A stretch of DNA of 64,000 nucleotides from Sphingopyxis indica (GTDB taxonomy: Bacteria > Pseudomonadota > Alphaproteobacteria > Sphingomonadales > Sphingomonadaceae): the NCBI RefSeq assembly GCF_900188185.1, contig NZ_FZPA01000007.1, positions 124,001 through 188,000 of the forward strand. The letters run 5' to 3'. The notes under the pieces are model-generated. The model saw only the letters and a list, made by a program, of their open reading frames with translations, did not search any database and had not been told where the DNA came from. The position numbers and the translations under genes were made by a program. Of this stretch, positions 1 to 64,000 are shown piece by piece. Each line of letters starts with the position of its first letter. The first letter of the stretch is position 1.

Positions 1-238
1 CGGCGGGCTTCGACGACACGGGGACGTCGGGGAACACGCGGATCCACAAACGGCCCTGGCGCTTGATCGCACGGCTGATCGCGCGGCGGGCCGCTTCGAT
101 CTGGCGCGCGGTGATGCGCTCGGGTTCCATCGCCTTCAGCCCGTAGGAGCCGAAGTTCAGGCTGGTGCCGCCCTTGGCATTGCCGTGGATGCGGCCCTTG
201 AAGGCCTTGCGGAACTTGGTTTTCTTCGGTTGCAGCAT
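1..238 (-). CDS. rplP: Ribosomal protein L16, N-terminal 79 residues (gene runs off the window)
   Basis: L16 is a large-subunit protein that helps shape the A-site tRNA pocket and the centre of the 50S subunit. The minus strand reads [19 protein letters not shown] from the ATG at 238, the classic L16 start, and stays open to base 1, so the C-terminal part is missing only because the window ends. It follows rpsC by 11 bases in the S10 operon. The identification is firm; nothing odd is visible in the part present. Confidence 0.97.
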
Positions 239-249
239 GTCAGCGTTCC

Positions 250-957
250 TTAGCGGCGGTCATCGCGCGCCGGGCGCACGCCCGACGTCTGTGCGTCGAG
301 CATCAGCCGGTCGGTCGCCATCGGGTCATGGCCGAGGATCTCGCCCTTGAAGATCCAGACCTTGATCCCGCACACGCCATAGGCGGTGTGGGCTTCGGCC
401 TCGGCATAGTCGACATTGGCGCGCAGCGTGTGCAGCGGCACGCGGCCTTCGCGATACCATTCGGTGCGCGCGATTTCCGCGCCGCCGAGACGGCCGGCGC
501 AGTTGATCCGGATGCCCTCGGCGCCGAGGCGCATCGCCGACTGCACCGCGCGCTTCATCGCGCGGCGGAACGCCACGCGGCGCTCGAGCTGGTCGGCAAT
601 GCCCTGCGCGACGAGCTTGGCGTCGACTTCGGGCTTGCGGATCTCGACGATGTTCAGCGACACGTCGCTGCCCGTCATCTCGCCGAGCGTCTTGCGCAGC
701 TTTTCGATGTCGGCGCCCTTCTTGCCGATGATGACGCCCGGGCGGGCGGCATAGATCGACACGCGGCACAGCTTCGCGGGACGCTCGATCACCACCTTCG
801 AGATCGCGGCCTGCGGCAGCGCCTTGAAGATGAACTTGCGGATCTTCAGATCCTCGACCAGCATACGGCCATAGTCCTGCCCTTCGGCGAACCAGCGGCT
901 GTCCCAGGTGCGGTTAACCTGCAGGCGCAGGCCGATCGGATTGCTCTTCTGGCCCAT
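250..957 (-). CDS. rpsC: Ribosomal protein S3
   Basis: S3 sits at the mRNA entry channel of the 30S subunit and contributes to mRNA unwinding. The 235-residue product starts [12 protein letters not shown] and carries the KH-domain loop GVIIGKKG at residues 74-81, followed by the conserved C-terminal S3 domain ([13 protein letters not shown] region). Length matches the family. One base separates it from the stop of rplV, so translation is probably coupled along the operon. Confidence 0.98.
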
Positions 958-958
958 C

Positions 959-1339
959 TTACGCCTCTTCTTCCTGTTCGCGCACGACGATGCGGATGCG
1001 GCTGAACGGCTTTTCGATGCGGGTCGATTTGCCGCGGCCGCGTGCGTGCCAGCGCTTCATCGTGAACGCCTTGCCGACGCTCGCTTCCTTGACGACGAGC
1101 GCGTCGACGTCGAGGTTGTGGTTGTTTTCCGCGTTGGCGACGGCGCTGGCCAGAACCTTGCGCACGTCGACCGCCATCGCCCGCTTCGAGAAAGCGAGGA
1201 TGTTCATCGCGTCTTCGACCTTGCGGCCGCGGATCAGCGCGGCGACGAGGTTCAGCTTCTGCGCCGAGCCGCGGATCTGCGTGCCGACCGAAAGCGCCTC
1301 ATTGTCCGCAACGCGGCGGGGGGACTTTTCCTTGCCCAT
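959..1339 (-). CDS. rplV: Ribosomal protein L22
   Basis: L22 lines the nascent peptide exit tunnel with L4 and contacts all domains of 23S rRNA. The 126-residue product has the L22 core ([20 protein letters not shown]) and the C-terminal [12 protein letters not shown] beta-hairpin end; at the tunnel loop it reads [11 protein letters not shown], as expected. Its ATG shares one base with the rpsS stop codon (TAATG), an arrangement typical of coupled translation. A short basic N-terminal extension precedes the core. Confidence 0.97.
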
Positions 1340-1614
1340 TAGCGTTTGCCCTTCTTGTCGGCCGCGTGGCCGGGGAAGAAGCGCGTCGGCGCAAATTCAC
1401 CCAGCTTCATGCCGACCATGTCCTCGTTCACCGACACCGGCACGAACTTGCGGCCGTTGTAGACGTTGAAGGTCAGGCCGACGAACTGCGGCAGGATGGT
1501 GGAGCGACGCGACCAGGTCTTGATCGGGGCAGAGCTGCCGCCGTCCTGAGCCGCTTCGGCTTTCTTGAGAAGATGAAGGTCCACGAACGGACCCTTCCAG
1601 ACCGAGCGAGCCAT
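1339..1614 (-). CDS. rpsS: Ribosomal protein S19
   Basis: S19 binds the head of the 30S subunit near the A-site tRNA and pairs with S13. The 91-residue product starts [16 protein letters not shown], the canonical S19 N-terminus, and ends in the basic [22 protein letters not shown] tail region. It follows rplB after three bases and overlaps rplV by one base. Confidence 0.98.
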
Positions 1615-1617
1615 GAC

Positions 1618-2454
1618 TTACCTCTTCTTCTTCGCGTGACGCGACCGGATGATCATCTTGTCGGTCTGCTTGTTGTTGCGCGTGCGGGCGCCCTTGGTCG
1701 GCTTGCCCCACGGGGTCACCGGATGGCGGCCGCCCGAGGTGCGGCCTTCACCACCGCCGTGCGGGTGGTCGACCGGGTTCTTGGCGACGCCGCGGGTCAG
1801 CGGGCGCTTGCCCATCCAGCGGCGACGGCCGGCCTTCGCCAGCGTCTGGTTGGTGTTGTCGGGGTTCGACACCGCACCGACCGTGCCCATGCACTCGCCG
1901 CGGATATAGCGCTGCTCGCCCGAGCCGAGACGCACGATGACGAGGCCGCGGTCGCGGCCGACGACCTGTGCATAGGTGCCGGCCGAGCGGGCGATCTGGC
2001 CGCCCTTGCCCGGCTTCATCTCGATATTGTGGACGATCGTGCCGACCGGCATCTGCGCGAGTTCCATCGCATTGCCCGGCTTCACGTCGGTCTTCTTGTC
2101 GGCGATCACCGTGTCGCCGACGCCCAGGCGCTGCGGCGCGAGGATATAGGCGAGGGTGCCGTCCTCATATTTGATCAGCGCGATGAAGGCGGTGCGGTTC
2201 GGGTCATATTCGAGCCGCTCGACGGTCGCGGGCATGCCCCACTTGCGGCGCTTGAAATCGACGACGCGATAGCGCTGCTTGTGACCGCCGCCGATACCGC
2301 GCGACGTGACATGGCCCTTGTTGTTGCGGCCGCCGGTCTTGGTCTTGCCTTCGGTCAGCGCCTTGACGGGCTTGCCCTTCCACAGGTTCGACCGGTCGAT
2401 CAGGATCAGGCCGCGCTGCGCGGGGCTGGTCGGATTATAGGATTTGAGTGCCAT
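1618..2454 (-). CDS. rplB: Ribosomal protein L2
   Basis: L2 is needed for subunit association and lies beside the peptidyl transferase centre. The 278-residue product has the usual OB-fold N-terminal half and SH3-like C-terminal half. The near-invariant histidine of the [13 protein letters not shown] motif is at residue 230, equivalent to His229 of the E. coli protein. It lies 23 bases after rplW in the operon. Length and motifs are normal. Confidence 0.98.
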
Positions 2455-2477
2455 TTTCTTTGCCTTCCCGTGCGCGC

Positions 2478-2786
2478 TCAGACGCCCGTGGTGACGTCGA
2501 TCGACTGGCCTTCGGCCAGGCGGACGATCGCCTTCTTCACGTCGCTGCGCGTGTAGGGCTTGCCCTTCCAGCGCTTGGTCTTGCCCTTGGTGACGAGCGT
2601 GTTGACGCTGACGACCTTGACGTCGAACAGCGCTTCGACCGCCGCCTTGATCGCGGGCTTCGTCGCGTCGTTCGCGACGCGGAAAACGACCGCGTCATTT
2701 TCGCTGAGCAGCGTCGACTTTTCGGTGATCACCGGCGACAGGATCACGTCATAGTGACGCGCTTCGATGGTTTTTGCCTTAGCCAT
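2478..2786 (-). CDS. rplW: Ribosomal protein L23
   Basis: L23 sits at the tunnel exit and is the docking site for trigger factor and SRP. The 102-residue product contains the conserved [12 protein letters not shown] segment near residue 16-27 and the [19 protein letters not shown] basic loop. Its first eight bases overlap the end of rplD, in keeping with the tight S10 operon. Confidence 0.97.
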
Positions 2787-3405
2787 TGCAGCGTGCCTCC
2801 AGCTTTTCGACCGCCGCGCGGGTCAGGACCAGCGTGTCGGCGCGCATGATGTCATAGACGTTGGCACCGATCGCGGGCAGCGCGTCGACACCGACGATGT
2901 TCGCCGACGCCTTGACGAAGCTGTCGTGAACGGCGTCGCCGTCGATGAAGAGCGCGCGGCCCCCGAGGTCGAGCTTGCCGAGCTTGCCGGCGAGCGCCTT
3001 CGTCTTTGCGTCCTTGAGTTCGAGCGTGTCGAGAACGACGAGCTTGCCGCCCTTCGCCTTGTCGCTCAAAGCCATCTTGAGGCCGAGGGCGCGGATCTTC
3101 TTGTTCAGCGAGTGGCCGAAGGTGCGCGCCCGCGGGCCGTGCGCCTTGCCGCCGCCGATGAAGATCGGGGCCTTGCGGTCGCCGTGACGCGCGGTGCCGC
3201 CGCCCTTCTGGCGACCGAATTTCTTGCCGGTGCGGGCAACGTCGCTGCGCTCGCGCGCGGCACGCGCGGGAGCGCGGCGCTTTTCGAGCTGCCAGGCGAC
3301 GACGCGGTGCAGGATGTCGGCGCGCGGATCGACGCCGAAGACCTCGTCGTTGAGGTCGATGTCGGCGCCGGCCTTGCCGTCGATGGTCTGAACCTTGACC
3401 TTCAT
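2779..3405 (-). CDS. rplD: Ribosomal protein L4
   Basis: L4 reaches into the exit tunnel and, in gammaproteobacteria, also represses its own S10 operon. The 208-residue product has the conserved tunnel extension ([19 protein letters not shown], about residues 64-82) followed by the GGGKAHGP stretch. It sits two bases after rplC. Whether L4 autoregulation applies here is unknown, but the structured spacer between rpsJ and rplC (4200-4460) would be a natural place to look. Confidence 0.97.
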
Positions 3406-3407
3406 GA

Positions 3408-4184
3408 TCAGGACTCCTGTGCGCCGTCGGTGGCCGCGGTGTCGACGACGGCGTCTTCGGCCGGCGTTTCGACCGGCGCGTCAGCCGGGGCTTGCTGGTT
3501 GCTGTTCGCCGCGCTCTTCAGGCCCGCCGGATAGGGGGCATCGGGGTGGCGCGGCAGCTTGACCGCATCGCGGACCATCAGCCAGCCGCCCTTCGAGCCG
3601 GGGACCGAGCCCTTGACGAAGAGGAGGCCGCGCTCGACGTCGGTGCGGACGATTTCGAGATTCTGCTGGGTGCGGTTGCGCGCGCCCATGTGGCCGGCCA
3701 TCTTCTTGTTCTTGAAGACGCGGCCCGGATCCTGCCGGTTACCCGTCGAACCATGCGCACGGTGGCTGATCGAGACGCCGTGGCTGGCGCGCATACCGCC
3801 GAAACCCCAACGCTTCATCGCACCGGCGAAACCCTTGCCCTGGGTGACGCCCTGGATGTCGACCATCTGGCCAGCGACGAAATGGTCGGCTGACAGCTCG
3901 GCACCGACGTCGAGGGCGGCATCGTCGGCGACGCGGAATTCCGCGACCTTCGCCTTCGGCTCCACCTCGGCCTTGCCATAGGCGCCACGCTGCGGCTTGG
4001 CGACATTCTTCGCCTTCGCCGAGCCGGCACCCAGTGCGACCGCCACATAGCCGTCGCGTTCCTTATCGCGCACGGAGACGACCTGGCAGCCTTCGAGGCT
4101 CAGGACGGTGACGGGCACATGGCGTCCGTCGTCCTGAAACAGGCGGGTCATCCCCATTTTCTTCGCGATCACGCCAGTGCGCAT
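3408..4184 (-). CDS. rplC: Ribosomal protein L3 with acidic C-terminal tail
   Basis: L3 binds near the 3' end of 23S rRNA and reaches the peptidyl transferase centre. The 258-residue product has the standard core, including [17 protein letters not shown] (residues 113-129) and the SHRAHGSTG loop (140-148) that approaches the catalytic site. After residue about 225 there is a 33-residue tail made almost only of Ala, Asp, Glu, Pro, Thr and Gln. It makes the protein about 50 residues longer than E. coli L3 (209) and is unlike the basic core. Related alphaproteobacterial L3 proteins are often extended too. Confidence 0.97.
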
Positions 4185-4199
4185 GATCTTAACTCCTCA

Positions 4200-4460
4200 A
4201 CAGAGGCCGGGCGGACCATTCCGCACGGCTTGCGGGACCCGGCGAGGCAAGCCTCTACGGAACCCTCCCAGCCCGAAATCTCGATACATCGCCCCGTCCG
4301 GGCTGAGGTGCCGCCATCCCGAGGGAGAAGCGGCGAGACGGGGGACGCAGCCCGGTCGTTGATGCTTCCGATGGAAGCGACCGGCGGTATCCACCCTATC
4401 GTCTGCGCAGGCGGCGAACCGGCCTGCCGATAGAGACCCCGAACCGACGGTCCGGGGCGG
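4200..4460 (-). promoter_or_regulatory. Hairpin-rich spacer inside the S10 operon (candidate structured leader RNA)
   Basis: The 285 bases between rpsJ and rplC are unusually long for this operon and carry no gene I can support. Read as RNA from the minus strand they contain nested pairings: CCCCGGACC/GGTTCGGGG at 4437-4457 (one G-U pair) just after the rpsJ stop; CCGGTCG/CGACCGG at 4352-4384 enclosing GCTTCC/GGAAGC; CAGCCCG/CGGGCTG at 4269-4305; and AGAGGC/GCCTCT at 4202-4256. No uridine run follows any of them, so simple termination is not indicated. A ribosomal-protein binding leader or a processing site is inferred, not shown. Confidence 0.45.
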
Positions 4461-4469
4461 CGCTGGCGT

Positions 4470-4781
4470 TTAGGCCAACTTGATCTCGACGTTCACGCCC
4501 GCGGCGAGGTCGAGCTTCATCAGCGCGTCGACCGTCTGCGGGGTGGGCTGCACAATGTCGAGCAGCCTTTTGTGGGTGCGCACCTCGAACTGCTCGCGCG
4601 ACTTCTTGTCGATGTGCGGGCCGCGGTTCACGGTGAACTTCTCGATACGCGTCGGCAGCGGGATGGGGCCGCGAATAAGCGCTCCGGTGCGACGCGCCGT
4701 GTCGGCGATGTCGGTGGTGGCCTGATCGAGCACGCGGTGATCAAAGGCCTTCAGGCGAATGCGAATATTCTGCGTTTCCAT
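4470..4781 (-). CDS. rpsJ: Ribosomal protein S10
   Basis: S10 belongs to the head of the 30S subunit and also acts as NusE in transcription antitermination with NusB. The 103-residue product starts [19 protein letters not shown] and keeps the [29 protein letters not shown] core. It stands between tuf and rplC, separated from each by a long spacer with hairpins, so its expression may be set apart from both neighbours. Confidence 0.98.
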
Positions 4782-4833
4782 GACTGTTCCAGTCGAATCC
4801 CGTCTGACGATGCGAAAGAGCCGAAATGACCCA

Positions 4834-4918
4834 TGCCGGCCCCCGCAGGGAGGCCGGCAAGGCCATTGAAATTCCTAAAGCTACGAGCCGCGCGAATCGG
4901 TCCGAATCGCGCGGCTCG
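4834..4918 (-). terminator. Two strong hairpins between tuf and rpsJ (possible terminator or attenuator)
   Basis: Directly downstream of the tuf stop, the minus strand forms a 12-bp perfect stem (CGAGCCGCGCGA at 4884-4895 with its complement at 4907-4918). After about 25 bases a second stem follows (TGCCGGCC 4834-4841 with 4852-4859). Only a short TAGCTTTAGG follows the first stem, so it is not a textbook Rho-independent terminator. Partial termination after tuf, or RNA processing between tuf and rpsJ, is the likely role. Confidence 0.45.
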
Positions 4919-4928
4919 CGGCCCTATA

Positions 4929-6119
<1,191 letters not shown>

Positions 6120-6204
6120 GATGTTTTGAACCTTCTTGTTCGCGTGTTGAGTTGATCAGTCCCGGACGAGCCTGCTGAATCAGGCGCCGCCCTTAGTAGG
6201 TCTT

Positions 6205-6229
6205 GCCGCGCGGCGCAAGTCCGCGCGGC
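6205..6229 (-). other. Hairpin in the fusA-tuf spacer
   Basis: A 9-bp perfect stem, GCCGCGCGG (6205-6213) with CCGCGCGGC (6221-6229), lies eight bases beyond the fusA stop in the otherwise unremarkable 118-base spacer before tuf. No uridine run follows on the minus strand. It may stabilise the fusA mRNA end or slow polymerase; no function can be shown. Confidence 0.4.
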
Positions 6230-6237
6230 GTGTCCCG

Positions 6238-8331
<2,094 letters not shown>

Positions 8332-8424
8332 GATCTTTTCCTTGGGTTTTGGGGGAGGCCGGAAGGGCCGCCCCCGATATAGGAAGATTTGTTGCGATTG
8401 CGAGACGCCGGAGCGTCCGTGCAA

Positions 8425-8895
8425 TTACCAGCGGTAGTGCGAGAAGGCGCGGTTCGCTTCCGCCATGCGGTGCGTGTCTTCGCGCTTCTTCACGGCGTTG
8501 CCGCGGTTGTTCGACGCATCGAGCAGCTCGCCCGACAGGCGCGCGGCCATCGTCGTTTCGCTGCGGTTGCGCGCCGCGGTGATCAGCCAGCGGATCGCGA
8601 GCGCCTGCGCGCGGTCGGGGCGGACCTCGACGGGGACCTGATAGGTCGCGCCGCCGACGCGGCGGCTGCGCACTTCGATGCTCGGGCGGATGTTGGCGAG
8701 CGCTTCGTGGAACACGCCGAGCGGTTCCTTCTTCGCGCGGGCTTCGACCGCTTCCAATGCGCCATAGACGATGCTTTCGGCGACGGACTTCTTGCCGTCG
8801 AGCATGACGCTGTTCATGAATTTGGACAGCACGACATCCCCGAAACGGGGATCGGGCAGGATTTCGCGGCGTTCGGGACGACGACGACGAGCCAT
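8425..8895 (-). CDS. rpsG: Ribosomal protein S7
   Basis: S7 nucleates assembly of the 30S head and contacts E-site tRNA. The 156-residue product starts [20 protein letters not shown] and keeps the [16 protein letters not shown] and [16 protein letters not shown] segments. Size is normal. It follows rpsL after 72 bases and precedes fusA by 93 bases, the usual str-operon order. Confidence 0.98.
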
Positions 8896-8967
8896 GGGAT
8901 ATTCCTTTACAACAGCATCCCGGGCGATGCGCCTCGCGGGATGATCAAATAGCCGAAAAAGCGGTCC

Positions 8968-9339
8968 TTATTTCGGACGCTTCGCGCCGTACTTCGAACG
9001 GCTCTGCTTGCGGTCCTTCACACCCTGGGTGTCGAGCACGCCGCGCAGGACGTGGTAGCGCACGCCGGGAAGGTCGCGCACGCGGCCGCCGCGGATCAGC
9101 ACGACGCTGTGTTCCTGCAGGTTGTGGCCTTCGCCGGGGATGTAGGAAATGACTTCGCGGGCGTTGGTCAGACGGACCTTGGCCACCTTGCGGAGCGCCG
9201 AGTTCGGCTTTTTCGGGGTCGTCGTATAGACACGGGTGCAAACGCCGCGCTTCTGCGGGTTCGCTTCCATCGCCGGGACCTTGGACTTCGCCTTTTGCGG
9301 CGTCCGGCCCTTGCGGACCAGCTGGTTGATCGTGGGCAT
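8968..9339 (-). CDS. rpsL: Ribosomal protein S12 with Arg at position 88
   Basis: S12 is part of the decoding centre. The 123-residue product starts at the ATG at 9339 ([15 protein letters not shown]); the frame is open for 59 codons further upstream but that stretch has no S12 homology. Lys43 in TTTPKKPNS is normal, but the usual GGRVKDLPG reads GGRVRDLPG here, so residue 88 is Arg (codon CGC, 9078-9076). Lys88-to-Arg is a known streptomycin-resistance substitution in other bacteria, so natural resistance is inferred. It is the first gene of the str-S10 run. Confidence 0.98.
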
Positions 9340-9644
9340 GAATGCTTCACCTTCAAATGTCCGCCCATCGGAGCGAACGGTTACTCTACCGCGTGAGGAT
9401 GAAGCTCCGGCCCCGACCGCCCCGAAAGGGCGAAAACGGCCGACCTTGTAACAGCAAAAGACCCCGGCAGATCGTCCTGATCTTCCGGAGGCTCCATCCG
9501 CGCCAGCAATGTTCAAGCGCTGTTGTGATCCGAACCGGCAGAAGTCCGCCGCTTTCGAACGGGGGCGCCCCTAGCTCCGATTCCCTCGCCGGTCAAGCGA
9601 TAAGCGGGTTGCGGCCCGGAAATCCGGCGGATAGCGAAGGCCCG
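9340..9644. promoter_or_regulatory. Divergent intergenic region between rpsL and the deoxyinosine glycosylase gene
   Basis: This 305-base region must hold the promoter of the str-S10 operon on the minus strand and that of the glycosylase-HAD-dapD run on the plus strand. I could not find a convincing -35/-10 pair with good spacing for either. Translated reading frames run through it but have no recognisable protein features, so I treat it as non-coding. Confidence 0.5.
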
Positions 9645-10160
9645 ATGCCCGCCGTCCGCCACGCCAGCTTCGCGCCGCACGTCGCCGCCGACGCGCGGCT
9701 GCTGATTCTCGGCAGCCTGCCGGGCGCCCGCTCGCTCGCCGAACGCCGCTATTATGCGCATCCGACGAACCAGTTCTGGCGGCTGCTCGGCGCGGTGACC
9801 GGCCAGCCGCTCGCGGCCCTCGACTATCAGGCGCGGCTCGCCGCGCTCGCCGCAGCGCGCGTCGGCCTGTGGGACGTGATCCGCAGCGCCAAGCGGCGCA
9901 CGAGCAGCGACGGTGACATCCGCGAGGCCGAGGCGCATGACCTTGCCGAACTGGTCGCGAGCCTCCCCGCGCTTCGGATGGTCGCGTTCAACGGCGGCAA
10001 GGCGGCGGCGATCGGGCGGCGGCAGATCGGCAATCCCGGGCGGGTAACGCTCATCGACCTGCCGTCGAGCAGCGCCGCGAATACGGTCGGCTTTGACGCG
10101 AAGCTGGCGCAGTGGATGCGGCTGCGCGCGGCGCTTGCCCCCGAGCGCCCGAATCCCTAA
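9645..10160 (+). CDS. DNA-deoxyinosine glycosylase (UDG superfamily)
   Basis: A base-excision repair enzyme of the uracil-DNA glycosylase superfamily that removes hypoxanthine, the deaminated form of adenine. The 171-residue product shows the family signature near its start: LILGSLPGARS (about residues 20-30), then YYAHPTNQFWRLLG, and the C-terminal LPSSSAANT loop that intercalates DNA. The start ATG at 9645 is chosen because the homology begins a few residues later; upstream codons look non-coding. It leads a short plus-strand run with a HAD nucleotidase and dapD. Confidence 0.85.
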   Translation: MPAVRHASFAPHVAADARLLILGSLPGARSLAERRYYAHPTNQFWRLLGAVTGQPLAALDYQARLAALAAARVGLWDVIRSAKRRTSSDGDIREAEAHDLAELVASLPALRMVAFNGGKAAAIGRRQIGNPGRVTLIDLPSSSAANTVGFDAKLAQWMRLRAALAPERPNP

Positions 10161-10170
10161 GCGCCGCGGC

Positions 10171-10848
10171 ATGGCCCCGCGCATCGACCATATCGACAGC
10201 TGGATCTTCGATCTGGACAACACGCTCTATCACCCGTCGGCGCGGCTGTTCGACCTGATCGACGAACGCATGGGCGCGTTCATCATGCGGCTGCTCGGCT
10301 GCGATGCCGAAGAGGCGCGGCGGGTGCAGAAGCACTATTTCCACGATCATGGCACGACGATGGCGGGACTGATGCGTCACCACGGCGTCGATCCCGAGGA
10401 TTTCCTGCGCTATGTCCACAATATCGCGCTCGACCGGCTGACCCCCGACGCGCGGCTGCGCGCCGGGCTCGAACGCCTGCCCGGGCGGCGGCTGATCTTC
10501 ACCAACGCCGACGCCGACTATGCCGCCCGCGTCCTCGAAGCGCGCGGGATCGCCGACCTGTTCGACGGAATCTGTGACATTCGCATCACCGCCTATACCC
10601 CCAAGCCCGAGGCCGCGGCCTATGACAGCATGGTCGGCCATCTGGGGATCGATCCGGAGCGCAGCCTGTTCGTCGAGGATATGGCGCGCAACCTGACCCC
10701 GGCGAAAGCGCTGGGAATGACGACCGTGTGGCTGGACAATGGCAGCGAAAGCGGCCATCGCGGCCACCTGCCGGACCATGTCGATTTCCATGTGAACGAC
10801 ATCGGCGACTGGCTCGACTCTTTGCCGCAACCCTGGGGAATTTCATGA
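10171..10848 (+). CDS. HAD-family pyrimidine 5'-nucleotidase
   Basis: A HAD phosphatase of the SDT1-like subgroup that dephosphorylates nucleoside monophosphates or similar small phosphates. The 225-residue product has the nucleophile motif FDLDNTLY with Asp14 and Asp16, a helical cap, motif II at FTNAD, the Lys in YTPKPE, and motif [10 protein letters not shown]. It lies 10 bases after the glycosylase and its stop overlaps the dapD ATG by four bases, so the three genes are probably one transcript. The true substrate is not evident from sequence. Confidence 0.88.
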
Positions 10849-11687
10849 GCACCGACCTGCAAGCCACCATCGAAGCCGCATGGGAGGCCCGCGACACGCT
10901 GGGGCTGGCGACGCAGGGTGCGGTGCGCGAAGCGGTAGAGACGGCCATCGCCGGGCTCGACGACGGCAGCTTTCGTGTCGCGGCCCGCGATGCCGATGGA
11001 GCGTGGCAGGTCAATCAATGGCTCAAGAAGGCCGTGCTGCTGTCGTTCCGCCTCAATGACATGGAGATCATCGAGGGCGGGCCGGGCGGCGCGACCTGGT
11101 GGGACAAGGTGCCGTCGAAATTCGCGGGCTGGGGCGCGAACCATTTCCGCGCGGCGGGCTTTCGCGCGGTTCCCGGGTCGATCGTTCGCCGCGGCGCCTA
11201 TATCAGCAAGGGCGCGGTGCTGATGCCGAGCTTCGTCAATATCGGCGCTCATGTCGGCGAAGGGTCGATGGTCGACGCCTGGGCGACCGTGGGCAGCTGC
11301 GCGCAGATCGGCGCGAACGTCCACCTGTCGGGCGGCGCGGGGATCGGCGGCGTGCTCGAACCGCTGCAAGCCGGCCCCGTCGTGATCGAGGACGGCGCCT
11401 TCATCGGCGCGCGCGCCGAGGTCGCCGAGGGCGTGATCGTGCGCGAGGGCGCGGTGCTGTCGATGGGCGTCTATCTGGGCGCCTCGACCAGGATCGTCGA
11501 CCGCGCCACGGGCGAGGTCTTTATCGGCGAGGTGCCCGCCTATGCGGTGGTCGTGCCGGGATCGCTGCCGGGCAAGCCGCTGCCCGACGGGACGCCGGGG
11601 CCGTCGCTCTATTGCGCGGTGATCGTCAAGCGCGTCGACGCACAGACGCGCGCCAAGACCGGGATCAACGAGCTGCTGCGCGATTGA
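10845..11687 (+). CDS. dapD: Tetrahydrodipicolinate N-succinyltransferase
   Basis: DapD transfers succinyl from succinyl-CoA to tetrahydrodipicolinate in the succinylase branch of lysine and meso-diaminopimelate synthesis, so it serves peptidoglycan. The 280-residue product starts [19 protein letters not shown] and contains the left-handed beta-helix hexapeptide repeats from about residue 108 on, with the VPSRFAGW-type motif before it. The ATG overlaps the preceding stop (ATGA). Its 3' end overlaps the convergent transglutaminase-like gene by 23 bases. Confidence 0.97.
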
Positions 11688-13719
11688 GGGCGGCCGCCGA
11701 CAGGCACGGGACATTGTCGGCGGTCCAGTCGAAATCATAGGTGGCAGGCACCAGCTTGCGCGCCGAACTCGGTGCGGCTCCGCCCTCCGGCGCATAGAAT
11801 ATCCAGCCCTTGCTGTTGTCAAAGGACGCAATCCGTCCATTGTCCCGGCGCGCGCTGGCTGCATCTATCTCCATATTCTCGACGCGAAAGCCGCGAACCA
11901 TCCGTATCGACCCGTCGCGAATATCGAAAGCGCGATAATAGTTCTGGCCGAAGATGTGAGTGTCGAAGCCGGATTTGTATGTCCAGTTCGCCGCCGTCGT
12001 CGTCGAGGGCGGGCGGACCGTCGTCACGTAGCAGTTGAAGCGGGGCTCGTTGAAAAAAGGCAGATCCTGATTCTGGTCGGCGGGCCGAACCCGCTTTTCG
12101 GGCGGATTGAATCCGCCGCCAGGCAGCGCGAGCGACCGCGCTCCATCGCCATCGTCCTCCCAGTCGACCTCCCACTTGCCGACGATGGTCAGGATGCTCG
12201 CTCCGGACTTTTCGTCGTAGCTCAACTTCGCATCGTCAACCGTCTGCCAGGTGCTGCCCACGAATTGCTGGCGTAGCCCGGTAAGCAACTGATCGGCGCT
12301 CAACCCCGACAGGAGCGCCTGTTGCTGAAGCCCGGCAATGCCGCGCGTGATGGTCGTGCTGGTCACCCGCGCCGGCTGGTCGAAACCGGCGCGCGCATCA
12401 ATCTCATACAGGTTGATTTCGTCGGGCCTTTCGGCCGGTCGCCATTCGCGCTTTTCCAGATTGCTGCCGCGCGCGCTGAGCGGCAGGACCCACCGATAGT
12501 CGATTACCGGATCGAGCGCAGGGATCGCGACGGGCGGCAGCGTGCCGTCCATCCAATATTGCTTCCCGTCGATCCGCGCACGGACGAGGACATGATCGAA
12601 CAATCCCGGATTCGGGAGCCGCTCGTCGAACGCATCGTCGTTCCTCTGATTATTGACGACGACGGCCTCCGCCTCGATTCCCAATTCGGCGAGCAATCCC
12701 ATCAGCAAGGCGGTCTTGGCCTTGCAATCGCCATAGCGGCGCTGCCAGGTTTCTTCGGCCGTAGCAGGGGTCAGATTTCCGTCCCCCAGACCGACATAGA
12801 TATAGCGGACGTCCTGCTGGACCAGCTTGAGCGCAGCGGCCCCCCGGTCGAGCGGGTTCGCATGGGCCGCGGCGATTCGCTGCGCTTCAAGCTTGAGCAG
12901 GGACCCCTCGGGAATGCGCGCAGCCTTGGCATAGAGCGGCGCGAAATGCCTTGATACCGCCGCCCAGTCATCGAAATCGCTATATTCGACGATCCGCTGC
13001 CACTGATAGCGGGCCGGCGCATCCTTTGGCGGCGTCAGCGTCGCCGGATTGTCGAACAGGAAATCGACGCTGCGACCGCCATTCCGTGCGACGGCCGCCA
13101 TGTCGGGGGTCATCCGAACATGCGGCTTATACCCTTCATCCCAGCTCAGCCCGAGGCGGAACCGGCCCGCTTGCGGGCTGGACAGAAGGAAGAGCAAGCC
13201 CGAATCATTGTTCGCCATCGTGGGGTCGTCCGACCGTGTCGTCAGTCCGACCTCGAGTTCGTCGCCGACACGCAGGTCAGGCACGCGCAATACGGCCGTC
13301 AGAACGCCGTCCAGCATCGCCGCCTCGAGCTGGTCCTCGCGGCGCAATATCTCGAAAGACGCGTTTTTGAGGACGTCGATCGTAGCGCCATCGCGATGCA
13401 CGTTGATCATGTGGACGACTGGCGGTCCCGACACCGGGTTCCAGGCGATCGAGATATTGCCGAGCTGCAGGGCGTTGGGATGGAGGAGCCGCATCCGGTA
13501 GCCAAGATATTGCGCCTGCCCGCGATCGTCCAAATGCGCGACGATATCCTGTCGGCGGACAAAAATCAGACCTGTCGCGTCGTCGGGCACCGACATCAGG
13601 TCGGACGGAATCACCCATTCCGGCGTCGGCCCCCGCTGGACCTGGTCATTCTCGGCCCTTGCCGGTGCGGGCGCCATCATCGGCGCCAGCGCCAGCCATA
13701 TCCACCCTGTTCTATGCAA
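11665..13719 (-). CDS. Exported DUF3857 / transglutaminase-like protein
   Basis: A 684-residue envelope protein of unknown role. A signal peptide (residues 1-22, ending APARA) precedes a DUF3857 beta domain (about 50-240) and a transglutaminase-like cysteine-protease fold. The triad is visible: Cys332 in GDCKAKT, His376 in FDHVLVRA and Asp391 in YWMDGTL. The start is a TTG at 13719 preceded by a GGGGGC stretch; no ATG fits a full signal peptide. Such proteins may act as peptidases or cross-linkers in the periplasm, but no substrate is known. The gene stands alone and meets dapD tail to tail. Confidence 0.85.
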
Positions 13720-13796
13720 GTCACCGCCCCCGGCAATTTTCTGACATCATGTCGAAAATATGCGAGAACGCAAGGTGAAGGATCGCGAAAGTCCGC

Positions 13797-14483
13797 TCAC
13801 CGCTCGCTGAGATAATAGCGTTCGCGCGCGCTGAGATCGTCGGCGAGGTCATAGACGATCGGCTGGCCGGTCGGGATTTCGAGGCCGGTGATGTCGGCGT
13901 CCGAAATTCCCGACAGATGCTTGACCAGCGCGCGCAGGCTGTTGCCATGCGCCGAGATCAGCACGGTCTTTCCGGCCCTGAGTTCGGGCGCAATCGCGCT
14001 CTCATAATAGGGCAGCACGCGCGCGATCGTGTCTTTCAGGCTCTCGGTCACCGGGATGTCGATGCCGGCGTAGCGCGGGTCGCCCGACAGATCATAAGGC
14101 GAGCCCGCCTCGAGCGGCGGCGGCGGGGTGTCGAAGCTGCGGCGCCAGATCCTGACCTGTTCGTCGCCATGTTTCGCCGCCGTCTCGGCCTTGTCGAGGC
14201 CGGTGAGCCCGCCATAATGACGCTCGTTGAGCCGCCAGTCCTTGGTCACCGGGAGCCACAGCCGCCCCATCGCCTCGAGCGCGAGGTTCAGCGTCTTGAT
14301 CGCGCGCGTCTGGACCGAGGTGAAGCAGGTCGTCGGCGCGATCCCCTTTTCCTTCATCAATTCGCCCGCCGCCCACGCCTCGGCCGCGCCCTTTTCGGTG
14401 ACGTCGACGTCCCACCAGCCGGTGAAGCGGTTTTCGAGATTCCACTGCGACTGGCCGTGACGGATGAGGATGAGCTGCGGCAT
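13797..14483 (-). CDS. gpmA: 2,3-bisphosphoglycerate-dependent phosphoglycerate mutase
   Basis: GpmA interconverts 3- and 2-phosphoglycerate in lower glycolysis, the segment that the Entner-Doudoroff genes at 46-51 kb feed. The 228-residue product has the phosphohistidine motif LIRHGQS (His9), the NRFTGW substrate loop, Glu87 in [10 protein letters not shown] and the second histidine His179 in ISAHGNSLR. Length suits the cofactor-dependent type. It is divergent from the hsp20 gene across a 203-base spacer. Confidence 0.97.
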
Positions 14484-14564
14484 TGTCTTCCTTCCTGAAA
14501 GGGGCGCCCGTACGCGCGATTCGCCGCCCCATAGCGCGCGCGGACGGGGAGGACCACCGCCCCT

Positions 14565-14592
14565 CTTGAAACGGTTTCAGACGTTACCATTT
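14565..14592 (+). promoter_or_regulatory. Putative sigma-32 heat-shock promoter of the hsp20 gene
   Basis: A perfect CTTGAAA at 14565-14571 is followed after 13 bases by TACCATTT (14585-14592), close to the CCCCATNT -10 element of RpoH promoters. It points at the hsp20 gene about 95 bases downstream. An 11-base inverted repeat GAAACGGTTTC (14568-14578) overlaps the -35 end and could be an operator. The assignment fits the gene it serves but is by eye only. Confidence 0.6.
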
Positions 14593-14686
14593 TTGGTTTT
14601 ACCCGGTTGCCGAAACGGGACCGGGCGAGGCTGTGGCACATGCCGCCGCCCCATGACTTCGCTTTGGAACAAGGAAGGAATGCATC

Positions 14687-15145
14687 ATGCGTAACAGTTT
14701 CGACTGGACCCCCTATCGCCGCTCGACGGTCGGATTCGACCGTTTGTTCGATTTCCTCGAAAACAGCGGCGCGGCGGAAAATTACCCGCCCTTCGACATC
14801 GAAAAGATCGCCGACGACCATTTCCGCATCACCGTTGCGGTGGCAGGATTCAAGAATGACGAGATCGACATTACCGCCCAGCAGAATATGCTGACGGTCA
14901 GCGGCCGCAAGGCGCCCGCGAAGGAAGGCGAGGAGCGCAAGCTGCTCTATAGCGGTATCGCGACGCGCGCCTTCGAGCGCCGCTTCCAGCTCGCCGACTT
15001 CGTCCGCGTCGACAAGGCCGACCTTGCCGACGGGCTGCTCACCATCGACCTGGTGCGCGAAGTGCCCGACGCGATGAAACCGCACAAGATCGCGATCGGC
15101 GGCGGCAAGCCGTCGTTGGTCGACGACAGCAAGAAAGCGGCCTGA
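14687..15145 (+). CDS. Small heat-shock protein, Hsp20/IbpA family
   Basis: An ATP-independent holdase that binds unfolding proteins in the cytoplasm. The 152-residue product has a short N-terminal arm (MRNSFDWTPYRRSTVGFDRLFD), an alpha-crystallin domain from about residue 35 to 125, with YPPFDIEKIADDHFRITVAV near its start, and a C-terminal tail with the KPHKIAI segment in place of the IxI anchor. A clear ribosome site AAGGAAGGA lies eight bases before the ATG. Control by sigma-32 is likely; the 5' leader could also fold as a ROSE-type thermometer, which I did not prove. Confidence 0.95.
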   Translation: MRNSFDWTPYRRSTVGFDRLFDFLENSGAAENYPPFDIEKIADDHFRITVAVAGFKNDEIDITAQQNMLTVSGRKAPAKEGEERKLLYSGIATRAFERRFQLADFVRVDKADLADGLLTIDLVREVPDAMKPHKIAIGGGKPSLVDDSKKAA

Positions 15146-15221
15146 GCCGCCGCGCTTGAACGAACGGGGTCCGGGTCCCTTCCGGACCCCGCTTCTTATT
15201 CGGGCGGCGCACGCCATTTTT

Positions 15222-15401
15222 TCGCACGAAGACACAAAGCCACGAAGCCACGAAGAATCCCTGTCACCGATCGCATCTGGCTTGTCGAAGGCCGTTGTTT
15301 TCTTTGACGCCGCAAAAGAAGGACGGTGCTTCGACAAGCTCAGCCCAAACGGATTTTGGCGGATTTTGGGCGAATCTTCGTGGCTTTGTGTCTTCGTGCG
15401 A
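15222..15401. repeat. Dispersed inverted-repeat element, copy A (180 bp, class I)
   Basis: Perfect 26-bp inverted arms at 15222-15247 and 15376-15401 are built of short units such as CACGAAG and CACAAAG; the left side carries one extra CCACGAAG unit. Inside lies a second palindrome, CTTGTCGAAG (15281-15290) with CTTCGACAAG (15329-15338), and a further partial stem (CCGT...TTCTTT / AAAGAAGGACGG). The element fills the gap between the convergent hsp20 and GNAT genes and encodes nothing recognisable. It matches copy D (60102-60279) in both arms and core. Confidence 0.85.
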
Positions 15402-15411
15402 GAATTCTCCT

Positions 15412-15891
15412 TCACAGCGTCCGCGTCATGAAGCGGCTGAACGGATCGGGCTTATAGTCGCCGAACGGGTCGCATTCCTCGAACCCATAGCGGCGATAGA
15501 GCGCGTGTGCGGGTTCGAACGCCGCGCCCGATCCGGTTTCGAGGCTGAGCCTCCCGGCGCCGCGCGTCCTGGCCTCGGCCATGATGTGATCGAGCATCCG
15601 CGCCGCGACGCCCTGGCGCAGAAAGGCATCGGCGGTGCGCATCGACTTGATCTCGCCGTGCCGCGCATCGAGCATCTTGAGCGCCCCGCAGCCCGCGAGA
15701 TCATCGCCGCGATGGATCGACCAGAAGGTGACGCCCGGCCCCTTGAGCCCCTCGAAATCGAGGAAATGACAGCTCTCTGCCGGCGAATTCGCCAGCATCC
15801 CAGCAAAATGCGCTTCGAGCAGCGCGCGGATCGGCGTGCCCGACAGATCGTCCTCGACGATCCGCCAGGCCCCATCCGCCTTCGGACTCAC
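15412..15891 (-). CDS. GNAT-family N-acetyltransferase
   Basis: An acetyl-CoA-dependent acyltransferase of the GNAT fold, substrate unknown. The product has a core from about residue 70 with [21 protein letters not shown], where the LRQGVA stretch fits the Q/RxxGxG/A pyrophosphate loop, and ends with the [12 protein letters not shown] motif typical of the fold. I take the GTG at 15891 as start (159 residues) because it overlaps the preceding carboxypeptidase stop in a GTGA junction; an ATG at 15918 in the same frame is an alternative. It is the last gene of the lipoprotein-carboxypeptidase run. Confidence 0.85.
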
Positions 15892-16997
15892 AGCATCTGA
15901 TCCAGCGTCGCGAGGCACGCATGGGCGAGCAGCTTGCAGCGTTCGGGCGACCAGCCCTGTGCCGGGTCGGGCAGGTCGCGATTATCCTTGAACGGCATTT
16001 CGATCGTCATCGACACCGCACCGAAGCGCTCGGCGAGCTGCGTCGTCGACATCGAGAGGTTCGCCTTGCCGGGCGGCGAGGATTCATAGCCGAGCTCGGT
16101 CTGGAAATCGGGCGTGTTCGCGGCGAGCGCATTCTGGAAGGCGAGGAACGCTGCCATCTGCTCGTCCTTGAGCGACGGAATGCCCTCGAAGCCGGCAAGG
16201 AAGACCGCCGGAATCGCTTCGTCGCCGTGGACGTCCATCGCCCAGTCGACGCCGCTTTCGTCCATGGCATTACGCACGCAGAGCACTTCGGGGCTCCGAT
16301 CGGGGGTCGGTTCGTGCCATTCGCGGTTGAGGTTCACGCCCGCATAGTTGGTGCGCAGATGGCCGCGGCGCGAGCCGTCGGGATTCATGTTGGGGACGAT
16401 GTGGAAGCGGCACTTCGCCCGCAGCGCGCGTGCATGCGGATCGGCGGGGTCGGTGAGCTTTTCGAGCGCCCCTTCCATCCACCATTCGGCCATGCTCTCA
16501 CCCGGATGCTGGCGCGCATAGAGCCAGACCTGCGTGTCGCCGGTGCCCATTTCGAGGCAGTCGATCGGCTGGCCTTCGAGGCTGGTGCCGAGACAGCGAT
16601 AGGTCACGCCCTCGCACCCGGCGACCGACGCGATCAGGTCGTGGTGCCGCTCCATCGAATAGGGCGCAAAATAGGCGATCCACAGGATCGGCGCTTCGGC
16701 GGTGTGACGGATCGCCAGCGTGCCGGCTTCATAGCTGGTGTCGAGCCGGAACCAATCTTCGCGGTCATAGCTCGCGCAGGCGGCATAGCCGGGCCAGCCG
16801 TCGGGATAGGCCGAATTCGCCAGCCCCTCGATCGCAAGCTCGAGCGCGTCGCCCACAGCGCAGGCGACGCGGAAATGAAACCATTGATAGAAGTCCGATT
16901 CGCGGTCCTTGCGGATCGAAAGACGGGCAGAGGTGCCTTCGAGCGACTCCACGACGATGTTGCCGCTGTCGAAGGCGGCGTTGATGCTGATGGTCAT
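15888..16997 (-). CDS. M14-family zinc carboxypeptidase (cytosolic carboxypeptidase-like)
   Basis: A metallo-carboxypeptidase of the group that resembles eukaryotic cytosolic carboxypeptidases. The 369-residue product has the N-terminal beta domain of that group (about 1-120) and a catalytic domain with zinc ligands His164 and Glu167 (RQHPGES), His257 (DVHGDE), substrate-binding NLNREW and the catalytic Glu in [11 protein letters not shown]. No signal peptide is visible, so it is probably cytoplasmic. Its ATG overlaps the stop of the upstream lipoprotein gene by four bases. Confidence 0.92.
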
Positions 16998-17626
16998 GGG
17001 ACGGTGATAGTGCGTCCCGATTCGCCGGGAAAGTCCTTGAATAAGGCTTCGGACAATTTCGCCGCCGCGAGCGAGGGTTGCGCCGCGGGTGCCTTTGCCG
17101 GAATCGCGGCGAGCGCGCGGCCTTCCCACAGCGCTTGGCCGGTCGCGGCATCGTCGATGCGAACGCTGAGGCGCAGATTGTCCATCTCGCGCGGTCCGCC
17201 GCCGAGATTGATCCCGACACCCACGCCGAGCCCCGACCCATAGCTGCCGGTCGAGCCGCCAACGCCGACCGACACCGGCGAACGCTTCGCCGCCACGCCG
17301 CGATCGGCGCGTTCGAACCCTATGCGCACCTTGAGCGGCGCGGTGCTCGTCGCCGCGCCCTCCGCCGGGACGAGGCCCTGAAGCCGGAGCTGGCGTTCGA
17401 CCGCGGTGCGATAGCTGTCCCATTCGAGCGAGGGCTGGATGCCGCTGGTCATGCCCGTCGTATCGGCGAGCGGAACCTCGTCGATGACGTAGCGCGTGCC
17501 GGGCGCCCAGCCCGCGACCGCTTCGCTGTGGAAGCGCGTGACCTCGACCGGCGGGACGGGGGTGGCGCAGGCGGCAAGCGCAAGCGCGGCGGTGCCGAGC
17601 AGAACGGCAGGAAGATGACGCATCAT
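16994..17626 (-). CDS. DUF4136-type lipoprotein
   Basis: A probable outer-membrane lipoprotein of unknown function. The 210-residue product has a lipoprotein signal ([20 protein letters not shown], with lipidated Cys about residue 20), then a DUF4136-like domain with the [11 protein letters not shown] glycine-rich turn and the [20 protein letters not shown] strand typical of the family. It is co-translated with the carboxypeptidase that follows (ATGA overlap). A link between the two is suggested only by the gene order. Confidence 0.8.
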
Positions 17627-17689
17627 GCGGACATGATGCGCCCTCGAAGCTGGCTTGGCAATGAACGGCCCGAAAGCCGTTGTTGCGGA

Positions 17690-18364
17690 TCAGCGATAGA
17701 AGATATGATTGTCGATCTGCGCGACGCGCGTCTTGCGCCACGCCGGGCGCACATAGCGTGCATGGAAGAAAAGCGCGCCCGGCGCCTTGTTCTTCCAGCT
17801 GCCGTCGCGGGCGATCTGTGCGATCGCGAGAGCGCGCGTCCATTGCGCGCTCGATTCGCGGATGCGCGGCATCTTGCCGCCGCGCAGGAAGCTGAACTGG
17901 CGGCGCTGATGCACCACGCCGCAATAGCTGTCGGGGAAGCGGCCCGATTGGGCGCGGTTGATGATGACGTGCGCGACCGCAAGCTGGCCGGCGAGCGATT
18001 CGCCGCGCGATTCGAAATAGACCGCACCAGCAAGGCAGCGCAGTTCGGGATCGACCTCGGCGGGGCGGGGGGTCGCATCGACGAGCGCGGCGAGCGTCGC
18101 GGCCGGAACGAACGCCGGCTCGGCGGGCGCGACCGGCGCTTCGGGTTGGCCGGCAAGAGGGGTATCGGGATCGACCGGAGCGACATCGGTCGACGGGTCC
18201 GCGGTTTCCGTCACCACCGGCGCCTCGGCGCTCGGCAGGGTGATCGCGGGAATATTGGCGTCGGCGCCAAGTCCGGTGGCGAAGCCGGGTTCGGCCAGAA
18301 ACAGCATGGGAGCCACGGTCAAGGCCACGGCAGCCGCACTGGCAGCGTTCAATATGCGACTCAT
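17690..18364 (-). CDS. Cell wall hydrolase, SleB/CwlJ family
   Basis: A probable lytic transglycosylase-like peptidoglycan hydrolase acting in the periplasm. The 224-residue product has a signal peptide (about 1-30), a Pro/Ala/Val-rich linker (30-105) and a SleB-type catalytic domain with [13 protein letters not shown], where the Glu is the expected catalytic residue, followed by [15 protein letters not shown] and [12 protein letters not shown]. Non-sporulating alphaproteobacteria often carry such hydrolases for wall remodelling. It stands alone on the minus strand. Confidence 0.9.
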
Positions 18365-18559
18365 AATGTCCGTCGAAAGGGCGGCTGATGAACCGGAACC
18401 TCAAAGACAGGCGGGGGGGTTATGGCCCTGTGCCGCCTGCGGTCATCATCCGACTGCGTGTCCGTTCCGTTTGTCGGAAAATCCCGTCATCGAAGGGACG
18501 CCGCGGAACGACCTGCGCGTTGCAAACTGCGGGGCCACTTATTGTGCGCCGCACCAATG

Positions 18560-18898
18560 TCAAGCCAATAATGCCCACTCGGCGACGAGTTGTGGCGCGT
18601 TCGCGATGTCCACCTCTATGATCCAGAGGTCGGGATCGGTCCGGCGCCGCCGCTCGACATAGGCTGCGCGCGCCTCCGAATCGCTGTCATTTTCGGGATC
18701 GACGGCCTCCCAGACGTAGCGCCCGCCGGGGGCGAAACGTCGTTCGAGCAGCTGTCCCATGCTGGCACGATCGCGGCATTGGACAAGGATCGTGCCCGCC
18801 TGGTCATCGCCCGCCGCGATGACGGTCGCAAAGCCGCCCGCCGCCTCGGTGCGGCGAATCAACAGATCGACGAGAAAGCGGCTGGTCAGCCGCGCCAT
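18560..18898 (-). CDS. DUF1491 family protein
   Basis: A small 112-residue cytoplasmic protein of an alphaproteobacterial family without known function. It starts MARLTSRFLVDLLIRRTEAAGGFATVI and keeps the family features: a hydrophobic strand with AGTILVQC and an acidic DPENDSDSEARAAYVERR stretch before DLWIIEVD. It is separated from ptsN by 24 bases and may share its transcript. No catalytic motif is visible. Confidence 0.8.
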   Translation of the reverse strand: MARLTSRFLVDLLIRRTEAAGGFATVIAAGDDQAGTILVQCRDRASMGQLLERRFAPGGRYVWEAVDPENDSDSEARAAYVERRRRTDPDLWIIEVDIANAPQLVAEWALLA

Positions 18899-18922
18899 GG
18901 CAAGGAGCGGCGGTGCGCGGCG

Positions 18923-19387
18923 TCAGGCCGCGTCACGCGCTTCGCTGTCGACGAGCAACGCATAGAGCGCTTCGTCGTTCTTCGCGCCGCGCAGCCGGTC
19001 GGCGACGCTCTCGTTGCGGAGCATCCGCGACACGCCGGCGAGCGCCTTCAGATGGTCGGCCCCCGCGTCGAGCGGCGACAGGAGCACGAAAAGGAGGTCG
19101 ACCGGAAGGCCGTCGACCGCCTGAAACTCGATCGGCCGCGCGAGCTGAAGGAAAAGGCCGCGCACGCCGCCGAGATCGGGCAGCTTTGCATGCGGCAGCG
19201 CGATGCCGCGCCCGAAACCCGTCGAACCGAGCCGCTCGCGTTCGAGCAGTGCCTCGGCAACCTCGCCCGAGTCGAGACCAAGCGAGCGCGCCGCGAGGTC
19301 CCCGATGAACGGGAAAAGCGCCTTTTTCGAATCGATCGGCACATGCGCGCGCACCGTCGCGGGATAGAGGAGGGAAGATAGGTTCAT
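18923..19387 (-). CDS. ptsN: PTS IIA-like nitrogen regulatory protein
   Basis: EIIA-Ntr takes phosphate from NPr and signals nitrogen or potassium status; it does not transport sugar. The 154-residue product has the phosphorylation site GRGIALPHAK with His66, and the RPIEFQAVDGLPVDLLFVLLSP strand region. It lies 153 bases after hpf, the usual companion in alphaproteobacteria, but no rpoN is next to them in this window. Confidence 0.93.
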   Translation of the reverse strand: MNLSSLLYPATVRAHVPIDSKKALFPFIGDLAARSLGLDSGEVAEALLERERLGSTGFGRGIALPHAKLPDLGGVRGLFLQLARPIEFQAVDGLPVDLLFVLLSPLDAGADHLKALAGVSRMLRNESVADRLRGAKNDEALYALLVDSEARDAA

Positions 19388-19540
19388 CGATCAGGTCAAA
19401 TTCTGTCAAAGCAGCGGCGCCCGCCTCCCGGTGCGGGCTCTGGGCGAACGGTCTGGAATCAATGTGGCAGGTTTCGCCACCGCCGGTTCGGGCATCGTTG
19501 GGCGCGGCCCTTAGGCCGGATGGCGAAAAAAATCCAGCCC

Positions 19541-20113
19541 CTATTGCGGCTCGACCCAGCCGATCGTTCCGTCGCGGCGGCGATAGACCATATTGTGCGA
19601 GCCCGTCTTGCTGTTCACGAAGAGCAGCGCATTGGTGTCGCGCAGGTCGAGCATCATCACCGCGTCGGACACGCTGCTGGTCGGAATATCGACGCGCGTT
19701 TCGGCGATCACCGCCGGCGCGTCGCCCGCATCGTCGTCCTCATTTCCGCCGTCAAAGACGATATAGCTCGCATTGTCCTGGATTTCGTCGATCGTCGGCG
19801 ACGGTTGTCCGGGGCTGCTGCGATCCTTCAATCGTCGCATATAGCGCCGGAGCTGCTTTTCGATGCGCTCGGCGGCGCCTTCGAAGGCGACATGGGCGTC
19901 CTGCGCCTGGCCGTGCCCCTTGAGCACGAGTCCCTGCATCACATGCGCGACGATATCGCACTGAAAACTGTCGTGCGGCCCTTTGCCGAAGGTGGCGTGC
20001 GCCCCGATCGCGCGAGAGAAATATTTGTCGGCAATCGCGTTCATCCGGTCCGACACATGCGCCTGCAGCGCTTCGCCGGTTTCGATCTGGTGCCCAGAGA
20101 CGCGGATTTCCAT
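19541..20113 (-). CDS. hpf: Ribosome hibernation promoting factor, long form
   Basis: Long HPF binds the decoding region and dimerises ribosomes into inactive 100S particles in stationary phase. The 190-residue product has the N-terminal S30AE domain (MEIRVSGHQIETGEALQAHV to about residue 100), a flexible linker rich in Asp and Asn, and the C-terminal dimerisation domain (about 130-190) with AVMMLDLRDTNALLFVN and NMVYRRRDGTIGWVEP. Length marks it as the long form. ptsN follows on the same strand. Confidence 0.95.
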   Translation of the reverse strand: MEIRVSGHQIETGEALQAHVSDRMNAIADKYFSRAIGAHATFGKGPHDSFQCDIVAHVMQGLVLKGHGQAQDAHVAFEGAAERIEKQLRRYMRRLKDRSSPGQPSPTIDEIQDNASYIVFDGGNEDDDAGDAPAVIAETRVDIPTSSVSDAVMMLDLRDTNALLFVNSKTGSHNMVYRRRDGTIGWVEPQ

Positions 20114-20159
20114 TTGTCTTCTCCTTCAAGGCCTCAGCGACGGCGGCGGCTGCCGACCG

Positions 20160-20858
20160 TCACGGACTATCGTGCCACAAAGGCTGGTTCAGCGTGGCCA
20201 CGAATTCGGTATGACGCGCAAGCTCGGCCGCGGTTGCGGCGTGCGGGCGCGGTTCGCGATAGGGACGGGACGAAACGACGCCGGCCGTCGACGCGGCGAC
20301 GGGCCTCGACGCGGGCGCCGCTTCGGCGCCGAGGCCGAGCCCGATCTGCCGCCCGCCCGTCATCTCGATATAGAGATGCGCAAGCAATTCGGCGTCGAGC
20401 AGCGCGCCGTGCTTGACCCGGTGGCTGCGGTCGATGCCATATCGGGTGCAGAGCGCGTCGAGGCTGTGTTTGGCGCCCGGATGCAGCTTGCGCGCCATCT
20501 GGACGGTGCAGCACATGCGGCTCATGTCGAGCGCGGGCCGCCCGGCGCGCACGAGTTCGGCGTTGACGAAGCCGAAGTCGAAAGCGGCGTTGTGCGCGAC
20601 CATCGGCGCATCGCCCAGAAATTCTAGCAGTTCGTCGACGCGGCTGGCGAACAGCGGCTTGTCGGAAAGGAACTGGATCGACAGCCCGTGGACCGCCTCG
20701 GCCTCCATCGGCATGTCGCGCTCGGGGTTGAAATAGGCGTGGAAATTGCGGCCGGTCTCACGGCGATCGACCAGCTCGATGCATCCGATTTCAACGAGGC
20801 GGTCCCCGGCGCGGGGATCAAGGCCCGTGGTTTCGGTATCGAAAATTATCTCTCGCAT
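20160..20858 (-). CDS. dnaQ: DNA polymerase III epsilon subunit (3'-5' proofreading exonuclease)
   Basis: Epsilon proofreads DNA synthesised by Pol III. The 232-residue product begins MREIIFDTETTGLD, where Asp7 and Glu9 form the Exo I metal site, followed by HNAAFDFGFVN (Exo II) and HGALLDAELLAHLY (Exo III-epsilon with catalytic His and Asp). The C-terminal tail, Ala- and Arg-rich, should bind alpha. The ATG at 20858 is preferred over one 17 codons upstream. It ends the maf-aroE-coaE-dnaQ run, 19 bases after coaE. Confidence 0.96.
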   Translation of the reverse strand: MREIIFDTETTGLDPRAGDRLVEIGCIELVDRRETGRNFHAYFNPERDMPMEAEAVHGLSIQFLSDKPLFASRVDELLEFLGDAPMVAHNAAFDFGFVNAELVRAGRPALDMSRMCCTVQMARKLHPGAKHSLDALCTRYGIDRSHRVKHGALLDAELLAHLYIEMTGGRQIGLGLGAEAAPASRPVAASTAGVVSSRPYREPRPHAATAAELARHTEFVATLNQPLWHDSP

Positions 20859-20877
20859 CGAGGGATTAATCTGGACC

Positions 20878-21501
20878 TTATCGGGCGCGGAAACAAGAGG
20901 CGATGGCACGAATCTGGCGATGCGTCTCGCTTTTCGGGCGGCCGGTTTCGATGACGAAATCGGCGCGCGCGCGCTTCACCCGATCGGGCAGCTGAAGCGC
21001 GCGGATCGTCTTGAGCCTGGCGTGCGTCATCCCCGGCCGGCGCAGCACCCGCTTGCGCTGGATCCACAGCGGCGCGGAGACGACGGCGATCGCCCCGACG
21101 CGGTGCCAGCCGCCTTTTTCGAACAGGAGCGGAATGTCGAGCACGACGAGCGCCCGCGCGCGGTGCCGCGCCAGAAAGCGCTTCTGCGCGCGGGCGACCG
21201 CCGGATGAACGATCCGCTCGAGCGCCGCGAGTTCATATTTGTCGCCGAGCACGCGCGCGCCGAGTTTCTGGCGATCGACGCCCCTGGGTCCCGTCGTACC
21301 GGGAAAGCGCCGCTCGATCGGACCCACGAGCGCCCCCCCGGGGCCCTGCAGCCGGTGGACCTCGGCGTCGGCGTCGAACACCGGAACGCCCTCGCGCTCG
21401 AACATCTGCGCCGCGGCCGACTTGCCCATGCCGATCGACCCCGTCAGGCCGAGGATGAAGGGGCGGCGAAGCCGCGAGGCAGGGCGCTTGTAATGCGTCA
21501 T
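20878..21501 (-). CDS. coaE: Dephospho-CoA kinase
   Basis: CoaE phosphorylates the 3' hydroxyl of dephospho-CoA in the last step of CoA synthesis. The 207-residue product has a P-loop LGLTGSIGMGKS with Lys27, the FDADAEVHRL motif, and VVLDIPLLFEKGGW, then the QRKRVLRRPGMT lid. A short basic N-terminal extension precedes the fold. The ATG overlaps the aroE stop by four bases. Confidence 0.96.
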   Translation of the reverse strand: MTHYKRPASRLRRPFILGLTGSIGMGKSAAAQMFEREGVPVFDADAEVHRLQGPGGALVGPIERRFPGTTGPRGVDRQKLGARVLGDKYELAALERIVHPAVARAQKRFLARHRARALVVLDIPLLFEKGGWHRVGAIAVVSAPLWIQRKRVLRRPGMTHARLKTIRALQLPDRVKRARADFVIETGRPKSETHRQIRAIASCFRAR

Positions 21502-22313
21502 GCGGTGAGCAGCGCGCGAAGCTCGTCGTCGCGGCCTTCGGGCGGCGGCGCGCCGAAGAACAGCTCGAAGGCGAGCGCCGCCTGGCCGATCAGCATGTCG
21601 AGCCCGTCGACGGTCTCCAGCCCGCGCGCCTCGGCGGCGGCGAGGAGGCCGGTCTGAAGCGGCGAATAAACGAGGTCATAGACGATCGCATCGCCGGGTA
21701 GCGGCGCGAGGTCGAGATCGAGCGGCGGCTGGCTGCTCATGCCGAGGCTGCTCGCATTGACGAGCAGCGCGGCGGGCGGCAGCGGCGCGTCGAGCGCCAA
21801 CGCCTCGCCCTTGAGCCCGAAGGCAGCGAGCAGGCCCATCGCCTTCAACGGCGAGCGGTTGAGGATCGTGACCGACCCGACCTTCGCCCGCGCGAGCGCG
21901 AATAGCACCGCCCGCGCCGCGCCCCCTGCGCCGACCACGACGACGGGCGCACCCTCGAGATCGAGTTCGGCGAGCGGCGCAAAAAAGCCCGCCGCGTCGG
22001 TGTTGGTGCCGATCAGCCTCCCGTCGGGCTGGCGCACTACCGTGTTCATCGCGCCGATCGTGCCGCGCACGTCGCCCGGATCTTCGACAAGATCCATCAC
22101 CGCGGCCTTGTGCGGCATGGTGACATTGCAGCCGCGCCAGTCGGAATCGCCGCGGCGCGCGTCGATATAGGCCGCCAGATCGCCGGGTCTGACGTGATGA
22201 CGCTCGTAGCGGCCCGTCAGACCGAGCGCTTCGAGCCAGAAATCGTGAATCAGCGGCGATTTCGACTGGGCGATCGGATCGCCGATCACCTCCGCATAGG
22301 GAATCCCGCTCAT
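21498..22313 (-). CDS. aroE: Shikimate dehydrogenase
   Basis: AroE reduces 3-dehydroshikimate to shikimate with NADPH in aromatic amino acid synthesis. The 271-residue product has the substrate loop AQSKSPLIHDFW, the catalytic Lys69 in NVTMPHKA, the NTDAAGF motif and the dinucleotide-binding GAGGAARAVLFAL, plus NRSP as an NADP-type loop. The ATG at 22313 overlaps the maf stop by four bases, which fixes the start despite an open frame upstream. Confidence 0.96.
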   Translation of the reverse strand: MSGIPYAEVIGDPIAQSKSPLIHDFWLEALGLTGRYERHHVRPGDLAAYIDARRGDSDWRGCNVTMPHKAAVMDLVEDPGDVRGTIGAMNTVVRQPDGRLIGTNTDAAGFFAPLAELDLEGAPVVVVGAGGAARAVLFALARAKVGSVTILNRSPLKAMGLLAAFGLKGEALALDAPLPPAALLVNASSLGMSSQPPLDLDLAPLPGDAIVYDLVYSPLQTGLLAAAEARGLETVDGLDMLIGQAALAFELFFGAPPPEGRDDELRALLTA

Positions 22314-22909
22314 GACCGCGCCAGCCCCGTGGCGCGCAGCCACGCGAGGAGCGGCAGCATCGGCATGCCGACGATGGTCCAGGGATCGCCTTCGACCCGA
22401 TCGAACAGTTGCACGCCCGCCCCCTCTATCTCGTAACAGCCGACGGTCCAGCGGATGCTGTCCCAGTGGCGCGCGACATAGTCGGCGACGAAGCCGTCCG
22501 ACAAGGGGCGCATCCACAGCTTCGCCTCGCCGATCGCGCGCCAGACGGGCTTGCCATCCTGTGCGGCGACCACGGCGCTGAACAGCCGGTGGCGCGTGCC
22601 GGCCATGCGGCGCAGATGGTCGGCGGCTTCGTCCGGGCTTTCGGGCTTGGCGAGCATCGTTCCGTCATCGAGCGCGAGCGTCGAATCGGCGCCGAGCACG
22701 GTGACGCCGGGAAGCCGCGACGAAATCTTCACCGCCTTGGCCTCCGCGAGCGCGTCGGCGATGTTACGCGCCGTCTGTCCCTCGGCGCGCAGCGCAGCGG
22801 TCAGCGCCTCCTCGTCCACATGCGCCGCGGTGCTTTCGAAATCGAGGCCGGCGGCACGCAGCATCGCCGCGCGCCCGCTGCTCTGCGAAGCGAGGACGAG
22901 CCGGGTCAT
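22310..22909 (-). CDS. Maf-like nucleoside triphosphate pyrophosphatase
   Basis: A Maf protein that hydrolyses non-canonical or pyrimidine nucleoside triphosphates, thought to guard against their incorporation. The 199-residue product starts MTRLVLASQSSGRAAMLRAAG and has GADSTLALDDGTMLAKPESPDEA, with the catalytic Asp, and the EIEGAGVQLFDRVEGDPWTIVGMP motif. Its start overlaps the ppsR end and its end overlaps aroE, so the five genes ppsR to dnaQ form one tight unit next to the origin. Confidence 0.95.
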   Translation of the reverse strand: MTRLVLASQSSGRAAMLRAAGLDFESTAAHVDEEALTAALRAEGQTARNIADALAEAKAVKISSRLPGVTVLGADSTLALDDGTMLAKPESPDEAADHLRRMAGTRHRLFSAVVAAQDGKPVWRAIGEAKLWMRPLSDGFVADYVARHWDSIRWTVGCYEIEGAGVQLFDRVEGDPWTIVGMPMLPLLAWLRATGLARS

Positions 22910-23718
22910 GCCGCGTCGCGATCTTCGACGAGCTTGATCACCGCCGCGGCGGTTTCCTCGATCGAGCGGCGCGTCACGTCGATCACCGGCCAGCTATTGT
23001 CGGCGAAGATGCGGCGCGCGAAGGCAAGTTCGCTCTTCACCCGGTCCTCGTCGACATAGGCGGTCTCGGGCGCCTGATTGAGCGACAGCAGCCGGTTGCG
23101 GCGAACTTGCACGAGCCGGTCGATGCTCGTGGTCAGCCCGACGACGAGCGGATGTTTCAGATTGTAGAGCGCGTCGGGGGGCGGCGATTCGGGGACGATC
23201 GGGATATTCGCGGTCTTGTAACCGCGATTGGCGAGATAGATGCTCGTCGGCGTTTTCGAGGTGCGCGACACGCCCGCAAGGACGATGTCGGCCTGCTCCC
23301 AATTGTCCCAGCCGATGCCGTCGTCGTGTGCAACGGTGAACTGGATCGCATCGACGCGCGCGAAATAGGCGGCGTCGAGCGCATGCTGGCGCCCCGGGCG
23401 CGCCTTCGCCTCCTGCCCGAGCATCCGCGACAGCGCATCGGTGACCGCATCGAGCGCCGCGACGGTGGGCAGGTTCAAGGCGCCCGCGCGCCGTTCGAGA
23501 CTGACGCGCAGATCGCCGCTGACGAGGGTGAAGAGGATCATGCCCGGGCTCGCCTGCACTTCGGCCATGATCCGATCGAGATGCGATTCCGAACGCACCA
23601 TCGGCCAGAAGTGGCGCACCACCTCGACATCGTCGAACTGGGCGATCGCCGCCTTGGCGATATTTTCGAGCGTTTCGCCCGTGGAATCGGATATAAGGTG
23701 CAGGTGCAGGCGGCTCAT
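22906..23718 (-). CDS. ppsR: Pyruvate, phosphate dikinase regulatory protein (PSRP, DUF299)
   Basis: A bifunctional ADP-dependent kinase and Pi-dependent pyrophosphorylase that switches PPDK or PEP synthase on and off. The 270-residue product starts MSRLHLHLISDSTGETLENIAKA and has the P-loop-like GVSRTSKTPTSIYLA near residue 150, and GLTTSIDRLVQVRRNRL. The ATG at 23718 is chosen from that conserved start. The gene is divergent from hemE across the putative origin, a place this family also holds beside the Caulobacter origin. Confidence 0.94.
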   Translation of the reverse strand: MSRLHLHLISDSTGETLENIAKAAIAQFDDVEVVRHFWPMVRSESHLDRIMAEVQASPGMILFTLVSGDLRVSLERRAGALNLPTVAALDAVTDALSRMLGQEAKARPGRQHALDAAYFARVDAIQFTVAHDDGIGWDNWEQADIVLAGVSRTSKTPTSIYLANRGYKTANIPIVPESPPPDALYNLKHPLVVGLTTSIDRLVQVRRNRLLSLNQAPETAYVDEDRVKSELAFARRIFADNSWPVIDVTRRSIEETAAAVIKLVEDRDAA

Positions 23719-24052
23719 CGCCGCACCATGGCGTCGCCGATCCGAAAAAGGCAAGCGACGAAGCGAAATCGGCACCTGTGGATAAAATCCGGCACAAGCC
23801 GGGGAGCAAAGGGGGAGGATGGTTTCATCCCCGGCGCTGTCGATTCCACCCCATAGATTGTCCACAGCGCGCGAAACTTATCCACAGGCTGTGAAGAAGG
23901 CGAAGAAGAAATGCGACTCCCCGCGGTGGATCGGCCGCAAAGGAGTCAAGCTGTTGGCAAAATCGGTGCCGCGCCCTAAAGCCCGCTTATTCGACCGCCA
24001 ACAAACCACCACAATCATTCTAATATATAATGATGGAAGAAAGAAGGGCCGC
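23719..24052. other. Probable chromosomal replication origin (oriC)
   Basis: The 334-base gap between divergent ppsR and hemE has no gene. It holds two perfect DnaA boxes, TTATCCACA at 23878-23886 and its reverse TGTGGATAA at 23777-23785, and a one-mismatch box TTGTCCACA at 23858-23866. An AT-rich stretch at about 24000-24035 (TCTAATATATAATGA) could be the unwinding element. Three GANTC sites, the CcrM methylation target, lie at 23842, 23915 and 23943. The hemE side matches the Caulobacter origin setting, and parAB with parS lie 9-13 kb away. Activity itself is inferred. Confidence 0.8.
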
Positions 24053-25081
24053 GTGACCGGGTCACCGAAACAGCTGCTGGCTACGTTGCGCGGGGTGCGG
24101 CAGGAACGGCCCGCACTGTGGCTGATGCGGCAGGCGGGGCGCTATCTGCCCGAATATCGCGCGCTTCGTGAGACCAGAGGCGGGTTCCTCGAGCTGTGCT
24201 ACGATCCCGAAGCAGCCGCCGAAGTGACCTTACAGCCGATCCGGCGCTTCGGTTTCGACGGCGCGATTCTTTTTTCGGACATCCTCGTCGTGCCGCACGC
24301 ATTGGGGCAGGAACTGTGGTTCGAGGCGGGAGAGGGGCCGCGCCTTGCCCCGCCGCTCGTCGATAGCAGCCTGGCGGCGCTCGAGGCGGCGCCCGAGCGG
24401 CTCGAACCGGTCTATGCGACCGTCGCGCGCGTTGCTGCCGCGCTGCCCGAGGCAACGACCTTCCTCGGTTTCGCCGGCAGCCCGTGGACCGTCGCGACCT
24501 ATATGGTCGCGGGACAGGGGTCGAAGGATCAGGCGGCGGCGCGGCGCATGGCATTCGGCGATCCCGTGGCCTTTGCGGCGATCGTCGACGCGATTACCGA
24601 TGTCACGATAACCTATCTGTCGTGCCAGATCGAAAATGGCGTCGAGGCGGTGCAGCTGTTCGACAGCTGGGCCGGCAGCCTGAGCCCCGCGCAGTTCGAG
24701 CGCTGGGTGATCGCACCCAATGCCGAAATCGTGCGGCGGCTGAAGGCGCTGCATCCCGGCACGCCGGTCATCGGCTTTCCGAAGGGGGCGGGGGGCAAAC
24801 TCGCCGCCTATGCGCGCGAAACCGGCGTCGATGCCATCGGGCTCGACGAGACGGTCGATCCCGCCTGGGCCGACGCGGCGCTCCCCGAAAATCTGCCGGT
24901 GCAGGGCAATCTCGACCCGCTCGCGCTCGTCGCCGGCGGCGAGGCGCTCGATGCCGCGACCGATCGCATCCTTGCAGCTTTCGCGTCGCGGCCCCATATC
25001 TTCAACCTCGGCCATGGCATCGTGCCCGATACGGCCGTAGCCCATGTCGAACATCTGGTCCGGCGCGTCCGCGGCGGATAG
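24053..25081 (+). CDS. hemE: Uroporphyrinogen decarboxylase
   Basis: HemE decarboxylates uroporphyrinogen III to coproporphyrinogen III in haem synthesis. The 342-residue product has the signatures PALWLMRQAGRYLPEYR (residues 17-33) and GFAGSPWTVATYMV. The start is a GTG at 24053 with a good AAGAAGGG ribosome site nine bases before; nearby ATGs at 24030 and 24033 are out of frame. It heads the plus-strand block leaving the putative origin and is followed by hemJ after 20 bases. Confidence 0.96.
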   Translation: MTGSPKQLLATLRGVRQERPALWLMRQAGRYLPEYRALRETRGGFLELCYDPEAAAEVTLQPIRRFGFDGAILFSDILVVPHALGQELWFEAGEGPRLAPPLVDSSLAALEAAPERLEPVYATVARVAAALPEATTFLGFAGSPWTVATYMVAGQGSKDQAAARRMAFGDPVAFAAIVDAITDVTITYLSCQIENGVEAVQLFDSWAGSLSPAQFERWVIAPNAEIVRRLKALHPGTPVIGFPKGAGGKLAAYARETGVDAIGLDETVDPAWADAALPENLPVQGNLDPLALVAGGEALDAATDRILAAFASRPHIFNLGHGIVPDTAVAHVEHLVRRVRGG

Positions 25082-25101
25082 GCAGCAGACAGGCAGACGA
25101 A

Positions 25102-25548
25102 ATGGACTGGACCGGCTTTTTGGGGGCGACGATGCTGTGGGTAAAAGCGGCGCATATCATTTTCGTCATTTTCTTCATCGCCGGCCTGTTCATGATGCCG
25201 CGCTTCTTCGTCTATCATCACCAATGCCCGGTCGGGTCGGAAGAAGACAAGAAGTGGATCGAGCGTGAGGATCGGCTGCGCCGGATCATCCTCAATCCGT
25301 CGATCATCCTCGTCTGGGTGCTCGGGCTGATGCTCGCCTTCAACGGCGATTATTGGCGCGAAGGCTGGCTCCACGCCAAGATCTTCTTCGTGTTGCTGCT
25401 CTCGGCTTATCACGGCTGGGTGGTCGGTTATGCGAAGAAGCTCGCGAAGGGCGAGCGGCGCCTCAGCGAAAAGCAGCTGCGGCTGCTCAACGAGATACCG
25501 GGGATCGCCGCCGCGATCATCGTGATCCTCGTCGTCGTCCGGCCCTGA
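25102..25548 (+). CDS. hemJ: Protoporphyrinogen oxidase HemJ
   Basis: HemJ is a membrane-bound protoporphyrinogen IX oxidase that replaces HemG or HemY in many alphaproteobacteria. The 148-residue product has four predicted membrane helices, a conserved His in helix 1 (VKAAHIIFVIFFIAGLFMMP) followed by RFFVYH, and the second conserved LRRIILNPSIILVW segment. It follows hemE closely, so two haem steps are probably co-expressed. Confidence 0.94.
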   Translation: MDWTGFLGATMLWVKAAHIIFVIFFIAGLFMMPRFFVYHHQCPVGSEEDKKWIEREDRLRRIILNPSIILVWVLGLMLAFNGDYWREGWLHAKIFFVLLLSAYHGWVVGYAKKLAKGERRLSEKQLRLLNEIPGIAAAIIVILVVVRP

Positions 25549-25576
25549 GCGCGAGCCCGCTCCGTCGCAGCCCCGA

Positions 25577-25603
25577 TTGACTTGGCTGTGCGCCGGTTAT
25601 AGG
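25577..25603 (+). promoter_or_regulatory. Candidate sigma-70-type promoter ahead of rho
   Basis: TTGACT at 25577-25582 and TATAGG at 25598-25603 face rho with a 15-base spacer, a little short of the ideal 17. A leader of about 140 bases would follow; it contains the self-complementary ACCGGCCGGT and other GC-rich stems before the rho ATG at 25748. Autogenous control of rho in such a leader is known in other bacteria but is not shown here. Confidence 0.4.
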
Positions 25604-25747
25604 GGCCGATCAACCCCGCATCGCGCGGGCGGCGCACTCCCTTGCGCCGAAGATGTCGAAGCGGCCGTCCCCCGGCCGGACAGGCACCGGCCGGTGCCCT
25701 GAATCGAACGAATTTTCCCAATATTTTCTGTAATCCGGACTCCATTC

Positions 25748-27004
25748 ATGCATCTGAAAGAACTCAAGACCAAATCGCCCTCGCAACTCGTCGAAATGGC
25801 CGAGGAACTGGGGGTCGAAGGCGCTTCGACGCTGCGCAAGCAGGATCTGATGTTCTCGATCCTCAAGGAACTCGCCGAAGAGGGCGAGGAAATCATCGGA
25901 TCGGGGACGATCGAGGTGCTGCCCGACAGCTTCGGCTTCCTGCGCAGCCCCGAGGCCAATTATCTTGCCGGTCCCGACGATATCTATGTCTCGCCCAACC
26001 AGGTCCGCAAATATGGCCTGCGCACCGGCGACACCGTCGAGGGCGAGATTCGCGCGCCGAAGGACGGCGAGCGCTATTTCGCGCTGACCAAGCTTACGGC
26101 GGTCAATTTCGACGATCCCGAAGTCGTCCGCCACCGCGTCAATTTCGACAATCTTACCCCGCTCTATCCGAACCAGAAGCTCTCGCTCGACGCGCTCGAC
26201 CCGACGGTGAAGGACAAGTCGGCGCGGGTGATCGACCTCGTCAGCCCGCAGGGCAAGGGCCAGCGCGCGCTGATCGTCGCGCCGCCGCGCACCGGCAAGA
26301 CCGTGCTGCTCCAGAACATCGCCAAGGCGATCACCGACAATCATCCCGAGGTCTATCTGATCGTCCTGTTGATCGACGAGCGCCCCGAGGAGGTCACCGA
26401 CATGCAGCGCAGCGTCAACGGCGAGGTCGTCTCTTCGACCTTCGATGAGCCCGCGACGCGCCACGTCCAGGTCGCCGAAATGGTGATCGAAAAGGCGAAG
26501 CGCCTCGTCGAGCACAAGAAGGATGTCGTGATCCTGCTCGACTCGATCACGCGTCTCGGCCGCGCCTACAACACCGTCGTGCCGTCGTCGGGCAAGGTGC
26601 TGACCGGCGGCGTCGACGCCAATGCGCTGCAGCGGCCGAAGCGTTTCTTCGGCGCCGCGCGCAACATCGAGGAGGGCGGGTCGCTGTCGATCATCGCGAC
26701 CGCGCTGATCGATACCGGCAGCCGCATGGACGAGGTGATCTTCGAGGAATTCAAGGGCACGGGCAACTCGGAAATCGTGCTCGACCGCAAGGTCGCCGAC
26801 AAGCGCATCTTCCCCGCGCTCGACGTCGGAAAATCGGGGACGCGCAAGGAAGAATTGCTCGTCGAGAAGGACAAGCTGTCGAAAATGTGGGTGCTGCGCC
26901 GCATCCTCATGCAGATGGGCACGATCGACGCGATGGAATTCCTGCTCGACAAGATCAAGGATTCGAAGACCAACGAGGATTTCTTCGAGTCGATGAACCA
27001 ATAG
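25748..27004 (+). CDS. rho: Transcription termination factor Rho
   Basis: Rho is the hexameric RNA helicase that ends transcription at unstructured C-rich RNA. The 418-residue product starts [22 protein letters not shown], followed by the cold-shock-like RNA-binding domain (about residues 50-120), Walker [10 protein letters not shown] (about 178-186), Walker [17 protein letters not shown], and the arginine finger region [16 protein letters not shown]. Length is typical. A small monooxygenase-like gene follows after nine bases. Confidence 0.98.
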
Positions 27005-27013
27005 GCCGCGTCG

Positions 27014-27307
27014 ATGGCCGTGATCGAGCATGCCTTGCTGCCGGTCCGGCCGGGAAGCGAAGCCGATTTCGAGGCCGCCTTCGCCGAAGCGCGGCCGCTG
27101 ATCGCGGCGTCGCCGGGATTCCTCGGGATCGAAATCCGCCGCCCGATCGGAACCGGAGCGCCCTATCTTTTGTTGGCAAGATGGCGGTCGGTCGAAGACC
27201 ATCGCATCGGATTTCGGCAATCGGACCGTTATCGCCAGTGGCGGGCACTGCTGCACCCATTTTATGATCCGGTGCCCGAAGTCAGCTATTTTGGAGACGA
27301 GCTTTGA
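27014..27307 (+). CDS. Antibiotic biosynthesis monooxygenase (ABM) domain protein
   Basis: A 97-residue dimeric alpha-beta barrel protein of the ABM family, whose members oxidise quinones or haem or have no known substrate. It starts MAVIEHALLPVRPGSEADFEAAFAEARPLIAASPGFLGIEI, with the F-x3-F-x-A and PGFLG elements of the fold, and ends LHPFYDPVPEVSYFGD. It lies between rho and a terC-family gene; its stop TGA shares a base with the next ATG. The substrate is unknown. Confidence 0.8.
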   Translation: MAVIEHALLPVRPGSEADFEAAFAEARPLIAASPGFLGIEIRRPIGTGAPYLLLARWRSVEDHRIGFRQSDRYRQWRALLHPFYDPVPEVSYFGDEL

Positions 27308-28029
27308 TGTTGGATATGTTGACGCAGGTTGCCGCGGCGGCGCAGGGGCCTGCCGGAATCGGCCAGATCTGGTCGCATATTGTCGCCGATTTCTCGAACA
27401 TCACCGAACCCGCGGCGCTCGCCGCCTTCCTGCAGGTGCTGATGATCGACATCGTGCTCGCGGGCGACAATGCGATCGTCGTCGGCGCGCTCGCCGCGGG
27501 GCTCCCCGCCGACCAGCGCAAGAAGGTGATCCTGATCGGCGTGCTCGCGGCGCTCGTGCTGCGTATCGCCTTCGCGCTCGTCGTCACCCAGCTGATGCAG
27601 ATCGTCGGGCTGATCTTCGTCGGCGGGCTGCTGCTGATCTGGGTCGCGTGGCGGATGTGGCGCGAGCTGCGCCACGCCGGCGAATCGGCGGGTTCGGCGG
27701 AAATCGCCGGCGACGAGCATTCGGGTCTGCGCCCGGCGAAAAGTTTCGCCGGCGCCGCCTGGGCGGTCGCGGTCGCCGACGTCAGCATGAGCCTCGACAA
27801 TGTGCTCGCGGTGGCCGGCGCGGCGCGCGAGCATCCGGGCATATTGATCGTCGGCCTGATCTTCGCGGTCGCGCTGATGGGCGTCGCGGCGAACATCATC
27901 GCCAAATATATCGAGCGCTATCGTTGGATCGCCTATATCGGGCTCGCCGTGATCCTGTACGTCGCGGTGAAGATGATCCACGAAGGCTGGGTCGATCCGA
28001 GCGTCGGGCTGGGGACGCTGCTCGGTTGA
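27307..28029 (+). CDS. TerC-family integral membrane protein
   Basis: A seven-helix membrane protein of the TerC/YjbE type, thought to export manganese or other metals. The 240-residue product has the two family motifs with membrane aspartates: MIDIVLAGDNAIVVGAL (about residues 52-68) and VADVSMSLDNVLAV (about 157-170), plus the C-terminal RYRWIAYIGLAVILYVAVKMI helix. The ATG at 27307 is the likely start, one base overlapped with the upstream stop. The metal is not predictable from sequence. Confidence 0.88.
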   Translation: MLDMLTQVAAAAQGPAGIGQIWSHIVADFSNITEPAALAAFLQVLMIDIVLAGDNAIVVGALAAGLPADQRKKVILIGVLAALVLRIAFALVVTQLMQIVGLIFVGGLLLIWVAWRMWRELRHAGESAGSAEIAGDEHSGLRPAKSFAGAAWAVAVADVSMSLDNVLAVAGAAREHPGILIVGLIFAVALMGVAANIIAKYIERYRWIAYIGLAVILYVAVKMIHEGWVDPSVGLGTLLG

Positions 28030-28092
28030 GCGATGAAGCCGTCCGGCGTCGGGCGGCCTTCCTTTTCGCGGCGCGCGCCCCATCTGACAGCC

Positions 28093-28494
28093 ATGCCCCA
28101 GCTTCATATGACCCGCGCCGCCGTTGGCTGCCCCGATTATCCGGCGCTCGCGTCGCGCATCGCGTCGCGCGCCGAGCGGGGCGAGGTGCGTTTTCCGACG
28201 CGGTTCCGCCCCAAACGCGCCGATGAGCTGATCGGCGGCAAGCTCCATTTCATCGTGCGGCACACGCTGGTCGCGCGCGTCGAAATCTTGCGCTTCGACG
28301 ATCGCGCCGACGGGCGGGTCGACATCGTGTGCCGCGCGGCGCTCGAGCGCATCCACCCGCAGCCGAAGCGCGCGCATCAGGGCTGGCGCTATCTGGACGA
28401 CGCCGATGCGCCCAAGCGTATCGACGATCAAAGCGGCCTCGCCGAGCTGCCGCCGCACCTCTATCGCGAGCTGGTCGAACTCAGTCTGATCTAA
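28093..28494 (+). CDS. DUF1489 family protein
   Basis: A 133-residue cytoplasmic protein of an alphaproteobacterial family of unknown function. It begins MPQLHMTRAAVGCPDYPALASRIA, has the RHTLVARVEILRFDD strand, and keeps the HPQPKRAHQGWRYLDDADAPKRI stretch that marks the family. Its end overlaps the convergent glutamate-synthase-like gene by four bases. No catalytic residues can be named. Confidence 0.82.
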   Translation: MPQLHMTRAAVGCPDYPALASRIASRAERGEVRFPTRFRPKRADELIGGKLHFIVRHTLVARVEILRFDDRADGRVDIVCRAALERIHPQPKRAHQGWRYLDDADAPKRIDDQSGLAELPPHLYRELVELSLI

Positions 28495-30083
28495 CCCGGC
28501 GTGCCTTCGACCGCGGCGCGGAAGCTGTCGGCGCGCGCCATCGCCCAATAGCGCGCGCTCGAGACCGAATCGGGATCGTCGAGCAGCACGCCGCGCGGAA
28601 AGAAGCTGTAGATGCGGTCGATCGAGTCCGAGCGCGCCGAATTCTGCCGTTCGTGCAGATGGTGGGGGCGCAGCTCCCACGGGGTTTTCAGCCCCATCGC
28701 GCCGGCGATGTCCCACAGCGCCGAGACGGTTGCCGCCTGGAAGCGGCGGACGCGCTCGGCCTTGTCCTCGACGACGAGCCCGCGTTGGCGGGTGGGGTCC
28801 TGCGTCGCGACGCCGGTCGGGCAGGCGCCGGTGTGGCAGCGCAGCGACTGGACGCAGCCGAGGCTGAACATGAACGCGCGCGCCGCGTTCGACCAGTCGG
28901 CGCCGAGCGCGCAATTGACCGCGAGCCCCGCGCCCGAATGCACCTTCCCCGAGGCGGCGAGGCGAATCTCTTCCTTGAACCCGCAGCCGACGAGCGCGTT
29001 GCGCACGAAGATCAGCCCTTCGCGCAGCGGCATACCGACGCGGTTCGAAAATTCGACCGGCGCCGCCCCCGTGCCGCCTTCGGCGCCGTCGACGACGATA
29101 TAGTCGAGGCGGATGCCCGTTTCGAGCATCGCCTTCATGACGGCATAGACCTCGTGCGGCTGGCCGACGCACAGCTTGATCCCGACCGGTTTGCCGCCCG
29201 ACAGCTCGCGCAGCTTCGCCGCCCATTGGAGCATTTCGATGGGAGTCGAAAAGGCCGAGTGCGCCGCGGGCGAGATGCAATCCTGGCCCTCCGGAATTCC
29301 GCGCGTCGCGGCGATTTCGGCGCTGACCTTGGCGCCCGGCAGCACGCCGCCGTGCCCCGGTTTCGCGCCCTGGCTCAGCTTGATCTCGACCATCTTCACT
29401 TGATCCGCCTGCGCCGTGTCGCGAAAGCGTTCGGGATCGAAACGCCCGGCGTCGTCGCGGCAGCCGAAATAGCCGCTGCCGAGCTCCCAGACGATGTCGC
29501 CGCCGTGCGCGCGGTGATAGGGGCTGAATCCGCCTTCGCCGGTGTCGTGATAGAAGCCGCCCGCCTTGGCGCCGAGGTTGAGCGCCTCGATCGCCCGCGC
29601 GCCGAGCGAACCGAAGCTCATCGCCGAAATGTTGAGCAGCGCCGCGTCATAGGGCCGCGAACATTGCGCGGTGCCGACGCGCACGCGCTGCGTCCGATCC
29701 TGTTCCTCGACCGGCGCGATGCTGTGGCTCATCCATTCATATTCGTCCGAATAGACGTCGAGTTCGGTGCCGAAGGGATGCGCGTCGAGCTGCCCCTTGG
29801 CACGCGCATAGACGAGCCCGCGCTCGTTCCGGGCATAGGGGCGGCCGTCGAGCGGGCTTTCGACGATATAGGCATAGAGAAAGGGGCGCAGCGCCTCGAA
29901 CAGCCAGCGGATGCGCGCGACCAGCGGATAATTGCGCCACAGCGTGTGCCGCCGCTGCACTGCGTCGTAGATCGCGAGCAGCAGGAGCGGGGTCCACAGC
30001 AGCAGCGTCCAGCGCGCCGGCGCCCACCAGGCGGCCAACGCGGCGAGCAGGCCGAGCACCGGAAAGACGAGCCAGCGGCGCAT
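28491..30083 (-). CDS. FMN-binding glutamate synthase-like membrane protein
   Basis: A 530-residue protein resembling the FMN and iron-sulfur part of glutamate synthase, without the amidotransferase domain. Two hydrophobic helices lie at the N-terminus (about 1-20 and 27-45), so it is membrane-anchored. The TIM-barrel FMN domain shows IKLSQGAKPGHGG, VVDGAEGGTGAAP and the cluster motif C-x5-C-x4-C in LGCVQSLRCHTGACPTG. The amino donor and physiological substrate are not known for this stand-alone type. Confidence 0.9.
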   Translation of the reverse strand: MRRWLVFPVLGLLAALAAWWAPARWTLLLWTPLLLLAIYDAVQRRHTLWRNYPLVARIRWLFEALRPFLYAYIVESPLDGRPYARNERGLVYARAKGQLDAHPFGTELDVYSDEYEWMSHSIAPVEEQDRTQRVRVGTAQCSRPYDAALLNISAMSFGSLGARAIEALNLGAKAGGFYHDTGEGGFSPYHRAHGGDIVWELGSGYFGCRDDAGRFDPERFRDTAQADQVKMVEIKLSQGAKPGHGGVLPGAKVSAEIAATRGIPEGQDCISPAAHSAFSTPIEMLQWAAKLRELSGGKPVGIKLCVGQPHEVYAVMKAMLETGIRLDYIVVDGAEGGTGAAPVEFSNRVGMPLREGLIFVRNALVGCGFKEEIRLAASGKVHSGAGLAVNCALGADWSNAARAFMFSLGCVQSLRCHTGACPTGVATQDPTRQRGLVVEDKAERVRRFQAATVSALWDIAGAMGLKTPWELRPHHLHERQNSARSDSIDRIYSFFPRGVLLDDPDSVSSARYWAMARADSFRAAVEGTPG

Positions 30084-30092
30084 CGCGCGGGA

Positions 30093-30503
30093 TCAGCTCG
30101 CCTGCGCCGCGAGCATCGCCGCCATCTTCTCCCAGACTTTGTTGATCGCTTTCAGGGGCCGGACCATCACCTTGAAGTCGACGATCTTTCCGTCTTCATT
30201 CCAGCAAATGATATCGACACCGTTGATCTGGATGCCCTCGAGCTCGGTCGCGAATTCGAGGCAGGCCTGATCGCCGTCGACGATCTCGCGCAGATAGCGG
30301 AAATTCTCGCCGCCGAGGACGTGGCTCGCGGCGTGGAGATAGGCGAAGACCCTGTCGCGGCCCTCCTGCGGCGTGTGGACCACCGGCGAATGGAAAACCG
30401 CATCCGCGGCGAGCAGGTCGCGCAAGGCCTGCGGATCGCCGCCGCCCGCCATATAGGCGTGCCAGGCGGCGAGACCGCGGTCGGCCGCGGAGCCGGCGCT
30501 CAT
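30093..30503 (-). CDS. SnoaL-like / NTF2-fold protein
   Basis: A 136-residue protein with the NTF2 or SnoaL-like cone fold, used by isomerases, hydrolases and many unknowns. The pattern is visible in LRDLLAADAVFHSPVVHTPQEGRDRVFAYLHAA, FRYLREIVDGDQACLEFATEL and INGVDIICWNEDGKIVDFKVMVRPLKA. The ATG overlaps the stop of the dienelactone hydrolase gene by four bases, so the two are co-translated. Function unknown. Confidence 0.82.
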   Translation of the reverse strand: MSAGSAADRGLAAWHAYMAGGGDPQALRDLLAADAVFHSPVVHTPQEGRDRVFAYLHAASHVLGGENFRYLREIVDGDQACLEFATELEGIQINGVDIICWNEDGKIVDFKVMVRPLKAINKVWEKMAAMLAAQAS

Positions 30504-31210
30504 GCGAGATGCTTTGCGAAAAAGTCGCGCGTGCGCCCGTCGGCGAGCTGCGCCCCGGCTTCGTCGCGGCGGTCGCCGCTCGTCGCCGCGAAGCCATGGT
30601 CGAGCCCTTGATAGTCGTGGAGCGTGACCTTCGGATGCGGACCCAGCGCTTCGTGCATCTTTGCCTGGGCTTCGGCGCTGACGAAATGGTCGGCGGTCGG
30701 GACGTGGAGCATCAGCGGGTTCGAGTTCGCGTGGCTTTCGTTGAGCATCGTGTCGATCATCACGCCATAATAGCCGACCGAGGCGTCGATGTCGGTGCGC
30801 GCTGCGGCCATATAGGCGAGCCGCCCCCCGAGGCAGAAGCCGACGCAGCCGATCCGGTCGGCGCCCGCGGCGCGCAGCCAGCGGATCGCCGCTTCGATAT
30901 CCTTGACTCCCTTGTCGGGATCGAACTGGCCGAAATAGCCGAGCGCCTCGTTCATCTCGGCCTCGACATCGGGATCGAGTTCGATGCCGGGAGCGAAGCG
31001 CCAGAAGATGTCGGGCGCGATGGCGAGATAGCCGAGCGCGGCCCAGTCGTCGCATTTCTTGCGGATGCCCGCGTTGACGCCGAAGATTTCGGGGATGACG
31101 ATGATCGCGCGCGCGCTGTCGGCGTCGGGGCGCGCGACATAGGCCGGGATGTCGCCTTCGCCGTCGAGCGCTGGGATGGTGATGTTGGTCGGGGCTTCGT
31201 TCGCGGACAT
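30500..31210 (-). CDS. Dienelactone hydrolase family protein
   Basis: An alpha/beta hydrolase of the dienelactone hydrolase type. The 236-residue product has the nucleophile Cys in VGFCLGGRLA, the acid in PTADHFVS and the His in GLDHGFAA, the Cys-Asp-His triad of the family. It starts MSANEAPTNITIPALDGEGDIPAYVARPD, with the domain fitting from the first strand. It forms an operon with the SnoaL-like gene. A role in aromatic lactone breakdown is possible but no pathway genes lie nearby. Confidence 0.88.
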   Translation of the reverse strand: MSANEAPTNITIPALDGEGDIPAYVARPDADSARAIIVIPEIFGVNAGIRKKCDDWAALGYLAIAPDIFWRFAPGIELDPDVEAEMNEALGYFGQFDPDKGVKDIEAAIRWLRAAGADRIGCVGFCLGGRLAYMAAARTDIDASVGYYGVMIDTMLNESHANSNPLMLHVPTADHFVSAEAQAKMHEALGPHPKVTLHDYQGLDHGFAATSGDRRDEAGAQLADGRTRDFFAKHLA

Positions 31211-31315
31211 CGCGGCTCTCCTCGCTCTTGATAATTGTCGGTCAAAGCGCGAAGCTAGCGGTGCGGGGCAAGCGGCTCAAGCGTCAAGGCCCGCGCCGGG
31301 GCAGGAGATTGGGCG

Positions 31316-31606
31316 ATGAAATTCAATATCGAGATCGATTGCACCCCCGAAGAGGCGCGCCGGCTGGTCGGACTCCCCGATCTTGAACCGCTGCACGATA
31401 TTTATCTGGCCCGCGTCAAGGAGTTGATGGCGAAGGGCATCACCCCCGACATGGTGCAGGCGATGGTCAAAAGCTGGGTTCCGATGGGCGAGAGCGGGCT
31501 GAGCCTGATCCAGTCGCTGCTCGGCCAGTTCGGCGGCGGGATGATGGGCACGCCGCCCAGGGGCGCCGATGCGGACGACAAGCCGGCGCGGGGGCGCAAG
31601 AGCTGA
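31316..31606 (+). CDS. Small DUF6489-type protein
   Basis: A 96-residue protein of an alphaproteobacterial family without known function. It starts MKFNIEIDCTPEEARRLVGLPDLEPLHDIY, has a predicted amphipathic helical middle (VKELMAKGITPDMVQAMVKSW) and a glycine-rich LLGQFGGGMMG segment, then a charged disordered tail. It directly precedes mnmE; its TGA stop overlaps the CTG codon that may be the mnmE start. Confidence 0.75.
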   Translation: MKFNIEIDCTPEEARRLVGLPDLEPLHDIYLARVKELMAKGITPDMVQAMVKSWVPMGESGLSLIQSLLGQFGGGMMGTPPRGADADDKPARGRKS

Positions 31607-32934
31607 CCGACGACCGGAGTAGCGACACGATTTTCGCGCTGTCGAGCGGGATGCCGCCGGCGGCGATCGCGGTCGTACGCATCAGCGGGGAAGGGGCGGG
31701 GGCGGCGCTCGCCGCGCTTGCCGGATGCGTGCCCGAAGCGCGCCGCGCGTCGCTCCGCGAGCTGAAGGATGCCGGCGGTGCGCCGCTCGATCGCGCGCTG
31801 ATCCTGTGGTTTCCCGGCCCCGCGACCGCGACCGGCGAGGATCTGGCCGAGCTGCATCTGCACGGCGGTCGCGCGGTGGTCGCGGCGGTCGAGGCGGCGC
31901 TCGCGGCGATGCCGGGTCTGCGCCGCGCCGAGGCGGGGGAGTTCACGCGGCGCGCGTTTCTGAATGGGCGGATCGACCTGGCCGAAGCCGAGGGGCTTGC
32001 CGACCTGCTGGCGGCGGAGACCGAGAGCCAGCGGGTGCAGGCGCTCGGGATGGCGAGCGGGCATGTGTCGTGCGCGGTCGCGGCGTGGCAGGAGCGGCTG
32101 CTCGGATTGATGGCGCAGGTCGAGGCCGAGCTCAACTTCTCCGATGAGGAGGATGTCGAACTTTCCGATGATTGCGCATATCGCGTAGCAAGTGCGATGC
32201 AGGCGCTGGCGGGGGAGCTGGGCGAATGGCTGGAGCGCCCGGCGGCGGAGGTGATCGCCGAGGGGCTTTCGGTGGTGATCGCGGGTCCACCTAATGCAGG
32301 AAAATCTACACTTATCAATGCATTAGCTAAGAGAGAGCTGGCGATCGTGTCGCCGGTTGCGGGGACGACGCGCGACGTGATCGAAACGCCGCTCGCGCTC
32401 GACGGAATCGCGATGCGCTTTTCGGACACCGCCGGGATGCGCGGGGACAGTGCCGATGCGATCGAGGCGATCGGGATCGACCGCGCGAAGGCGGCGGTCG
32501 CCGCGGCCGACATCCTGCTGTGGCTCGGCCCACCCGACGCGGCGCCCGCGCACCCGCGCTGCCTGCGCATCGCCGCGCAGGCCGACCGCTGGCGCGGCGA
32601 TGCGCAGGCCGAGGCGGAGGCGGCGCGGTGCGATCTGATCCTGTCGGCGGCGAGCGGCGAGGGGATGGATGCGCTGCACCGCGCGATCGTCGCCGCGGCG
32701 CGCACGCTGCTCCCGCGCGAGGGCGAGGCGGCGCTGCGCCGGCGCCAGCGCGACGCACTCGCCGAAGCGAAGGCCTGGCTCGACGTCGAGCCGGGCTCGC
32801 ACGAAGCGGCCGACCTGATCCTGCTCGCCGAGCGGCTGCGGCTCGCGGCGAGCGCGCTCGACCGCATCACCGGCCGCGCCGGGGTCGAGGAGATGCTCGA
32901 CGCGCTGTTCGGCCGCTTTTGCATCGGGAAATGA
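31603..32934 (+). CDS. mnmE: tRNA modification GTPase MnmE, probably started at a non-standard codon
   Basis: MnmE with MnmG makes the cmnm5U modification at tRNA wobble uridines. The usual N-terminal motif DTIFALSSGMPPAAIAVVRISG spans the first ATG (31651), so residues before it belong to the protein; no in-frame ATG, GTG or TTG lies upstream. CTG at 31603, overlapping the previous stop as CTGA, or ATT at 31630 are candidates. The G domain has GPPNAGKST (residues 212-220 counted from the ATG at 31651) and the C-terminus ends CIGK, as required. The P-loop codons are oddly AT-rich (see findings). From the ATG alone the product is 427 residues; from CTG it is 443. Confidence 0.93.
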   Translation: MTDDRSSDTIFALSSGMPPAAIAVVRISGEGAGAALAALAGCVPEARRASLRELKDAGGAPLDRALILWFPGPATATGEDLAELHLHGGRAVVAAVEAALAAMPGLRRAEAGEFTRRAFLNGRIDLAEAEGLADLLAAETESQRVQALGMASGHVSCAVAAWQERLLGLMAQVEAELNFSDEEDVELSDDCAYRVASAMQALAGELGEWLERPAAEVIAEGLSVVIAGPPNAGKSTLINALAKRELAIVSPVAGTTRDVIETPLALDGIAMRFSDTAGMRGDSADAIEAIGIDRAKAAVAAADILLWLGPPDAAPAHPRCLRIAAQADRWRGDAQAEAEAARCDLILSAASGEGMDALHRAIVAAARTLLPREGEAALRRRQRDALAEAKAWLDVEPGSHEAADLILLAERLRLAASALDRITGRAGVEEMLDALFGRFCIGK

Positions 32935-32950
32935 TGTTCCACGTGAAACG
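32935..32950. promoter_or_regulatory. parS centromere site 1 (near-consensus)
   Basis: TGTTCCACGTGAAACG begins on the base after the mnmE stop. It departs from the perfect palindrome only at one internal position and the last base, and matches the conserved ParB-binding parS core. parA and parB lie 3.7 kb downstream. Confidence 0.85.
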
Positions 32951-33009
32951 CCGCGCCCGTCGCAGCGCGGTGGATTCGCACACATCTTTGAGCTAAGGGC
33001 GCCGCCATC

Positions 33010-34881
33010 ATGCAGGATCGCGCAGCATATGATGTCCTCGTCGTCGGCGGGGGACATGCCGGGACCGAGGCCGCGGCGGCCGCGGCGCGGCTTGGTGCGC
33101 GCGTTGCGCTGGTCAGTTTCGACCCGGCGCTGATCGGCACCATGTCGTGCAACCCGGCGATCGGCGGACTCGGCAAAGGGCATCTGATGCGCGAGGTCGA
33201 CGCGCTCGACGGATGGATGGCGCGCGCCGCCGACGCCGCCGCAATCCATTACCGGATGCTCAACGCGTCGAAGGGCGCGGCGGTGCAGGGGCCGCGCATT
33301 CAGGCCGACCGCAAGCTTTATCGCGAGGCGATCCAGTCGCTGCTCGCGGCGGAGACGGGGATCGAAGTCGTGGCGGGCGAAGCCGCCGCGCTGATCCTGT
33401 CGGACGACGGCGCGCGCGTCGAGGGGCTCGAACTCGGCGACGGCACGCGCCTCGCGGCGCGCGCGGTGGTGCTCGCGACGGGCACCTTCCTCGGCGGGCG
33501 GCTGTTCCGCGGCGAGGAACGGATGGCGGGCGGGCGCATCGGCGAGGCGGGCGCGCACCGGCTCGCCGAACAGCTGCGCGCGGCGAAGCTGCCGATGGCG
33601 CGGCTCAAGACGGGCACGCCGCCGCGGCTCGATGGGCGGACGATCGACTGGGCGCGGCTCGTCGAGCAGCCGTCGGACAGCGCCGAGGGTGCGAGCTGGA
33701 CCTGTTCCACGTGGAACAGCGGCCGGACGGTGCCGCAGATTTTCTGCGCGATCACGCGCACCAATGCCAAGTCGCACGCGATCATCGCGGCGAATCTCGA
33801 CCGCTCGCCCTTGTTCACCGGCGCGATCGGCGCGGCGGGACCGCGCTATTGCCCGTCGATCGAGGACAAGATCCACCGCTTCGCCGACCGCGACGGGCAT
33901 CAGGTGTTTCTGGAGCCCGAGGGGCTCGACAGCACCCTGGTCTATCCGAACGGCATTTCGACCTCGCTTCCCGCCGACGTCCAGCTGGCGATGCTGCGAA
34001 CGATGGAGGGGCTCGAGGCGGTCGAGATGGTCGTGCCGGGCTATGCGGTCGAATATGACCATATCGACCCGCGCGCGCTCGACCGGACGTTGCAGGTGCG
34101 CGCCATCGGCGGACTGTGGTGCGCGGGGCAGATCAACGGGACCACCGGCTATGAAGAAGCGGCGGCGCAGGGGCTGGTCGCGGGGGCGAACGCCGCGCTG
34201 GCGGTGCAGGGGCGCGATCCGCTGATCCTCGACCGTTCGCTCTCCTACATCGGGGTGATGGTCGACGATCTGGTGCTGCAGGGGGTGACCGAGCCGTACC
34301 GGATGCTCACCGCGCGCGCCGAATATCGGCTGCGGCTGCGCGCCGACAATGCCGCGACGCGGCTTACTCCGCACGGGATCGACATCGGGCTCGTCCGCCC
34401 GGCGACCGCTGCGCGGTTCGAGGCGCGCATGGCGACACGCGCGCGCGCCGCGGCGCTGCTCGACGCGCCGGTCGCGAGCAGCGATTATGCGGCGGTCGGG
34501 CTGGCGCTGCCCGGCGACGGGACCCTGCGGCGGCGCGTCGACCTGCTCCGCTACGCCGGGGTGACGATGGCGACGCTCGGGGCGCTGGCGCCAGAGCTTG
34601 CCGCGATCGACCCCGCGATCCTCGCCGAACTCGCCGAGGACGCGCATTACGCCCCCTATATCGCGCGCCAGGACGCCGAACTGCGCGCGCTCGCGGCGAA
34701 CGAGGCGATCGCGCTCGACCCCGCGCTCGACTATGCCGCGATCGGCGGCCTGTCGCGCGAGATGGTCGAGCGGCTGTCGAAAGCGCGCCCCGAAACGCTG
34801 GGACAGGCGGCGCGCATCGACGGCGTGACCCCGGCGGCGCTGACCGCGATCATGGTGCATAGCCGGCGACGCGCGGCTTGA
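33010..34881 (+). CDS. mnmG: tRNA uridine-5-carboxymethylaminomethyl synthesis enzyme MnmG (GidA)
   Basis: The FAD partner of MnmE. The 623-residue product has the FAD-binding [12 protein letters not shown] (residues 11-22), the [15 protein letters not shown] motif, the catalytic Cys281 in [11 protein letters not shown], and the C-terminal helical domain. Residues 232-236 (CSTWN) in a variable loop are encoded by a perfect parS palindrome. The ATG at 33010 lies 75 bases after mnmE. Length is normal for the family. Confidence 0.97.
33703..33718. promoter_or_regulatory. parS site 2, inside mnmG
   Basis: TGTTCCACGTGGAACA is a perfect 16-base palindrome and sits in frame, its first codon TGT coding for Cys232 of MnmG. 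It is therefore a DNA centromere site that must also be readable as protein. It is part of the three-site cluster upstream of parAB. Confidence 0.9.
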
Positions 34882-34950
34882 TTGGTCTGATTTGGGCCAA
34901 GGCCGCGGCGGGTCTCACTATGGTCGTCGTCTCGACGTGAGGGCGGGCCC

Positions 34951-35601
34951 TCAATTTCCGCCGAAGCGCTCGATGCTGAGAGCCGAAATTTCGTCTTTGA
35001 ACAATCGATAGCGACGCTCGACGTCCAGTATATGCGCCACCTTGGCGGGGCGTTCGCAGTCGAATGCTTGGAGGACGCCGCACATTGCTGCAATGTCGCC
35101 GGATTGACGCGCTCGCGTCCATTCCTCGATCCGATCCGAGTCCAGAATCTGACCCCAAACTCCTTGGTCTTCGTCACCGCCAGATGCCCAGTTGGCATGG
35201 GCCAGCGGACGTTCCATACTTGGTTCGCGCCGCCAGATGTGCGGAATAGTGCCTCGATCTTGAACCCAATATTCCAGTATGCGCACCTGAAGCGATGTCA
35301 TGGTGGCGCCCCCAGCGCACCGCGCGCCGAGTAAATGACACGCAACCGGCGGGTCTCCAACGTTCACTTGGTTCTCGAATGCTACCTGGTCCCTCACGTT
35401 CGCGAATAAGGGCGCTCGGGGGCAAACTGCCACATCGTAGCGCGTCCGACATTCCCGGCATTCCGTATGCACCAAAGCAACTTCGGAAGATATCACCAGC
35501 TCTGGATCAAATGCGCAGTATCGCGGAACGCCATCCAACCACCAGAGGGCACGGTCTGATACGCGATCAATAATATCATCGTACCGCAGAAGCATGACCA
35601 C
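34951..35601 (-). CDS. Unrecognised CxxC protein in a lower-GC patch
   Basis: I do not recognise this 216-residue protein. It starts MVMLLRYDDIIDRVSDRALWWLDGVPRYC and has a likely zinc-binding CRECRTRYDVAVCP stretch (about residues 48-61) with further Cys and His later (VACHLLGARC). The C-terminal third is helical and charged. No signal peptide or membrane segment is seen. Base composition looks clearly lower in GC than the neighbours, and the gene separates mnmG from rsmG, which often adjoin each other. It reads as an insertion of foreign or recently gained DNA, placed beside a repeat cluster. Confidence 0.65.
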   Translation of the reverse strand: MVMLLRYDDIIDRVSDRALWWLDGVPRYCAFDPELVISSEVALVHTECRECRTRYDVAVCPRAPLFANVRDQVAFENQVNVGDPPVACHLLGARCAGGATMTSLQVRILEYWVQDRGTIPHIWRREPSMERPLAHANWASGGDEDQGVWGQILDSDRIEEWTRARQSGDIAAMCGVLQAFDCERPAKVAHILDVERRYRLFKDEISALSIERFGGN

Positions 35602-36010
35602 TTCATTAGTCGCAGAGAGGTTAGGGACATGTGAATGTCGGCGGCTCCTTCGCCGCGTCGCGACCCCGTTGCGCTACGGTACGCCGTCGACCACCGCCGC
35701 TGTCCGCCCCACCCCCTTCCGCAGGCGGGAGGGGAGAGGAATGTTTGCTTGGAGTTCAAACGGCGCCCGGCGCCCGATGGACCCCGGATCAAGGTCCGGA
35801 GTGACGGAAATGGGCGGCGGTGGGATGGGCGCGCGCGCCACTATCTTCATATCCTTGTGTGATTGTCGCTTGCATCTCCGGTAGCGGGGCGTCAGCGGGT
35901 AGTTCGCGCCTTTGTGCCTTTGCTTAAGGCTCCTAAAACCTCACGCAAAGGCGCGAAGAGGAGGCTGGATTCCCGCGGAGGCGCGGCGCGCCGTCTGCGA
36001 CTCCGCGGGA
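35602..36010. repeat. Cluster of different palindromic repeats upstream of rsmG
   Basis: No gene is supported here. Four repeats lie in series: a degenerate copy of the CCCCTCCCGC palindrome (about 35705-35737, better copies at 61394-61509); a CCGGATCAAGGTCCGG unit (35784-35799); a short inverted pair TTCGCGCCTTTG / CAAAGGCGCGAA (35903-35914, 35946-35957) like the arms of the dispersed elements; and ATTCCCGCGGAG / CTCCGCGGGAAT (35969-35980, 36001-36012), which runs into the rsmG start. The promoters of the CxxC gene and rsmG must also be here. Confidence 0.7.
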
Positions 36011-36697
36011 ATGACAAATTTGGGTAGATGGCTGGTGAGTTCCGATCATGCGGTTTTGGCGAGCGAGGCGGAGGCGCGGGATTGGATCGCCGACGTCCTT
36101 TCGCCGACGGCTGAGCAATGGGCACGGCTCGAGCGCTTTGCGGCGATGCTCGTTGCCGAGAATGCACGGCAGAATCTGATCGCGGCGTCGACGGTGCCGA
36201 ACCTGTGGGTGCGGCATATCGCCGACAGCGCGCAATTGCTGGACCTCGACCGCGACGGCGCGGGGCTTTGGGTCGATCTGGGGAGCGGACCGGGACTGCC
36301 GGGGCTGGTGGTGGCGATCCTGTCGGAGCGGCCGGTGCTGCTCGTCGAGTCGCGGAGGCGCCGGTGCGACTTTTTGCGCGACGTCGCGGTCGAGCTGAAA
36401 TTGCGCCATGTCGCGGTCGCCGAGGCGCGGCTCGAGGCGGTCGAAACGCGGCCGGCCGGCACCATCAGCGCGCGCGCCTTTGCGCCGCTCGACCGGCTGA
36501 TCGACTTATCCGCGCGTTTTTCCACCGAATCGACGCGCTGGCTGCTGCCAAAGGGGCGAAATGCGGTTAAGGAACTGGCATTGCTCCCGCGAGCATGGCA
36601 GAGTCTGTTCCACGTGGAACATAGTCGAACCGATGCCGAGAGCCGCATCCTGGTCGGGCAAGGGCGTATCGCGCCGAAAAAGCGAGGAAAAGCATGA
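36011..36697 (+). CDS. rsmG: 16S rRNA (guanine527-N7)-methyltransferase
   Basis: RsmG methylates G527 of 16S rRNA; its loss gives low-level streptomycin resistance in other bacteria. The 228-residue product has the SAM motif VDLGSGPGLPG (88-98) and the FLRDVAVELKL and AFAPLDRLIDLS segments. The start ATG at 36011 is formed by the end of a palindromic repeat; GTG at 36035 or TTG at 36020 are alternatives that would leave the repeat non-coding. Residues 199-204 (LFHVEH) overlie parS site 3. The stop overlaps parA by four bases. Confidence 0.93.
   Translation: MTNLGRWLVSSDHAVLASEAEARDWIADVLSPTAEQWARLERFAAMLVAENARQNLIAASTVPNLWVRHIADSAQLLDLDRDGAGLWVDLGSGPGLPGLVVAILSERPVLLVESRRRRCDFLRDVAVELKLRHVAVAEARLEAVETRPAGTISARAFAPLDRLIDLSARFSTESTRWLLPKGRNAVKELALLPRAWQSLFHVEHSRTDAESRILVGQGRIAPKKRGKA
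36606..36621. promoter_or_regulatory. parS site 3, inside rsmG
   Basis: A second perfect TGTTCCACGTGGAACA, read in frame as part of the codons for LFHVEH near the RsmG C-terminus, only 70 bases before the parA start. With sites 1 and 2 it makes a 3.7-kb parS cluster next to parAB. Confidence 0.92.
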
Positions 36698-37476
36698 TCC
36701 GTATCGCCGTGGCGAACCAGAAGGGCGGGGTCGGCAAGACGACGACCGCGATCAACCTGGCCACGGCGCTCGCGGCGACCGGCTGGCGCACGCTGATTAT
36801 CGACCTCGATCCGCAGGGCAACGCCTCGACCGGGCTCGGCATCAGTCAGGCGCAGCGCGAATTTTCGAGCTACGACCTGCTGCGCGCCGATGCGACGCTC
36901 GCCGAATGCGCGATCCATACCGCGGTGCCGCGGCTCGACATCGTTCCCGCGACGGTCGACCTGTCGGGCGCCGAGATCGAGCTGGTCGATTATGAGGACC
37001 GGCTGCACCGGCTGCAAAAGGCGCTGGCGAGCGCCGAAGCGGGGCAGTGGGACATCTGCCTGATCGACTGCCCGCCGTCGCTCGGCATGTTGACCTTGAA
37101 CGCGCTGATCGCCGCCGAATCGCTGATCGTGCCGCTGCAGTGCGAATTTTTCGCCCTCGAAGGGCTGAGCCAGCTGCTCACCACGGTCGAGCGCGTGCGC
37201 GGGCGCTTCAACCCGCAGCTGTTCATCCTCGGCGTGGCGCTGACGATGTTCGACCGGCGCAACCGGCTGACCGATCAGGTGTCGGACGATGTGCGCGAAT
37301 GCCTGGGGCCGGTGGTGTTCGAGACGGTGATCCCGCGCAATGTCCGGCTGTCCGAGGCGCCGAGCCACGGGCTCCCCGCGCTGATCTATGACCATCGCTG
37401 TCCCGGATCGGCGGCCTATATCGCGCTCGCGCGCGAGCTGATTGATCGCCTGCCCAATATACGCAAGGCTGCTTAA
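36694..37476 (+). CDS. parA: Chromosome partitioning ATPase ParA (Soj)
   Basis: ParA is a Walker-type ATPase that coats the nucleoid and pulls ParB-parS complexes apart. The 260-residue product has the deviant Walker A motif KGGVGKTT (residues 10-17), the LIIDLDPQGNAS Walker A' region and ICLIDCPPSLG as Walker B. The lack of an N-terminal DNA-binding domain marks it as the chromosomal type. It overlaps rsmG by four bases and parB by one. Confidence 0.97.
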   Translation: MIRIAVANQKGGVGKTTTAINLATALAATGWRTLIIDLDPQGNASTGLGISQAQREFSSYDLLRADATLAECAIHTAVPRLDIVPATVDLSGAEIELVDYEDRLHRLQKALASAEAGQWDICLIDCPPSLGMLTLNALIAAESLIVPLQCEFFALEGLSQLLTTVERVRGRFNPQLFILGVALTMFDRRNRLTDQVSDDVRECLGPVVFETVIPRNVRLSEAPSHGLPALIYDHRCPGSAAYIALARELIDRLPNIRKAA

Positions 37477-38435
37477 TGTCTGAAAAGAAAGAAGAAACTG
37501 TCCAGTCCCCGGCGCGCAAGCGGCCATCGGGGCTCGGGCGCGGATTGAATGCGCTGTTCGGAGATGCCGCGGTCGAATCGCCGGTGCTCGCGAGTCAGGG
37601 CGGCGCCCGCGCGGCGGATCCGCGCGCGACCGGCGATTCGGTGCAGCATATAGCGGTCGGCGCGATCCGCCCGCTGCCGGGGCAGCCGCGGCGGCGTTTC
37701 GACGAGGAGGCGATCGCCGAGCTCGCCGAATCAATCGCGGCGCGCGGGCTGCTCCAGCCGATCATCGTCCGCCGCGCCCCGGGCGGCGAGGGCTATCAGC
37801 TCGTCGCGGGCGAGCGGCGCTGGCGCGCGGCGCAGCGCGCGGGGCTGCACCAGATCCCCGCGCTGGTGCGCGACCTCGACGATGCCGCGACCTATGAGAT
37901 CGCGCTCGTCGAGAATATCCAGCGCCAGGACCTCAACGCGATCGAAGAAGCGAACGCCTATCGCAAGCTGATCGAGGATTTCGGGCACAGCCAGGATGCG
38001 CTCGCGCGGCTCGTCGGCAAGTCGCGCAGCCATGTCGCGAATCTGATGCGCCTGCTCGACCTGCCGCGCGGGGTGCAGGATCTGGTCAGTGACGGCAGCC
38101 TTGCGATGGGCCATGCGCGCGCGCTGATCGGGGCCGAGGGCGCCGAGGCGATCGCGCGCAAGGTGGTCAGGGACGGGCTGTCGGTGCGCGCGGTCGAGGC
38201 GCTGGTGCGCGCCGAAAAGGGCGGGGGGCGGGGGCCGCCGCTCGAATATAAGAGCATGGACGGCGTCGGGCGCGATCCAGACATCATGGCGGTCGAGCGG
38301 CATCTGTCCGAACTGCTGGGGATCGGCGTCGCGATCCAATATGGCGGCGGCGGCAAGGGCGCGCTGACGCTCAGATTCGCCTCGCTCGACCAGCTCGACA
38401 TGATCTGCCAGCGCCTGTCGGGCGAGGGAATCTGA
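37476..38435 (+). CDS. parB: Chromosome partitioning protein ParB (Spo0J)
   Basis: ParB is the CTP-dependent clamp that loads at parS and spreads along DNA. The 319-residue product has the ParA-contact segment LGRGLNALFGD (20-30), the CTP-binding GERRWRA (113-119) and ENIQRQDLN (146-154), a helix-turn-helix around 172-193 (SQDALARLVGKSRSHVANLMRL) and a C-terminal dimerisation domain. Its targets, three parS sites, lie within 5 kb upstream. Confidence 0.97.
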   Translation: MSEKKEETVQSPARKRPSGLGRGLNALFGDAAVESPVLASQGGARAADPRATGDSVQHIAVGAIRPLPGQPRRRFDEEAIAELAESIAARGLLQPIIVRRAPGGEGYQLVAGERRWRAAQRAGLHQIPALVRDLDDAATYEIALVENIQRQDLNAIEEANAYRKLIEDFGHSQDALARLVGKSRSHVANLMRLLDLPRGVQDLVSDGSLAMGHARALIGAEGAEAIARKVVRDGLSVRAVEALVRAEKGGGRGPPLEYKSMDGVGRDPDIMAVERHLSELLGIGVAIQYGGGGKGALTLRFASLDQLDMICQRLSGEGI

Positions 38436-38573
38436 GCCCCGCGAATCGGCGCGGCTATGGCGCACATCTGTGTCATGGCGGGGCGATGACATCGTCGTAC
38501 GGCGGCAGCGTTTTCGCGAAATTTCCATAAGGTATTGGGAAACAATAAAAGTTCTGGCGCATCAGCATGAACC

Positions 38574-38589
38574 CTAACGTGCCGTTAAC
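38574..38589 (+). promoter_or_regulatory. Candidate CtrA-binding site upstream of the pilin cluster
   Basis: CTAA-N7-TTAAC (38574-38589) differs from the alphaproteobacterial CtrA consensus TTAA-N7-TTAA by one base. It lies about 100 bases ahead of the DUF4402 pilin gene. CtrA controls surface structures in alphaproteobacteria, which would suit the gene. One near-match in a 254-base region can arise by chance, so this is tentative. The rest of that region shows no other clear element. Confidence 0.35.
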
Positions 38590-38689
38590 CATGGTCGCTG
38601 GCAAAGATTGAACGGGTGATGCGCTAGACGGTCCTTCGAATGGGGTGGGATTTCCATTCGACTTTCGATTGATCAAGGGACCAAATCAT

Positions 38690-39187
38690 ATGCGCACCAT
38701 TGGAATGAAGCGCGCCCTACTGGGCGCCGCGATTGCTGCCCTCGCCCTCAACGCTTCGGCCGCGCAGGCGGCGACGGCGACCGGGACGGCCAAGGCCAAG
38801 ATCCTGCGTCAGATCACGCTCACCAACACCAGCGACCTGCAATATGCGACCGTGATCAGCGGCGCGACGGCGTCGACCGTGCAGGTATCGACCGCGGGCG
38901 CGCGGACCTGCGGGTCGGGGCTGACCTGCACCGGCACCGCGACCGCAGCCAATTTCAACATCGCGGGCACCGACGGCGCGTTGGTCGATGTGAGCGGCGA
39001 TGCCAACGTCACGCTGACCGGCTCGCTCGGCGGCACGATGACCTCGACGTTGAGCTATTCGGCGGCGAGCGTCACGCTGGGCGCGACGGGCGGCAGCTTT
39101 CAGGTCGGCGGCACGCTGAGCGTCGGCGCCAACCAGACCGCGGGCGACTATTCGGGGACGTTCAACGTCACCGCCAATTACCAGTAA
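38690..39187 (+). CDS. DUF4402-type exported pilin-like subunit
   Basis: A 165-residue secreted beta-rich protein that is probably the major subunit of a chaperone-usher fibre. The signal peptide (1-27, ending ASAAQA) is followed by an all-beta domain rich in Thr, Ala, Ser and Gly with two cysteines in GARTCGSGLTCTG, likely a disulfide, and the terminal GDYSGTFNVTANYQ strand typical of DUF4402 proteins. The ATG at 38690 has an AAGGGA ribosome site. A strong terminator follows, so it can be made in excess over the chaperone and usher genes downstream. Confidence 0.85.
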   Translation: MRTIGMKRALLGAAIAALALNASAAQAATATGTAKAKILRQITLTNTSDLQYATVISGATASTVQVSTAGARTCGSGLTCTGTATAANFNIAGTDGALVDVSGDANVTLTGSLGGTMTSTLSYSAASVTLGATGGSFQVGGTLSVGANQTAGDYSGTFNVTANYQ

Positions 39188-39232
39188 GGTTCGGGCGGGG
39201 GGACGGCGGGCCGCACGGTCTGCCGGTCGATA

Positions 39233-39264
39233 AGGGCCGCCGGCGGGTGCCGGCGGCCCTTTTT
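39233..39264 (+). terminator. Rho-independent terminator after the pilin gene
   Basis: A perfect 12-bp stem AGGGCCGCCGGC (39233-39244) with its complement (39249-39260), loop GGGT, is followed by five T residues ending at 39264. It stands 45 bases after the pilin stop and would separate the subunit transcript from the chaperone-usher genes. Confidence 0.85.
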
Positions 39265-39403
39265 CGTGGGGTCTTTGCATGGTTAGCGAAATATCAACCA
39301 TCCTCGTGCAGTCCGGTAGCCGGACCAGCGGAGCGGACCAGCTCCGGTAAATAGCCGAGCGGGCGGGGGCGTCCGCGCGGCGACGATTGTGGGGATCGTG
39401 ACG

Positions 39404-40228
39404 ATGTTTCGTGTCTTGAGGGCCGCGGGCCTGCTTTCCATTGCCTTGTTTGGATTCACTTCGGTTCCGGCGAGCGCCGCGGGCGACCTGCTGGTCGCGC
39501 CGACGCGGCTCGTCCTCGACGGTTCGCGCGGCACCGAGGTGGTGCTCAACAATATCGGCGCCGAGCCCGCGACCTATCGCATCAGCCTGGAGATCAAGCG
39601 GATGACCGCCGCGGGCGGGCTCGACGAGATCGCCGAGGCCGACGCCGATGCGGCCGAAAGGGCGGCGCTCGGCATGATCGCCTTCAGCCCGCGCCGCGTC
39701 ACCCTGCCGCCCAACCAGCCGCAGGTGATCCGCGTCGGGGTGCGCGTGCCCGAGGGGACGCCGCCGGGCGAGTATCGCGCGCACATGCTGTTCCGCGCGG
39801 TGCCCGACGCCGCGCCGGCGGCCGAGCCGAAGCCGATCGGCGGCAGCGGCGTGTCGATCGCGCTGACCCCGATCTATGGCATCACCATCCCGGTGATCGT
39901 CCGCGTCGGCGACCTCGCCGCGACTGCCGAAATCGGCGCCGCGCGGGTGGCGGAGACCGCCGACGGGCCGGCGTTCGAATTCGACCTGACGCGCAGCGGC
40001 GCGCGATCGGTCTATGGCGATATCGAGGTGACGCGGCCGGGCACGCCCGAGCCGCTGCTCGTCGCGCGCGGCATCGCGGTCTATCCCGAAGTGACCGCGC
40101 GGCGCGTGTCGCTGCGCGTGCCCGCCGAGGTTGCCGCCGCGCTCAAGGGGCCGGTGCATATCCGCTACAGCGAGGATCGCGAACTCGGCGGCGGCACGAT
40201 CGACGAAGCTGATCGGGTGGTCGAATAG
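39404..40228 (+). CDS. Periplasmic pilus-assembly chaperone (FimC/PapD-like)
   Basis: A periplasmic chaperone of the Ig-like PapD fold that would hold the DUF4402 subunit for assembly. The 274-residue product has a signal peptide (about 1-26), then VAPTRLVLDGSRGTEVVLNNIGAEPATYRISLEI (strands A1-C) and SPRRVTLPPNQPQVIRVGVRVP, matching the conserved chaperone G-strand region. The ATG at 39404 is chosen over an in-frame GTG five codons earlier. The usher-like gene follows after 36 bases. Confidence 0.87.
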   Translation: MFRVLRAAGLLSIALFGFTSVPASAAGDLLVAPTRLVLDGSRGTEVVLNNIGAEPATYRISLEIKRMTAAGGLDEIAEADADAAERAALGMIAFSPRRVTLPPNQPQVIRVGVRVPEGTPPGEYRAHMLFRAVPDAAPAAEPKPIGGSGVSIALTPIYGITIPVIVRVGDLAATAEIGAARVAETADGPAFEFDLTRSGARSVYGDIEVTRPGTPEPLLVARGIAVYPEVTARRVSLRVPAEVAAALKGPVHIRYSEDRELGGGTIDEADRVVE

Positions 40229-40264
40229 GCGGCTCTGGGCCGGGAACAGATTTGCGCGGCCGCG

Positions 40265-42967
40265 ATGCGGTGGGGGCGCTTGATCGTCGCCGCGCTGGCG
40301 CTGGCGGGACTCGGTTCCGCCAGCGCCGAAGCGGCCGATAGCGCGCCGGCGGCGGTCGTCGGCGACGGCTGGACGCCGACCGCCGACGACAGCTGGCTGT
40401 TCGACCTGCGATCGGGGCAATATCGGCTCGGTGGCGGGGTGCGCGGGTTTCAGACGCCGCAGGGGGTCTGCGTCGACCTCGGCGACATGATACTCGCGCT
40501 CGACCTTGCGGTGCGGATCGACAGGAAGTTGCGCCGCGCAAGTGGCTGGGTGCTCGACGAGCGGCGGACGCTGACGATCGACCGCGACGCGGCGACGGTG
40601 CGCGCGGGCACTGAAACCCACCGCATCGGGCCGAGCGACATCCGCGATACTGCGGCGGGATGGTGCGTCGATCTGGAGCGGCTGACCGAGTGGCTCGGCA
40701 TCCCGGTCGCCGCCGACCTGCCCAATGCGGTGCTGCGCCTCGACACCAGCGAAAAGCTGCCGTTCCAGCTCGCTGCCGAGCGCCGAGCGCGCGCTGCGGG
40801 GCTCCGCCCTGCCGCCGACTTCGACCTCGCCAGCCTGCCGCAAGCGACGCGCCCTTATCGCCTGTGGGCGACGCCGTCGGTCGATGTCGTCGCGTCGGCG
40901 GCGGCGGTCGACGACCGGCGCGGCGGATCCTACGTTCAGGCGCGCTACGAGATTTTCGCCGCCGGCGAAGCGCTGAAGCACAGCTTCGACGCGCGGCTCG
41001 CGTCGGACGAGGAGGGGGTTCCCGACAGCCTGCGCCTGCGGCTCTATCGCACCGACCCGGCGGGGCAATTGCTCGGAGCGCTCCGAGCGACCCATTATGC
41101 GGCGGGCGACGTCAATCTGCTCGCGACGGGGCTCGTCGCGCAGTCGGTTCCCGGGCGCGGGGCGGTGCTGACCAACCGCCCGGTCGAGCGTCCCGACGCG
41201 TTCGACAAGACGAGCTTTCGCGGCGACCTGCCCGCCGGATGGGACGCCGAGCTCTATCGCAACGGGCAATTGCTCGCCTTCGCGACGCCGAACGGCGACG
41301 GGCGCTATGAATTTCTCGACGTCCCGCTGCAATATGGGACGAACCGCTTCGAGATCGTGCTTTACGGCTCGCAGGGGCAGATTCGACGCGAGATCAAACA
41401 GTTGCAGGTCGGAACCGATTCGATTCCGCCGCGCGAAACCTGGTATTGGGCGGGCTTTGCGCAGGAGGACACCGATCTGATCGGCTTTGGCGATCGTCCG
41501 TCGGTCTGGCGCCGCGGCTGGCGCGGCACGGCGGGGATCGAGCGCGGGCTCGACACGCGCACCTCGGTCGCGGGCTATGCGCACAGCCTGCTGATCGAGA
41601 ATGTCCGCCGCAGCTATGCCGAACTCGCGCTGCGCCGCGCGATCGGGCCGTCGCTGATCGAGGCTGCGGGCGCCTATGCCGACGATGGCGGGCGCGCGGC
41701 GCGGCTGAGCTGGCTCGCCGCGGTGGGCGACACCTATGTCCGCGCCGATGCAATGCGCGGATGGGGCGGCTTCGTATCGGACCGCTTCGTCGGCGGGGTG
41801 ACGGGCCTCTACAGCCTGTCGGTCGACCAGTCGCTCGCGCTCGGGCGCGGGGTGCTGCCGCTCCATTTCGACCTGTCGCACACGACGCGCGCCTCGGGGA
41901 TTTCGAGCCTGACCGCGACCGGACGCGCATCGGTCAGCGCGCGCGCGATGAGCTTCACCGGCCAGCTCGACTGGACAGAGAGCCACACGCCCTTCGGCCC
42001 CGATCCGCCCGACACGCTGACCGCGACGCTGCTCGCCAATGCCCGGATCGGGCGCGTCCGCCTGCGCGGCGAGGCGCGCTTTGCGCTGGCGGGTGAAAGC
42101 AGCGATTCGCGCGCTGCGCTGATCGCCGAATGGGCGGGGGCGGGCGAGGCTGAGTGGCGCGCCGAGCTGGGCTATGACGAGGGGCTGGCGCGCGCGCGCG
42201 CCGGGGTCGGCTATACGCGCCGTTTCAATCGCTTGCAGCTTTCGGGCTTTGGCGAGGTAGCGAGCGACGGATCGCTCGGCGCGTCGCTGTCGCTCGCCTT
42301 CAGCTTCGGCCCCGACCCGCGCGGCGGCGGCTGGCGCGTGTCGAGCGAGAAGCTCGGCGGGCGGGGGCAGCTGCTCGCCGATGTGTTCATGGACGACAAT
42401 GGCGACGGCGTGCGCCAGGCGGGCGAGGCGCCGGTCGCGGGGGTGCCGCTGACCGCGGGGCAGATGGCGCTCGATGCGGCGACCGACGCGCGCGGCGAGG
42501 CGGTGGTCGACGGGCTCGAACCGTGGCGCCCGGTCTTGATCGGAATCGACGCGGGCAGCCTGCCCGATCCCTATGTCCAGCCCGCGCTGCCCGGCGTCGT
42601 CGTCACCCCGCGCCCGGGCGTCGCGACGCGCATCGTGCTGCCGATGCGCGCGGCGGGCGAGATCGAAGGCGTGGTGCGGCGCGGCGGCGGCAATCCGGTC
42701 GAGGGGCTGAGCCTCGAGCTCGTCGATGCCGAGGGGCGGGTGCGCGCGGCGACCTTGAGCGAGTTCGACGGCTATTTCCTGTTCGAGAAAGTGCCCTATG
42801 GCCGCTATATCGTGCGGCCGGCGAAGGCGTCGGCGGCGGCGCTGCGGCTCGACCCCTGTTTTGCCGTCGCCGCGGTGCCGGGGACGGCGGCACCGCGCGT
42901 GCGGCTCGGCACGCTGGTGCTCGAACCGCTGACGCAAAGCCTCGCCGCGATGGCGAGCGGCCCCTGA
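40265..42967 (+). CDS. Usher-like outer membrane protein with C-terminal Ig-type domain
   Basis: A 900-residue exported beta-barrel protein likely to be the assembly platform for the DUF4402 fibre. After a signal peptide (1-24) come an N-terminal domain with two Cys (VCVDLGD, WCVDLERL), a plug-like segment (AELYRNGQLLAFATPNGDGRYEFLDVPL and NRFEIVLYGSQGQIRREI), a long barrel region with alternating patterns (about 390-690), and C-terminal repeat domains with VFMDDNGDGVRQAGEAPVAGV and FDGYFLFEKVPYGRY, resembling carboxypeptidase-regulatory or SdrD-type folds. It is more divergent than FimD and lacks its typical N-terminus. Confidence 0.75.
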   Translation: MRWGRLIVAALALAGLGSASAEAADSAPAAVVGDGWTPTADDSWLFDLRSGQYRLGGGVRGFQTPQGVCVDLGDMILALDLAVRIDRKLRRASGWVLDERRTLTIDRDAATVRAGTETHRIGPSDIRDTAAGWCVDLERLTEWLGIPVAADLPNAVLRLDTSEKLPFQLAAERRARAAGLRPAADFDLASLPQATRPYRLWATPSVDVVASAAAVDDRRGGSYVQARYEIFAAGEALKHSFDARLASDEEGVPDSLRLRLYRTDPAGQLLGALRATHYAAGDVNLLATGLVAQSVPGRGAVLTNRPVERPDAFDKTSFRGDLPAGWDAELYRNGQLLAFATPNGDGRYEFLDVPLQYGTNRFEIVLYGSQGQIRREIKQLQVGTDSIPPRETWYWAGFAQEDTDLIGFGDRPSVWRRGWRGTAGIERGLDTRTSVAGYAHSLLIENVRRSYAELALRRAIGPSLIEAAGAYADDGGRAARLSWLAAVGDTYVRADAMRGWGGFVSDRFVGGVTGLYSLSVDQSLALGRGVLPLHFDLSHTTRASGISSLTATGRASVSARAMSFTGQLDWTESHTPFGPDPPDTLTATLLANARIGRVRLRGEARFALAGESSDSRAALIAEWAGAGEAEWRAELGYDEGLARARAGVGYTRRFNRLQLSGFGEVASDGSLGASLSLAFSFGPDPRGGGWRVSSEKLGGRGQLLADVFMDDNGDGVRQAGEAPVAGVPLTAGQMALDAATDARGEAVVDGLEPWRPVLIGIDAGSLPDPYVQPALPGVVVTPRPGVATRIVLPMRAAGEIEGVVRRGGGNPVEGLSLELVDAEGRVRAATLSEFDGYFLFEKVPYGRYIVRPAKASAAALRLDPCFAVAAVPGTAAPRVRLGTLVLEPLTQSLAAMASGP

Positions 42968-42970
42968 CCG

Positions 42971-43396
42971 TCAATCGGACGGCGCGGCTTTTACGGGATT
43001 CCTGGCGTGCGCGGCGATTTCGGCGGGAAGCGCGAGCCACGGGTGCGCGTCGTCGGCCCAGACCGCCTGTTCGGGCATCGGAAAGCCGGGGTCGGCGAAG
43101 GCGCCGGCGGCGACGCCGACCAGATGCGGCATCCGCTCGGGCTCCCACCACAGTGATGAGCCGCATTCGGGGCAGAAATGAAAGGATACGGCGAAGCCGC
43201 TCGCCGAGGGGCGGGTGTAGCTTTGGGCGGTGCCCGCGATCAGCCGTGTCTGCGATCGCGCAAAGAAGGCGGCGACGCTGAACAGCGATCCGGTGCGGCG
43301 CTGGCAGTCGAAGCAATGACAGAGCGACACTTTGGCGGGCTCGCCGAGGCACGCGAGGCGAAGCTGGCCGCAGTGGCAGGTGGCGAGCCTTTCCAT
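42971..43396 (-). CDS. GFA-family (glutathione-dependent formaldehyde-activating-like) protein
   Basis: A 141-residue zinc protein with the GFA fold; most members do not act on formaldehyde and their role is unknown. The metal cysteines show in ATCHCGQ (about residues 7-10), LCHCFDCQRRTG and FHFCPECGSSLWW. ATG at 43396 starts at the conserved domain (MERLATCHCGQ); one at 43414 is also possible. It is convergent with the usher gene across three bases. Confidence 0.87.
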   Translation of the reverse strand: MERLATCHCGQLRLACLGEPAKVSLCHCFDCQRRTGSLFSVAAFFARSQTRLIAGTAQSYTRPSASGFAVSFHFCPECGSSLWWEPERMPHLVGVAAGAFADPGFPMPEQAVWADDAHPWLALPAEIAAHARNPVKAAPSD

Positions 43397-43491
43397 GGCA
43401 TGTGCGAATAGCATCGCGCGCGGGTGGCGCAAAGCGGCCCGTCGCCGCCGAAAACCCCCTTCCCCTACGAAGAAGGGAAGGGGGAGTGGTC

Positions 43492-43860
43492 TCAGCAGCG
43501 GCCGCCGCGGTCGATTTCGCGGCCGAGAAGCGCGCCGGCGGCGGCGCCGATGATCGTGCCGGGCGCGCGGTCGCCATATTGATCGACCTCGCGGCCGAGC
43601 AGTGCGCCCGCGGCGCCGCCGACGATCAGCCCGGTCGTCCCGCTGCCGCGCCGGCAATGATAGCGCGGGCGATAATCGCGGCGGTCGCGATAATAGTCGC
43701 GGCGGTAATCGCGGCGGTGGTCGCGATAGCGGTCATAGTCGCGATGGCTGTAATGGCCGTGGCGATGGTGACGGTCGCGCGCATCGGCTTCGGCGGGGAG
43801 AGCGGCGATGGCGCTCGCACCGATCAGCGCGGAGAGCGTCAGTTTCTTGATCCAGAACAT
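43492..43860 (-). CDS. Exported glycine-zipper protein with Arg/Asp/Tyr/His-rich linker
   Basis: A 122-residue envelope protein. A signal peptide (about 1-26) precedes a low-complexity stretch (about 28-70) built mainly of Arg, Asp, Tyr and His, followed by two near-identical glycine-zipper units, GGAAGALLGREVD and GAAAGALLGREID, ending RGGRC. Such 2TM glycine-zipper proteins insert in or line the outer membrane and are often stress related. The His/Asp-rich part may bind metal, which is a guess. Single gene on the minus strand. Confidence 0.85.
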   Translation of the reverse strand: MFWIKKLTLSALIGASAIAALPAEADARDRHHRHGHYSHRDYDRYRDHRRDYRRDYYRDRRDYRPRYHCRRGSGTTGLIVGGAAGALLGREVDQYGDRAPGTIIGAAAGALLGREIDRGGRC

Positions 43861-44193
43861 GATGTTCCTTTCCTTGTATGTCCCGGCGGACAGATTAGGC
43901 GCGCGAAGCTGGCGCGGGGATGAACCCGCATGGTCGGCGGCGGCCGACGCGACTCGGTCCGGCTTTCGCAAGGGGCGATTCGTCGTGCGTCAACGGGGGC
44001 GGGCGGGGAAAGGCGCCCGCGATGCGGGGCACAAGAAAGGGCGGACGCCCTGCGGCCTCCGCCCTTCCCTTGCGACCCGGAAGCGCTCCGGGAAGAATCA
44101 GCCGGCCGTCACAGGCCGGGGCGACATTCTGGGTGACGTCGCGGTCGAAGGAACAACGAAGCTGCGCGCGAAAAATTTCGCGGTTCGTCGGGC
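43861..44193. other. Intergenic region upstream of the glycine-zipper gene
   Basis: This 333-base region holds the terminator of the zwf operon (see 44033-44066) and must hold the promoter of the glycine-zipper gene on the minus strand. A further GC-rich stem, CCGGCCGTCACAGGCCGG (44102-44119), is present. I see no gene and no convincing promoter pair. Confidence 0.5.
44033..44066 (-). terminator. Rho-independent terminator of the zwf-eda-hydrolase run
   Basis: On the minus strand a 9-bp stem AAGGGCGGA / TCCGCCCTT (plus-strand 44037-44045 and 44058-44066) with a 12-base loop is followed by TTTCTTG. It lies about 130 bases after the stop of the last alpha/beta hydrolase gene. Confidence 0.65.
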
Positions 44194-45168
44194 TTAGCGC
44201 ACGGTTGGCGGCGGATTTGCCCGGGCGGCGGGCGATTCGTGCGCGGCAAGGAAGGCGCGCTGGACCTCGGCGGTCGCTTTCGGGTCCTCGATCATCGGGA
44301 CATGCGCGACATGGTCGAAGACATGCGCGCGGCTGTCCGCGATCCCCGCTTCGAGCACCGCGACGCAGCTGACATCGATCAGCCTGTCGTGGCGGCCCCA
44401 GACGATCAGCGTCGGCACGCGGACCTTTGCCAGTTCGTCGTTGAGCGGTTTCGCCTCCATCTCGTCGGCGATCACCCAGAAAATCCTGTCGAGCAGGTCG
44501 CGGTAGCGCAGCGCGTCGGCATAGACCGCGGGTTTGAGGCGCGCGGGCACGCGCATCGGCTTGTGCGCGACGAATTCGACGAGCCGGTCGGCATCCTCGA
44601 TATTGGCGAGGACGAGCGGGTTGTAGTCGCGCGCCGCGGCGAGCCGCTGCAGTTCGCTTTCCTTCTCGCCCAGCACCCCGGCATTGTTGAGCAGGGTCAG
44701 CGTGGCGAGGCGATCGGGATGGTCGATCGCGAAGCGCAGCGCGATCCAGCCGCCCATGCTGTTGCCGCCGAGATGCGGCCGCTCGATCCCGAGCGCGTCG
44801 AGGAAGGCCTTGAGCCGCGCGGTCTGGCTGGCGATGTCGAAGGGCAGGGCCGGGTCGCGATCATTCTCGCCGAACCCCGGCAGGTCGGGCGCGATCAGCC
44901 GATAGTCGCGCGTCATCCAGCGCGCATAAAAGCTCCAGTGATCCTTGTCGGCGCCGAAGCCGTGAACCATCACCAGCGCCGGTTTCGACGGGTCGCCGCC
45001 CTCCAGATAGGGCCAGACGCGCCCGTCGACGGCGATGCTCTTGCGCACCAGCCGCCCGCGCCGCCGCACGAGCGAGCGCATCAGCGCGACGAGCCGGCCG
45101 GGGAAGAGGAAATAGAGCAGCGCGAGCGCGATCAACGGCGCGAAGATAAGGATGAGGAGGTATTTCAT
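44194..45168 (-). CDS. Membrane-anchored alpha/beta hydrolase
   Basis: A 324-residue hydrolase with one N-terminal membrane helix (about 2-22) and an alpha/beta-hydrolase domain. The oxyanion HGFG motif is in MVHGFGADKDHW, the nucleophile Ser in LGGNSMGGWIAL, an acid in VWGRHDRLIDV and the His in DHVAHVPMIEDP. The ATG at 45168 has an AGGAG ribosome site. It ends the Entner-Doudoroff gene run; the substrate is unknown, probably a lipid or ester at the membrane. Confidence 0.9.
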   Translation of the reverse strand: MKYLLILIFAPLIALALLYFLFPGRLVALMRSLVRRRGRLVRKSIAVDGRVWPYLEGGDPSKPALVMVHGFGADKDHWSFYARWMTRDYRLIAPDLPGFGENDRDPALPFDIASQTARLKAFLDALGIERPHLGGNSMGGWIALRFAIDHPDRLATLTLLNNAGVLGEKESELQRLAAARDYNPLVLANIEDADRLVEFVAHKPMRVPARLKPAVYADALRYRDLLDRIFWVIADEMEAKPLNDELAKVRVPTLIVWGRHDRLIDVSCVAVLEAGIADSRAHVFDHVAHVPMIEDPKATAEVQRAFLAAHESPAARANPPPTVR

Positions 45169-45197
45169 GGCGCACTCCTGAAGGGGAGGGGTTTGAT

Positions 45198-46052
45198 CTA
45201 TCCTGCCACATGCGCGTCGAACCATGCGATCAGATCGCCCAGCACCGCATCGCGTTCGGGCTCATTGTAGATTTCGTGGAACAGCCCCGGATAGATTTCG
45301 AGCCTTTTGTCGGTCGACGCGACATGGTCGAACAGGAAGCGCGATCCGGCGGGCGCGGTCAGCCGGTCCTCGCCGCCGTGCTGAATGAGGAGCGGCAGCG
45401 CGATCGCCCCGGCGCCCTCGCGCGCGCGGGCCATCGCGTCGAACATCTCGGCGGCGAGCCGCGCGCTCATCTTGCCGCGATGGACGAGGGGATCGGCGAG
45501 ATAGGCGGCGACAACCGCGGGATCGCGGCTGACCCCGGCGGGATCGAGCTTCATCACCCCGGCGCGGGGAAAATAGCGCGACAGGAAGCGGCTGATCCGG
45601 ATCATCGGCTTGGACGGCGGCTGGGGCGGCAGGATCGCGGGGCCGGAGAGCGCGGCGGCAGCGAAGTCGCGCTGGCGCTCGATCAGCAGCAGCGCCGCGA
45701 TCAGCCCGCCCATGCTGTGCCCCAGGAGCAGGCGCGGCTTGCCCGGCCAGGCGGTGCGGACGCGCTCGATCAGCCCCTTCATGCCGTCCAGATAAAAGGA
45801 AAAGGACGGGACATAGCCCATCGTCCCGCTCGACCTGCCGTGCCCCCAATGGTCGACGGCATAGACGGCATGGCCCGCTGCGGTCAGCCGCGCGGCGACA
45901 TGAGCGTAGCGCCCGGCGTGTTCGGCATAGCCGTGCGCGAGCAGCACCACCGCTTTCGGGTCGCCCTGCGGCAGCCAGCGCGTAAGGTTGAGGTTCGACC
46001 CGTCGCCGCCCTTCCAGGGCGGCAGGACGATCGGTTCATTGTCCGCGCTCAC
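45198..46052 (-). CDS. Alpha/beta hydrolase of the monoacylglycerol lipase type
   Basis: A 284-residue cytoplasmic hydrolase of the lysophospholipase or monoglyceride lipase group. It has HGYAEHAGRYAHVA (oxyanion loop), the nucleophile elbow LLGHSMGGLIAA, QHGGEDRLTAP with the catalytic Asp, and GLFHEIYNEPERD with the catalytic His. It lies 69 bases after eda and 29 before the next hydrolase. The link with sugar breakdown is positional only. Confidence 0.9.
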   Translation of the reverse strand: MSADNEPIVLPPWKGGDGSNLNLTRWLPQGDPKAVVLLAHGYAEHAGRYAHVAARLTAAGHAVYAVDHWGHGRSSGTMGYVPSFSFYLDGMKGLIERVRTAWPGKPRLLLGHSMGGLIAALLLIERQRDFAAAALSGPAILPPQPPSKPMIRISRFLSRYFPRAGVMKLDPAGVSRDPAVVAAYLADPLVHRGKMSARLAAEMFDAMARAREGAGAIALPLLIQHGGEDRLTAPAGSRFLFDHVASTDKRLEIYPGLFHEIYNEPERDAVLGDLIAWFDAHVAG

Positions 46053-46121
46053 CCCATATCCTCCCGCCCGCGGCGCGATCGGCGCGCCCGGGCGAAAGGA
46101 TGGCAGGGGCGACGGCGCGAA

Positions 46122-46745
46122 TCAAGGACGCGCGAGCGCCGCCGCCTCGCGCGCGAGCGCCTCGAACCGCGCGGTGTCGAGCGGACCCGACGGCACCACC
46201 CAGCTGCCGCCGACGCAGAGCACCGGATCGAGCGCGAGCCATTCGGGCGCGGTCGCGGCGCTGATCCCGCCGGTGGGGCAGAAGGTGACGCCGCCGAAGG
46301 GCCCCGCGAGCGCCTTGAGCGCGGGGATGCCGCCGCTCGTCGCCGCAGGGAAGAATTTGAAGCTGCCGAGCCCGAGGTCGAGCCCGGCCATGATGTTCGC
46401 GGCGTTGGCGACGCCGGGCAGGAAGGGAATGCCCGCCGCGACCGCCGCTTCGCCGAGGCTGTCGGTGAGGCCGGGCGAGACGATGAATTCGGCGCCGGCG
46501 TCGAGCGCGTCATCGAGCATCTTCGCGTTGAGCACGGTGCCCGCGCCGACGACCGCGCCCGCGACCGATTTCATCGCCTTGATCGCATCGAGCGCGGCGG
46601 GGGTGCGCAGCGTGACTTCGAGCACCGGAAGCCCGCCCGCGACGAGCGCCTCGGCCATCGGCACCGCGTCTTCGGCCCGGTCGATCACGATCACCGGGAT
46701 CACCGGCGCAAGCGCCATGATCTGTTCGATAGCGCTGTCGGACAT
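46122..46745 (-). CDS. eda: 2-keto-3-deoxy-6-phosphogluconate aldolase
   Basis: Eda cleaves KDPG to pyruvate and glyceraldehyde-3-phosphate, the last Entner-Doudoroff step. The 207-residue product has the Schiff-base Lys in SFKFFPA, the VLEVTLRTPAALDAI motif with the catalytic Glu, GAGTVLNAKM and FCPTGGIS. The ATG at 46745 with GGAG eight bases before is preferred to a TTG two codons upstream. It follows edd after 39 bases. Confidence 0.96.
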   Translation of the reverse strand: MSDSAIEQIMALAPVIPVIVIDRAEDAVPMAEALVAGGLPVLEVTLRTPAALDAIKAMKSVAGAVVGAGTVLNAKMLDDALDAGAEFIVSPGLTDSLGEAAVAAGIPFLPGVANAANIMAGLDLGLGSFKFFPAATSGGIPALKALAGPFGGVTFCPTGGISAATAPEWLALDPVLCVGGSWVVPSGPLDTARFEALAREAAALARP

Positions 46746-46784
46746 TTTCAAACTCCATTTTTCGATTCGCCGCGGGGGCGACGG

Positions 46785-48626
46785 TCAGAGAATCGTCTCC
46801 ATCGCCGCGAGCATCGCCGAGCCGCCCTTTTCGGCTTCGTCGGCGTGGTGGCGGAACAGCGCGAACAGTTCGCGGCCGACGCCGAGCGCGGGCGGCGGCG
46901 GCGCGGCGGGCGCGCGCGCGGCCCATTCGCCCTCGTCGACCAGCGCGACGACCTCGCCGCGGCGCGCGCAGACGCGCACCATGTCGCCGTCGCGCAAGTA
47001 AGCGAGCGGGCCGCCGACCCCGTCGATGCCGGGCAGCGCCTCGGGCGACAAATGGATCACCGCGGGCACCTTGCCGCTCGCACCCGACATGCGCCCGTCG
47101 GTGAGCAAGGCGACGCGGTAGCCCTTGTCCTGCAGCACGCCGAGCGACGGGGTCAGCTTGTGCAGCTCGGGCATGCCGTTCGCGCGCGGCCCCTGGAAAC
47201 GGACGACGACGACGCAGTCGCGATCGAGCTGGCCCGCCTTGAACGCCGCGATCACCTGATTCTGGTCGTCGAATATGCGTGCGGGCGCCTCGACCGTCCA
47301 GCGATCCTCTTCGACCGCGCTCGTCTTGATGATCGCGCGGCCGAGATTGCCCGACAGGAGCCGCATCCCGCCATCGGGCGAGAAGGGGGCCGCGACCGGG
47401 CGCAGCATCGCATCGTCACGCGTCTCGGCGGGCGGCGATTCCCAGTGGAGCTCGTCGTCGACGAGCAGCGGCTCGCCGCTATAGTCGGCCATGTCGCCGC
47501 CGACGGTCAGCAGGTCGCCGTGGATCAGCCCGGCGTCGAGCAGTTCGCGCACGACGAAGCCGATCCCGCCCGCGGCGTGGAAATGATTCACGTCGCCGGC
47601 GCCGTTCGGATAGACGCGCGCGAGCAGCGGCACCGCGCGGCTCAATTCGTCGAAATCCTGCCAGTCGATGACGATCCCCGCCGCGCGCGCGATCGCGGGC
47701 AGATGGATCGCGTGATTGGTCGAGCCGCCGGTCGCGAGCAGGCCGACTGCGGCGTTGACGATCGCCTTTTCGTCGACGCAGCGGCCGAGCGGGCGATAAT
47801 CGTCGCCGTCCCAGCCGATCTGCGTCAGCCGGTGCGTCGCGGCGCGGGTCAGCGCCTGGCGCAGCTTGGTGCCCGGATTGACGAAGGCGGCGCCGGGGAT
47901 GTGCAGCCCCATCAGCTCCATCATCATCTGGTTCGAATTGGCGGTGCCGTAAAAGGTGCAGGTGCCCGCGCCATGATAGGCCCTGGATTCGGCTTCGAGC
48001 AGGTCGTCGCGCGTCGCCTTGCCCTCGGCATAGAGCTGGCGCACGCGCTGCTTTTCCTTGTTCGCGAGCCCCGAGGGCATCGGCCCCGCGGGGACCAGGA
48101 TCGTCGGCAGATGGCCGAAGCGCAGCGCGCCGATCAGCAGTCCGGGGACGATCTTGTCGCAGATGCCGAGGAGCAGCGCGCCCTCGAACATCGCGTGGCT
48201 GAGCGCGATCGCGGTGCCCTGCGCGATAGTGTCACGGCTGAACAGTGACAGGTCCATCCCCGCCTGTCCCTGCGTCACCCCGTCGCACATCGCGGGAACG
48301 CCGCCCGCGACCTGCGCGGTCGCGCCGGCCTCGCGCGCGAAAATCTTGATCTGCTCGGGGTAGCGGCCATAGGGCTGATGCGCCGACAGCATGTCGTTAT
48401 AGGCGGTGACGATGCCGATGTTCATCTCCGTCCCGCTGCGGATCGCCGGCTTGTCCTCGCCCGACGCGGCGAAGCCGTGCGCGAGATTGCCGCACGACAG
48501 CATCCCGCGGTTGGTCCCCGCGGCGCGCTGGCCGTCGATCAGCTCGAGATAGGCGGCGCGGCGCTTGCGGCTGCGCTCGATGATGCGGTCGGTGACGCGC
48601 GCGATGGCGGGGTGGAGGGTGGTCAT
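46785..48626 (-). CDS. edd: 6-phosphogluconate dehydratase
   Basis: Edd dehydrates 6-phosphogluconate to KDPG, the committed Entner-Doudoroff step. The 613-residue product belongs to the IlvD/Edd family; cluster cysteines are visible in [22 protein letters not shown] and [13 protein letters not shown]. The family signature CDKIVPG and the C-terminal [24 protein letters not shown] are present. Length is normal. It lies between glk and eda on the minus strand. Confidence 0.97.
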
Positions 48627-48638
48627 GGGGGATTTCCG

Positions 48639-49559
48639 TCAATGCGAGGTCGCGAGCATGTGCGCGACCCCGTTCAGATTATGATCGCTCGCAGGGGCGA
48701 GCCAGCGTGGCGCGGCGCGGACATTCGCGCGGAAATGTCCCTTGTCGGCGAACCGCTCGTTGAAGGCGGCGGCGGCCGCTGCGTCGGTGAGGAAGCCGCA
48801 GCGCTCGCCGTCGAGAAACACCCCGCCCCACGCGGTATAGGCGAGCACCAGATCGCCCGCGAAGGCGCCGAGCACGGCGGCGCGCAGCAGGTCGCGTTCG
48901 GCGGGAGCGACGGGGCGCGACAATCTGTTCCACACCGGATCGTCGCGATCGAGCGTCAGCACCCGTTCATAGGTGACGCGCGGATTGAGGCGCGCAAGCT
49001 GGCCGCACAGGTCGCGTTCGAGGTCGGTTTCGGGCGCGAAGCCGATGTGGCCGCATTCGGTTTCGGTGACGAAGGCCGCGCCGCTTTCGGGGACGTGAAT
49101 CACCGCGCCGCCGAGCCCGGTCGCATAGTTGAGCACGACGGTCTTGCCGGGCGCGGCAAAGTCGGGCTGGCGCTCGCCGCCGACGATGCGCACCGGCGTC
49201 CGCAGCGCGACATTGGCCCACGCCTTTGCAACGCTGTCGTTCAGAAAGACCGGGCGCGCGCCGAACAGCAGCTCAAGCCCGGACTTGGACACGATCCAGC
49301 GCGAGCGCGCAACGCGAATGCTGTCGGTGCCCACCGCGCCCGACACGACGACCGCGGTGCGCCGTCCCTGCAGCGGCAGCGACACCTCGCGCGCATAGTG
49401 CATGATGCAATCGGTCGCCGTCATATGGTCGCCCGAGCGATAGGCGCGATAACGGTCGATGCCCGACCCGCCGCCGCGCGCGAAAGTGCCGAAATGGACG
49501 TCCTCGCCGTCGATGTCGATCAGCAGCCAGTCGTCGGCCGGGCGCGCTGGATCAATCAT
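48639..49559 (-). CDS. glk: Glucokinase
   Basis: Glk phosphorylates glucose to glucose-6-phosphate to feed Zwf. The 306-residue product is a divergent member of the bacterial glucokinase family: the phosphate loop reads IDIDGEDVHFG rather than the usual DIGGTN, but the catalytic Asp in VFLNDSVAKAW, the ATGLGGAVIH loop and the ECGHIGFAP motif are in place. Its start overlaps the zwf end by eight bases. The odd first motif leaves a small doubt over the sugar substrate. Confidence 0.85.
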   Translation of the reverse strand: MIDPARPADDWLLIDIDGEDVHFGTFARGGGSGIDRYRAYRSGDHMTATDCIMHYAREVSLPLQGRRTAVVVSGAVGTDSIRVARSRWIVSKSGLELLFGARPVFLNDSVAKAWANVALRTPVRIVGGERQPDFAAPGKTVVLNYATGLGGAVIHVPESGAAFVTETECGHIGFAPETDLERDLCGQLARLNPRVTYERVLTLDRDDPVWNRLSRPVAPAERDLLRAAVLGAFAGDLVLAYTAWGGVFLDGERCGFLTDAAAAAAFNERFADKGHFRANVRAAPRWLAPASDHNLNGVAHMLATSH

Positions 49560-51015
49560 GCCAGCTCGCTCCGTCGCGTTCGATCAGCGCGATGGCGCTC
49601 GACGGGCCCCAACTGCCGGCGGTGTAGCTCTGCGGCACCATGTCGACCGTGGCCCAGGCGTCGCGGATCGAATCGATCCACTGCCACTGCGCCTCGACCT
49701 CGTCGCGGCGCACGAACAAGGTCTGCTCGCCCTCGATGAAGTCGAGCAGCAGGCGTTCGTAGGCGATCCGCCGCCGCTCGCCCGCGAAGCTGTGCGACAG
49801 CGACACGTCGAGATTGACCTCGCGCAGCTTGACGCCCTCGCGGTCGAGCCCGGGCTGCTTTGCCATCACCTTGACGCGGATATTCTCTTCGGGCTGCAGA
49901 TTGATGATCATGACATTGGCATCGAGCTTCGGAGCGCCGACGCGCGCGAAGATATTGTGCGGCACCGGCTTGAACTGGATCAGCACTTCGGACTGGCGGC
50001 GCGGCATACGCTTGCCGGTGCGCAGGTAAAAGGGCACGCCCTTCCACCGCCAATTGTCGATGAACGCTTTCAGCGCGACGAAGGTTTCGGTGTTCGAGGG
50101 TCTGCCAAGCTCGTCGGCATAGCCCGCGACCGCCTCGCCGTTCACCGCGCCTGCGGTATATTGGCCCTTGACGCTGTGCGCCTTGACATCCTCGGCGGTC
50201 ATCTTGCGCAAGCTGCGGAGCAGCTTCACCTTTTCGTCGCGCACCGCGGTCGAGCCGACATTCGCCGGCGGCTCCATCGCGATGATCGCGAGCAGCTGGA
50301 GCATATGGTTCTGCACCATATCCTTGAGCGCGCCGACGCCGTCATAATAGGAGACGCGGCCTTCGAGCCCGACGGTCTCGGCGACGGTGATCTGGACATG
50401 GTCGATCGCGCGCGCGTTCCACAGCGGCTCGAAGAGCATGTTGGCAAAGCGCAGCGCGAGCAGATTCTGCACCGTTTCCTTGCCCAGATAATGGTCGATG
50501 CGGAAAATATGGTCCTCGGCAAAGGCGCTGCCGACCTGTTCGTTGACCTCGCGCGACGAGGCGAGGTCGTGGCCGATCGGCTTTTCCATCGCGATCCGGC
50601 ATTCGGCGCAGGCGATCCCCGCGGCGGCGAGCCCCTGCGCGATCGGACCGAACATCGACGGCGGGGTCGAGAGGTAGACGCCGACCGGCTGGTCCATGCG
50701 CGGCCCGAGCAGCGCGGCGAGATCGTCGTAGCCGGTGCCCTTGCCGGCATCGACCGCGCAATAGTCGATCCGCTGAAGGAAGGTCTCGACGACGGGGGCT
50801 TCGACCCGGTCCCCGGGCAGATGTTCGGTGAGCGCCGCGCGCACCTGCGCCTGAAACGCCGCGCAGTCCATCTGCGAACGTCCCGAGCCGACGATCGTCA
50901 GCGTATCGGCGAGCAGCCCGTCCATGTGAAGATTGTAGAGCGAGGGAAAGAGCATCCGGTGCGCCAGATCGCCCGTGGCCCCGAACAGCACCAATGTTCC
51001 GACTTTGACGCTCAC
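49552..51015 (-). CDS. zwf: Glucose-6-phosphate 1-dehydrogenase
   Basis: Zwf oxidises glucose-6-phosphate to 6-phosphogluconolactone with NADP. The 487-residue product has the coenzyme loop FGATGDLAHRML and the active-site RIDHYLGKETVQN with the catalytic His. The GTG at 51015 is the likely start, giving MSVKVGTLVLFGATGDL, and has an AAGGGG ribosome site; no ATG fits. It opens the run zwf-glk-edd-eda. No lactonase gene (pgl) lies between it and edd. Confidence 0.96.
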   Translation of the reverse strand: MSVKVGTLVLFGATGDLAHRMLFPSLYNLHMDGLLADTLTIVGSGRSQMDCAAFQAQVRAALTEHLPGDRVEAPVVETFLQRIDYCAVDAGKGTGYDDLAALLGPRMDQPVGVYLSTPPSMFGPIAQGLAAAGIACAECRIAMEKPIGHDLASSREVNEQVGSAFAEDHIFRIDHYLGKETVQNLLALRFANMLFEPLWNARAIDHVQITVAETVGLEGRVSYYDGVGALKDMVQNHMLQLLAIIAMEPPANVGSTAVRDEKVKLLRSLRKMTAEDVKAHSVKGQYTAGAVNGEAVAGYADELGRPSNTETFVALKAFIDNWRWKGVPFYLRTGKRMPRRQSEVLIQFKPVPHNIFARVGAPKLDANVMIINLQPEENIRVKVMAKQPGLDREGVKLREVNLDVSLSHSFAGERRRIAYERLLLDFIEGEQTLFVRRDEVEAQWQWIDSIRDAWATVDMVPQSYTAGSWGPSSAIALIERDGASWHD

Positions 51016-51105
51016 GCTATTCCCCTTGGATATCGACGATGAAAGTGACCGCTGCCCGGTGCGATTGCAACGCGCATACGTAGGCCGCATAGCTTTGCGG
51101 TCCGG

Positions 51106-51131
51106 CTTATACAGGGGGGGCGTCCTGTCCA
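51106..51131 (-). promoter_or_regulatory. Candidate promoter of the zwf operon with inverted repeat
   Basis: On the minus strand TGGACA (51131-51126) and TATAAG (51111-51106) stand 14 bases apart, shorter than ideal. Just downstream is an inverted repeat CCGCA-N6-TGCGG (51085-51100) that could be an operator, in keeping with sugar control of this operon. No match to a known HexR site was seen. Confidence 0.4.
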
Positions 51132-51158
51132 TAAGCCCCGATCGGTTGCGGGGGCGGG

Positions 51159-52289
51159 CTATCCGCCGCGCGCCTTGCCCAGCGGCGGGGCGCCGGCGCG
51201 CGCGACCATGCGCTCGCCGTCGATGACGATCGGGCTTGCGATCCCGTCGATCGACGCGCCGTCGGGGCGGAAGCGCAGGCCGCGCGCGATCACCTGCGGG
51301 TCGGCGAACACCGCGGCCATGTCGTTGATCGGTCCCGCGGGCACCCCCTCGGCCTCGAGCGCGCGCGACAGCGGCTGCGCGTCCCAGCCCGCGATCTTTG
51401 CCGCGAGCAGCGGGATCAGCGCCTTGCGGTTCGCGAGCCGCGCGGCGTTGGTCGCGAAGCGCGCGTCGTCGGCCCAGCCGGGCTCGCCGAGGATATGGCA
51501 GAGTTTCCGGAACTGGCCGTCGTTGCCGACCGCGACCACCAGCTCGCCGTCGGCGGTCGCAAAGGCCTGATAGGGAACGACATTGGCGTGGCCGTTGCCC
51601 ATCCGTTTCGGCACCCCGCCGCCGGCGAGATAGTTCGCCGCCTGGTTCGCGAGCACCGCGACCTGGCTGTCGAGCAGCGCCATGTCGATATGCGCGCCCG
51701 CGCCGGTGACGTCACGACGCCTTGACGCCGCGAGGATCGCGACGGTCGCATACAGGCCGGTGAAGATGTCGGCATAAGCGATTCCCGCCTTTTGCGGGGG
51801 CCCGTCGGGTTCGCCGGTCAGCGACATGAAGCCGCTCATCGCCTGGATGATGAAATCATAGCCGGCGCGGTGCGCATAGGGACCGGTCTGTCCGAAGCCG
51901 GTGACCGAGCAGATGATCAGCCGCGGGAAATCCTCGCGCAGCCGCTCGGGCGACAGGCCATATTTGGCGAGCCCGCCGACCTTGTAATTTTCGATCACCA
52001 CATCGGCACCGGCGAGCAGGCCGCGCAATTCGGCCTGTCCGTCGGGGCTCGATATGTCGATCGCGACGCTGCGCTTGCCGCGGTTGCAGCTGTGATAATA
52101 GGCCGCGCCCAGATCTTCGCCGGCGGGTCCGGTGACGAAGGGCGGTCCCCATTGCCGCGTGTCGTCGCCGACCCCCGGGCGCTCGACCTTGACCACCTCG
52201 GCGCCGAGGTCGGCGAGCAATTGCCCGCACCACGGCCCCGCGAGCACGCGCGCCAGTTCGACGACGCGCAGGCCTGCGAGCGGCTTCAT
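51159..52289 (-). CDS. CaiB/BaiF family CoA-transferase, probably for glutarate
   Basis: A family III CoA-transferase. The 376-residue product starts MKPLAGLRVVELARVLAGPWCGQLLADLGAEV, has GDDTRQWGPPF and NRGKRSVAIDI, and the catalytic Asp in AYADIFTGLYATVAIL. It lies one base after the glutaryl-CoA dehydrogenase stop, so it most likely makes glutaryl-CoA from glutarate with succinyl-CoA as donor. The pair suggests use of glutarate from lysine breakdown. The acid substrate is inferred from context. Confidence 0.9.
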   Translation of the reverse strand: MKPLAGLRVVELARVLAGPWCGQLLADLGAEVVKVERPGVGDDTRQWGPPFVTGPAGEDLGAAYYHSCNRGKRSVAIDISSPDGQAELRGLLAGADVVIENYKVGGLAKYGLSPERLREDFPRLIICSVTGFGQTGPYAHRAGYDFIIQAMSGFMSLTGEPDGPPQKAGIAYADIFTGLYATVAILAASRRRDVTGAGAHIDMALLDSQVAVLANQAANYLAGGGVPKRMGNGHANVVPYQAFATADGELVVAVGNDGQFRKLCHILGEPGWADDARFATNAARLANRKALIPLLAAKIAGWDAQPLSRALEAEGVPAGPINDMAAVFADPQVIARGLRFRPDGASIDGIASPIVIDGERMVARAGAPPLGKARGG

Positions 52290-52290
52290 C

Positions 52291-53493
52291 TCAGGAAAAG
52301 GCGCTGATGCCGGTGATCGCGCGGCCGAGGATCAGCGCATGGACGTCGTGCGTGCCTTCATAGGTGTTCACCGTCTCGAGGTTCACCGCGTGGCGGATCA
52401 CATGATATTCGGCCGAAATGCCGTTGCCGCCGTGCATGTCGCGCGCGACCCGAGCGATGTCGAGCGCCTTGCCGCAATTGTTGCGCTTCAAGAGGCTGAT
52501 GCGGTCGGGCGCGAGGCGGCCCTCGTCGATCAGCCGCCCGGTGCGCAGCGCGGCTTCGGTGCCGAGCGCGATTTCGGTGAGCATGTTCGCGAGCTTCAAT
52601 TGCACGATCTGGTTCGCGGCGAGCGGCCGCCCGAACTGCTTCCTTTCGAGCGTGTAATTGCGTGCCGCCTCATAGCAGAATTCGGCGGCGCCCATCGCGC
52701 CCCAGCCGATGCCGTAGCGCGCGCGGTTGAGGCAGCCGAAGGGGCCTTTGAGGCCCGACACGTTCGGCAGCAGCGCATCCTCGCCGACCTCGACCCCGTC
52801 CATCACGATTTCGCCGGTCACCGAGGCGCGCAACGAGACCTTGCCCTCGATCTTCGGCGCCGACAGGCCCTTCATGCCCTTTTCGAGGATGAAGCCGCGG
52901 ATCGCGCCGTCGTGCGCCTCCGACTTCGCCCAGACGACGAAGACGTCGGCGATCGGCGAGTTGGTGATCCACATCTTGGCGCCCTTGAGGCGATAGCCGC
53001 CCGCGATCTTTTCGGCGCGCGTCCGCATTCCGGCGGGGTCGCTGCCCGCGTCGGGTTCGGTGAGGCCGAAGCAGCCGACGAGCTCGCCCGACGCGAGGCC
53101 GGGAAGGAAGCGCTTCTTCTGCTCGTCGCTGCCATAGGCGCCTATCGGGTGCATCACGAGGCTCGACTGCACCGAACAGGCCGAGCGATAGCCCGAATCG
53201 ACACGCTCGACCTCGCGCGCGATCAGCCCGTAGCTGACGTAATTGAGCCCTGCGCCGCCATATTCGGGGTCGATCGTCGCGCCGAGCAGCCCGAGCGCGC
53301 CCATTTCGGACATGATCTCGCGGTCGAAGCGCTCGTCCAGGAACGCCGAGGTAACGCGCGGCAGCAGTTCGGCCTGCGCATAGGCGTGCGCGGTGTCGCG
53401 CACCATCCGCTCCTCTTCGGAGAGCTGGGCGTCGAGCGCGAGCGGGTCGAAGGGGTCGAGCGCCTCGATGCGCTGCGGATCGGCGAGGGCCAT
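52291..53493 (-). CDS. gcdH: Glutaryl-CoA dehydrogenase
   Basis: GcdH oxidises and decarboxylates glutaryl-CoA to crotonyl-CoA. The 400-residue product has the group hallmark [24 protein letters not shown], the FAD motifs [13 protein letters not shown] and MWITNSP, and the catalytic Glu in [19 protein letters not shown]. This set separates it from ordinary acyl-CoA dehydrogenases. It heads a two-gene run with the CoA-transferase. Confidence 0.94.
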
Positions 53494-53537
53494 GGGATCG
53501 GCTTTCCTAAAAGGCCGTCCCCGATCGGACGGGGCGG

Positions 53538-54434
53538 CTATGGGGCGGGGCTGCGGGCCAGCGCGGCAGGCGGGCTGTCGCGCGGCTCCAATATCGCCGC
53601 GGTCTCGATCAGGTCAAGCGCACGCCGCGCTTCGTGATAGCGGCGCGCGTCCATCAGCCAGTCGTTCGCGACCTCGGCGCCGGGCATCGCCTGCACCTCG
53701 TCGATCGCCTTGTCGACCTGCCCGCCCGCAAGATAGCGGCGCGCGCGTTCGAGCCGTTCGGACGCGCGCGGCGACAGCGTGCCCGCCGGGCGCACGACGA
53801 ACAGCTCGCCCATTTCGCGGCGGAAGGCGGTCCACAGGCTGCCGTCGCCATTCTCGCTGCGCCCGACGAGATCGGGGGCGAGCGTGTCGAGCTCGCTGCG
53901 CAGCTGTTCGAGCGTCACGGGATCGCGCGACGTGTCGATGATCGTCTTGACCGCATTGGGCTGGTCGTCGCCGAAGCGCAGGCGCAGCTGCGCCTCGAGA
54001 TAGCCGAGCGACAGCCCGCGATCGAGCGCGCGGCGCGCGGCGAAGGCGATCAGCAGCCCCTCGGCGCGCGTCGCATTGCCCGACGCCGACGCCGCTTCGA
54101 GCGTGATCCGCGACAGCCGCGTTTCGAGATCGGCGACGCGCGCCGCGAGCGCGCTCGCGCTGTCGACGGCGGCCGGAGCGACCGGTGCGGCCTCGGTGGT
54201 CGCCGCTGCCACGGCGGCGGCGGTATCGGCGACCGGGCTCGGCGCTGGGGCTTGGACGACTTTCGCTGCCGGCGCGGGACCGGCGGGCGAAAGCAGGCGC
54301 GTCATCGCCCAGCCCCCCGCGACCGCGCCGACGATCAGGACGATCAAGGCGCCGACGATCAAGCTGCGGGAAGAAAAGGACTTTCCGCCCGAACCTTCGT
54401 CCACGCGGATATTTTTGTCGCTTTCGATTGCCAT
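53538..54434 (-). CDS. Membrane-anchored mitofilin/HemX-like protein
   Basis: A 298-residue inner membrane protein with a single helix (about residues 25-47, [22 protein letters not shown]), an Ala/Pro/Val-rich linker, a short coiled-coil start at [18 protein letters not shown] and a helical C-terminal domain in the periplasm. It sits after hemC and hemD, the position of HemX-type proteins, and resembles alphaproteobacterial relatives of mitofilin. Function is not established. The spacing to hemD is two bases. Confidence 0.7.
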
Positions 54435-54436
54435 TT

Positions 54437-55147
54437 CTATCTTTCGAACGACCCCATTTGGCGGCCTTTGTGGCACAAAGCATGGGCCTCTGCCAACAGT
54501 GCCGCGTCGTCGGGGCGCTCGGCGACCGCGACCGCCGCCCAGCCCTCGCCCGCTGCGGCGGCGACGCCGGCGCTGATCGCGGCGAGGGCGAGCCGCCCGC
54601 GGCCCGCAGGGATCAGTTCGGCGAGGCGCCGCGCGCCGCGCACCGAATGCGCGAGCAGCACCGCCGGCGTCGCGATCGCTTCCGCCCAGCCCGGCGGCGG
54701 CGGCACCGCATCGACCGCATAGCAGGCGAGCGGCACCAGCGCCGCGCCGCGCGCGTCGAAGGCGCTGCGGTCCTGCCCGCAAAGCCACAGAATTCGCGCG
54801 ATTCCTTGTGACGTCATTGCGTCAAGAAGGCTTTGCACATCGCGGTCCCCGACCGCTTCGATCGTCAGTCCAGCAGCCTCTGCCGCCGCTGCTGCGGTGG
54901 CCGCCCCGACCGCATGAACCGGCAGCCCGGCGAGCCGCGCGAGGCCCGGTCCCGCAAGCTCAACCGCGCGCGCGCTCGTCAGCAGCAGCGCATCGAAATC
55001 GCCCGGATCGGGCACTGTCCACGGCAGCGCATGCGCGGCGAACAGCGGCAGGTGCCGGACGTCGAGCCCCATCGCCGCGGCGCGCGCCGCGGTCGCCGCG
55101 CCGCCCGGGTCGGCGCGCGTGACGATCAGCGGCAGTCGGGCGCTCAT
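54437..55147 (-). CDS. hemD: Uroporphyrinogen-III synthase
   Basis: HemD cyclises hydroxymethylbilane with inversion of ring D to uroporphyrinogen III. The 236-residue product starts MSARLPLIVTRADPGGAATA and shows the weakly conserved two-domain pattern: FDALLLTSARAVEL, VHAVGAATAAAAAEAGL-like segment and AVLLAHSVRGARRLAEL. The family is poorly conserved, so position after hemC, with a four-base overlap, is strong support. Confidence 0.9.
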   Translation of the reverse strand: MSARLPLIVTRADPGGAATAARAAAMGLDVRHLPLFAAHALPWTVPDPGDFDALLLTSARAVELAGPGLARLAGLPVHAVGAATAAAAAEAAGLTIEAVGDRDVQSLLDAMTSQGIARILWLCGQDRSAFDARGAALVPLACYAVDAVPPPPGWAEAIATPAVLLAHSVRGARRLAELIPAGRGRLALAAISAGVAAAAGEGWAAVAVAERPDDAALLAEAHALCHKGRQMGSFER

Positions 55148-56091
55148 GCCGCGAACAGGCGCCGCACCGTGCCGGGCGCCGCGGCGAGCAGGCGCTGCGC
55201 GAGCGCGGCGGCGTCGCCGTCGCGGGCGATCGGCGCGTCGCCCGCGACATGATCGCCGCCGTCCTCCGAATAGATCGCCCCGTCGAGCCGCAGCGTCCCA
55301 TCGGCGAGAAAGCGCGCGTGCGCCGCGACCGGCGAGCTGCAATCGCCGCCGAGCGCGGCGAGGAAGGCGCGCTCGGCCGCGACCGCGCGCCGCGTGGGCG
55401 CATCGTCGACCGGCGCAAGCAGCGCGGCCACCCGCGCGTCGCCGGCGCGGCATTCGAGGCCGATCGCACCCTGCGAGGCCGCGGGCAGCAGCGCCTCGAC
55501 CGGCTGAACGATGCCGACATCATGCATCCCGAGCCGCTCGAGCCCCGCCGCGGCGAGCAGGGTCGCCTCATAATCGCCCGCCGCGAGCTTCGCGAGCCGT
55601 GTCGCCACATTGCCGCGCAGGAGCGGGGTTTCAAGGTCGGGGCGCAGCGCACGGACCTGCGCCGCGCGGCGCGGGCTGCTCGTGCCCAATCGTGCGCCCG
55701 GCGGCAGCTCGGCGATCGTCCGCGCCGCGACCCCCTCGCGCACCACCAGCCGATCGCGCGCGTCGGCGCGCGGCAGCATCGCGGCGAGCGCGAAGCGCGC
55801 GTCGCGGATCGTCTCGACATCCTTGAGGCTGTGTACCGCCGCGTCGATCACGCCGGCATCGAGCATCGCATCGAGCTCGCGCGTCCACAGCGCCTTGCCC
55901 CCGACTTCGGCGAGCGCGCGGTCCTGAATCCGGTCGCCGGTCGCGGTGACCGGCACGATTTCGAGCGCGGCGGGATCGAGCCCGTGCGCCGTGACCAGCG
56001 CGGCGACCGCCTGCGTCGCCTGCGCCATCGCGAGCGGCGACGCGCGCGTGCCGAGGCGCAGCGGATGGTCGGGCGTGGGACGATCGGTCAT
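55144..56091 (-). CDS. hemC: Porphobilinogen deaminase (hydroxymethylbilane synthase)
   Basis: HemC joins four porphobilinogens into hydroxymethylbilane. The 315-residue product has LRLGTRASPLAMAQA, VHSLKDVETI with active-site Lys and Asp, RGNVATRLAKL, and the dipyrromethane-binding Cys in LGGDCSSPVAAHA. It leads hemC-hemD-hemX-like and is divergent from tsaD. With hemE and hemJ near the origin it gives four haem-synthesis genes in the window. Confidence 0.96.
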   Translation of the reverse strand: MTDRPTPDHPLRLGTRASPLAMAQATQAVAALVTAHGLDPAALEIVPVTATGDRIQDRALAEVGGKALWTRELDAMLDAGVIDAAVHSLKDVETIRDARFALAAMLPRADARDRLVVREGVAARTIAELPPGARLGTSSPRRAAQVRALRPDLETPLLRGNVATRLAKLAAGDYEATLLAAAGLERLGMHDVGIVQPVEALLPAASQGAIGLECRAGDARVAALLAPVDDAPTRRAVAAERAFLAALGGDCSSPVAAHARFLADGTLRLDGAIYSEDGGDHVAGDAPIARDGDAAALAQRLLAAAPGTVRRLFAA

Positions 56092-56423
56092 CCGTCGCTG
56101 CTAGGGCCTCGGCGCGCGAAAGGAAAGACGGGGGATTCGGGCAGAGGCCGCAGAGGGTGCAGCGATTTGGGGTTGCATGGATTCACGCGGAGACGCGGAG
56201 ACGCGGAGAGGTTGGTTCGGGCCGAAAGGCCCTGAAACAATCGACGCCGCACGATGCCGCGGCGCCGGACCTGGAAGGCCGCTTCGCGGCAATCATCTTT
56301 TTTCTCCGCGTCTCCGCGTGAACCCCAGTATCTTGACCCGCTTTGCGCTCTTGAGAGCAAATCATCGCAATCACCCGCCGCTTGCCCCCGTGCCCTTCGC
56401 GCGGGTAAGGCACGGGCGGCACC
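56092..56423. other. Divergent hemC-tsaD intergenic region
   Basis: This 332-base region lies between the starts of hemC and tsaD. Its main content is dispersed element B (56182-56322); the remaining 90 bases before hemC and 100 before tsaD must hold their promoters. I saw no clear promoter pair. Confidence 0.5.
56182..56322. repeat. Dispersed inverted-repeat element, copy B (141 bp, class II)
   Basis: Perfect 20-bp inverted arms (56182-56201 and 56303-56322) start TTCACGCGGAGACGCGGAGA; the left arm continues with a third CGCGGAGA unit. The core contains TTCGGGCCGAAAGGCCC and GGAAGGCCGCTTCGCGGC, both shared with copy C (62665-62807). It lies between divergent hemC and tsaD and so could affect both promoters. 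Confidence 0.85.
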
Positions 56424-57458
56424 ATGACCCTGATCCTTGGCCTCGAATCGAGCTGCGACGAAACCGCGGCGGCGCTCGTCACCGGCGACCGGCAGATTCT
56501 GGCCCATCGCGTCGCGGGGCAGGAGGCCGAGCACCGGCCCTATGGCGGCGTCGTGCCCGAGATCGCGGCGCGCGCGCATGTCGACCGGCTCGCGCCGCTC
56601 GTCGAGGGCGTGCTCGCCGACGCGGGCGTCGCGCTCGCCGACGTCGACGCGATCGCCGCGACCGCCGGGCCGGGGCTGATCGGCGGGGTGATGGTCGGGC
56701 TGGTCACCGGCAAGGCGCTCGCGCACGCCGCGGGCAAGCCGCTGGTCGCGGTCAACCATCTCGAAGGCCATGCGCTGAGCCCGCGCCTCACCGATCCCGA
56801 CCTCGCTTTCCCCTATCTGCTGCTGCTCGTCTCGGGCGGGCATTGCCAGCTGCTGCTTGTCGAGGGCGTCGGCGCCTATCGCCGCCTCGCGACGACGATC
56901 GACGATGCCGCGGGCGAAGCGTTCGACAAGACCGCGAAGCTGCTCGGGCTCGGCTATCCGGGCGGCCCCGCGGTCGAGCGCGCGGCGACGGACGGCGACC
57001 CGCGCGCGGTGCCGCTGCCGCGCCCGCTCGTCGGCAGTGCCGAGCCGCATTTCTCGTTCGCGGGCCTCAAGAGCGCGGTCGCGCGCGCCGCCGCGTCGGG
57101 CGCGCACAGCGTCGCCGATCTCGCTGCCTCGTTCCAGCAGGCGGTCGTCGACTGCCTCGTCGATCGCAGCCGCATCGCGCTCGCCGCCTGTCCGGGGGCG
57201 ACCGCCTTCGTCGTCGCGGGCGGCGTCGCGGCGAACGGCGCGATCCGCGCCGCGCTGACGGGTCTCGCGCATGACTATGACAAACGCTTCGTCGCGCCGC
57301 CGCTGTGGCTATGCACCGACAATGGCGCGATGATCGCCTGGGCGGGCGCCGAGCGCTTCGCGGCGGGGCTCACCGACCCGCTCGACACCGCCGCGCGGCC
57401 CCGCTGGCCGCTCGATCCCGCCGCCGAGGCGGTGCGCGGCGCCGGAGTAAAAGCATGA
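56424..57458 (+). CDS. tsaD: tRNA threonylcarbamoyladenosine synthase TsaD
   Basis: TsaD transfers the threonylcarbamoyl group to A37 of ANN-decoding tRNAs. The 344-residue product starts [19 protein letters not shown] and has the metal ligands in [20 protein letters not shown], and [10 protein letters not shown]-terminal [12 protein letters not shown] carries a conserved Asp. Its stop overlaps the gpsA ATG by four bases. Confidence 0.97.
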
Positions 57459-58462
57459 CGAGTGAAGGCATGACGTCATACAGCAATTTCGGGGTCGTTG
57501 GCGGCGGCGCTTGGGGCACCGCGCTCGCGCAGCTGCTCGCCGCCGAGGGCGCGCCGGTGCGGCTCTGGGCGCGCGAGGCCGATGTCGTCGCGGCGATCAA
57601 CGCCGAGCATCGCAACCCGATCTTCCTGCCCGGAGCGGCGCTCTCGCCCTCGCTGGTAGCGACCGGCGACCTCGCCGACCTCGCCGGGCTCGACGCGCTG
57701 CTCGTCGTCGTTCCCGTCCCCTATCTGCGCGCGGTGCTCGCCGGGCTGCCCGCCGGCGACGCGCCGCTGATCTTTTGCAGCAAGGGGATGGAAGCGGAGA
57801 GCTTCGCCTTCCCGATCGACATCGCGCGCGCGATTTTCCCCGACCGCCCGCTCGCGGTGCTCTCGGGTCCGACCTTCGCGAACGAGGTCGCCGCGGGCCT
57901 GCCGACCGCGATCACCCTCGCCGCCGCCGACGTGGGCCTCGCCGACGCGCTGGCGCAGGCGCTCGCGCGCCCGCATTTCCGCCCCTATGTCTCGACCGAC
58001 ATGATCGGCGCCGAGATCGGCGGTGCGGTCAAGAATATCCTCGCGATCGCGTGCGGGATCGTCGACGGCGCCGGGCTCGGCCTTAATGCACGCGCGGCGC
58101 TGATCAGCCGCGGTTTCGCCGAAATGACGCGCTTCGGCCTGTCGCGCGGCGCCGAGGCGGAGACGCTCGCGGGGCTCGCGGGCCTCGGCGACCTGGTGCT
58201 CACCTGCACTTCGTCCAATTCGCGCAATTTCGCGCTCGGCCAGGGGCTCGGGCGCGGCGAAACCGCCGCTGCGCTGATGGCCGACCGCCGTACCGTCGCG
58301 GAAGGGGCGTTCAGCGCCCCGGTGGTGGCCGCGGCGGCGCGCGCCGGGGGAATCGACATGCCGATCACCGACGCGGTCGCGCGGCTGGTCGCCGGCGAGA
58401 CCGGTGTCGCCGACGCCGTTCAGGCGCTGCTCAGCCGCCCGCTGCGACGCGAGGGGCGATGA
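57455..58462 (+). CDS. gpsA: Glycerol-3-phosphate dehydrogenase (NAD(P)+)
   Basis: GpsA makes glycerol-3-phosphate for phospholipid synthesis. The 335-residue product has the dinucleotide fold [17 protein letters not shown] (about residues 13-29), [16 protein letters not shown], and the catalytic Lys in [15 protein letters not shown]. The ATG at 57455 overlaps tsaD (ATGA); a second ATG at 57470 with a GAAGG before it is possible and would trim five residues. Confidence 0.95.
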
Positions 58463-58538
58463 CCCGCGACACAAGATTGCCTGCCCCACGCCCCCGCGCT
58501 AGACTGCGCGCAGGGGAGCAGCAGAGGGGGCGCCAGGC

Positions 58539-60059
58539 TTGAGCCAGACCGACAGCGCAGCCGCGCCACCTTCGCCCGACCCCTTGCCCGAAGCCGACAC
58601 GGCCGCGCTGGCGAAGGGCGGCCGCACCAATTTCTTCGGCTTCGTGCTGCGCCTCGTCGCGCGGCTGCCCTTCCTCTATATCGCCGGCCGCTGGTACGGG
58701 CCGGAGGCGGTCGGGCGCTTCGCCTTTGCGGTGCTCGTCATCGAGCTGGTCGCGCAGATTGCGACGCTCGGGCTGAAGCGCGGGCTTGCCGAGCAATTGA
58801 GCGCGCCCGGCGCCGACCCGCGAATCGTCGTTTGGGACGGCATGTTCGTCGCCTTTCTCGCCTCGGCGATCGGATCGGCGGTGCTGTTCCTGCTGCCGCA
58901 GCTCATGTACCCCGCCGGCGACCTGTCGGCGGTCGATCGCTGGATGGCGCTGCTCGTCTTTGCGATCGCGGGGACCGAAATCGCGCTCGCGGCCTGTGCC
59001 TATCGCTTCGACATCGGCGCGACTGTGCGCGCGCGCGCGGTGGTCGAGCCGTGGACGATCAGCATCGCGGCGGCGGGTTTCTGGTATGTGTCGCCGCGCG
59101 ACGGGCTGATGCTCGCCTATGCCGCTGCGATGGTCGCCGCCTTCCTGACCGCGCTGTGGCCGATGATCCGCCACTATGGCGGGCCGGGCGTGTGGCGCCC
59201 GCATATGGCGCATCTGATCGGCCTCGCGCGCCGCAACGCGCCGCTCGCCGCCGCCGATGCGATCGAGTGGGGGACGCGGCGGCTCGACCTGTTCATCCTG
59301 GGCCAGTTCACCTCGCCGACGATCTATGGCATTTATTATATGGCGCAGCAGGTCGCGTCGCTGCCGCAGAAGCTGAAGACCAGCTTCGAGCCGATCCTCG
59401 GCCCCGTCATCACGCGCAACCTCGCCGAAAAGCGCTTTTCGGCGGTCGCCGCGCAGGTCAGCCAGGTCGGCTTCTGGATCATCGCCGCGCAGGCGGGGGT
59501 CGCGCTCGCGCTCGGCATCCCGGGCGAGGCGGTGATGGGGCTCGTCGGGCCCGAATTCGTCAGCGGCACCGGCGCGCTCGCCTTCCTGCTCGCCGCCGAA
59601 GTCGTCGCCGCGACCGCGGTGGTCAGCGAGGCGGCGCTCGTCTATGTCGCGCGCCACCGCAATCTGCTGCTCAGCCTCGCGACGCTGGGGCTGCAGGCGG
59701 TGCTTAGCGTCGCGCTGATCCTCACCGCGCAGGCGATGGGGCTGCCGCCGATCTATTATGCGGGGGCGGTTGCGGGCGCGCTGATGCTTGCGCTCGGCTT
59801 TGCGTCGGTCGCGAAGGCGTGGCTGCTCGCCCGCATCCTGCACGCGCCGGTGAACAGCCTGCGCTGGGCGCTCGTCTGGGCGACCGCGGGTGCGGCGATC
59901 CTCGGCTGGGGCGCGACGCAGATGCCCGAATGGGCCGAGCTGCTGTTCGGCGTCCCCGTCATCCTCGGCATCTATGCGTGGCTGATCTGGACGCGCGGCT
60001 TCGGCCCCGCCGACCGCGCGCTGTTCAAAAAGCATCCCGAGAGCGCGGTCGCAGCGTAG
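58539..60059 (+). CDS. Polysaccharide flippase (Wzx/MATE-like membrane protein)
   Basis: A 506-residue integral membrane protein of the lipid-linked oligosaccharide flippase superfamily, with about 12-14 helices from residue 25 onward. It starts at a TTG (58539) behind an AGAGGGGG ribosome site; the N-terminal 25 residues are Pro/Ala-rich and cytoplasmic. LPFLYIAGRWYGPEAVGRFAFAVL is typical of the family. No glycosyltransferase genes lie nearby, so the exported glycan is unknown. A dispersed repeat follows its end. Confidence 0.82.
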   Translation: MSQTDSAAAPPSPDPLPEADTAALAKGGRTNFFGFVLRLVARLPFLYIAGRWYGPEAVGRFAFAVLVIELVAQIATLGLKRGLAEQLSAPGADPRIVVWDGMFVAFLASAIGSAVLFLLPQLMYPAGDLSAVDRWMALLVFAIAGTEIALAACAYRFDIGATVRARAVVEPWTISIAAAGFWYVSPRDGLMLAYAAAMVAAFLTALWPMIRHYGGPGVWRPHMAHLIGLARRNAPLAAADAIEWGTRRLDLFILGQFTSPTIYGIYYMAQQVASLPQKLKTSFEPILGPVITRNLAEKRFSAVAAQVSQVGFWIIAAQAGVALALGIPGEAVMGLVGPEFVSGTGALAFLLAAEVVAATAVVSEAALVYVARHRNLLLSLATLGLQAVLSVALILTAQAMGLPPIYYAGAVAGALMLALGFASVAKAWLLARILHAPVNSLRWALVWATAGAAILGWGATQMPEWAELLFGVPVILGIYAWLIWTRGFGPADRALFKKHPESAVAA

Positions 60060-60101
60060 GGGCGCTCGTCAAGCGCGCTCCTCCAACCGCGGAAAATGTC
60101 T

Positions 60102-60279
60102 CGCACAAAGCCACGAAGCCACAAAGAATGGCCGCACCCCGTTCGGCCTGAGCTTGTCGAAGGGCCGTCTTTCTTTCGACGTTGCAAAGGAAGAACGATG
60201 CTTCGAGGCGTTGAGCCCGAAGTGGAGGCAAATTGGCGGACGGCGCGGCGCCCCCTTTGTGGCTTCGTGGCTTTGTGCG
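60102..60279. repeat. Dispersed inverted-repeat element, copy D (178 bp, class I) with nested REP
   Basis: Perfect 25-bp inverted arms (60102-60126 and 60255-60279) are built of CACAAAG and CACGAAG units. Inside is a REP-like stretch, CCGTTCGGCCTGAGCTTG (from about 60139) running into CGAAGGGCCG, and a core shared with copy A, including the TTTCTTT / AAAGGAAG pairing. It fills the gap between the convergent flippase and adenosine kinase genes. Confidence 0.85.
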
Positions 60280-60314
60280 CGATAATGGCAACACCCGGCC
60301 TCACGCCCGTTCCA

Positions 60315-61313
60315 CTACCCCAGTCGCGCCGCGACCTTGGCCTTGAGGTCGGTCTGCGCGCGCGGGCCGACCTGCGCGATGATTTCGCGCGCGCAGACGG
60401 CGCCCATGGTCAGGCAGTCGGCGATCGGGCGCCCTTCGGCGTGGCCCGACAGGAAGCCCGCGGCGAAGAGGTCGCCCGCGCCGGTGGTGTCGACCACCGC
60501 GTCGATCGGCTCGGCGCCGACCTCGGTGCGCGCGCCGCCGGTGATCGCGATCGCGCCCTTTTCGCTGCGCGTCACGACGAGCAGCGGCACCTGCGGCGCG
60601 ATCTTCGCGACCGCGGCCTCGAAATCCTCTTCACCCGCGAGCGCCTTGATCTCGACCTCGTTGGCGAAGAGGATGTCGAACAGTCCCGCCGCGATCAGCG
60701 CGCGGAAATCCTCGCCATGACGGTCGATGATGAAGGCGTCGGACAGGGTGAAGGCGACCTTGCGCCCCGCGCCCCGCGCCACGTCGATCGCGCGCCGCAT
60801 CGCCGCGCGCGATAGTTCGGGGTCCCACAAATAGCCTTCGAGATAGAGGATCTCCGACGCCGCGATCAGTTCCTCGTCGATCATCGCCTGCTCGAGCAAA
60901 TGGCTCGCCCCCAGAAAGGTGTTCATCGTCCGCTGTCCGTCGGGGGTGACGAGGATCAGGCAGCGCGCGGTCGGCGCCCCGCCCGCCAGCGGCGGCGTGT
61001 CGTAGGCGACGCCGAGCGCGCGCAGATCGTGGGTAAAGACCTGGCCGAGCTGGTCGTCGGCGACCTGCCCGATGAAGGCGCAGCGCTCGCCGAGCGCCGC
61101 CATGCCCGCCAGCGTGTTCGCCGCCGACCCGCCCGACATCTCGACCGCGGGACCCATTGCGGCATAGAGGCGCGCCGCCTCCTCGGCGTCGATCAGCCGC
61201 ATCGACCCCTTGACCAGGCCCTCGGCCTCGATCAGCGCATCGTCGGCGCGGGCGAGAACATCGACGATCGCGTTGCCGATCGCAACGACGTCGAAACGGG
61301 CGGTGGAGGCCAT
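60315..61313 (-). CDS. Adenosine kinase-type PfkB family sugar kinase
   Basis: A ribokinase-fold kinase most like adenosine kinases; it would phosphorylate adenosine or a related nucleoside. The 332-residue product has VVAIGNAIVDVLA at the start, GGSAANTLAGMAALG (the substrate-lid GG), and the catalytic VDTTGAGDLFAAGFLSG near the C-terminus. Long continuous homology fits, but the exact substrate is not certain. It is convergent with the flippase gene. Confidence 0.88.
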   Translation of the reverse strand: MASTARFDVVAIGNAIVDVLARADDALIEAEGLVKGSMRLIDAEEAARLYAAMGPAVEMSGGSAANTLAGMAALGERCAFIGQVADDQLGQVFTHDLRALGVAYDTPPLAGGAPTARCLILVTPDGQRTMNTFLGASHLLEQAMIDEELIAASEILYLEGYLWDPELSRAAMRRAIDVARGAGRKVAFTLSDAFIIDRHGEDFRALIAAGLFDILFANEVEIKALAGEEDFEAAVAKIAPQVPLLVVTRSEKGAIAITGGARTEVGAEPIDAVVDTTGAGDLFAAGFLSGHAEGRPIADCLTMGAVCAREIIAQVGPRAQTDLKAKVAARLG

Positions 61314-61393
61314 GGACTATCCTGTGCTGTTGGGGAAAAGCTGCGCCGCGCCTTACGGGGCGAAGCACGCCAAGGCAAGCCGGCGCTTGACGT

Positions 61394-61509
61394 CCCCTCC
61401 CGCGGGCGGGAGGGGCAGCGAGAGTTGCGGGCTTGCTCGCTACTCGCAGCGGGGTGGGCCATAGCGGCGTCGCTTGCCCACCCCCAACCCCTCCCGCAAG
61501 CGGGAGGGG
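61394..61509. repeat. Paired palindromic repeats upstream of the EI24 gene
   Basis: Two perfect palindromes CCCCTCCCGC-N2-GCGGGAGGGG lie at 61394-61415 and 61488-61509. Between them GGGGTGGGC (61451-61459) pairs with GCCCACCCC (61476-61484), and AGCGAG pairs with CTCGCT. The 116 bp would fold into a branched structure. It lies between the divergent starts of the kinase and the EI24 gene; a degenerate half copy is at 35705-35737. Confidence 0.75.
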
Positions 61510-61575
61510 AGATGGAGCCCGGCCCCGACCGTCCCGCACTTGACGCGCATCGCCCCCGCGCGTCACACCCGCGCG

Positions 61576-62253
61576 ATGGCCCGCGCGCTCCACGCCCTGC
61601 TGCTCGCCCTTGGCGACCTCTCCAGCCCGCGCGTGCTGCGCGTCCTCGCGCAGAGCCTTGCACTGACCTTGCTGATCTTCGTCGCCGCCGGCGCGGCGCT
61701 CTTTTTCGGCACGCGCTGGGGAATCGCGCAAATGGGGTGGCTCGGCGGCACCGGGCTCGACCTTGCCGGTGCGGCGGTCCTACTGCTGCTGGTCGCGGGA
61801 AGCTGGCTGCTGTTCCGCGGCGTCGGCGTCGCGGTCGTCGGGCTGTTCGCCGATGCGATCGTCGCCGACGTCGAGGCGCGCCACTATCCCGCCGCCGCGG
61901 CGCGCGCGGTCGATGTCGGCTGGCGTCAGAACGTCGCGCTTGCGCTCGCCTCGCTCGGCCGCCTTGTCCTCGGCAACCTTGCCGCGCTGCCCTTCTACCT
62001 GCTGCTGCTCGTCACCGGGGTCGGCACCGTGTTGCTCGCGCTCGCGGTCAACGCGCTACTGCTCGGCCGCGACCTCGAAGCGATGGTGCGCGCGCGCCAC
62101 CCCGACCGGCTGCGCTTCGCCCGCGGCGCGCGCTGGTCGCTCGGCCTGCTGTCCGCCGCAAGCTTCCTGGTGCCCGTCGCCAATATCTTGGCCCCCATCC
62201 TTGGCGCGGCTATGGCCGTCCATATGCTGCATATGGGGAGCGAAAGACCATGA
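61576..62253 (+). CDS. EI24 / CysZ-like membrane protein
   Basis: A 225-residue membrane protein with about four to five helices, related to the EI24/CysZ family; CysZ imports sulfate, but other members have unknown roles. It starts MARALHALLLALGDLSSPRVLRVL and has long hydrophobic stretches (LTLLIFVAAGAALFFG, DLAGAAVLLLLVAGSWLLF, LPFYLLLLVTGVGTVLLAL) and the family turn DLEAMVRARHPDRLRF. It is followed with a four-base overlap by a lipoprotein gene. Confidence 0.82.
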   Translation: MARALHALLLALGDLSSPRVLRVLAQSLALTLLIFVAAGAALFFGTRWGIAQMGWLGGTGLDLAGAAVLLLLVAGSWLLFRGVGVAVVGLFADAIVADVEARHYPAAAARAVDVGWRQNVALALASLGRLVLGNLAALPFYLLLLVTGVGTVLLALAVNALLLGRDLEAMVRARHPDRLRFARGARWSLGLLSAASFLVPVANILAPILGAAMAVHMLHMGSERP

Positions 62254-62630
62254 TCCGACAAAGCCGTGCCGCCGGCGCCGCCGGCCTCGCGCTGCTGCTC
62301 GCGGGCTGCGCGGGCGCGGCGATTCCGCGCGCGACGCCGCCCGCCGCGAGCGCGGGCGTGCCGCCGATCACGGCGCCGCGCGTCACCCAGAACAACGCGC
62401 TGATCGGCCACGACGCCGACGCCGCGATCGGCGCCTTCGGCCGCCCGCGCCTCGACGTCACCGAAGGGGCGGGGCGCAAGCTGCAGTTCGCGGGCGGGCC
62501 CTGCGTGCTCGACGTCTATTATTACGCGCCGCGGCAGGGCGCGAAGCCGCTCGCCACCCACGTCGACGCGCGCACCCCCGACGGCCGCGACGCCAATATC
62601 GACAGCTGCATCGCAGCTTTGCGGCGGTAA
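62250..62630 (+). CDS. Small lipoprotein of unknown function
   Basis: A 126-residue protein with a lipoprotein signal (lipobox LLAGC, Cys about residue 20) and a compact secreted part carrying two more cysteines (GGPCVLDVYYYA and IDSCIAALRR), likely paired. The pattern of DADAAIGAFGRPRLDVTEGAGRKLQF is seen in other sphingomonad lipoproteins. I do not recognise the family. It is translationally coupled to the EI24 gene. Confidence 0.75.
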   Translation: MIRQSRAAGAAGLALLLAGCAGAAIPRATPPAASAGVPPITAPRVTQNNALIGHDADAAIGAFGRPRLDVTEGAGRKLQFAGGPCVLDVYYYAPRQGAKPLATHVDARTPDGRDANIDSCIAALRR

Positions 62631-62664
62631 CGCCCTTCTCTCTCCCGCTTCGGTGAAAAGATTT

Positions 62665-62807
62665 GTTTCACGCGAAGGCGCGAAGGCGCGAAGAAGCTGT
62701 TCGGGCCGATAGGCCCCATTCCCTTTCCCAACCCGCGTTCCGACGCGACGCTGCAAGGGGAAGCCGCTTCGCGGCCAGCGCAATATCTTCGCGTCTTCGC
62801 GTGAAAC
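62665..62807. repeat. Dispersed inverted-repeat element, copy C (143 bp, class II)
   Basis: 21-bp arms with one mismatch (62665-62685 and 62787-62807) start GTTTCACGCGAAG; the left side has three CGCGAAG units. The core contains TTCGGGCCGATAGGCCCC and GGAAGCCGCTTCGCGGC, matching copy B. It lies between the convergent lipoprotein and queG genes and could end transcription from both sides. Confidence 0.83.
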
Positions 62808-62874
62808 AGGAATATCCTACATTCGAGCCGGAATCCGCCCGAGGCCGAGGGAGCAAAGTCGCAGGTGCGCGACG

Positions 62875-63927
62875 TCATTCCGCCAGCTCGGCGAGCGCCC
62901 ATGCCGCCGCGTCGGCGACCGCCGGCGAGGCGTCGCGGGTCAGCTCGGCGAGCCGCGTGCGAAAGCGTGGATCGCCGCTGTTCCCCGCGGCGATCGCCGC
63001 GTTGCGCACCATGCGGTCGCGCCCGATGCGCTTGATCGGCGAGCCTGCAAAAACCTGCCGGAACCCGGCATCGTCGAGCGCGAGCAGGTCGGCGAGCGCG
63101 GGCGCCGCAAGCTCGCCGCGCGGCAGGAAGGCGCGGTGCCGCGCGGCGGTATCGGCGAATTTGTTCCACGGGCACACCGCGAGGCAATCGTCGCAGCCAT
63201 AGATGCGATTGCCGATCGCGTGCCTGAACTCTTCGGGGATCGGCCCCGCATGTTCGATCGTGAGATAGGAGATGCAGCGCCGGGCATCGAGCCGGTACGG
63301 CGCGGGAAAGGCCTGCGTCGGACACGCATCCTGACACGCCCGGCAACTGCCGCAGTGATCGCGCCCCGGCGCGCTTGGCACGAGGTCGAGCGTCGTATAG
63401 ATCGCGCCGAGGAACAGCCAGCTGCCATGGTCGCGGCTGACCATATTGGTGTGCTTGCCCTGCCAGCCGAGCCCCGCGGCGGCGGCGAGCGGCTTTTCCA
63501 TCACCGGCGCGGTATCGACGAACACCTTGACCTCGGCGCCCGGCGCTTCGGCGACGAGCCAGCGCGCAACCGCTTTCAGCGCCTTTTTGACGACATCATG
63601 ATAATCGGCGCCCTGCGCATAGACCGAAATGCGCCCGCGTGTCCGATGATCGGCGAGCGCCAGCGGGTCTTCGGCGGGGGCATAGCTCATGCCGAGCGCG
63701 ATCACCGACCGGACTTCGGGCCACAGGCCCTTGGGCGAGCCGCGCTGCTCCGCGCGGCTTTCCATCCAGATCATCTCGCCGTGGCACCCCTCGGCGAGCC
63801 AGGCGTCGAGGCGCGCCGCGGTCTCGGGCGCCGCGTCGGCGCGCGCGATGCCGAAGGCGGCGAAGCCATGTGCGCGCGCGACCGCTTCGAGGCGGTCTTC
63901 GAGAGGGGGCAAGGCCTTGGCAACCAT
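62875..63927 (-). CDS. queG: Epoxyqueuosine reductase
   Basis: QueG removes the epoxide oxygen in the last step of queuosine synthesis in tRNA, with cobalamin and two 4Fe-4S clusters. The 350-residue product has the cluster motifs [16 protein letters not shown] and [13 protein letters not shown], the [25 protein letters not shown] motif with the catalytic Asp, and a C-terminal HEAT-like extension. Length is normal. The start ATG at 63927 gives [22 protein letters not shown]. Confidence 0.96.
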
Positions 63928-63980
63928 TGCCCCCTATACGACAGCCGCCCGGCCGTGCCATAGCCTGGCGGTAACACATC

Positions 63981-64000
63981 CTCCGTTCGTCCTGAGGAGG
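63981..64000. repeat. Start of a REP-like sequence at the window edge
   Basis: The last 20 bases (CTCCGTTCGTCCTGAGGAGG) begin with the CCGTTCGnCCTGAG motif also seen inside element D (60139-60152). The element is cut by the window edge, so its full shape cannot be seen. Confidence 0.5.

Follow-up and report, generated by a model that had tools for sequence, protein, structure and literature searches.

The window analysed here, which is the whole stretch of 64,000 nucleotides, holds four inverted-repeat elements (A to D) and one mini copy (Table 1), all found where a preliminary description of this DNA had placed them. As it had stated, three of the four full elements lie between convergent genes. 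Their arms follow one plan, two to five tandem octamers of the form N + CRCRRAG per arm, rather than the heptamer-type units first proposed, and we see four arm classes (CACRAAG, CGCRAAG, CGCGGAG and CGCAGAG) instead of two. The perfect arms reported for A (26 bp), D (25 bp) and B (20 bp) are present, but those of C are perfect over only 13–14 bp (22 bp at 95%), so that the 20–21 bp given for C includes a mismatch. The extra unit said to mark every left arm is absent from D, which has three units on each side, although A, B and C have it, and genome-wide the longer arm can be on either side. The mini copy is real and has short arms, but its polarity is opposite to that of the full elements.

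Table 1. Positions in the window of the elements, their arms and the core hairpins of element C.
Feature	Position	Strand	Description
Element A	15222..15401	none	180 bp, CACRAAG class; convergent site, Hsp20 gene / GNAT gene
A left arm	15225..15255	+	CACGAAG ACACAAAG CCACGAAG CCACGAAG
A right arm	15376..15398	-	CACGAAG ACACAAAG CCACGAAG, minus-strand reading
Mini copy	35903..35957	none	short arms, reverse polarity (CTTTG-type arm first)
Element B	56182..56322	none	141 bp, CGCGGAG class; divergent hemC/tsaD region
B left arm	56186..56208	+	CGCGGAG x3; units equal the arms of own-genome coding copy C25
B right arm	56304..56318	-	CGCGGAG x2
Element D	60102..60279	none	178 bp, CACRAAG class; convergent site, lipopolysaccharide biosynthesis gene / adenosine kinase
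D left arm	60104..60126	+	3 units
D right arm	60255..60277	-	3 units, exactly equal to D left arm
Element C	62665..62807	none	143 bp, CGCGAAG class; convergent site, hypothetical gene / queG
C left arm	62671..62693	+	CGCGAAG x3
C core hairpin GGGCC-GATA-GGCCC	62703..62716	none	two-sided changes in 2/5 pairs (22 copies)
C core hairpin GCCGC-TTC-GCGGC	62763..62775	none	almost invariant in 22 copies
C right arm	62787..62801	-	CGCGAAG x2

Perfect inverted repeats in the window (arms up to 200 bp apart) reach 26 bp; nine of ten base-shuffled windows had no inverted repeat of at least 14 bp, and the tenth had one of 14 bp. Searching the whole genome with elements A and C returned many homologues, so these are far from the only copies: at E<=1e-3 element A has 34 matches in its own genome and C has 33 (own locus and reverse-strand self-matches counted), and this copy number, beside the shuffle result, excludes chance. 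Arm matches in the host genome, a Sphingopyxis near S. indica, number 261 (130+131), against 42 (20+22) for the reversed pattern.

Of 89 pairs of simple elements aligned over at least 100 bp, 76 lose their homology on both sides no further than 12 bp from the arms. Elements are missing from orthologous sites in relatives (D from all 29 congeners examined), and arm counts vary strongly among the genomes of the genus. At the same time, we found no target-site duplication in 45 elements (offsets 0–19, lengths 2–9) and no clean filled/empty site pair at high identity, the nine of nine element loci being common to S. indica at 98–99% identity. Of the three suggestions in the preliminary description, that of non-autonomous mobile elements nevertheless fits best, given the dispersal, the homology ending at the arms, the absences in relatives, the variable counts and a coding partner described below; the lack of target-site duplication speaks against it.

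The arms themselves change by whole units. Own element A has a left arm one 8-bp unit longer than in S. indica, and over the ~80 kb compared with that genome, one replaced stretch set aside, the largest single indels are one 8-bp and one 9-bp arm unit. Within an element, the two arms match each other above shuffles in three of the four classes, the CGCGGAG class showing no excess, and in a set from distant genomes they match at 78 of 120 loci against 46, where the 120 loci include related same-genome copies and are not independent events. Six of the 45 innermost elements were dropped for length, and alignment A1 omits two of the 24 CGC-type elements.

The preliminary description saw no coding capacity, which is true of the window copies but not of the family. 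Longer copies of about 430–470 bp have the same arms around an ORF of ~125 aa encoding a GxxExxY protein (PF13366/TIGR04256); the own-genome C16 copy scores 127 bits against a curated cut-off of 22 (Pfam) and 129 against 35 (NCBIfam). PF13366 is found in 18 of the 36 genus genomes, with 32 matches, and 31 of these 32 genes lie directly between inverted tandem-unit arms, the remaining one (G032 C21) showing the right arm only with the pattern used. Arm-match counts run from 9 to 352 in GxxExxY-positive genomes and from 2 to 27 in negative ones, so that presence of the gene tracks arm abundance (Mann-Whitney 2.8e-6, Spearman 0.83; 36 genomes, kinship ignored). The 33 coding loci reduce to six sites. 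In Sphingopyxis, coding copies reside at a few sites, while short copies form a turning-over intergenic population that frequently lies near the 3' ends of genes.

Coding copies of the own genome bear arms of the window subfamilies: C31 has CACAAAGACACGAAGCCACAAAG, the A/D class, C25 has CGCGGAG x3, like B, and C16 has CGCAAAG x3. Leaving aside the arms of the coding copies themselves, 40 of 49 three-unit arms start with CAC in G029 and G030, where coding arms are CAC, against 6 of 30 in G012, where they are CGC. This match is not strict, as by mean distance the short arms in G012 lie closer to the own-genome coding arms (2.80) than to the coding arms of G012 (3.80), those in G029 are slightly nearer to the coding arms of G030, and G022 has CGCGGAG short arms and no CGCGGAG coding copy. 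Arm class also follows the protein tree, with 7 changes against 15.5 in shuffles and 0 of 200 as low (kinship ignored). The short elements are not simple internal deletions of coding copies: in the 20 inspected of 36 matches longer than 45 bp, none enters the gene, the matches instead linking one arm to flanking DNA or to a second arm lying further out, and the link between coding and short copies therefore rests on the arms.

What might the encoded protein do? A PD-(D/E)XK core consists of an alpha-beta-beta-beta-alpha-beta order with conserved E, D and ExK (and QxxxY). Among 87 GxxExxY proteins (three of 90 loci were dropped, one for a stop and two for short domains; two of 30 were dropped from the tree and seven more from alignment A3), E27, E77 and K79 are present in 87 of 87, D67 in 99% and Y30, Q91 and Y95 in 98%. 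An AlphaFold2 model with a mean pLDDT of 93.6 has the order H-H-E-E-E-H-E-E, with predicted segments H27-40, E45-55, E58-70, E74-79, H86-99 and E103-108. Both the residues and the predicted order fit this core, which makes GxxExxY a putative PD-(D/E)XK nuclease. No solved structure was found by sequence. PADLOC gave one weak match (E=0.0056), PHROGs none, phage records 0 in 50,697 and plasmid records 7 in 72,556. The open-access literature yielded no described role for GxxExxY and, by sequence-string search, no description of the arm repeats.

The association extends well outside the genus. Our double-arm pattern reached 26 distant genomes (4 gammaproteobacterial, 21 of other phyla), of which 21 encode PF13366, against 57 of 299 Pseudomonadota genomes; the other five have short elements without it. 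Inverted repeats (score of at least 14; null 2.9%, best null score 25) flank 25 of 30 GxxExxY loci in distant genomes and 23 of 30 in a Pseudomonadota sample. In the distant genomes they also flank 22 of 30 loci for the four-helix-bundle rRNA-IVS protein (PF05635), there mostly as tandem 7-mers. The repeat period follows the encoded family: lag 7 is seen in 18 of the 22 four-helix-bundle repeats and in 1 of the 47 GxxExxY repeats long enough to score (Fisher 7e-12). The same heptamer class, CRCRRA[G/T], surrounds the same protein family in many phyla. In the part of PMC4679880 consulted, heptamer direct repeats are described in Beggiatoaceae, with no link there to paired inverted arms or PF05635. 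The window repeats are small non-coding members of a hairpin-forming family found across many bacterial phyla.

We consider it probable that these are short foldback elements, not autonomous themselves but served by the resident GxxExxY nuclease. The best-surviving alternative, which we nonetheless regard as unlikely, is that the arms are selected 3'-end stems (bidirectional terminators, RNase III sites or mRNA 3'-end protectors), with GxxExxY as a resident RNA/DNA regulator of a hairpin regulon and of its own transcript. The predicted folds are stable (z=-9.5 for A; z=-6.2 for C, which folds as arms plus hairpins, a fold conserved in its subfamily), stems of the related rRNA intervening sequences are RNase III substrates according to the part of PMC4990558 consulted, and two-sided changes occur in 14 pairs against 7.2 in shuffles. 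Many of these changes, on the other hand, reflect a single class difference that many copies have in common, and pair types are not more numerous than after shuffling (177 of 500 shuffles reach the observed number). Gene context was counted on nine contig pieces (C19a, C20a, C23a and C26a chosen because they bear elements, C9 and C21 known to hold some). Elements occupy convergent sites more often than expected (13 of 34 paired elements, odds ratio 4.2, p=4e-4; 11 of 23 for the CACR/CGCR classes), but 7 of 34 elements, B among them, are divergent, and no such excess is seen in the CGCGGAG/CGCAGAG classes (2 of 11). The absence of D from its 29 orthologous sites argues against a conserved role at that gene. 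Bidirectional terminators, which the preliminary description had also suggested, are supported in part: the convergent enrichment agrees with them, but the divergent and unenriched elements do not, and among the 90 ends of 45 elements only 10 have TTTT in the 20 nt after the arm, against AAAA at 17, with A at 28% and T at 22% (no clear A-richness). Rfam covariance models gave no match at the gathering score in the window and six loci, own coding-copy surroundings included.

At some convergent sites, relatives hold other hairpin families in the same place, which favours the reading as selected stems.

A further reading, in our judgement improbable, has an unrelated transposase (IS200/RAYT-type Y1 HUH, or DDE) mobilising the elements, with GxxExxY as a passenger sharing their arms. 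The transposase search covered Y1_Tnp. Y1_Tnp is present in 6 of 36 genus genomes, all with at least 64 arm matches (p=0.001), and in one gammaproteobacterium two copies reach an outer terminal repeat of ~14 bp. Against this, no arms lie within 1.5 kb of any of the seven Y1_Tnp matches, and the high-copy genomes G009, G012, G021, G027, G029, G030 and G031 lack Y1_Tnp (two of the seven being 73% and 88% complete), on which grounds we rejected Y1_Tnp as the mobiliser; the lack of target-site duplication and the presence of both arms at nearly every GxxExxY gene also oppose a passenger role. Finally, neutral DNA turnover, in which slippage grows tandem units and template switching perfects palindromes so that arms recur without a dedicated enzyme, would account for the arm-unit indels against S. 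indica but seems very improbable given the tight link with one gene family, the one heptamer class kept around one protein family in many phyla and the unit period that follows the encoded family.

Returning to foldback elements served by a resident nuclease, the gene in the longer copies suggests a candidate substrate and a possible route by which the repeats spread; transposition, and the part of the nuclease in it, we infer. GxxExxY would recognise the folded arms, as a DNA hairpin or cruciform or in single-stranded DNA, and would cut there, perhaps allowing short elements to copy into new sites, with other hairpins preferred. In the folded-back element one arm may template the other, which would keep the arms matched and make both arms change class together.

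REPIN arms are tagged REP pairs. In logic, the system resembles REPIN-RAYT, where, in the part of PMC8049555 consulted, non-autonomous hairpin elements likewise accompany a resident, vertically inherited enzyme gene. It differs in having a PD-(D/E)XK rather than a Y1 HUH enzyme, tandem-octamer arms, and coding copies that carry arms and fold as one element; a repeat-linked Y1 HUH partner was not found in the 36 genomes. In anatomy, it resembles the 23S rRNA intervening sequences, which in the part of PMC4990558 consulted measure about 428–444 bp, have 28-bp terminal inverted repeats and one small ORF, carry, upstream of the ORF, tandem heptamers with strain-to-strain differences of whole units, and are called unclear in origin. 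The Sphingopyxis elements, by contrast, are intergenic, are built of 8-bp units, include abundant short forms without coding capacity, and encode PF13366 and not PF05635 (found in 0 of 8 Sphingopyxis genomes tested); no Rfam match placed the window or three own coding-copy loci in a 23S rRNA helix. The system thus belongs to neither group. Bacterial MITEs, as insertion sequence derivatives, are also short, dispersed and non-coding with terminal inverted repeats, but our elements lack target-site duplications, and no parent insertion sequence was identified (Y1_Tnp searched). The Galileo transposase is of P-element type, and we know of no PD-(D/E)XK gene in Drosophila Foldback or Galileo elements. 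These eukaryotic elements are among the closest systems (PMC3573991, consulted in part).

These results join three loose ends: dispersed CACGAAG/CGCAGAG-type repeats across bacteria, a nuclease-signature family for which we found no described role, and the rRNA intervening sequences. More tentatively, and with somewhat less than even confidence, we propose that GxxExxY proteins serve as the enzymes behind a separate class of mobile element. A small PD-(D/E)XK nuclease, encoded by resident copies, would recognise hairpins of tandem heptamers and drive both the foldback elements and the non-coding forms derived from them. The rRNA intervening sequences would belong to a second branch, which has 7-bp units and four-helix-bundle proteins. 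Movement would proceed via a hairpin intermediate, in which one arm is copied from the other and which inserts at other hairpins. GxxExxY gains a concrete candidate substrate, its own arms. If the nuclease drives these elements, it would stand outside the DDE, HUH, recombinase and reverse-transcriptase classes of mobility enzymes.

The preliminary description had placed four full inverted-repeat elements, A to D, and a mini copy in the window, and all five were recovered at those positions; base-shuffled windows were without inverted repeats like the element arms. The arms are made of two to five tandem octamers of the form N + CRCRRAG. Measured from the element ends, the perfect arms reported for A, B and D have the lengths described, but C, which had been credited with 20–21 bp, matches perfectly over a shorter distance. 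The extra left-arm unit ascribed to every full element is lacking in D, while the placement of three of the four elements between convergent genes stands. The core of A and D has CTTCGACAAGCTCAG palindromes, which are also found without arms elsewhere in the genome holding the window.

Inverted-repeat elements and related features in the window
Feature	Position	Unit	Arms	Extra left unit	Gene context
A	15222-15401	CAC(G/A)AAG	26 bp, perfect	yes	convergent
A/D core, example in A	15280-15345				
Replaced stretch (970 bp)	34881-35851				
Mini copy	35903-35957				
B	56182-56322	CGCGGAG	20 bp, perfect	yes	divergent (hemC/tsaD region)
D	60102-60279	CAC(G/A)AAG	25 bp, perfect	no	convergent
C	62665-62807	CGCGAAG	13-14 bp perfect; 22 bp with one mismatch	yes	convergent

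Some arm pairs lying 430–470 bp apart enclose an intact ORF that matches both PF13366 (PDDEXK_3) and TIGR04256 (GxxExxY), with E-values of about 1e-33 to 1e-37. PF13366 gave 32 matches in the genus, in 18 of 36 genomes, compared with 3 of 14 control genomes. The first 30 loci fetched, one with an in-frame stop and one a fragment, all had inverted tandem-unit arms on both sides, 15–51 bp from the domain ends, with every arm class (CACRAAG, CGCRAAG, CGCGGAG and CGCAGAG) represented. In total, both arms are present at 31 of the 32 genes, including the contig 31 copy of the window's genome; the exception, on contig 21 of genome G032, has the right arm only by the pattern used. Across 87 GxxExxY proteins the active-site residues E27, E77 and K79 are invariant, D67 is kept in 99% and Y30, Q91 and Y95 in 98%. 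An AlphaFold2 model of the protein from contig 16 of the window's genome (mean pLDDT 93.6, pTM 0.88) has the order H-H-E-E-E-H-E-E, which we take to be that of the PD-(D/E)XK core. The arms of this genome's three coding copies belong to the window subfamilies: CACAAAGACACGAAGCCACAAAG on contig 31, three CGCGGAG units, as in B, on contig 25, and three CGCAAAG units on contig 16.

Short, non-coding copies are abundant. The two-unit arm pattern matched 130 + 131 times in the window's genome (4.15 Mb, 37 contigs) versus 20 + 22 for the backward pattern; per-strand counts were 0–177 across 35 more genomes of the genus and 0–3, about the control level, across 24 genomes from other families of the order. 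Genomes with GxxExxY had 9–352 arm matches and those without had 2–27 (p=2.8e-6, kinship ignored). Arm classes also correspond within genomes: other three-unit arms start with CAC in 40 of 49 cases in G029 and G030, where the coding copies have CAC arms, and in 6 of 30 in G012, where they have CGC arms. There are exceptions, with short arms of G012 being on average closer to the coding arms of the window's genome than to those of G012, short arms of G029 marginally closer to the coding arms of G030, and CGCGGAG short arms occurring in G022, where a CGCGGAG coding copy is absent. In 836 kb of the window's genome there were 44 arm clusters, of which 34 were paired (13 between convergent, 14 between tandem and 7 between divergent genes). 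Convergent placement is enriched (odds ratio 4.2, p=4e-4, some contig pieces having been picked for holding elements), owing to the CAC and CGCRAAG classes (11/23 convergent) and not to CGCGGAG/CGCAGAG (2/11).

By their flanks, 33 coding loci (32 from the genus and one from Sphingomonas parapaucimobilis) fall into just six sites, with 9, 9, 7, 5, 2 and 1 members; for the first five, links backed by both flanks numbered 36/36, 22/36, 21/21, 6/10 and 1/1. At one of these sites, the fabD-fabG junction, the arms are of CGCGAAG type in S. parapaucimobilis, CGCGGAG in five Sphingopyxis and CGCAGAG in three. Arm class varies among members of all four largest sites, and the two-member site has mixed arms. 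Such differences at one site may come from replacement by another copy there; we read them as a GxxExxY gene resident at its site, with both its arms switching class together. Arm class tracks the protein tree (7 changes versus 15.5 in shuffles).

Short copies have a different distribution. None of the 29 congeners whose locus was fetched (79 searched) has element D at the orthologous site, and at the sites of other elements relatives have nothing, an element with arms of a different class, or a hairpin of some other family. Most of the 29 have 320–375 bp in place of D; in several of them, this stretch reads like a small putative reverse-strand gene that the window's genome is without. The window is 98–99% identical to a 404-kb S. 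indica replicon, and on this basis its host is placed in Sphingopyxis. All nine element loci in about 80 kb compared are common to both. Apart from one replaced stretch, no single indel is larger than the one-unit differences in two elements, 8 bp in A's left arm and 9 bp in a mini element. Where the window has the replaced 970 bp, S. indica has an unrelated stretch of about 620 bp with a GNAT acetyltransferase gene. In NZ_CP076395.1 (283000-381000), the record of S. indica MC4 'plasmid pMC4', gene content is syntenic with that of the window and includes ribosomal protein genes, tuf, fusA, rho, mnmG and parAB; this is probably chromosomal DNA labelled plasmid. Between G029 and G030, mostly 93–97% identical where compared, many insertions of other hairpin families differ. 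Several such long-hairpin intergenic families are polymorphic between contig 5 of G029 and contig 22 of G030, and one family in these genomes, AGTCTGTCCTG...CAGGACAGACT, sits in two cases at CTAG/TTAG with a 4–5-bp duplication, the other genome's site being empty.

A search of 45 tandem-unit elements for target-site duplications gave none. In 76 of 89 pairs of simple copies (alignments of at least 100 bp), homology stops on each side no more than 12 bp from the arms. It runs more than 15 bp past the arms on some side in nine pairs, among them three CGCGAAG copies sharing 42–101 bp of flank. Concentric composites recur, with CGCAGAG outside CGCGGAG, where copies are similar as far as the outer arms, or with CGCRAAG outside CACRAAG. 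At one locus on contig 2 of G030, arms of the CGCGGAG and CGCAGAG classes interleave instead of nesting, as would result if one element had inserted into, or inverted within, another. The two arms of an element resemble each other more closely than when arms are permuted within the class for CACRAAG (0.950 versus 0.896, 18 pairs), CGCRAAG (0.980 versus 0.913, 12 pairs) and CGCAGAG (0.876 versus 0.681, 10 pairs; 0/5000 shuffles in each), with no such excess for CGCGGAG (0.967 versus 0.972, 14 pairs). Inside the arms, 22 CGC-type elements have in common a core built of a GGGCC hairpin, GCCGC-TTC-GCGGC and, in the centre, a looser stem in which 72% of cells pair. This core is found with both CGCGAAG and CGCGGAG arms, so that arm class differs while the core is constant. 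In these 22 elements 93.5% of cells of the whole structure pair, versus 42–54% when slid; two-sided changes affect 14 pairs versus 7.2 in shuffles, and the number of pair types is not above shuffles. Fold z-scores were −6.2 for C and −9.5 for A.

Similar arrangements occur in distant genomes. An exact scan for two CACGAAG units, 85–115 bp and two inverted units, with the spacer base free, matched at least 120 stretches; among the 80 named matches listed are Gammaproteobacteria, Planctomycetota, Chloroflexota, Verrucomicrobiota, Gemmatimonadota, Acidobacteriota, Hydrogenedentota and Geotalea. In 78 of the 120 matches listed the outermost spacers are the same, against 46 after shuffling (maximum 65 over 10,000 shuffles). 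PF13366 was present in 21 of 26 genomes searched from the matches listed (by title, 4 gammaproteobacterial and 21 from other phyla) versus 57 of 299 Pseudomonadota genomes, where one family dominates the positives. Inverted repeats surrounded GxxExxY at 25 of 30 loci fetched from the 26 genomes (null 2.9%, best null score 25) and at 23 of 30 from the Pseudomonadota sample, for which the null was 12.9% in an earlier scoring because unrelated loci have arms in common; units were mostly CRCRRA(G/T), with spacers of 1–3 bases. PF05635 (four-helix-bundle/23S rRNA IVS protein) was found in 18 of the 26 genomes, with inverted repeats, mostly of 7-bp units, at 22 of 30 fetched loci (null 0.5%). Where repeat length allowed scoring, a lag of 7 was best for 18 of 22 repeats at PF05635 versus 1 of 47 at GxxExxY outside the genus set. 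Seven matches were on plasmids, of which four annotated ones were read (Sphingomonas, Bacteroides, Bernardetia and Treponema): unit arms are present in three, and the fourth has a repeat of 11 bp. In the gammaproteobacterium JABHSO, two near-identical CACGAAG elements have a longer common border with an outer inverted repeat of about 14 bp (GTAACTACTCAGCG type), as if carried inside a conventional MITE.

The Sphingopyxis elements are alike in logic to REPIN-RAYT, in which RAYTs are single-copy, vertically inherited and replicate REPINs (PMC8049555), but show no linked Y1 transposase: Y1_Tnp matched in 6 of 36 genus genomes, never with arms inside 1.5 kb, and gave no match in seven high-copy genomes. 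In anatomy they are alike to the 23S rRNA IVS, described in PMC4990558 as 428–444 nt long with 28-bp inverted repeats, an S23p ORF and tandem GACAGAT heptamers varying in number by whole units, as excised by RNase III and as of unclear origin; they have neither its location nor its ORF.

Taken together, there is a single architecture with a single gene family, coding copies occupy few sites, short copies are absent at the orthologous sites examined, and arms vary in concert. The main rival explanation is that the stems have an RNA role and GxxExxY is a regulator. In the mechanism that we propose instead, the putative GxxExxY nuclease would act on the folded arms and short elements would be mobilised in trans. 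One arm would template the other in a folded intermediate, which would maintain their likeness, and new insertions may prefer existing hairpins, a preference that would explain both the concentric arms and the 3'-end sites.
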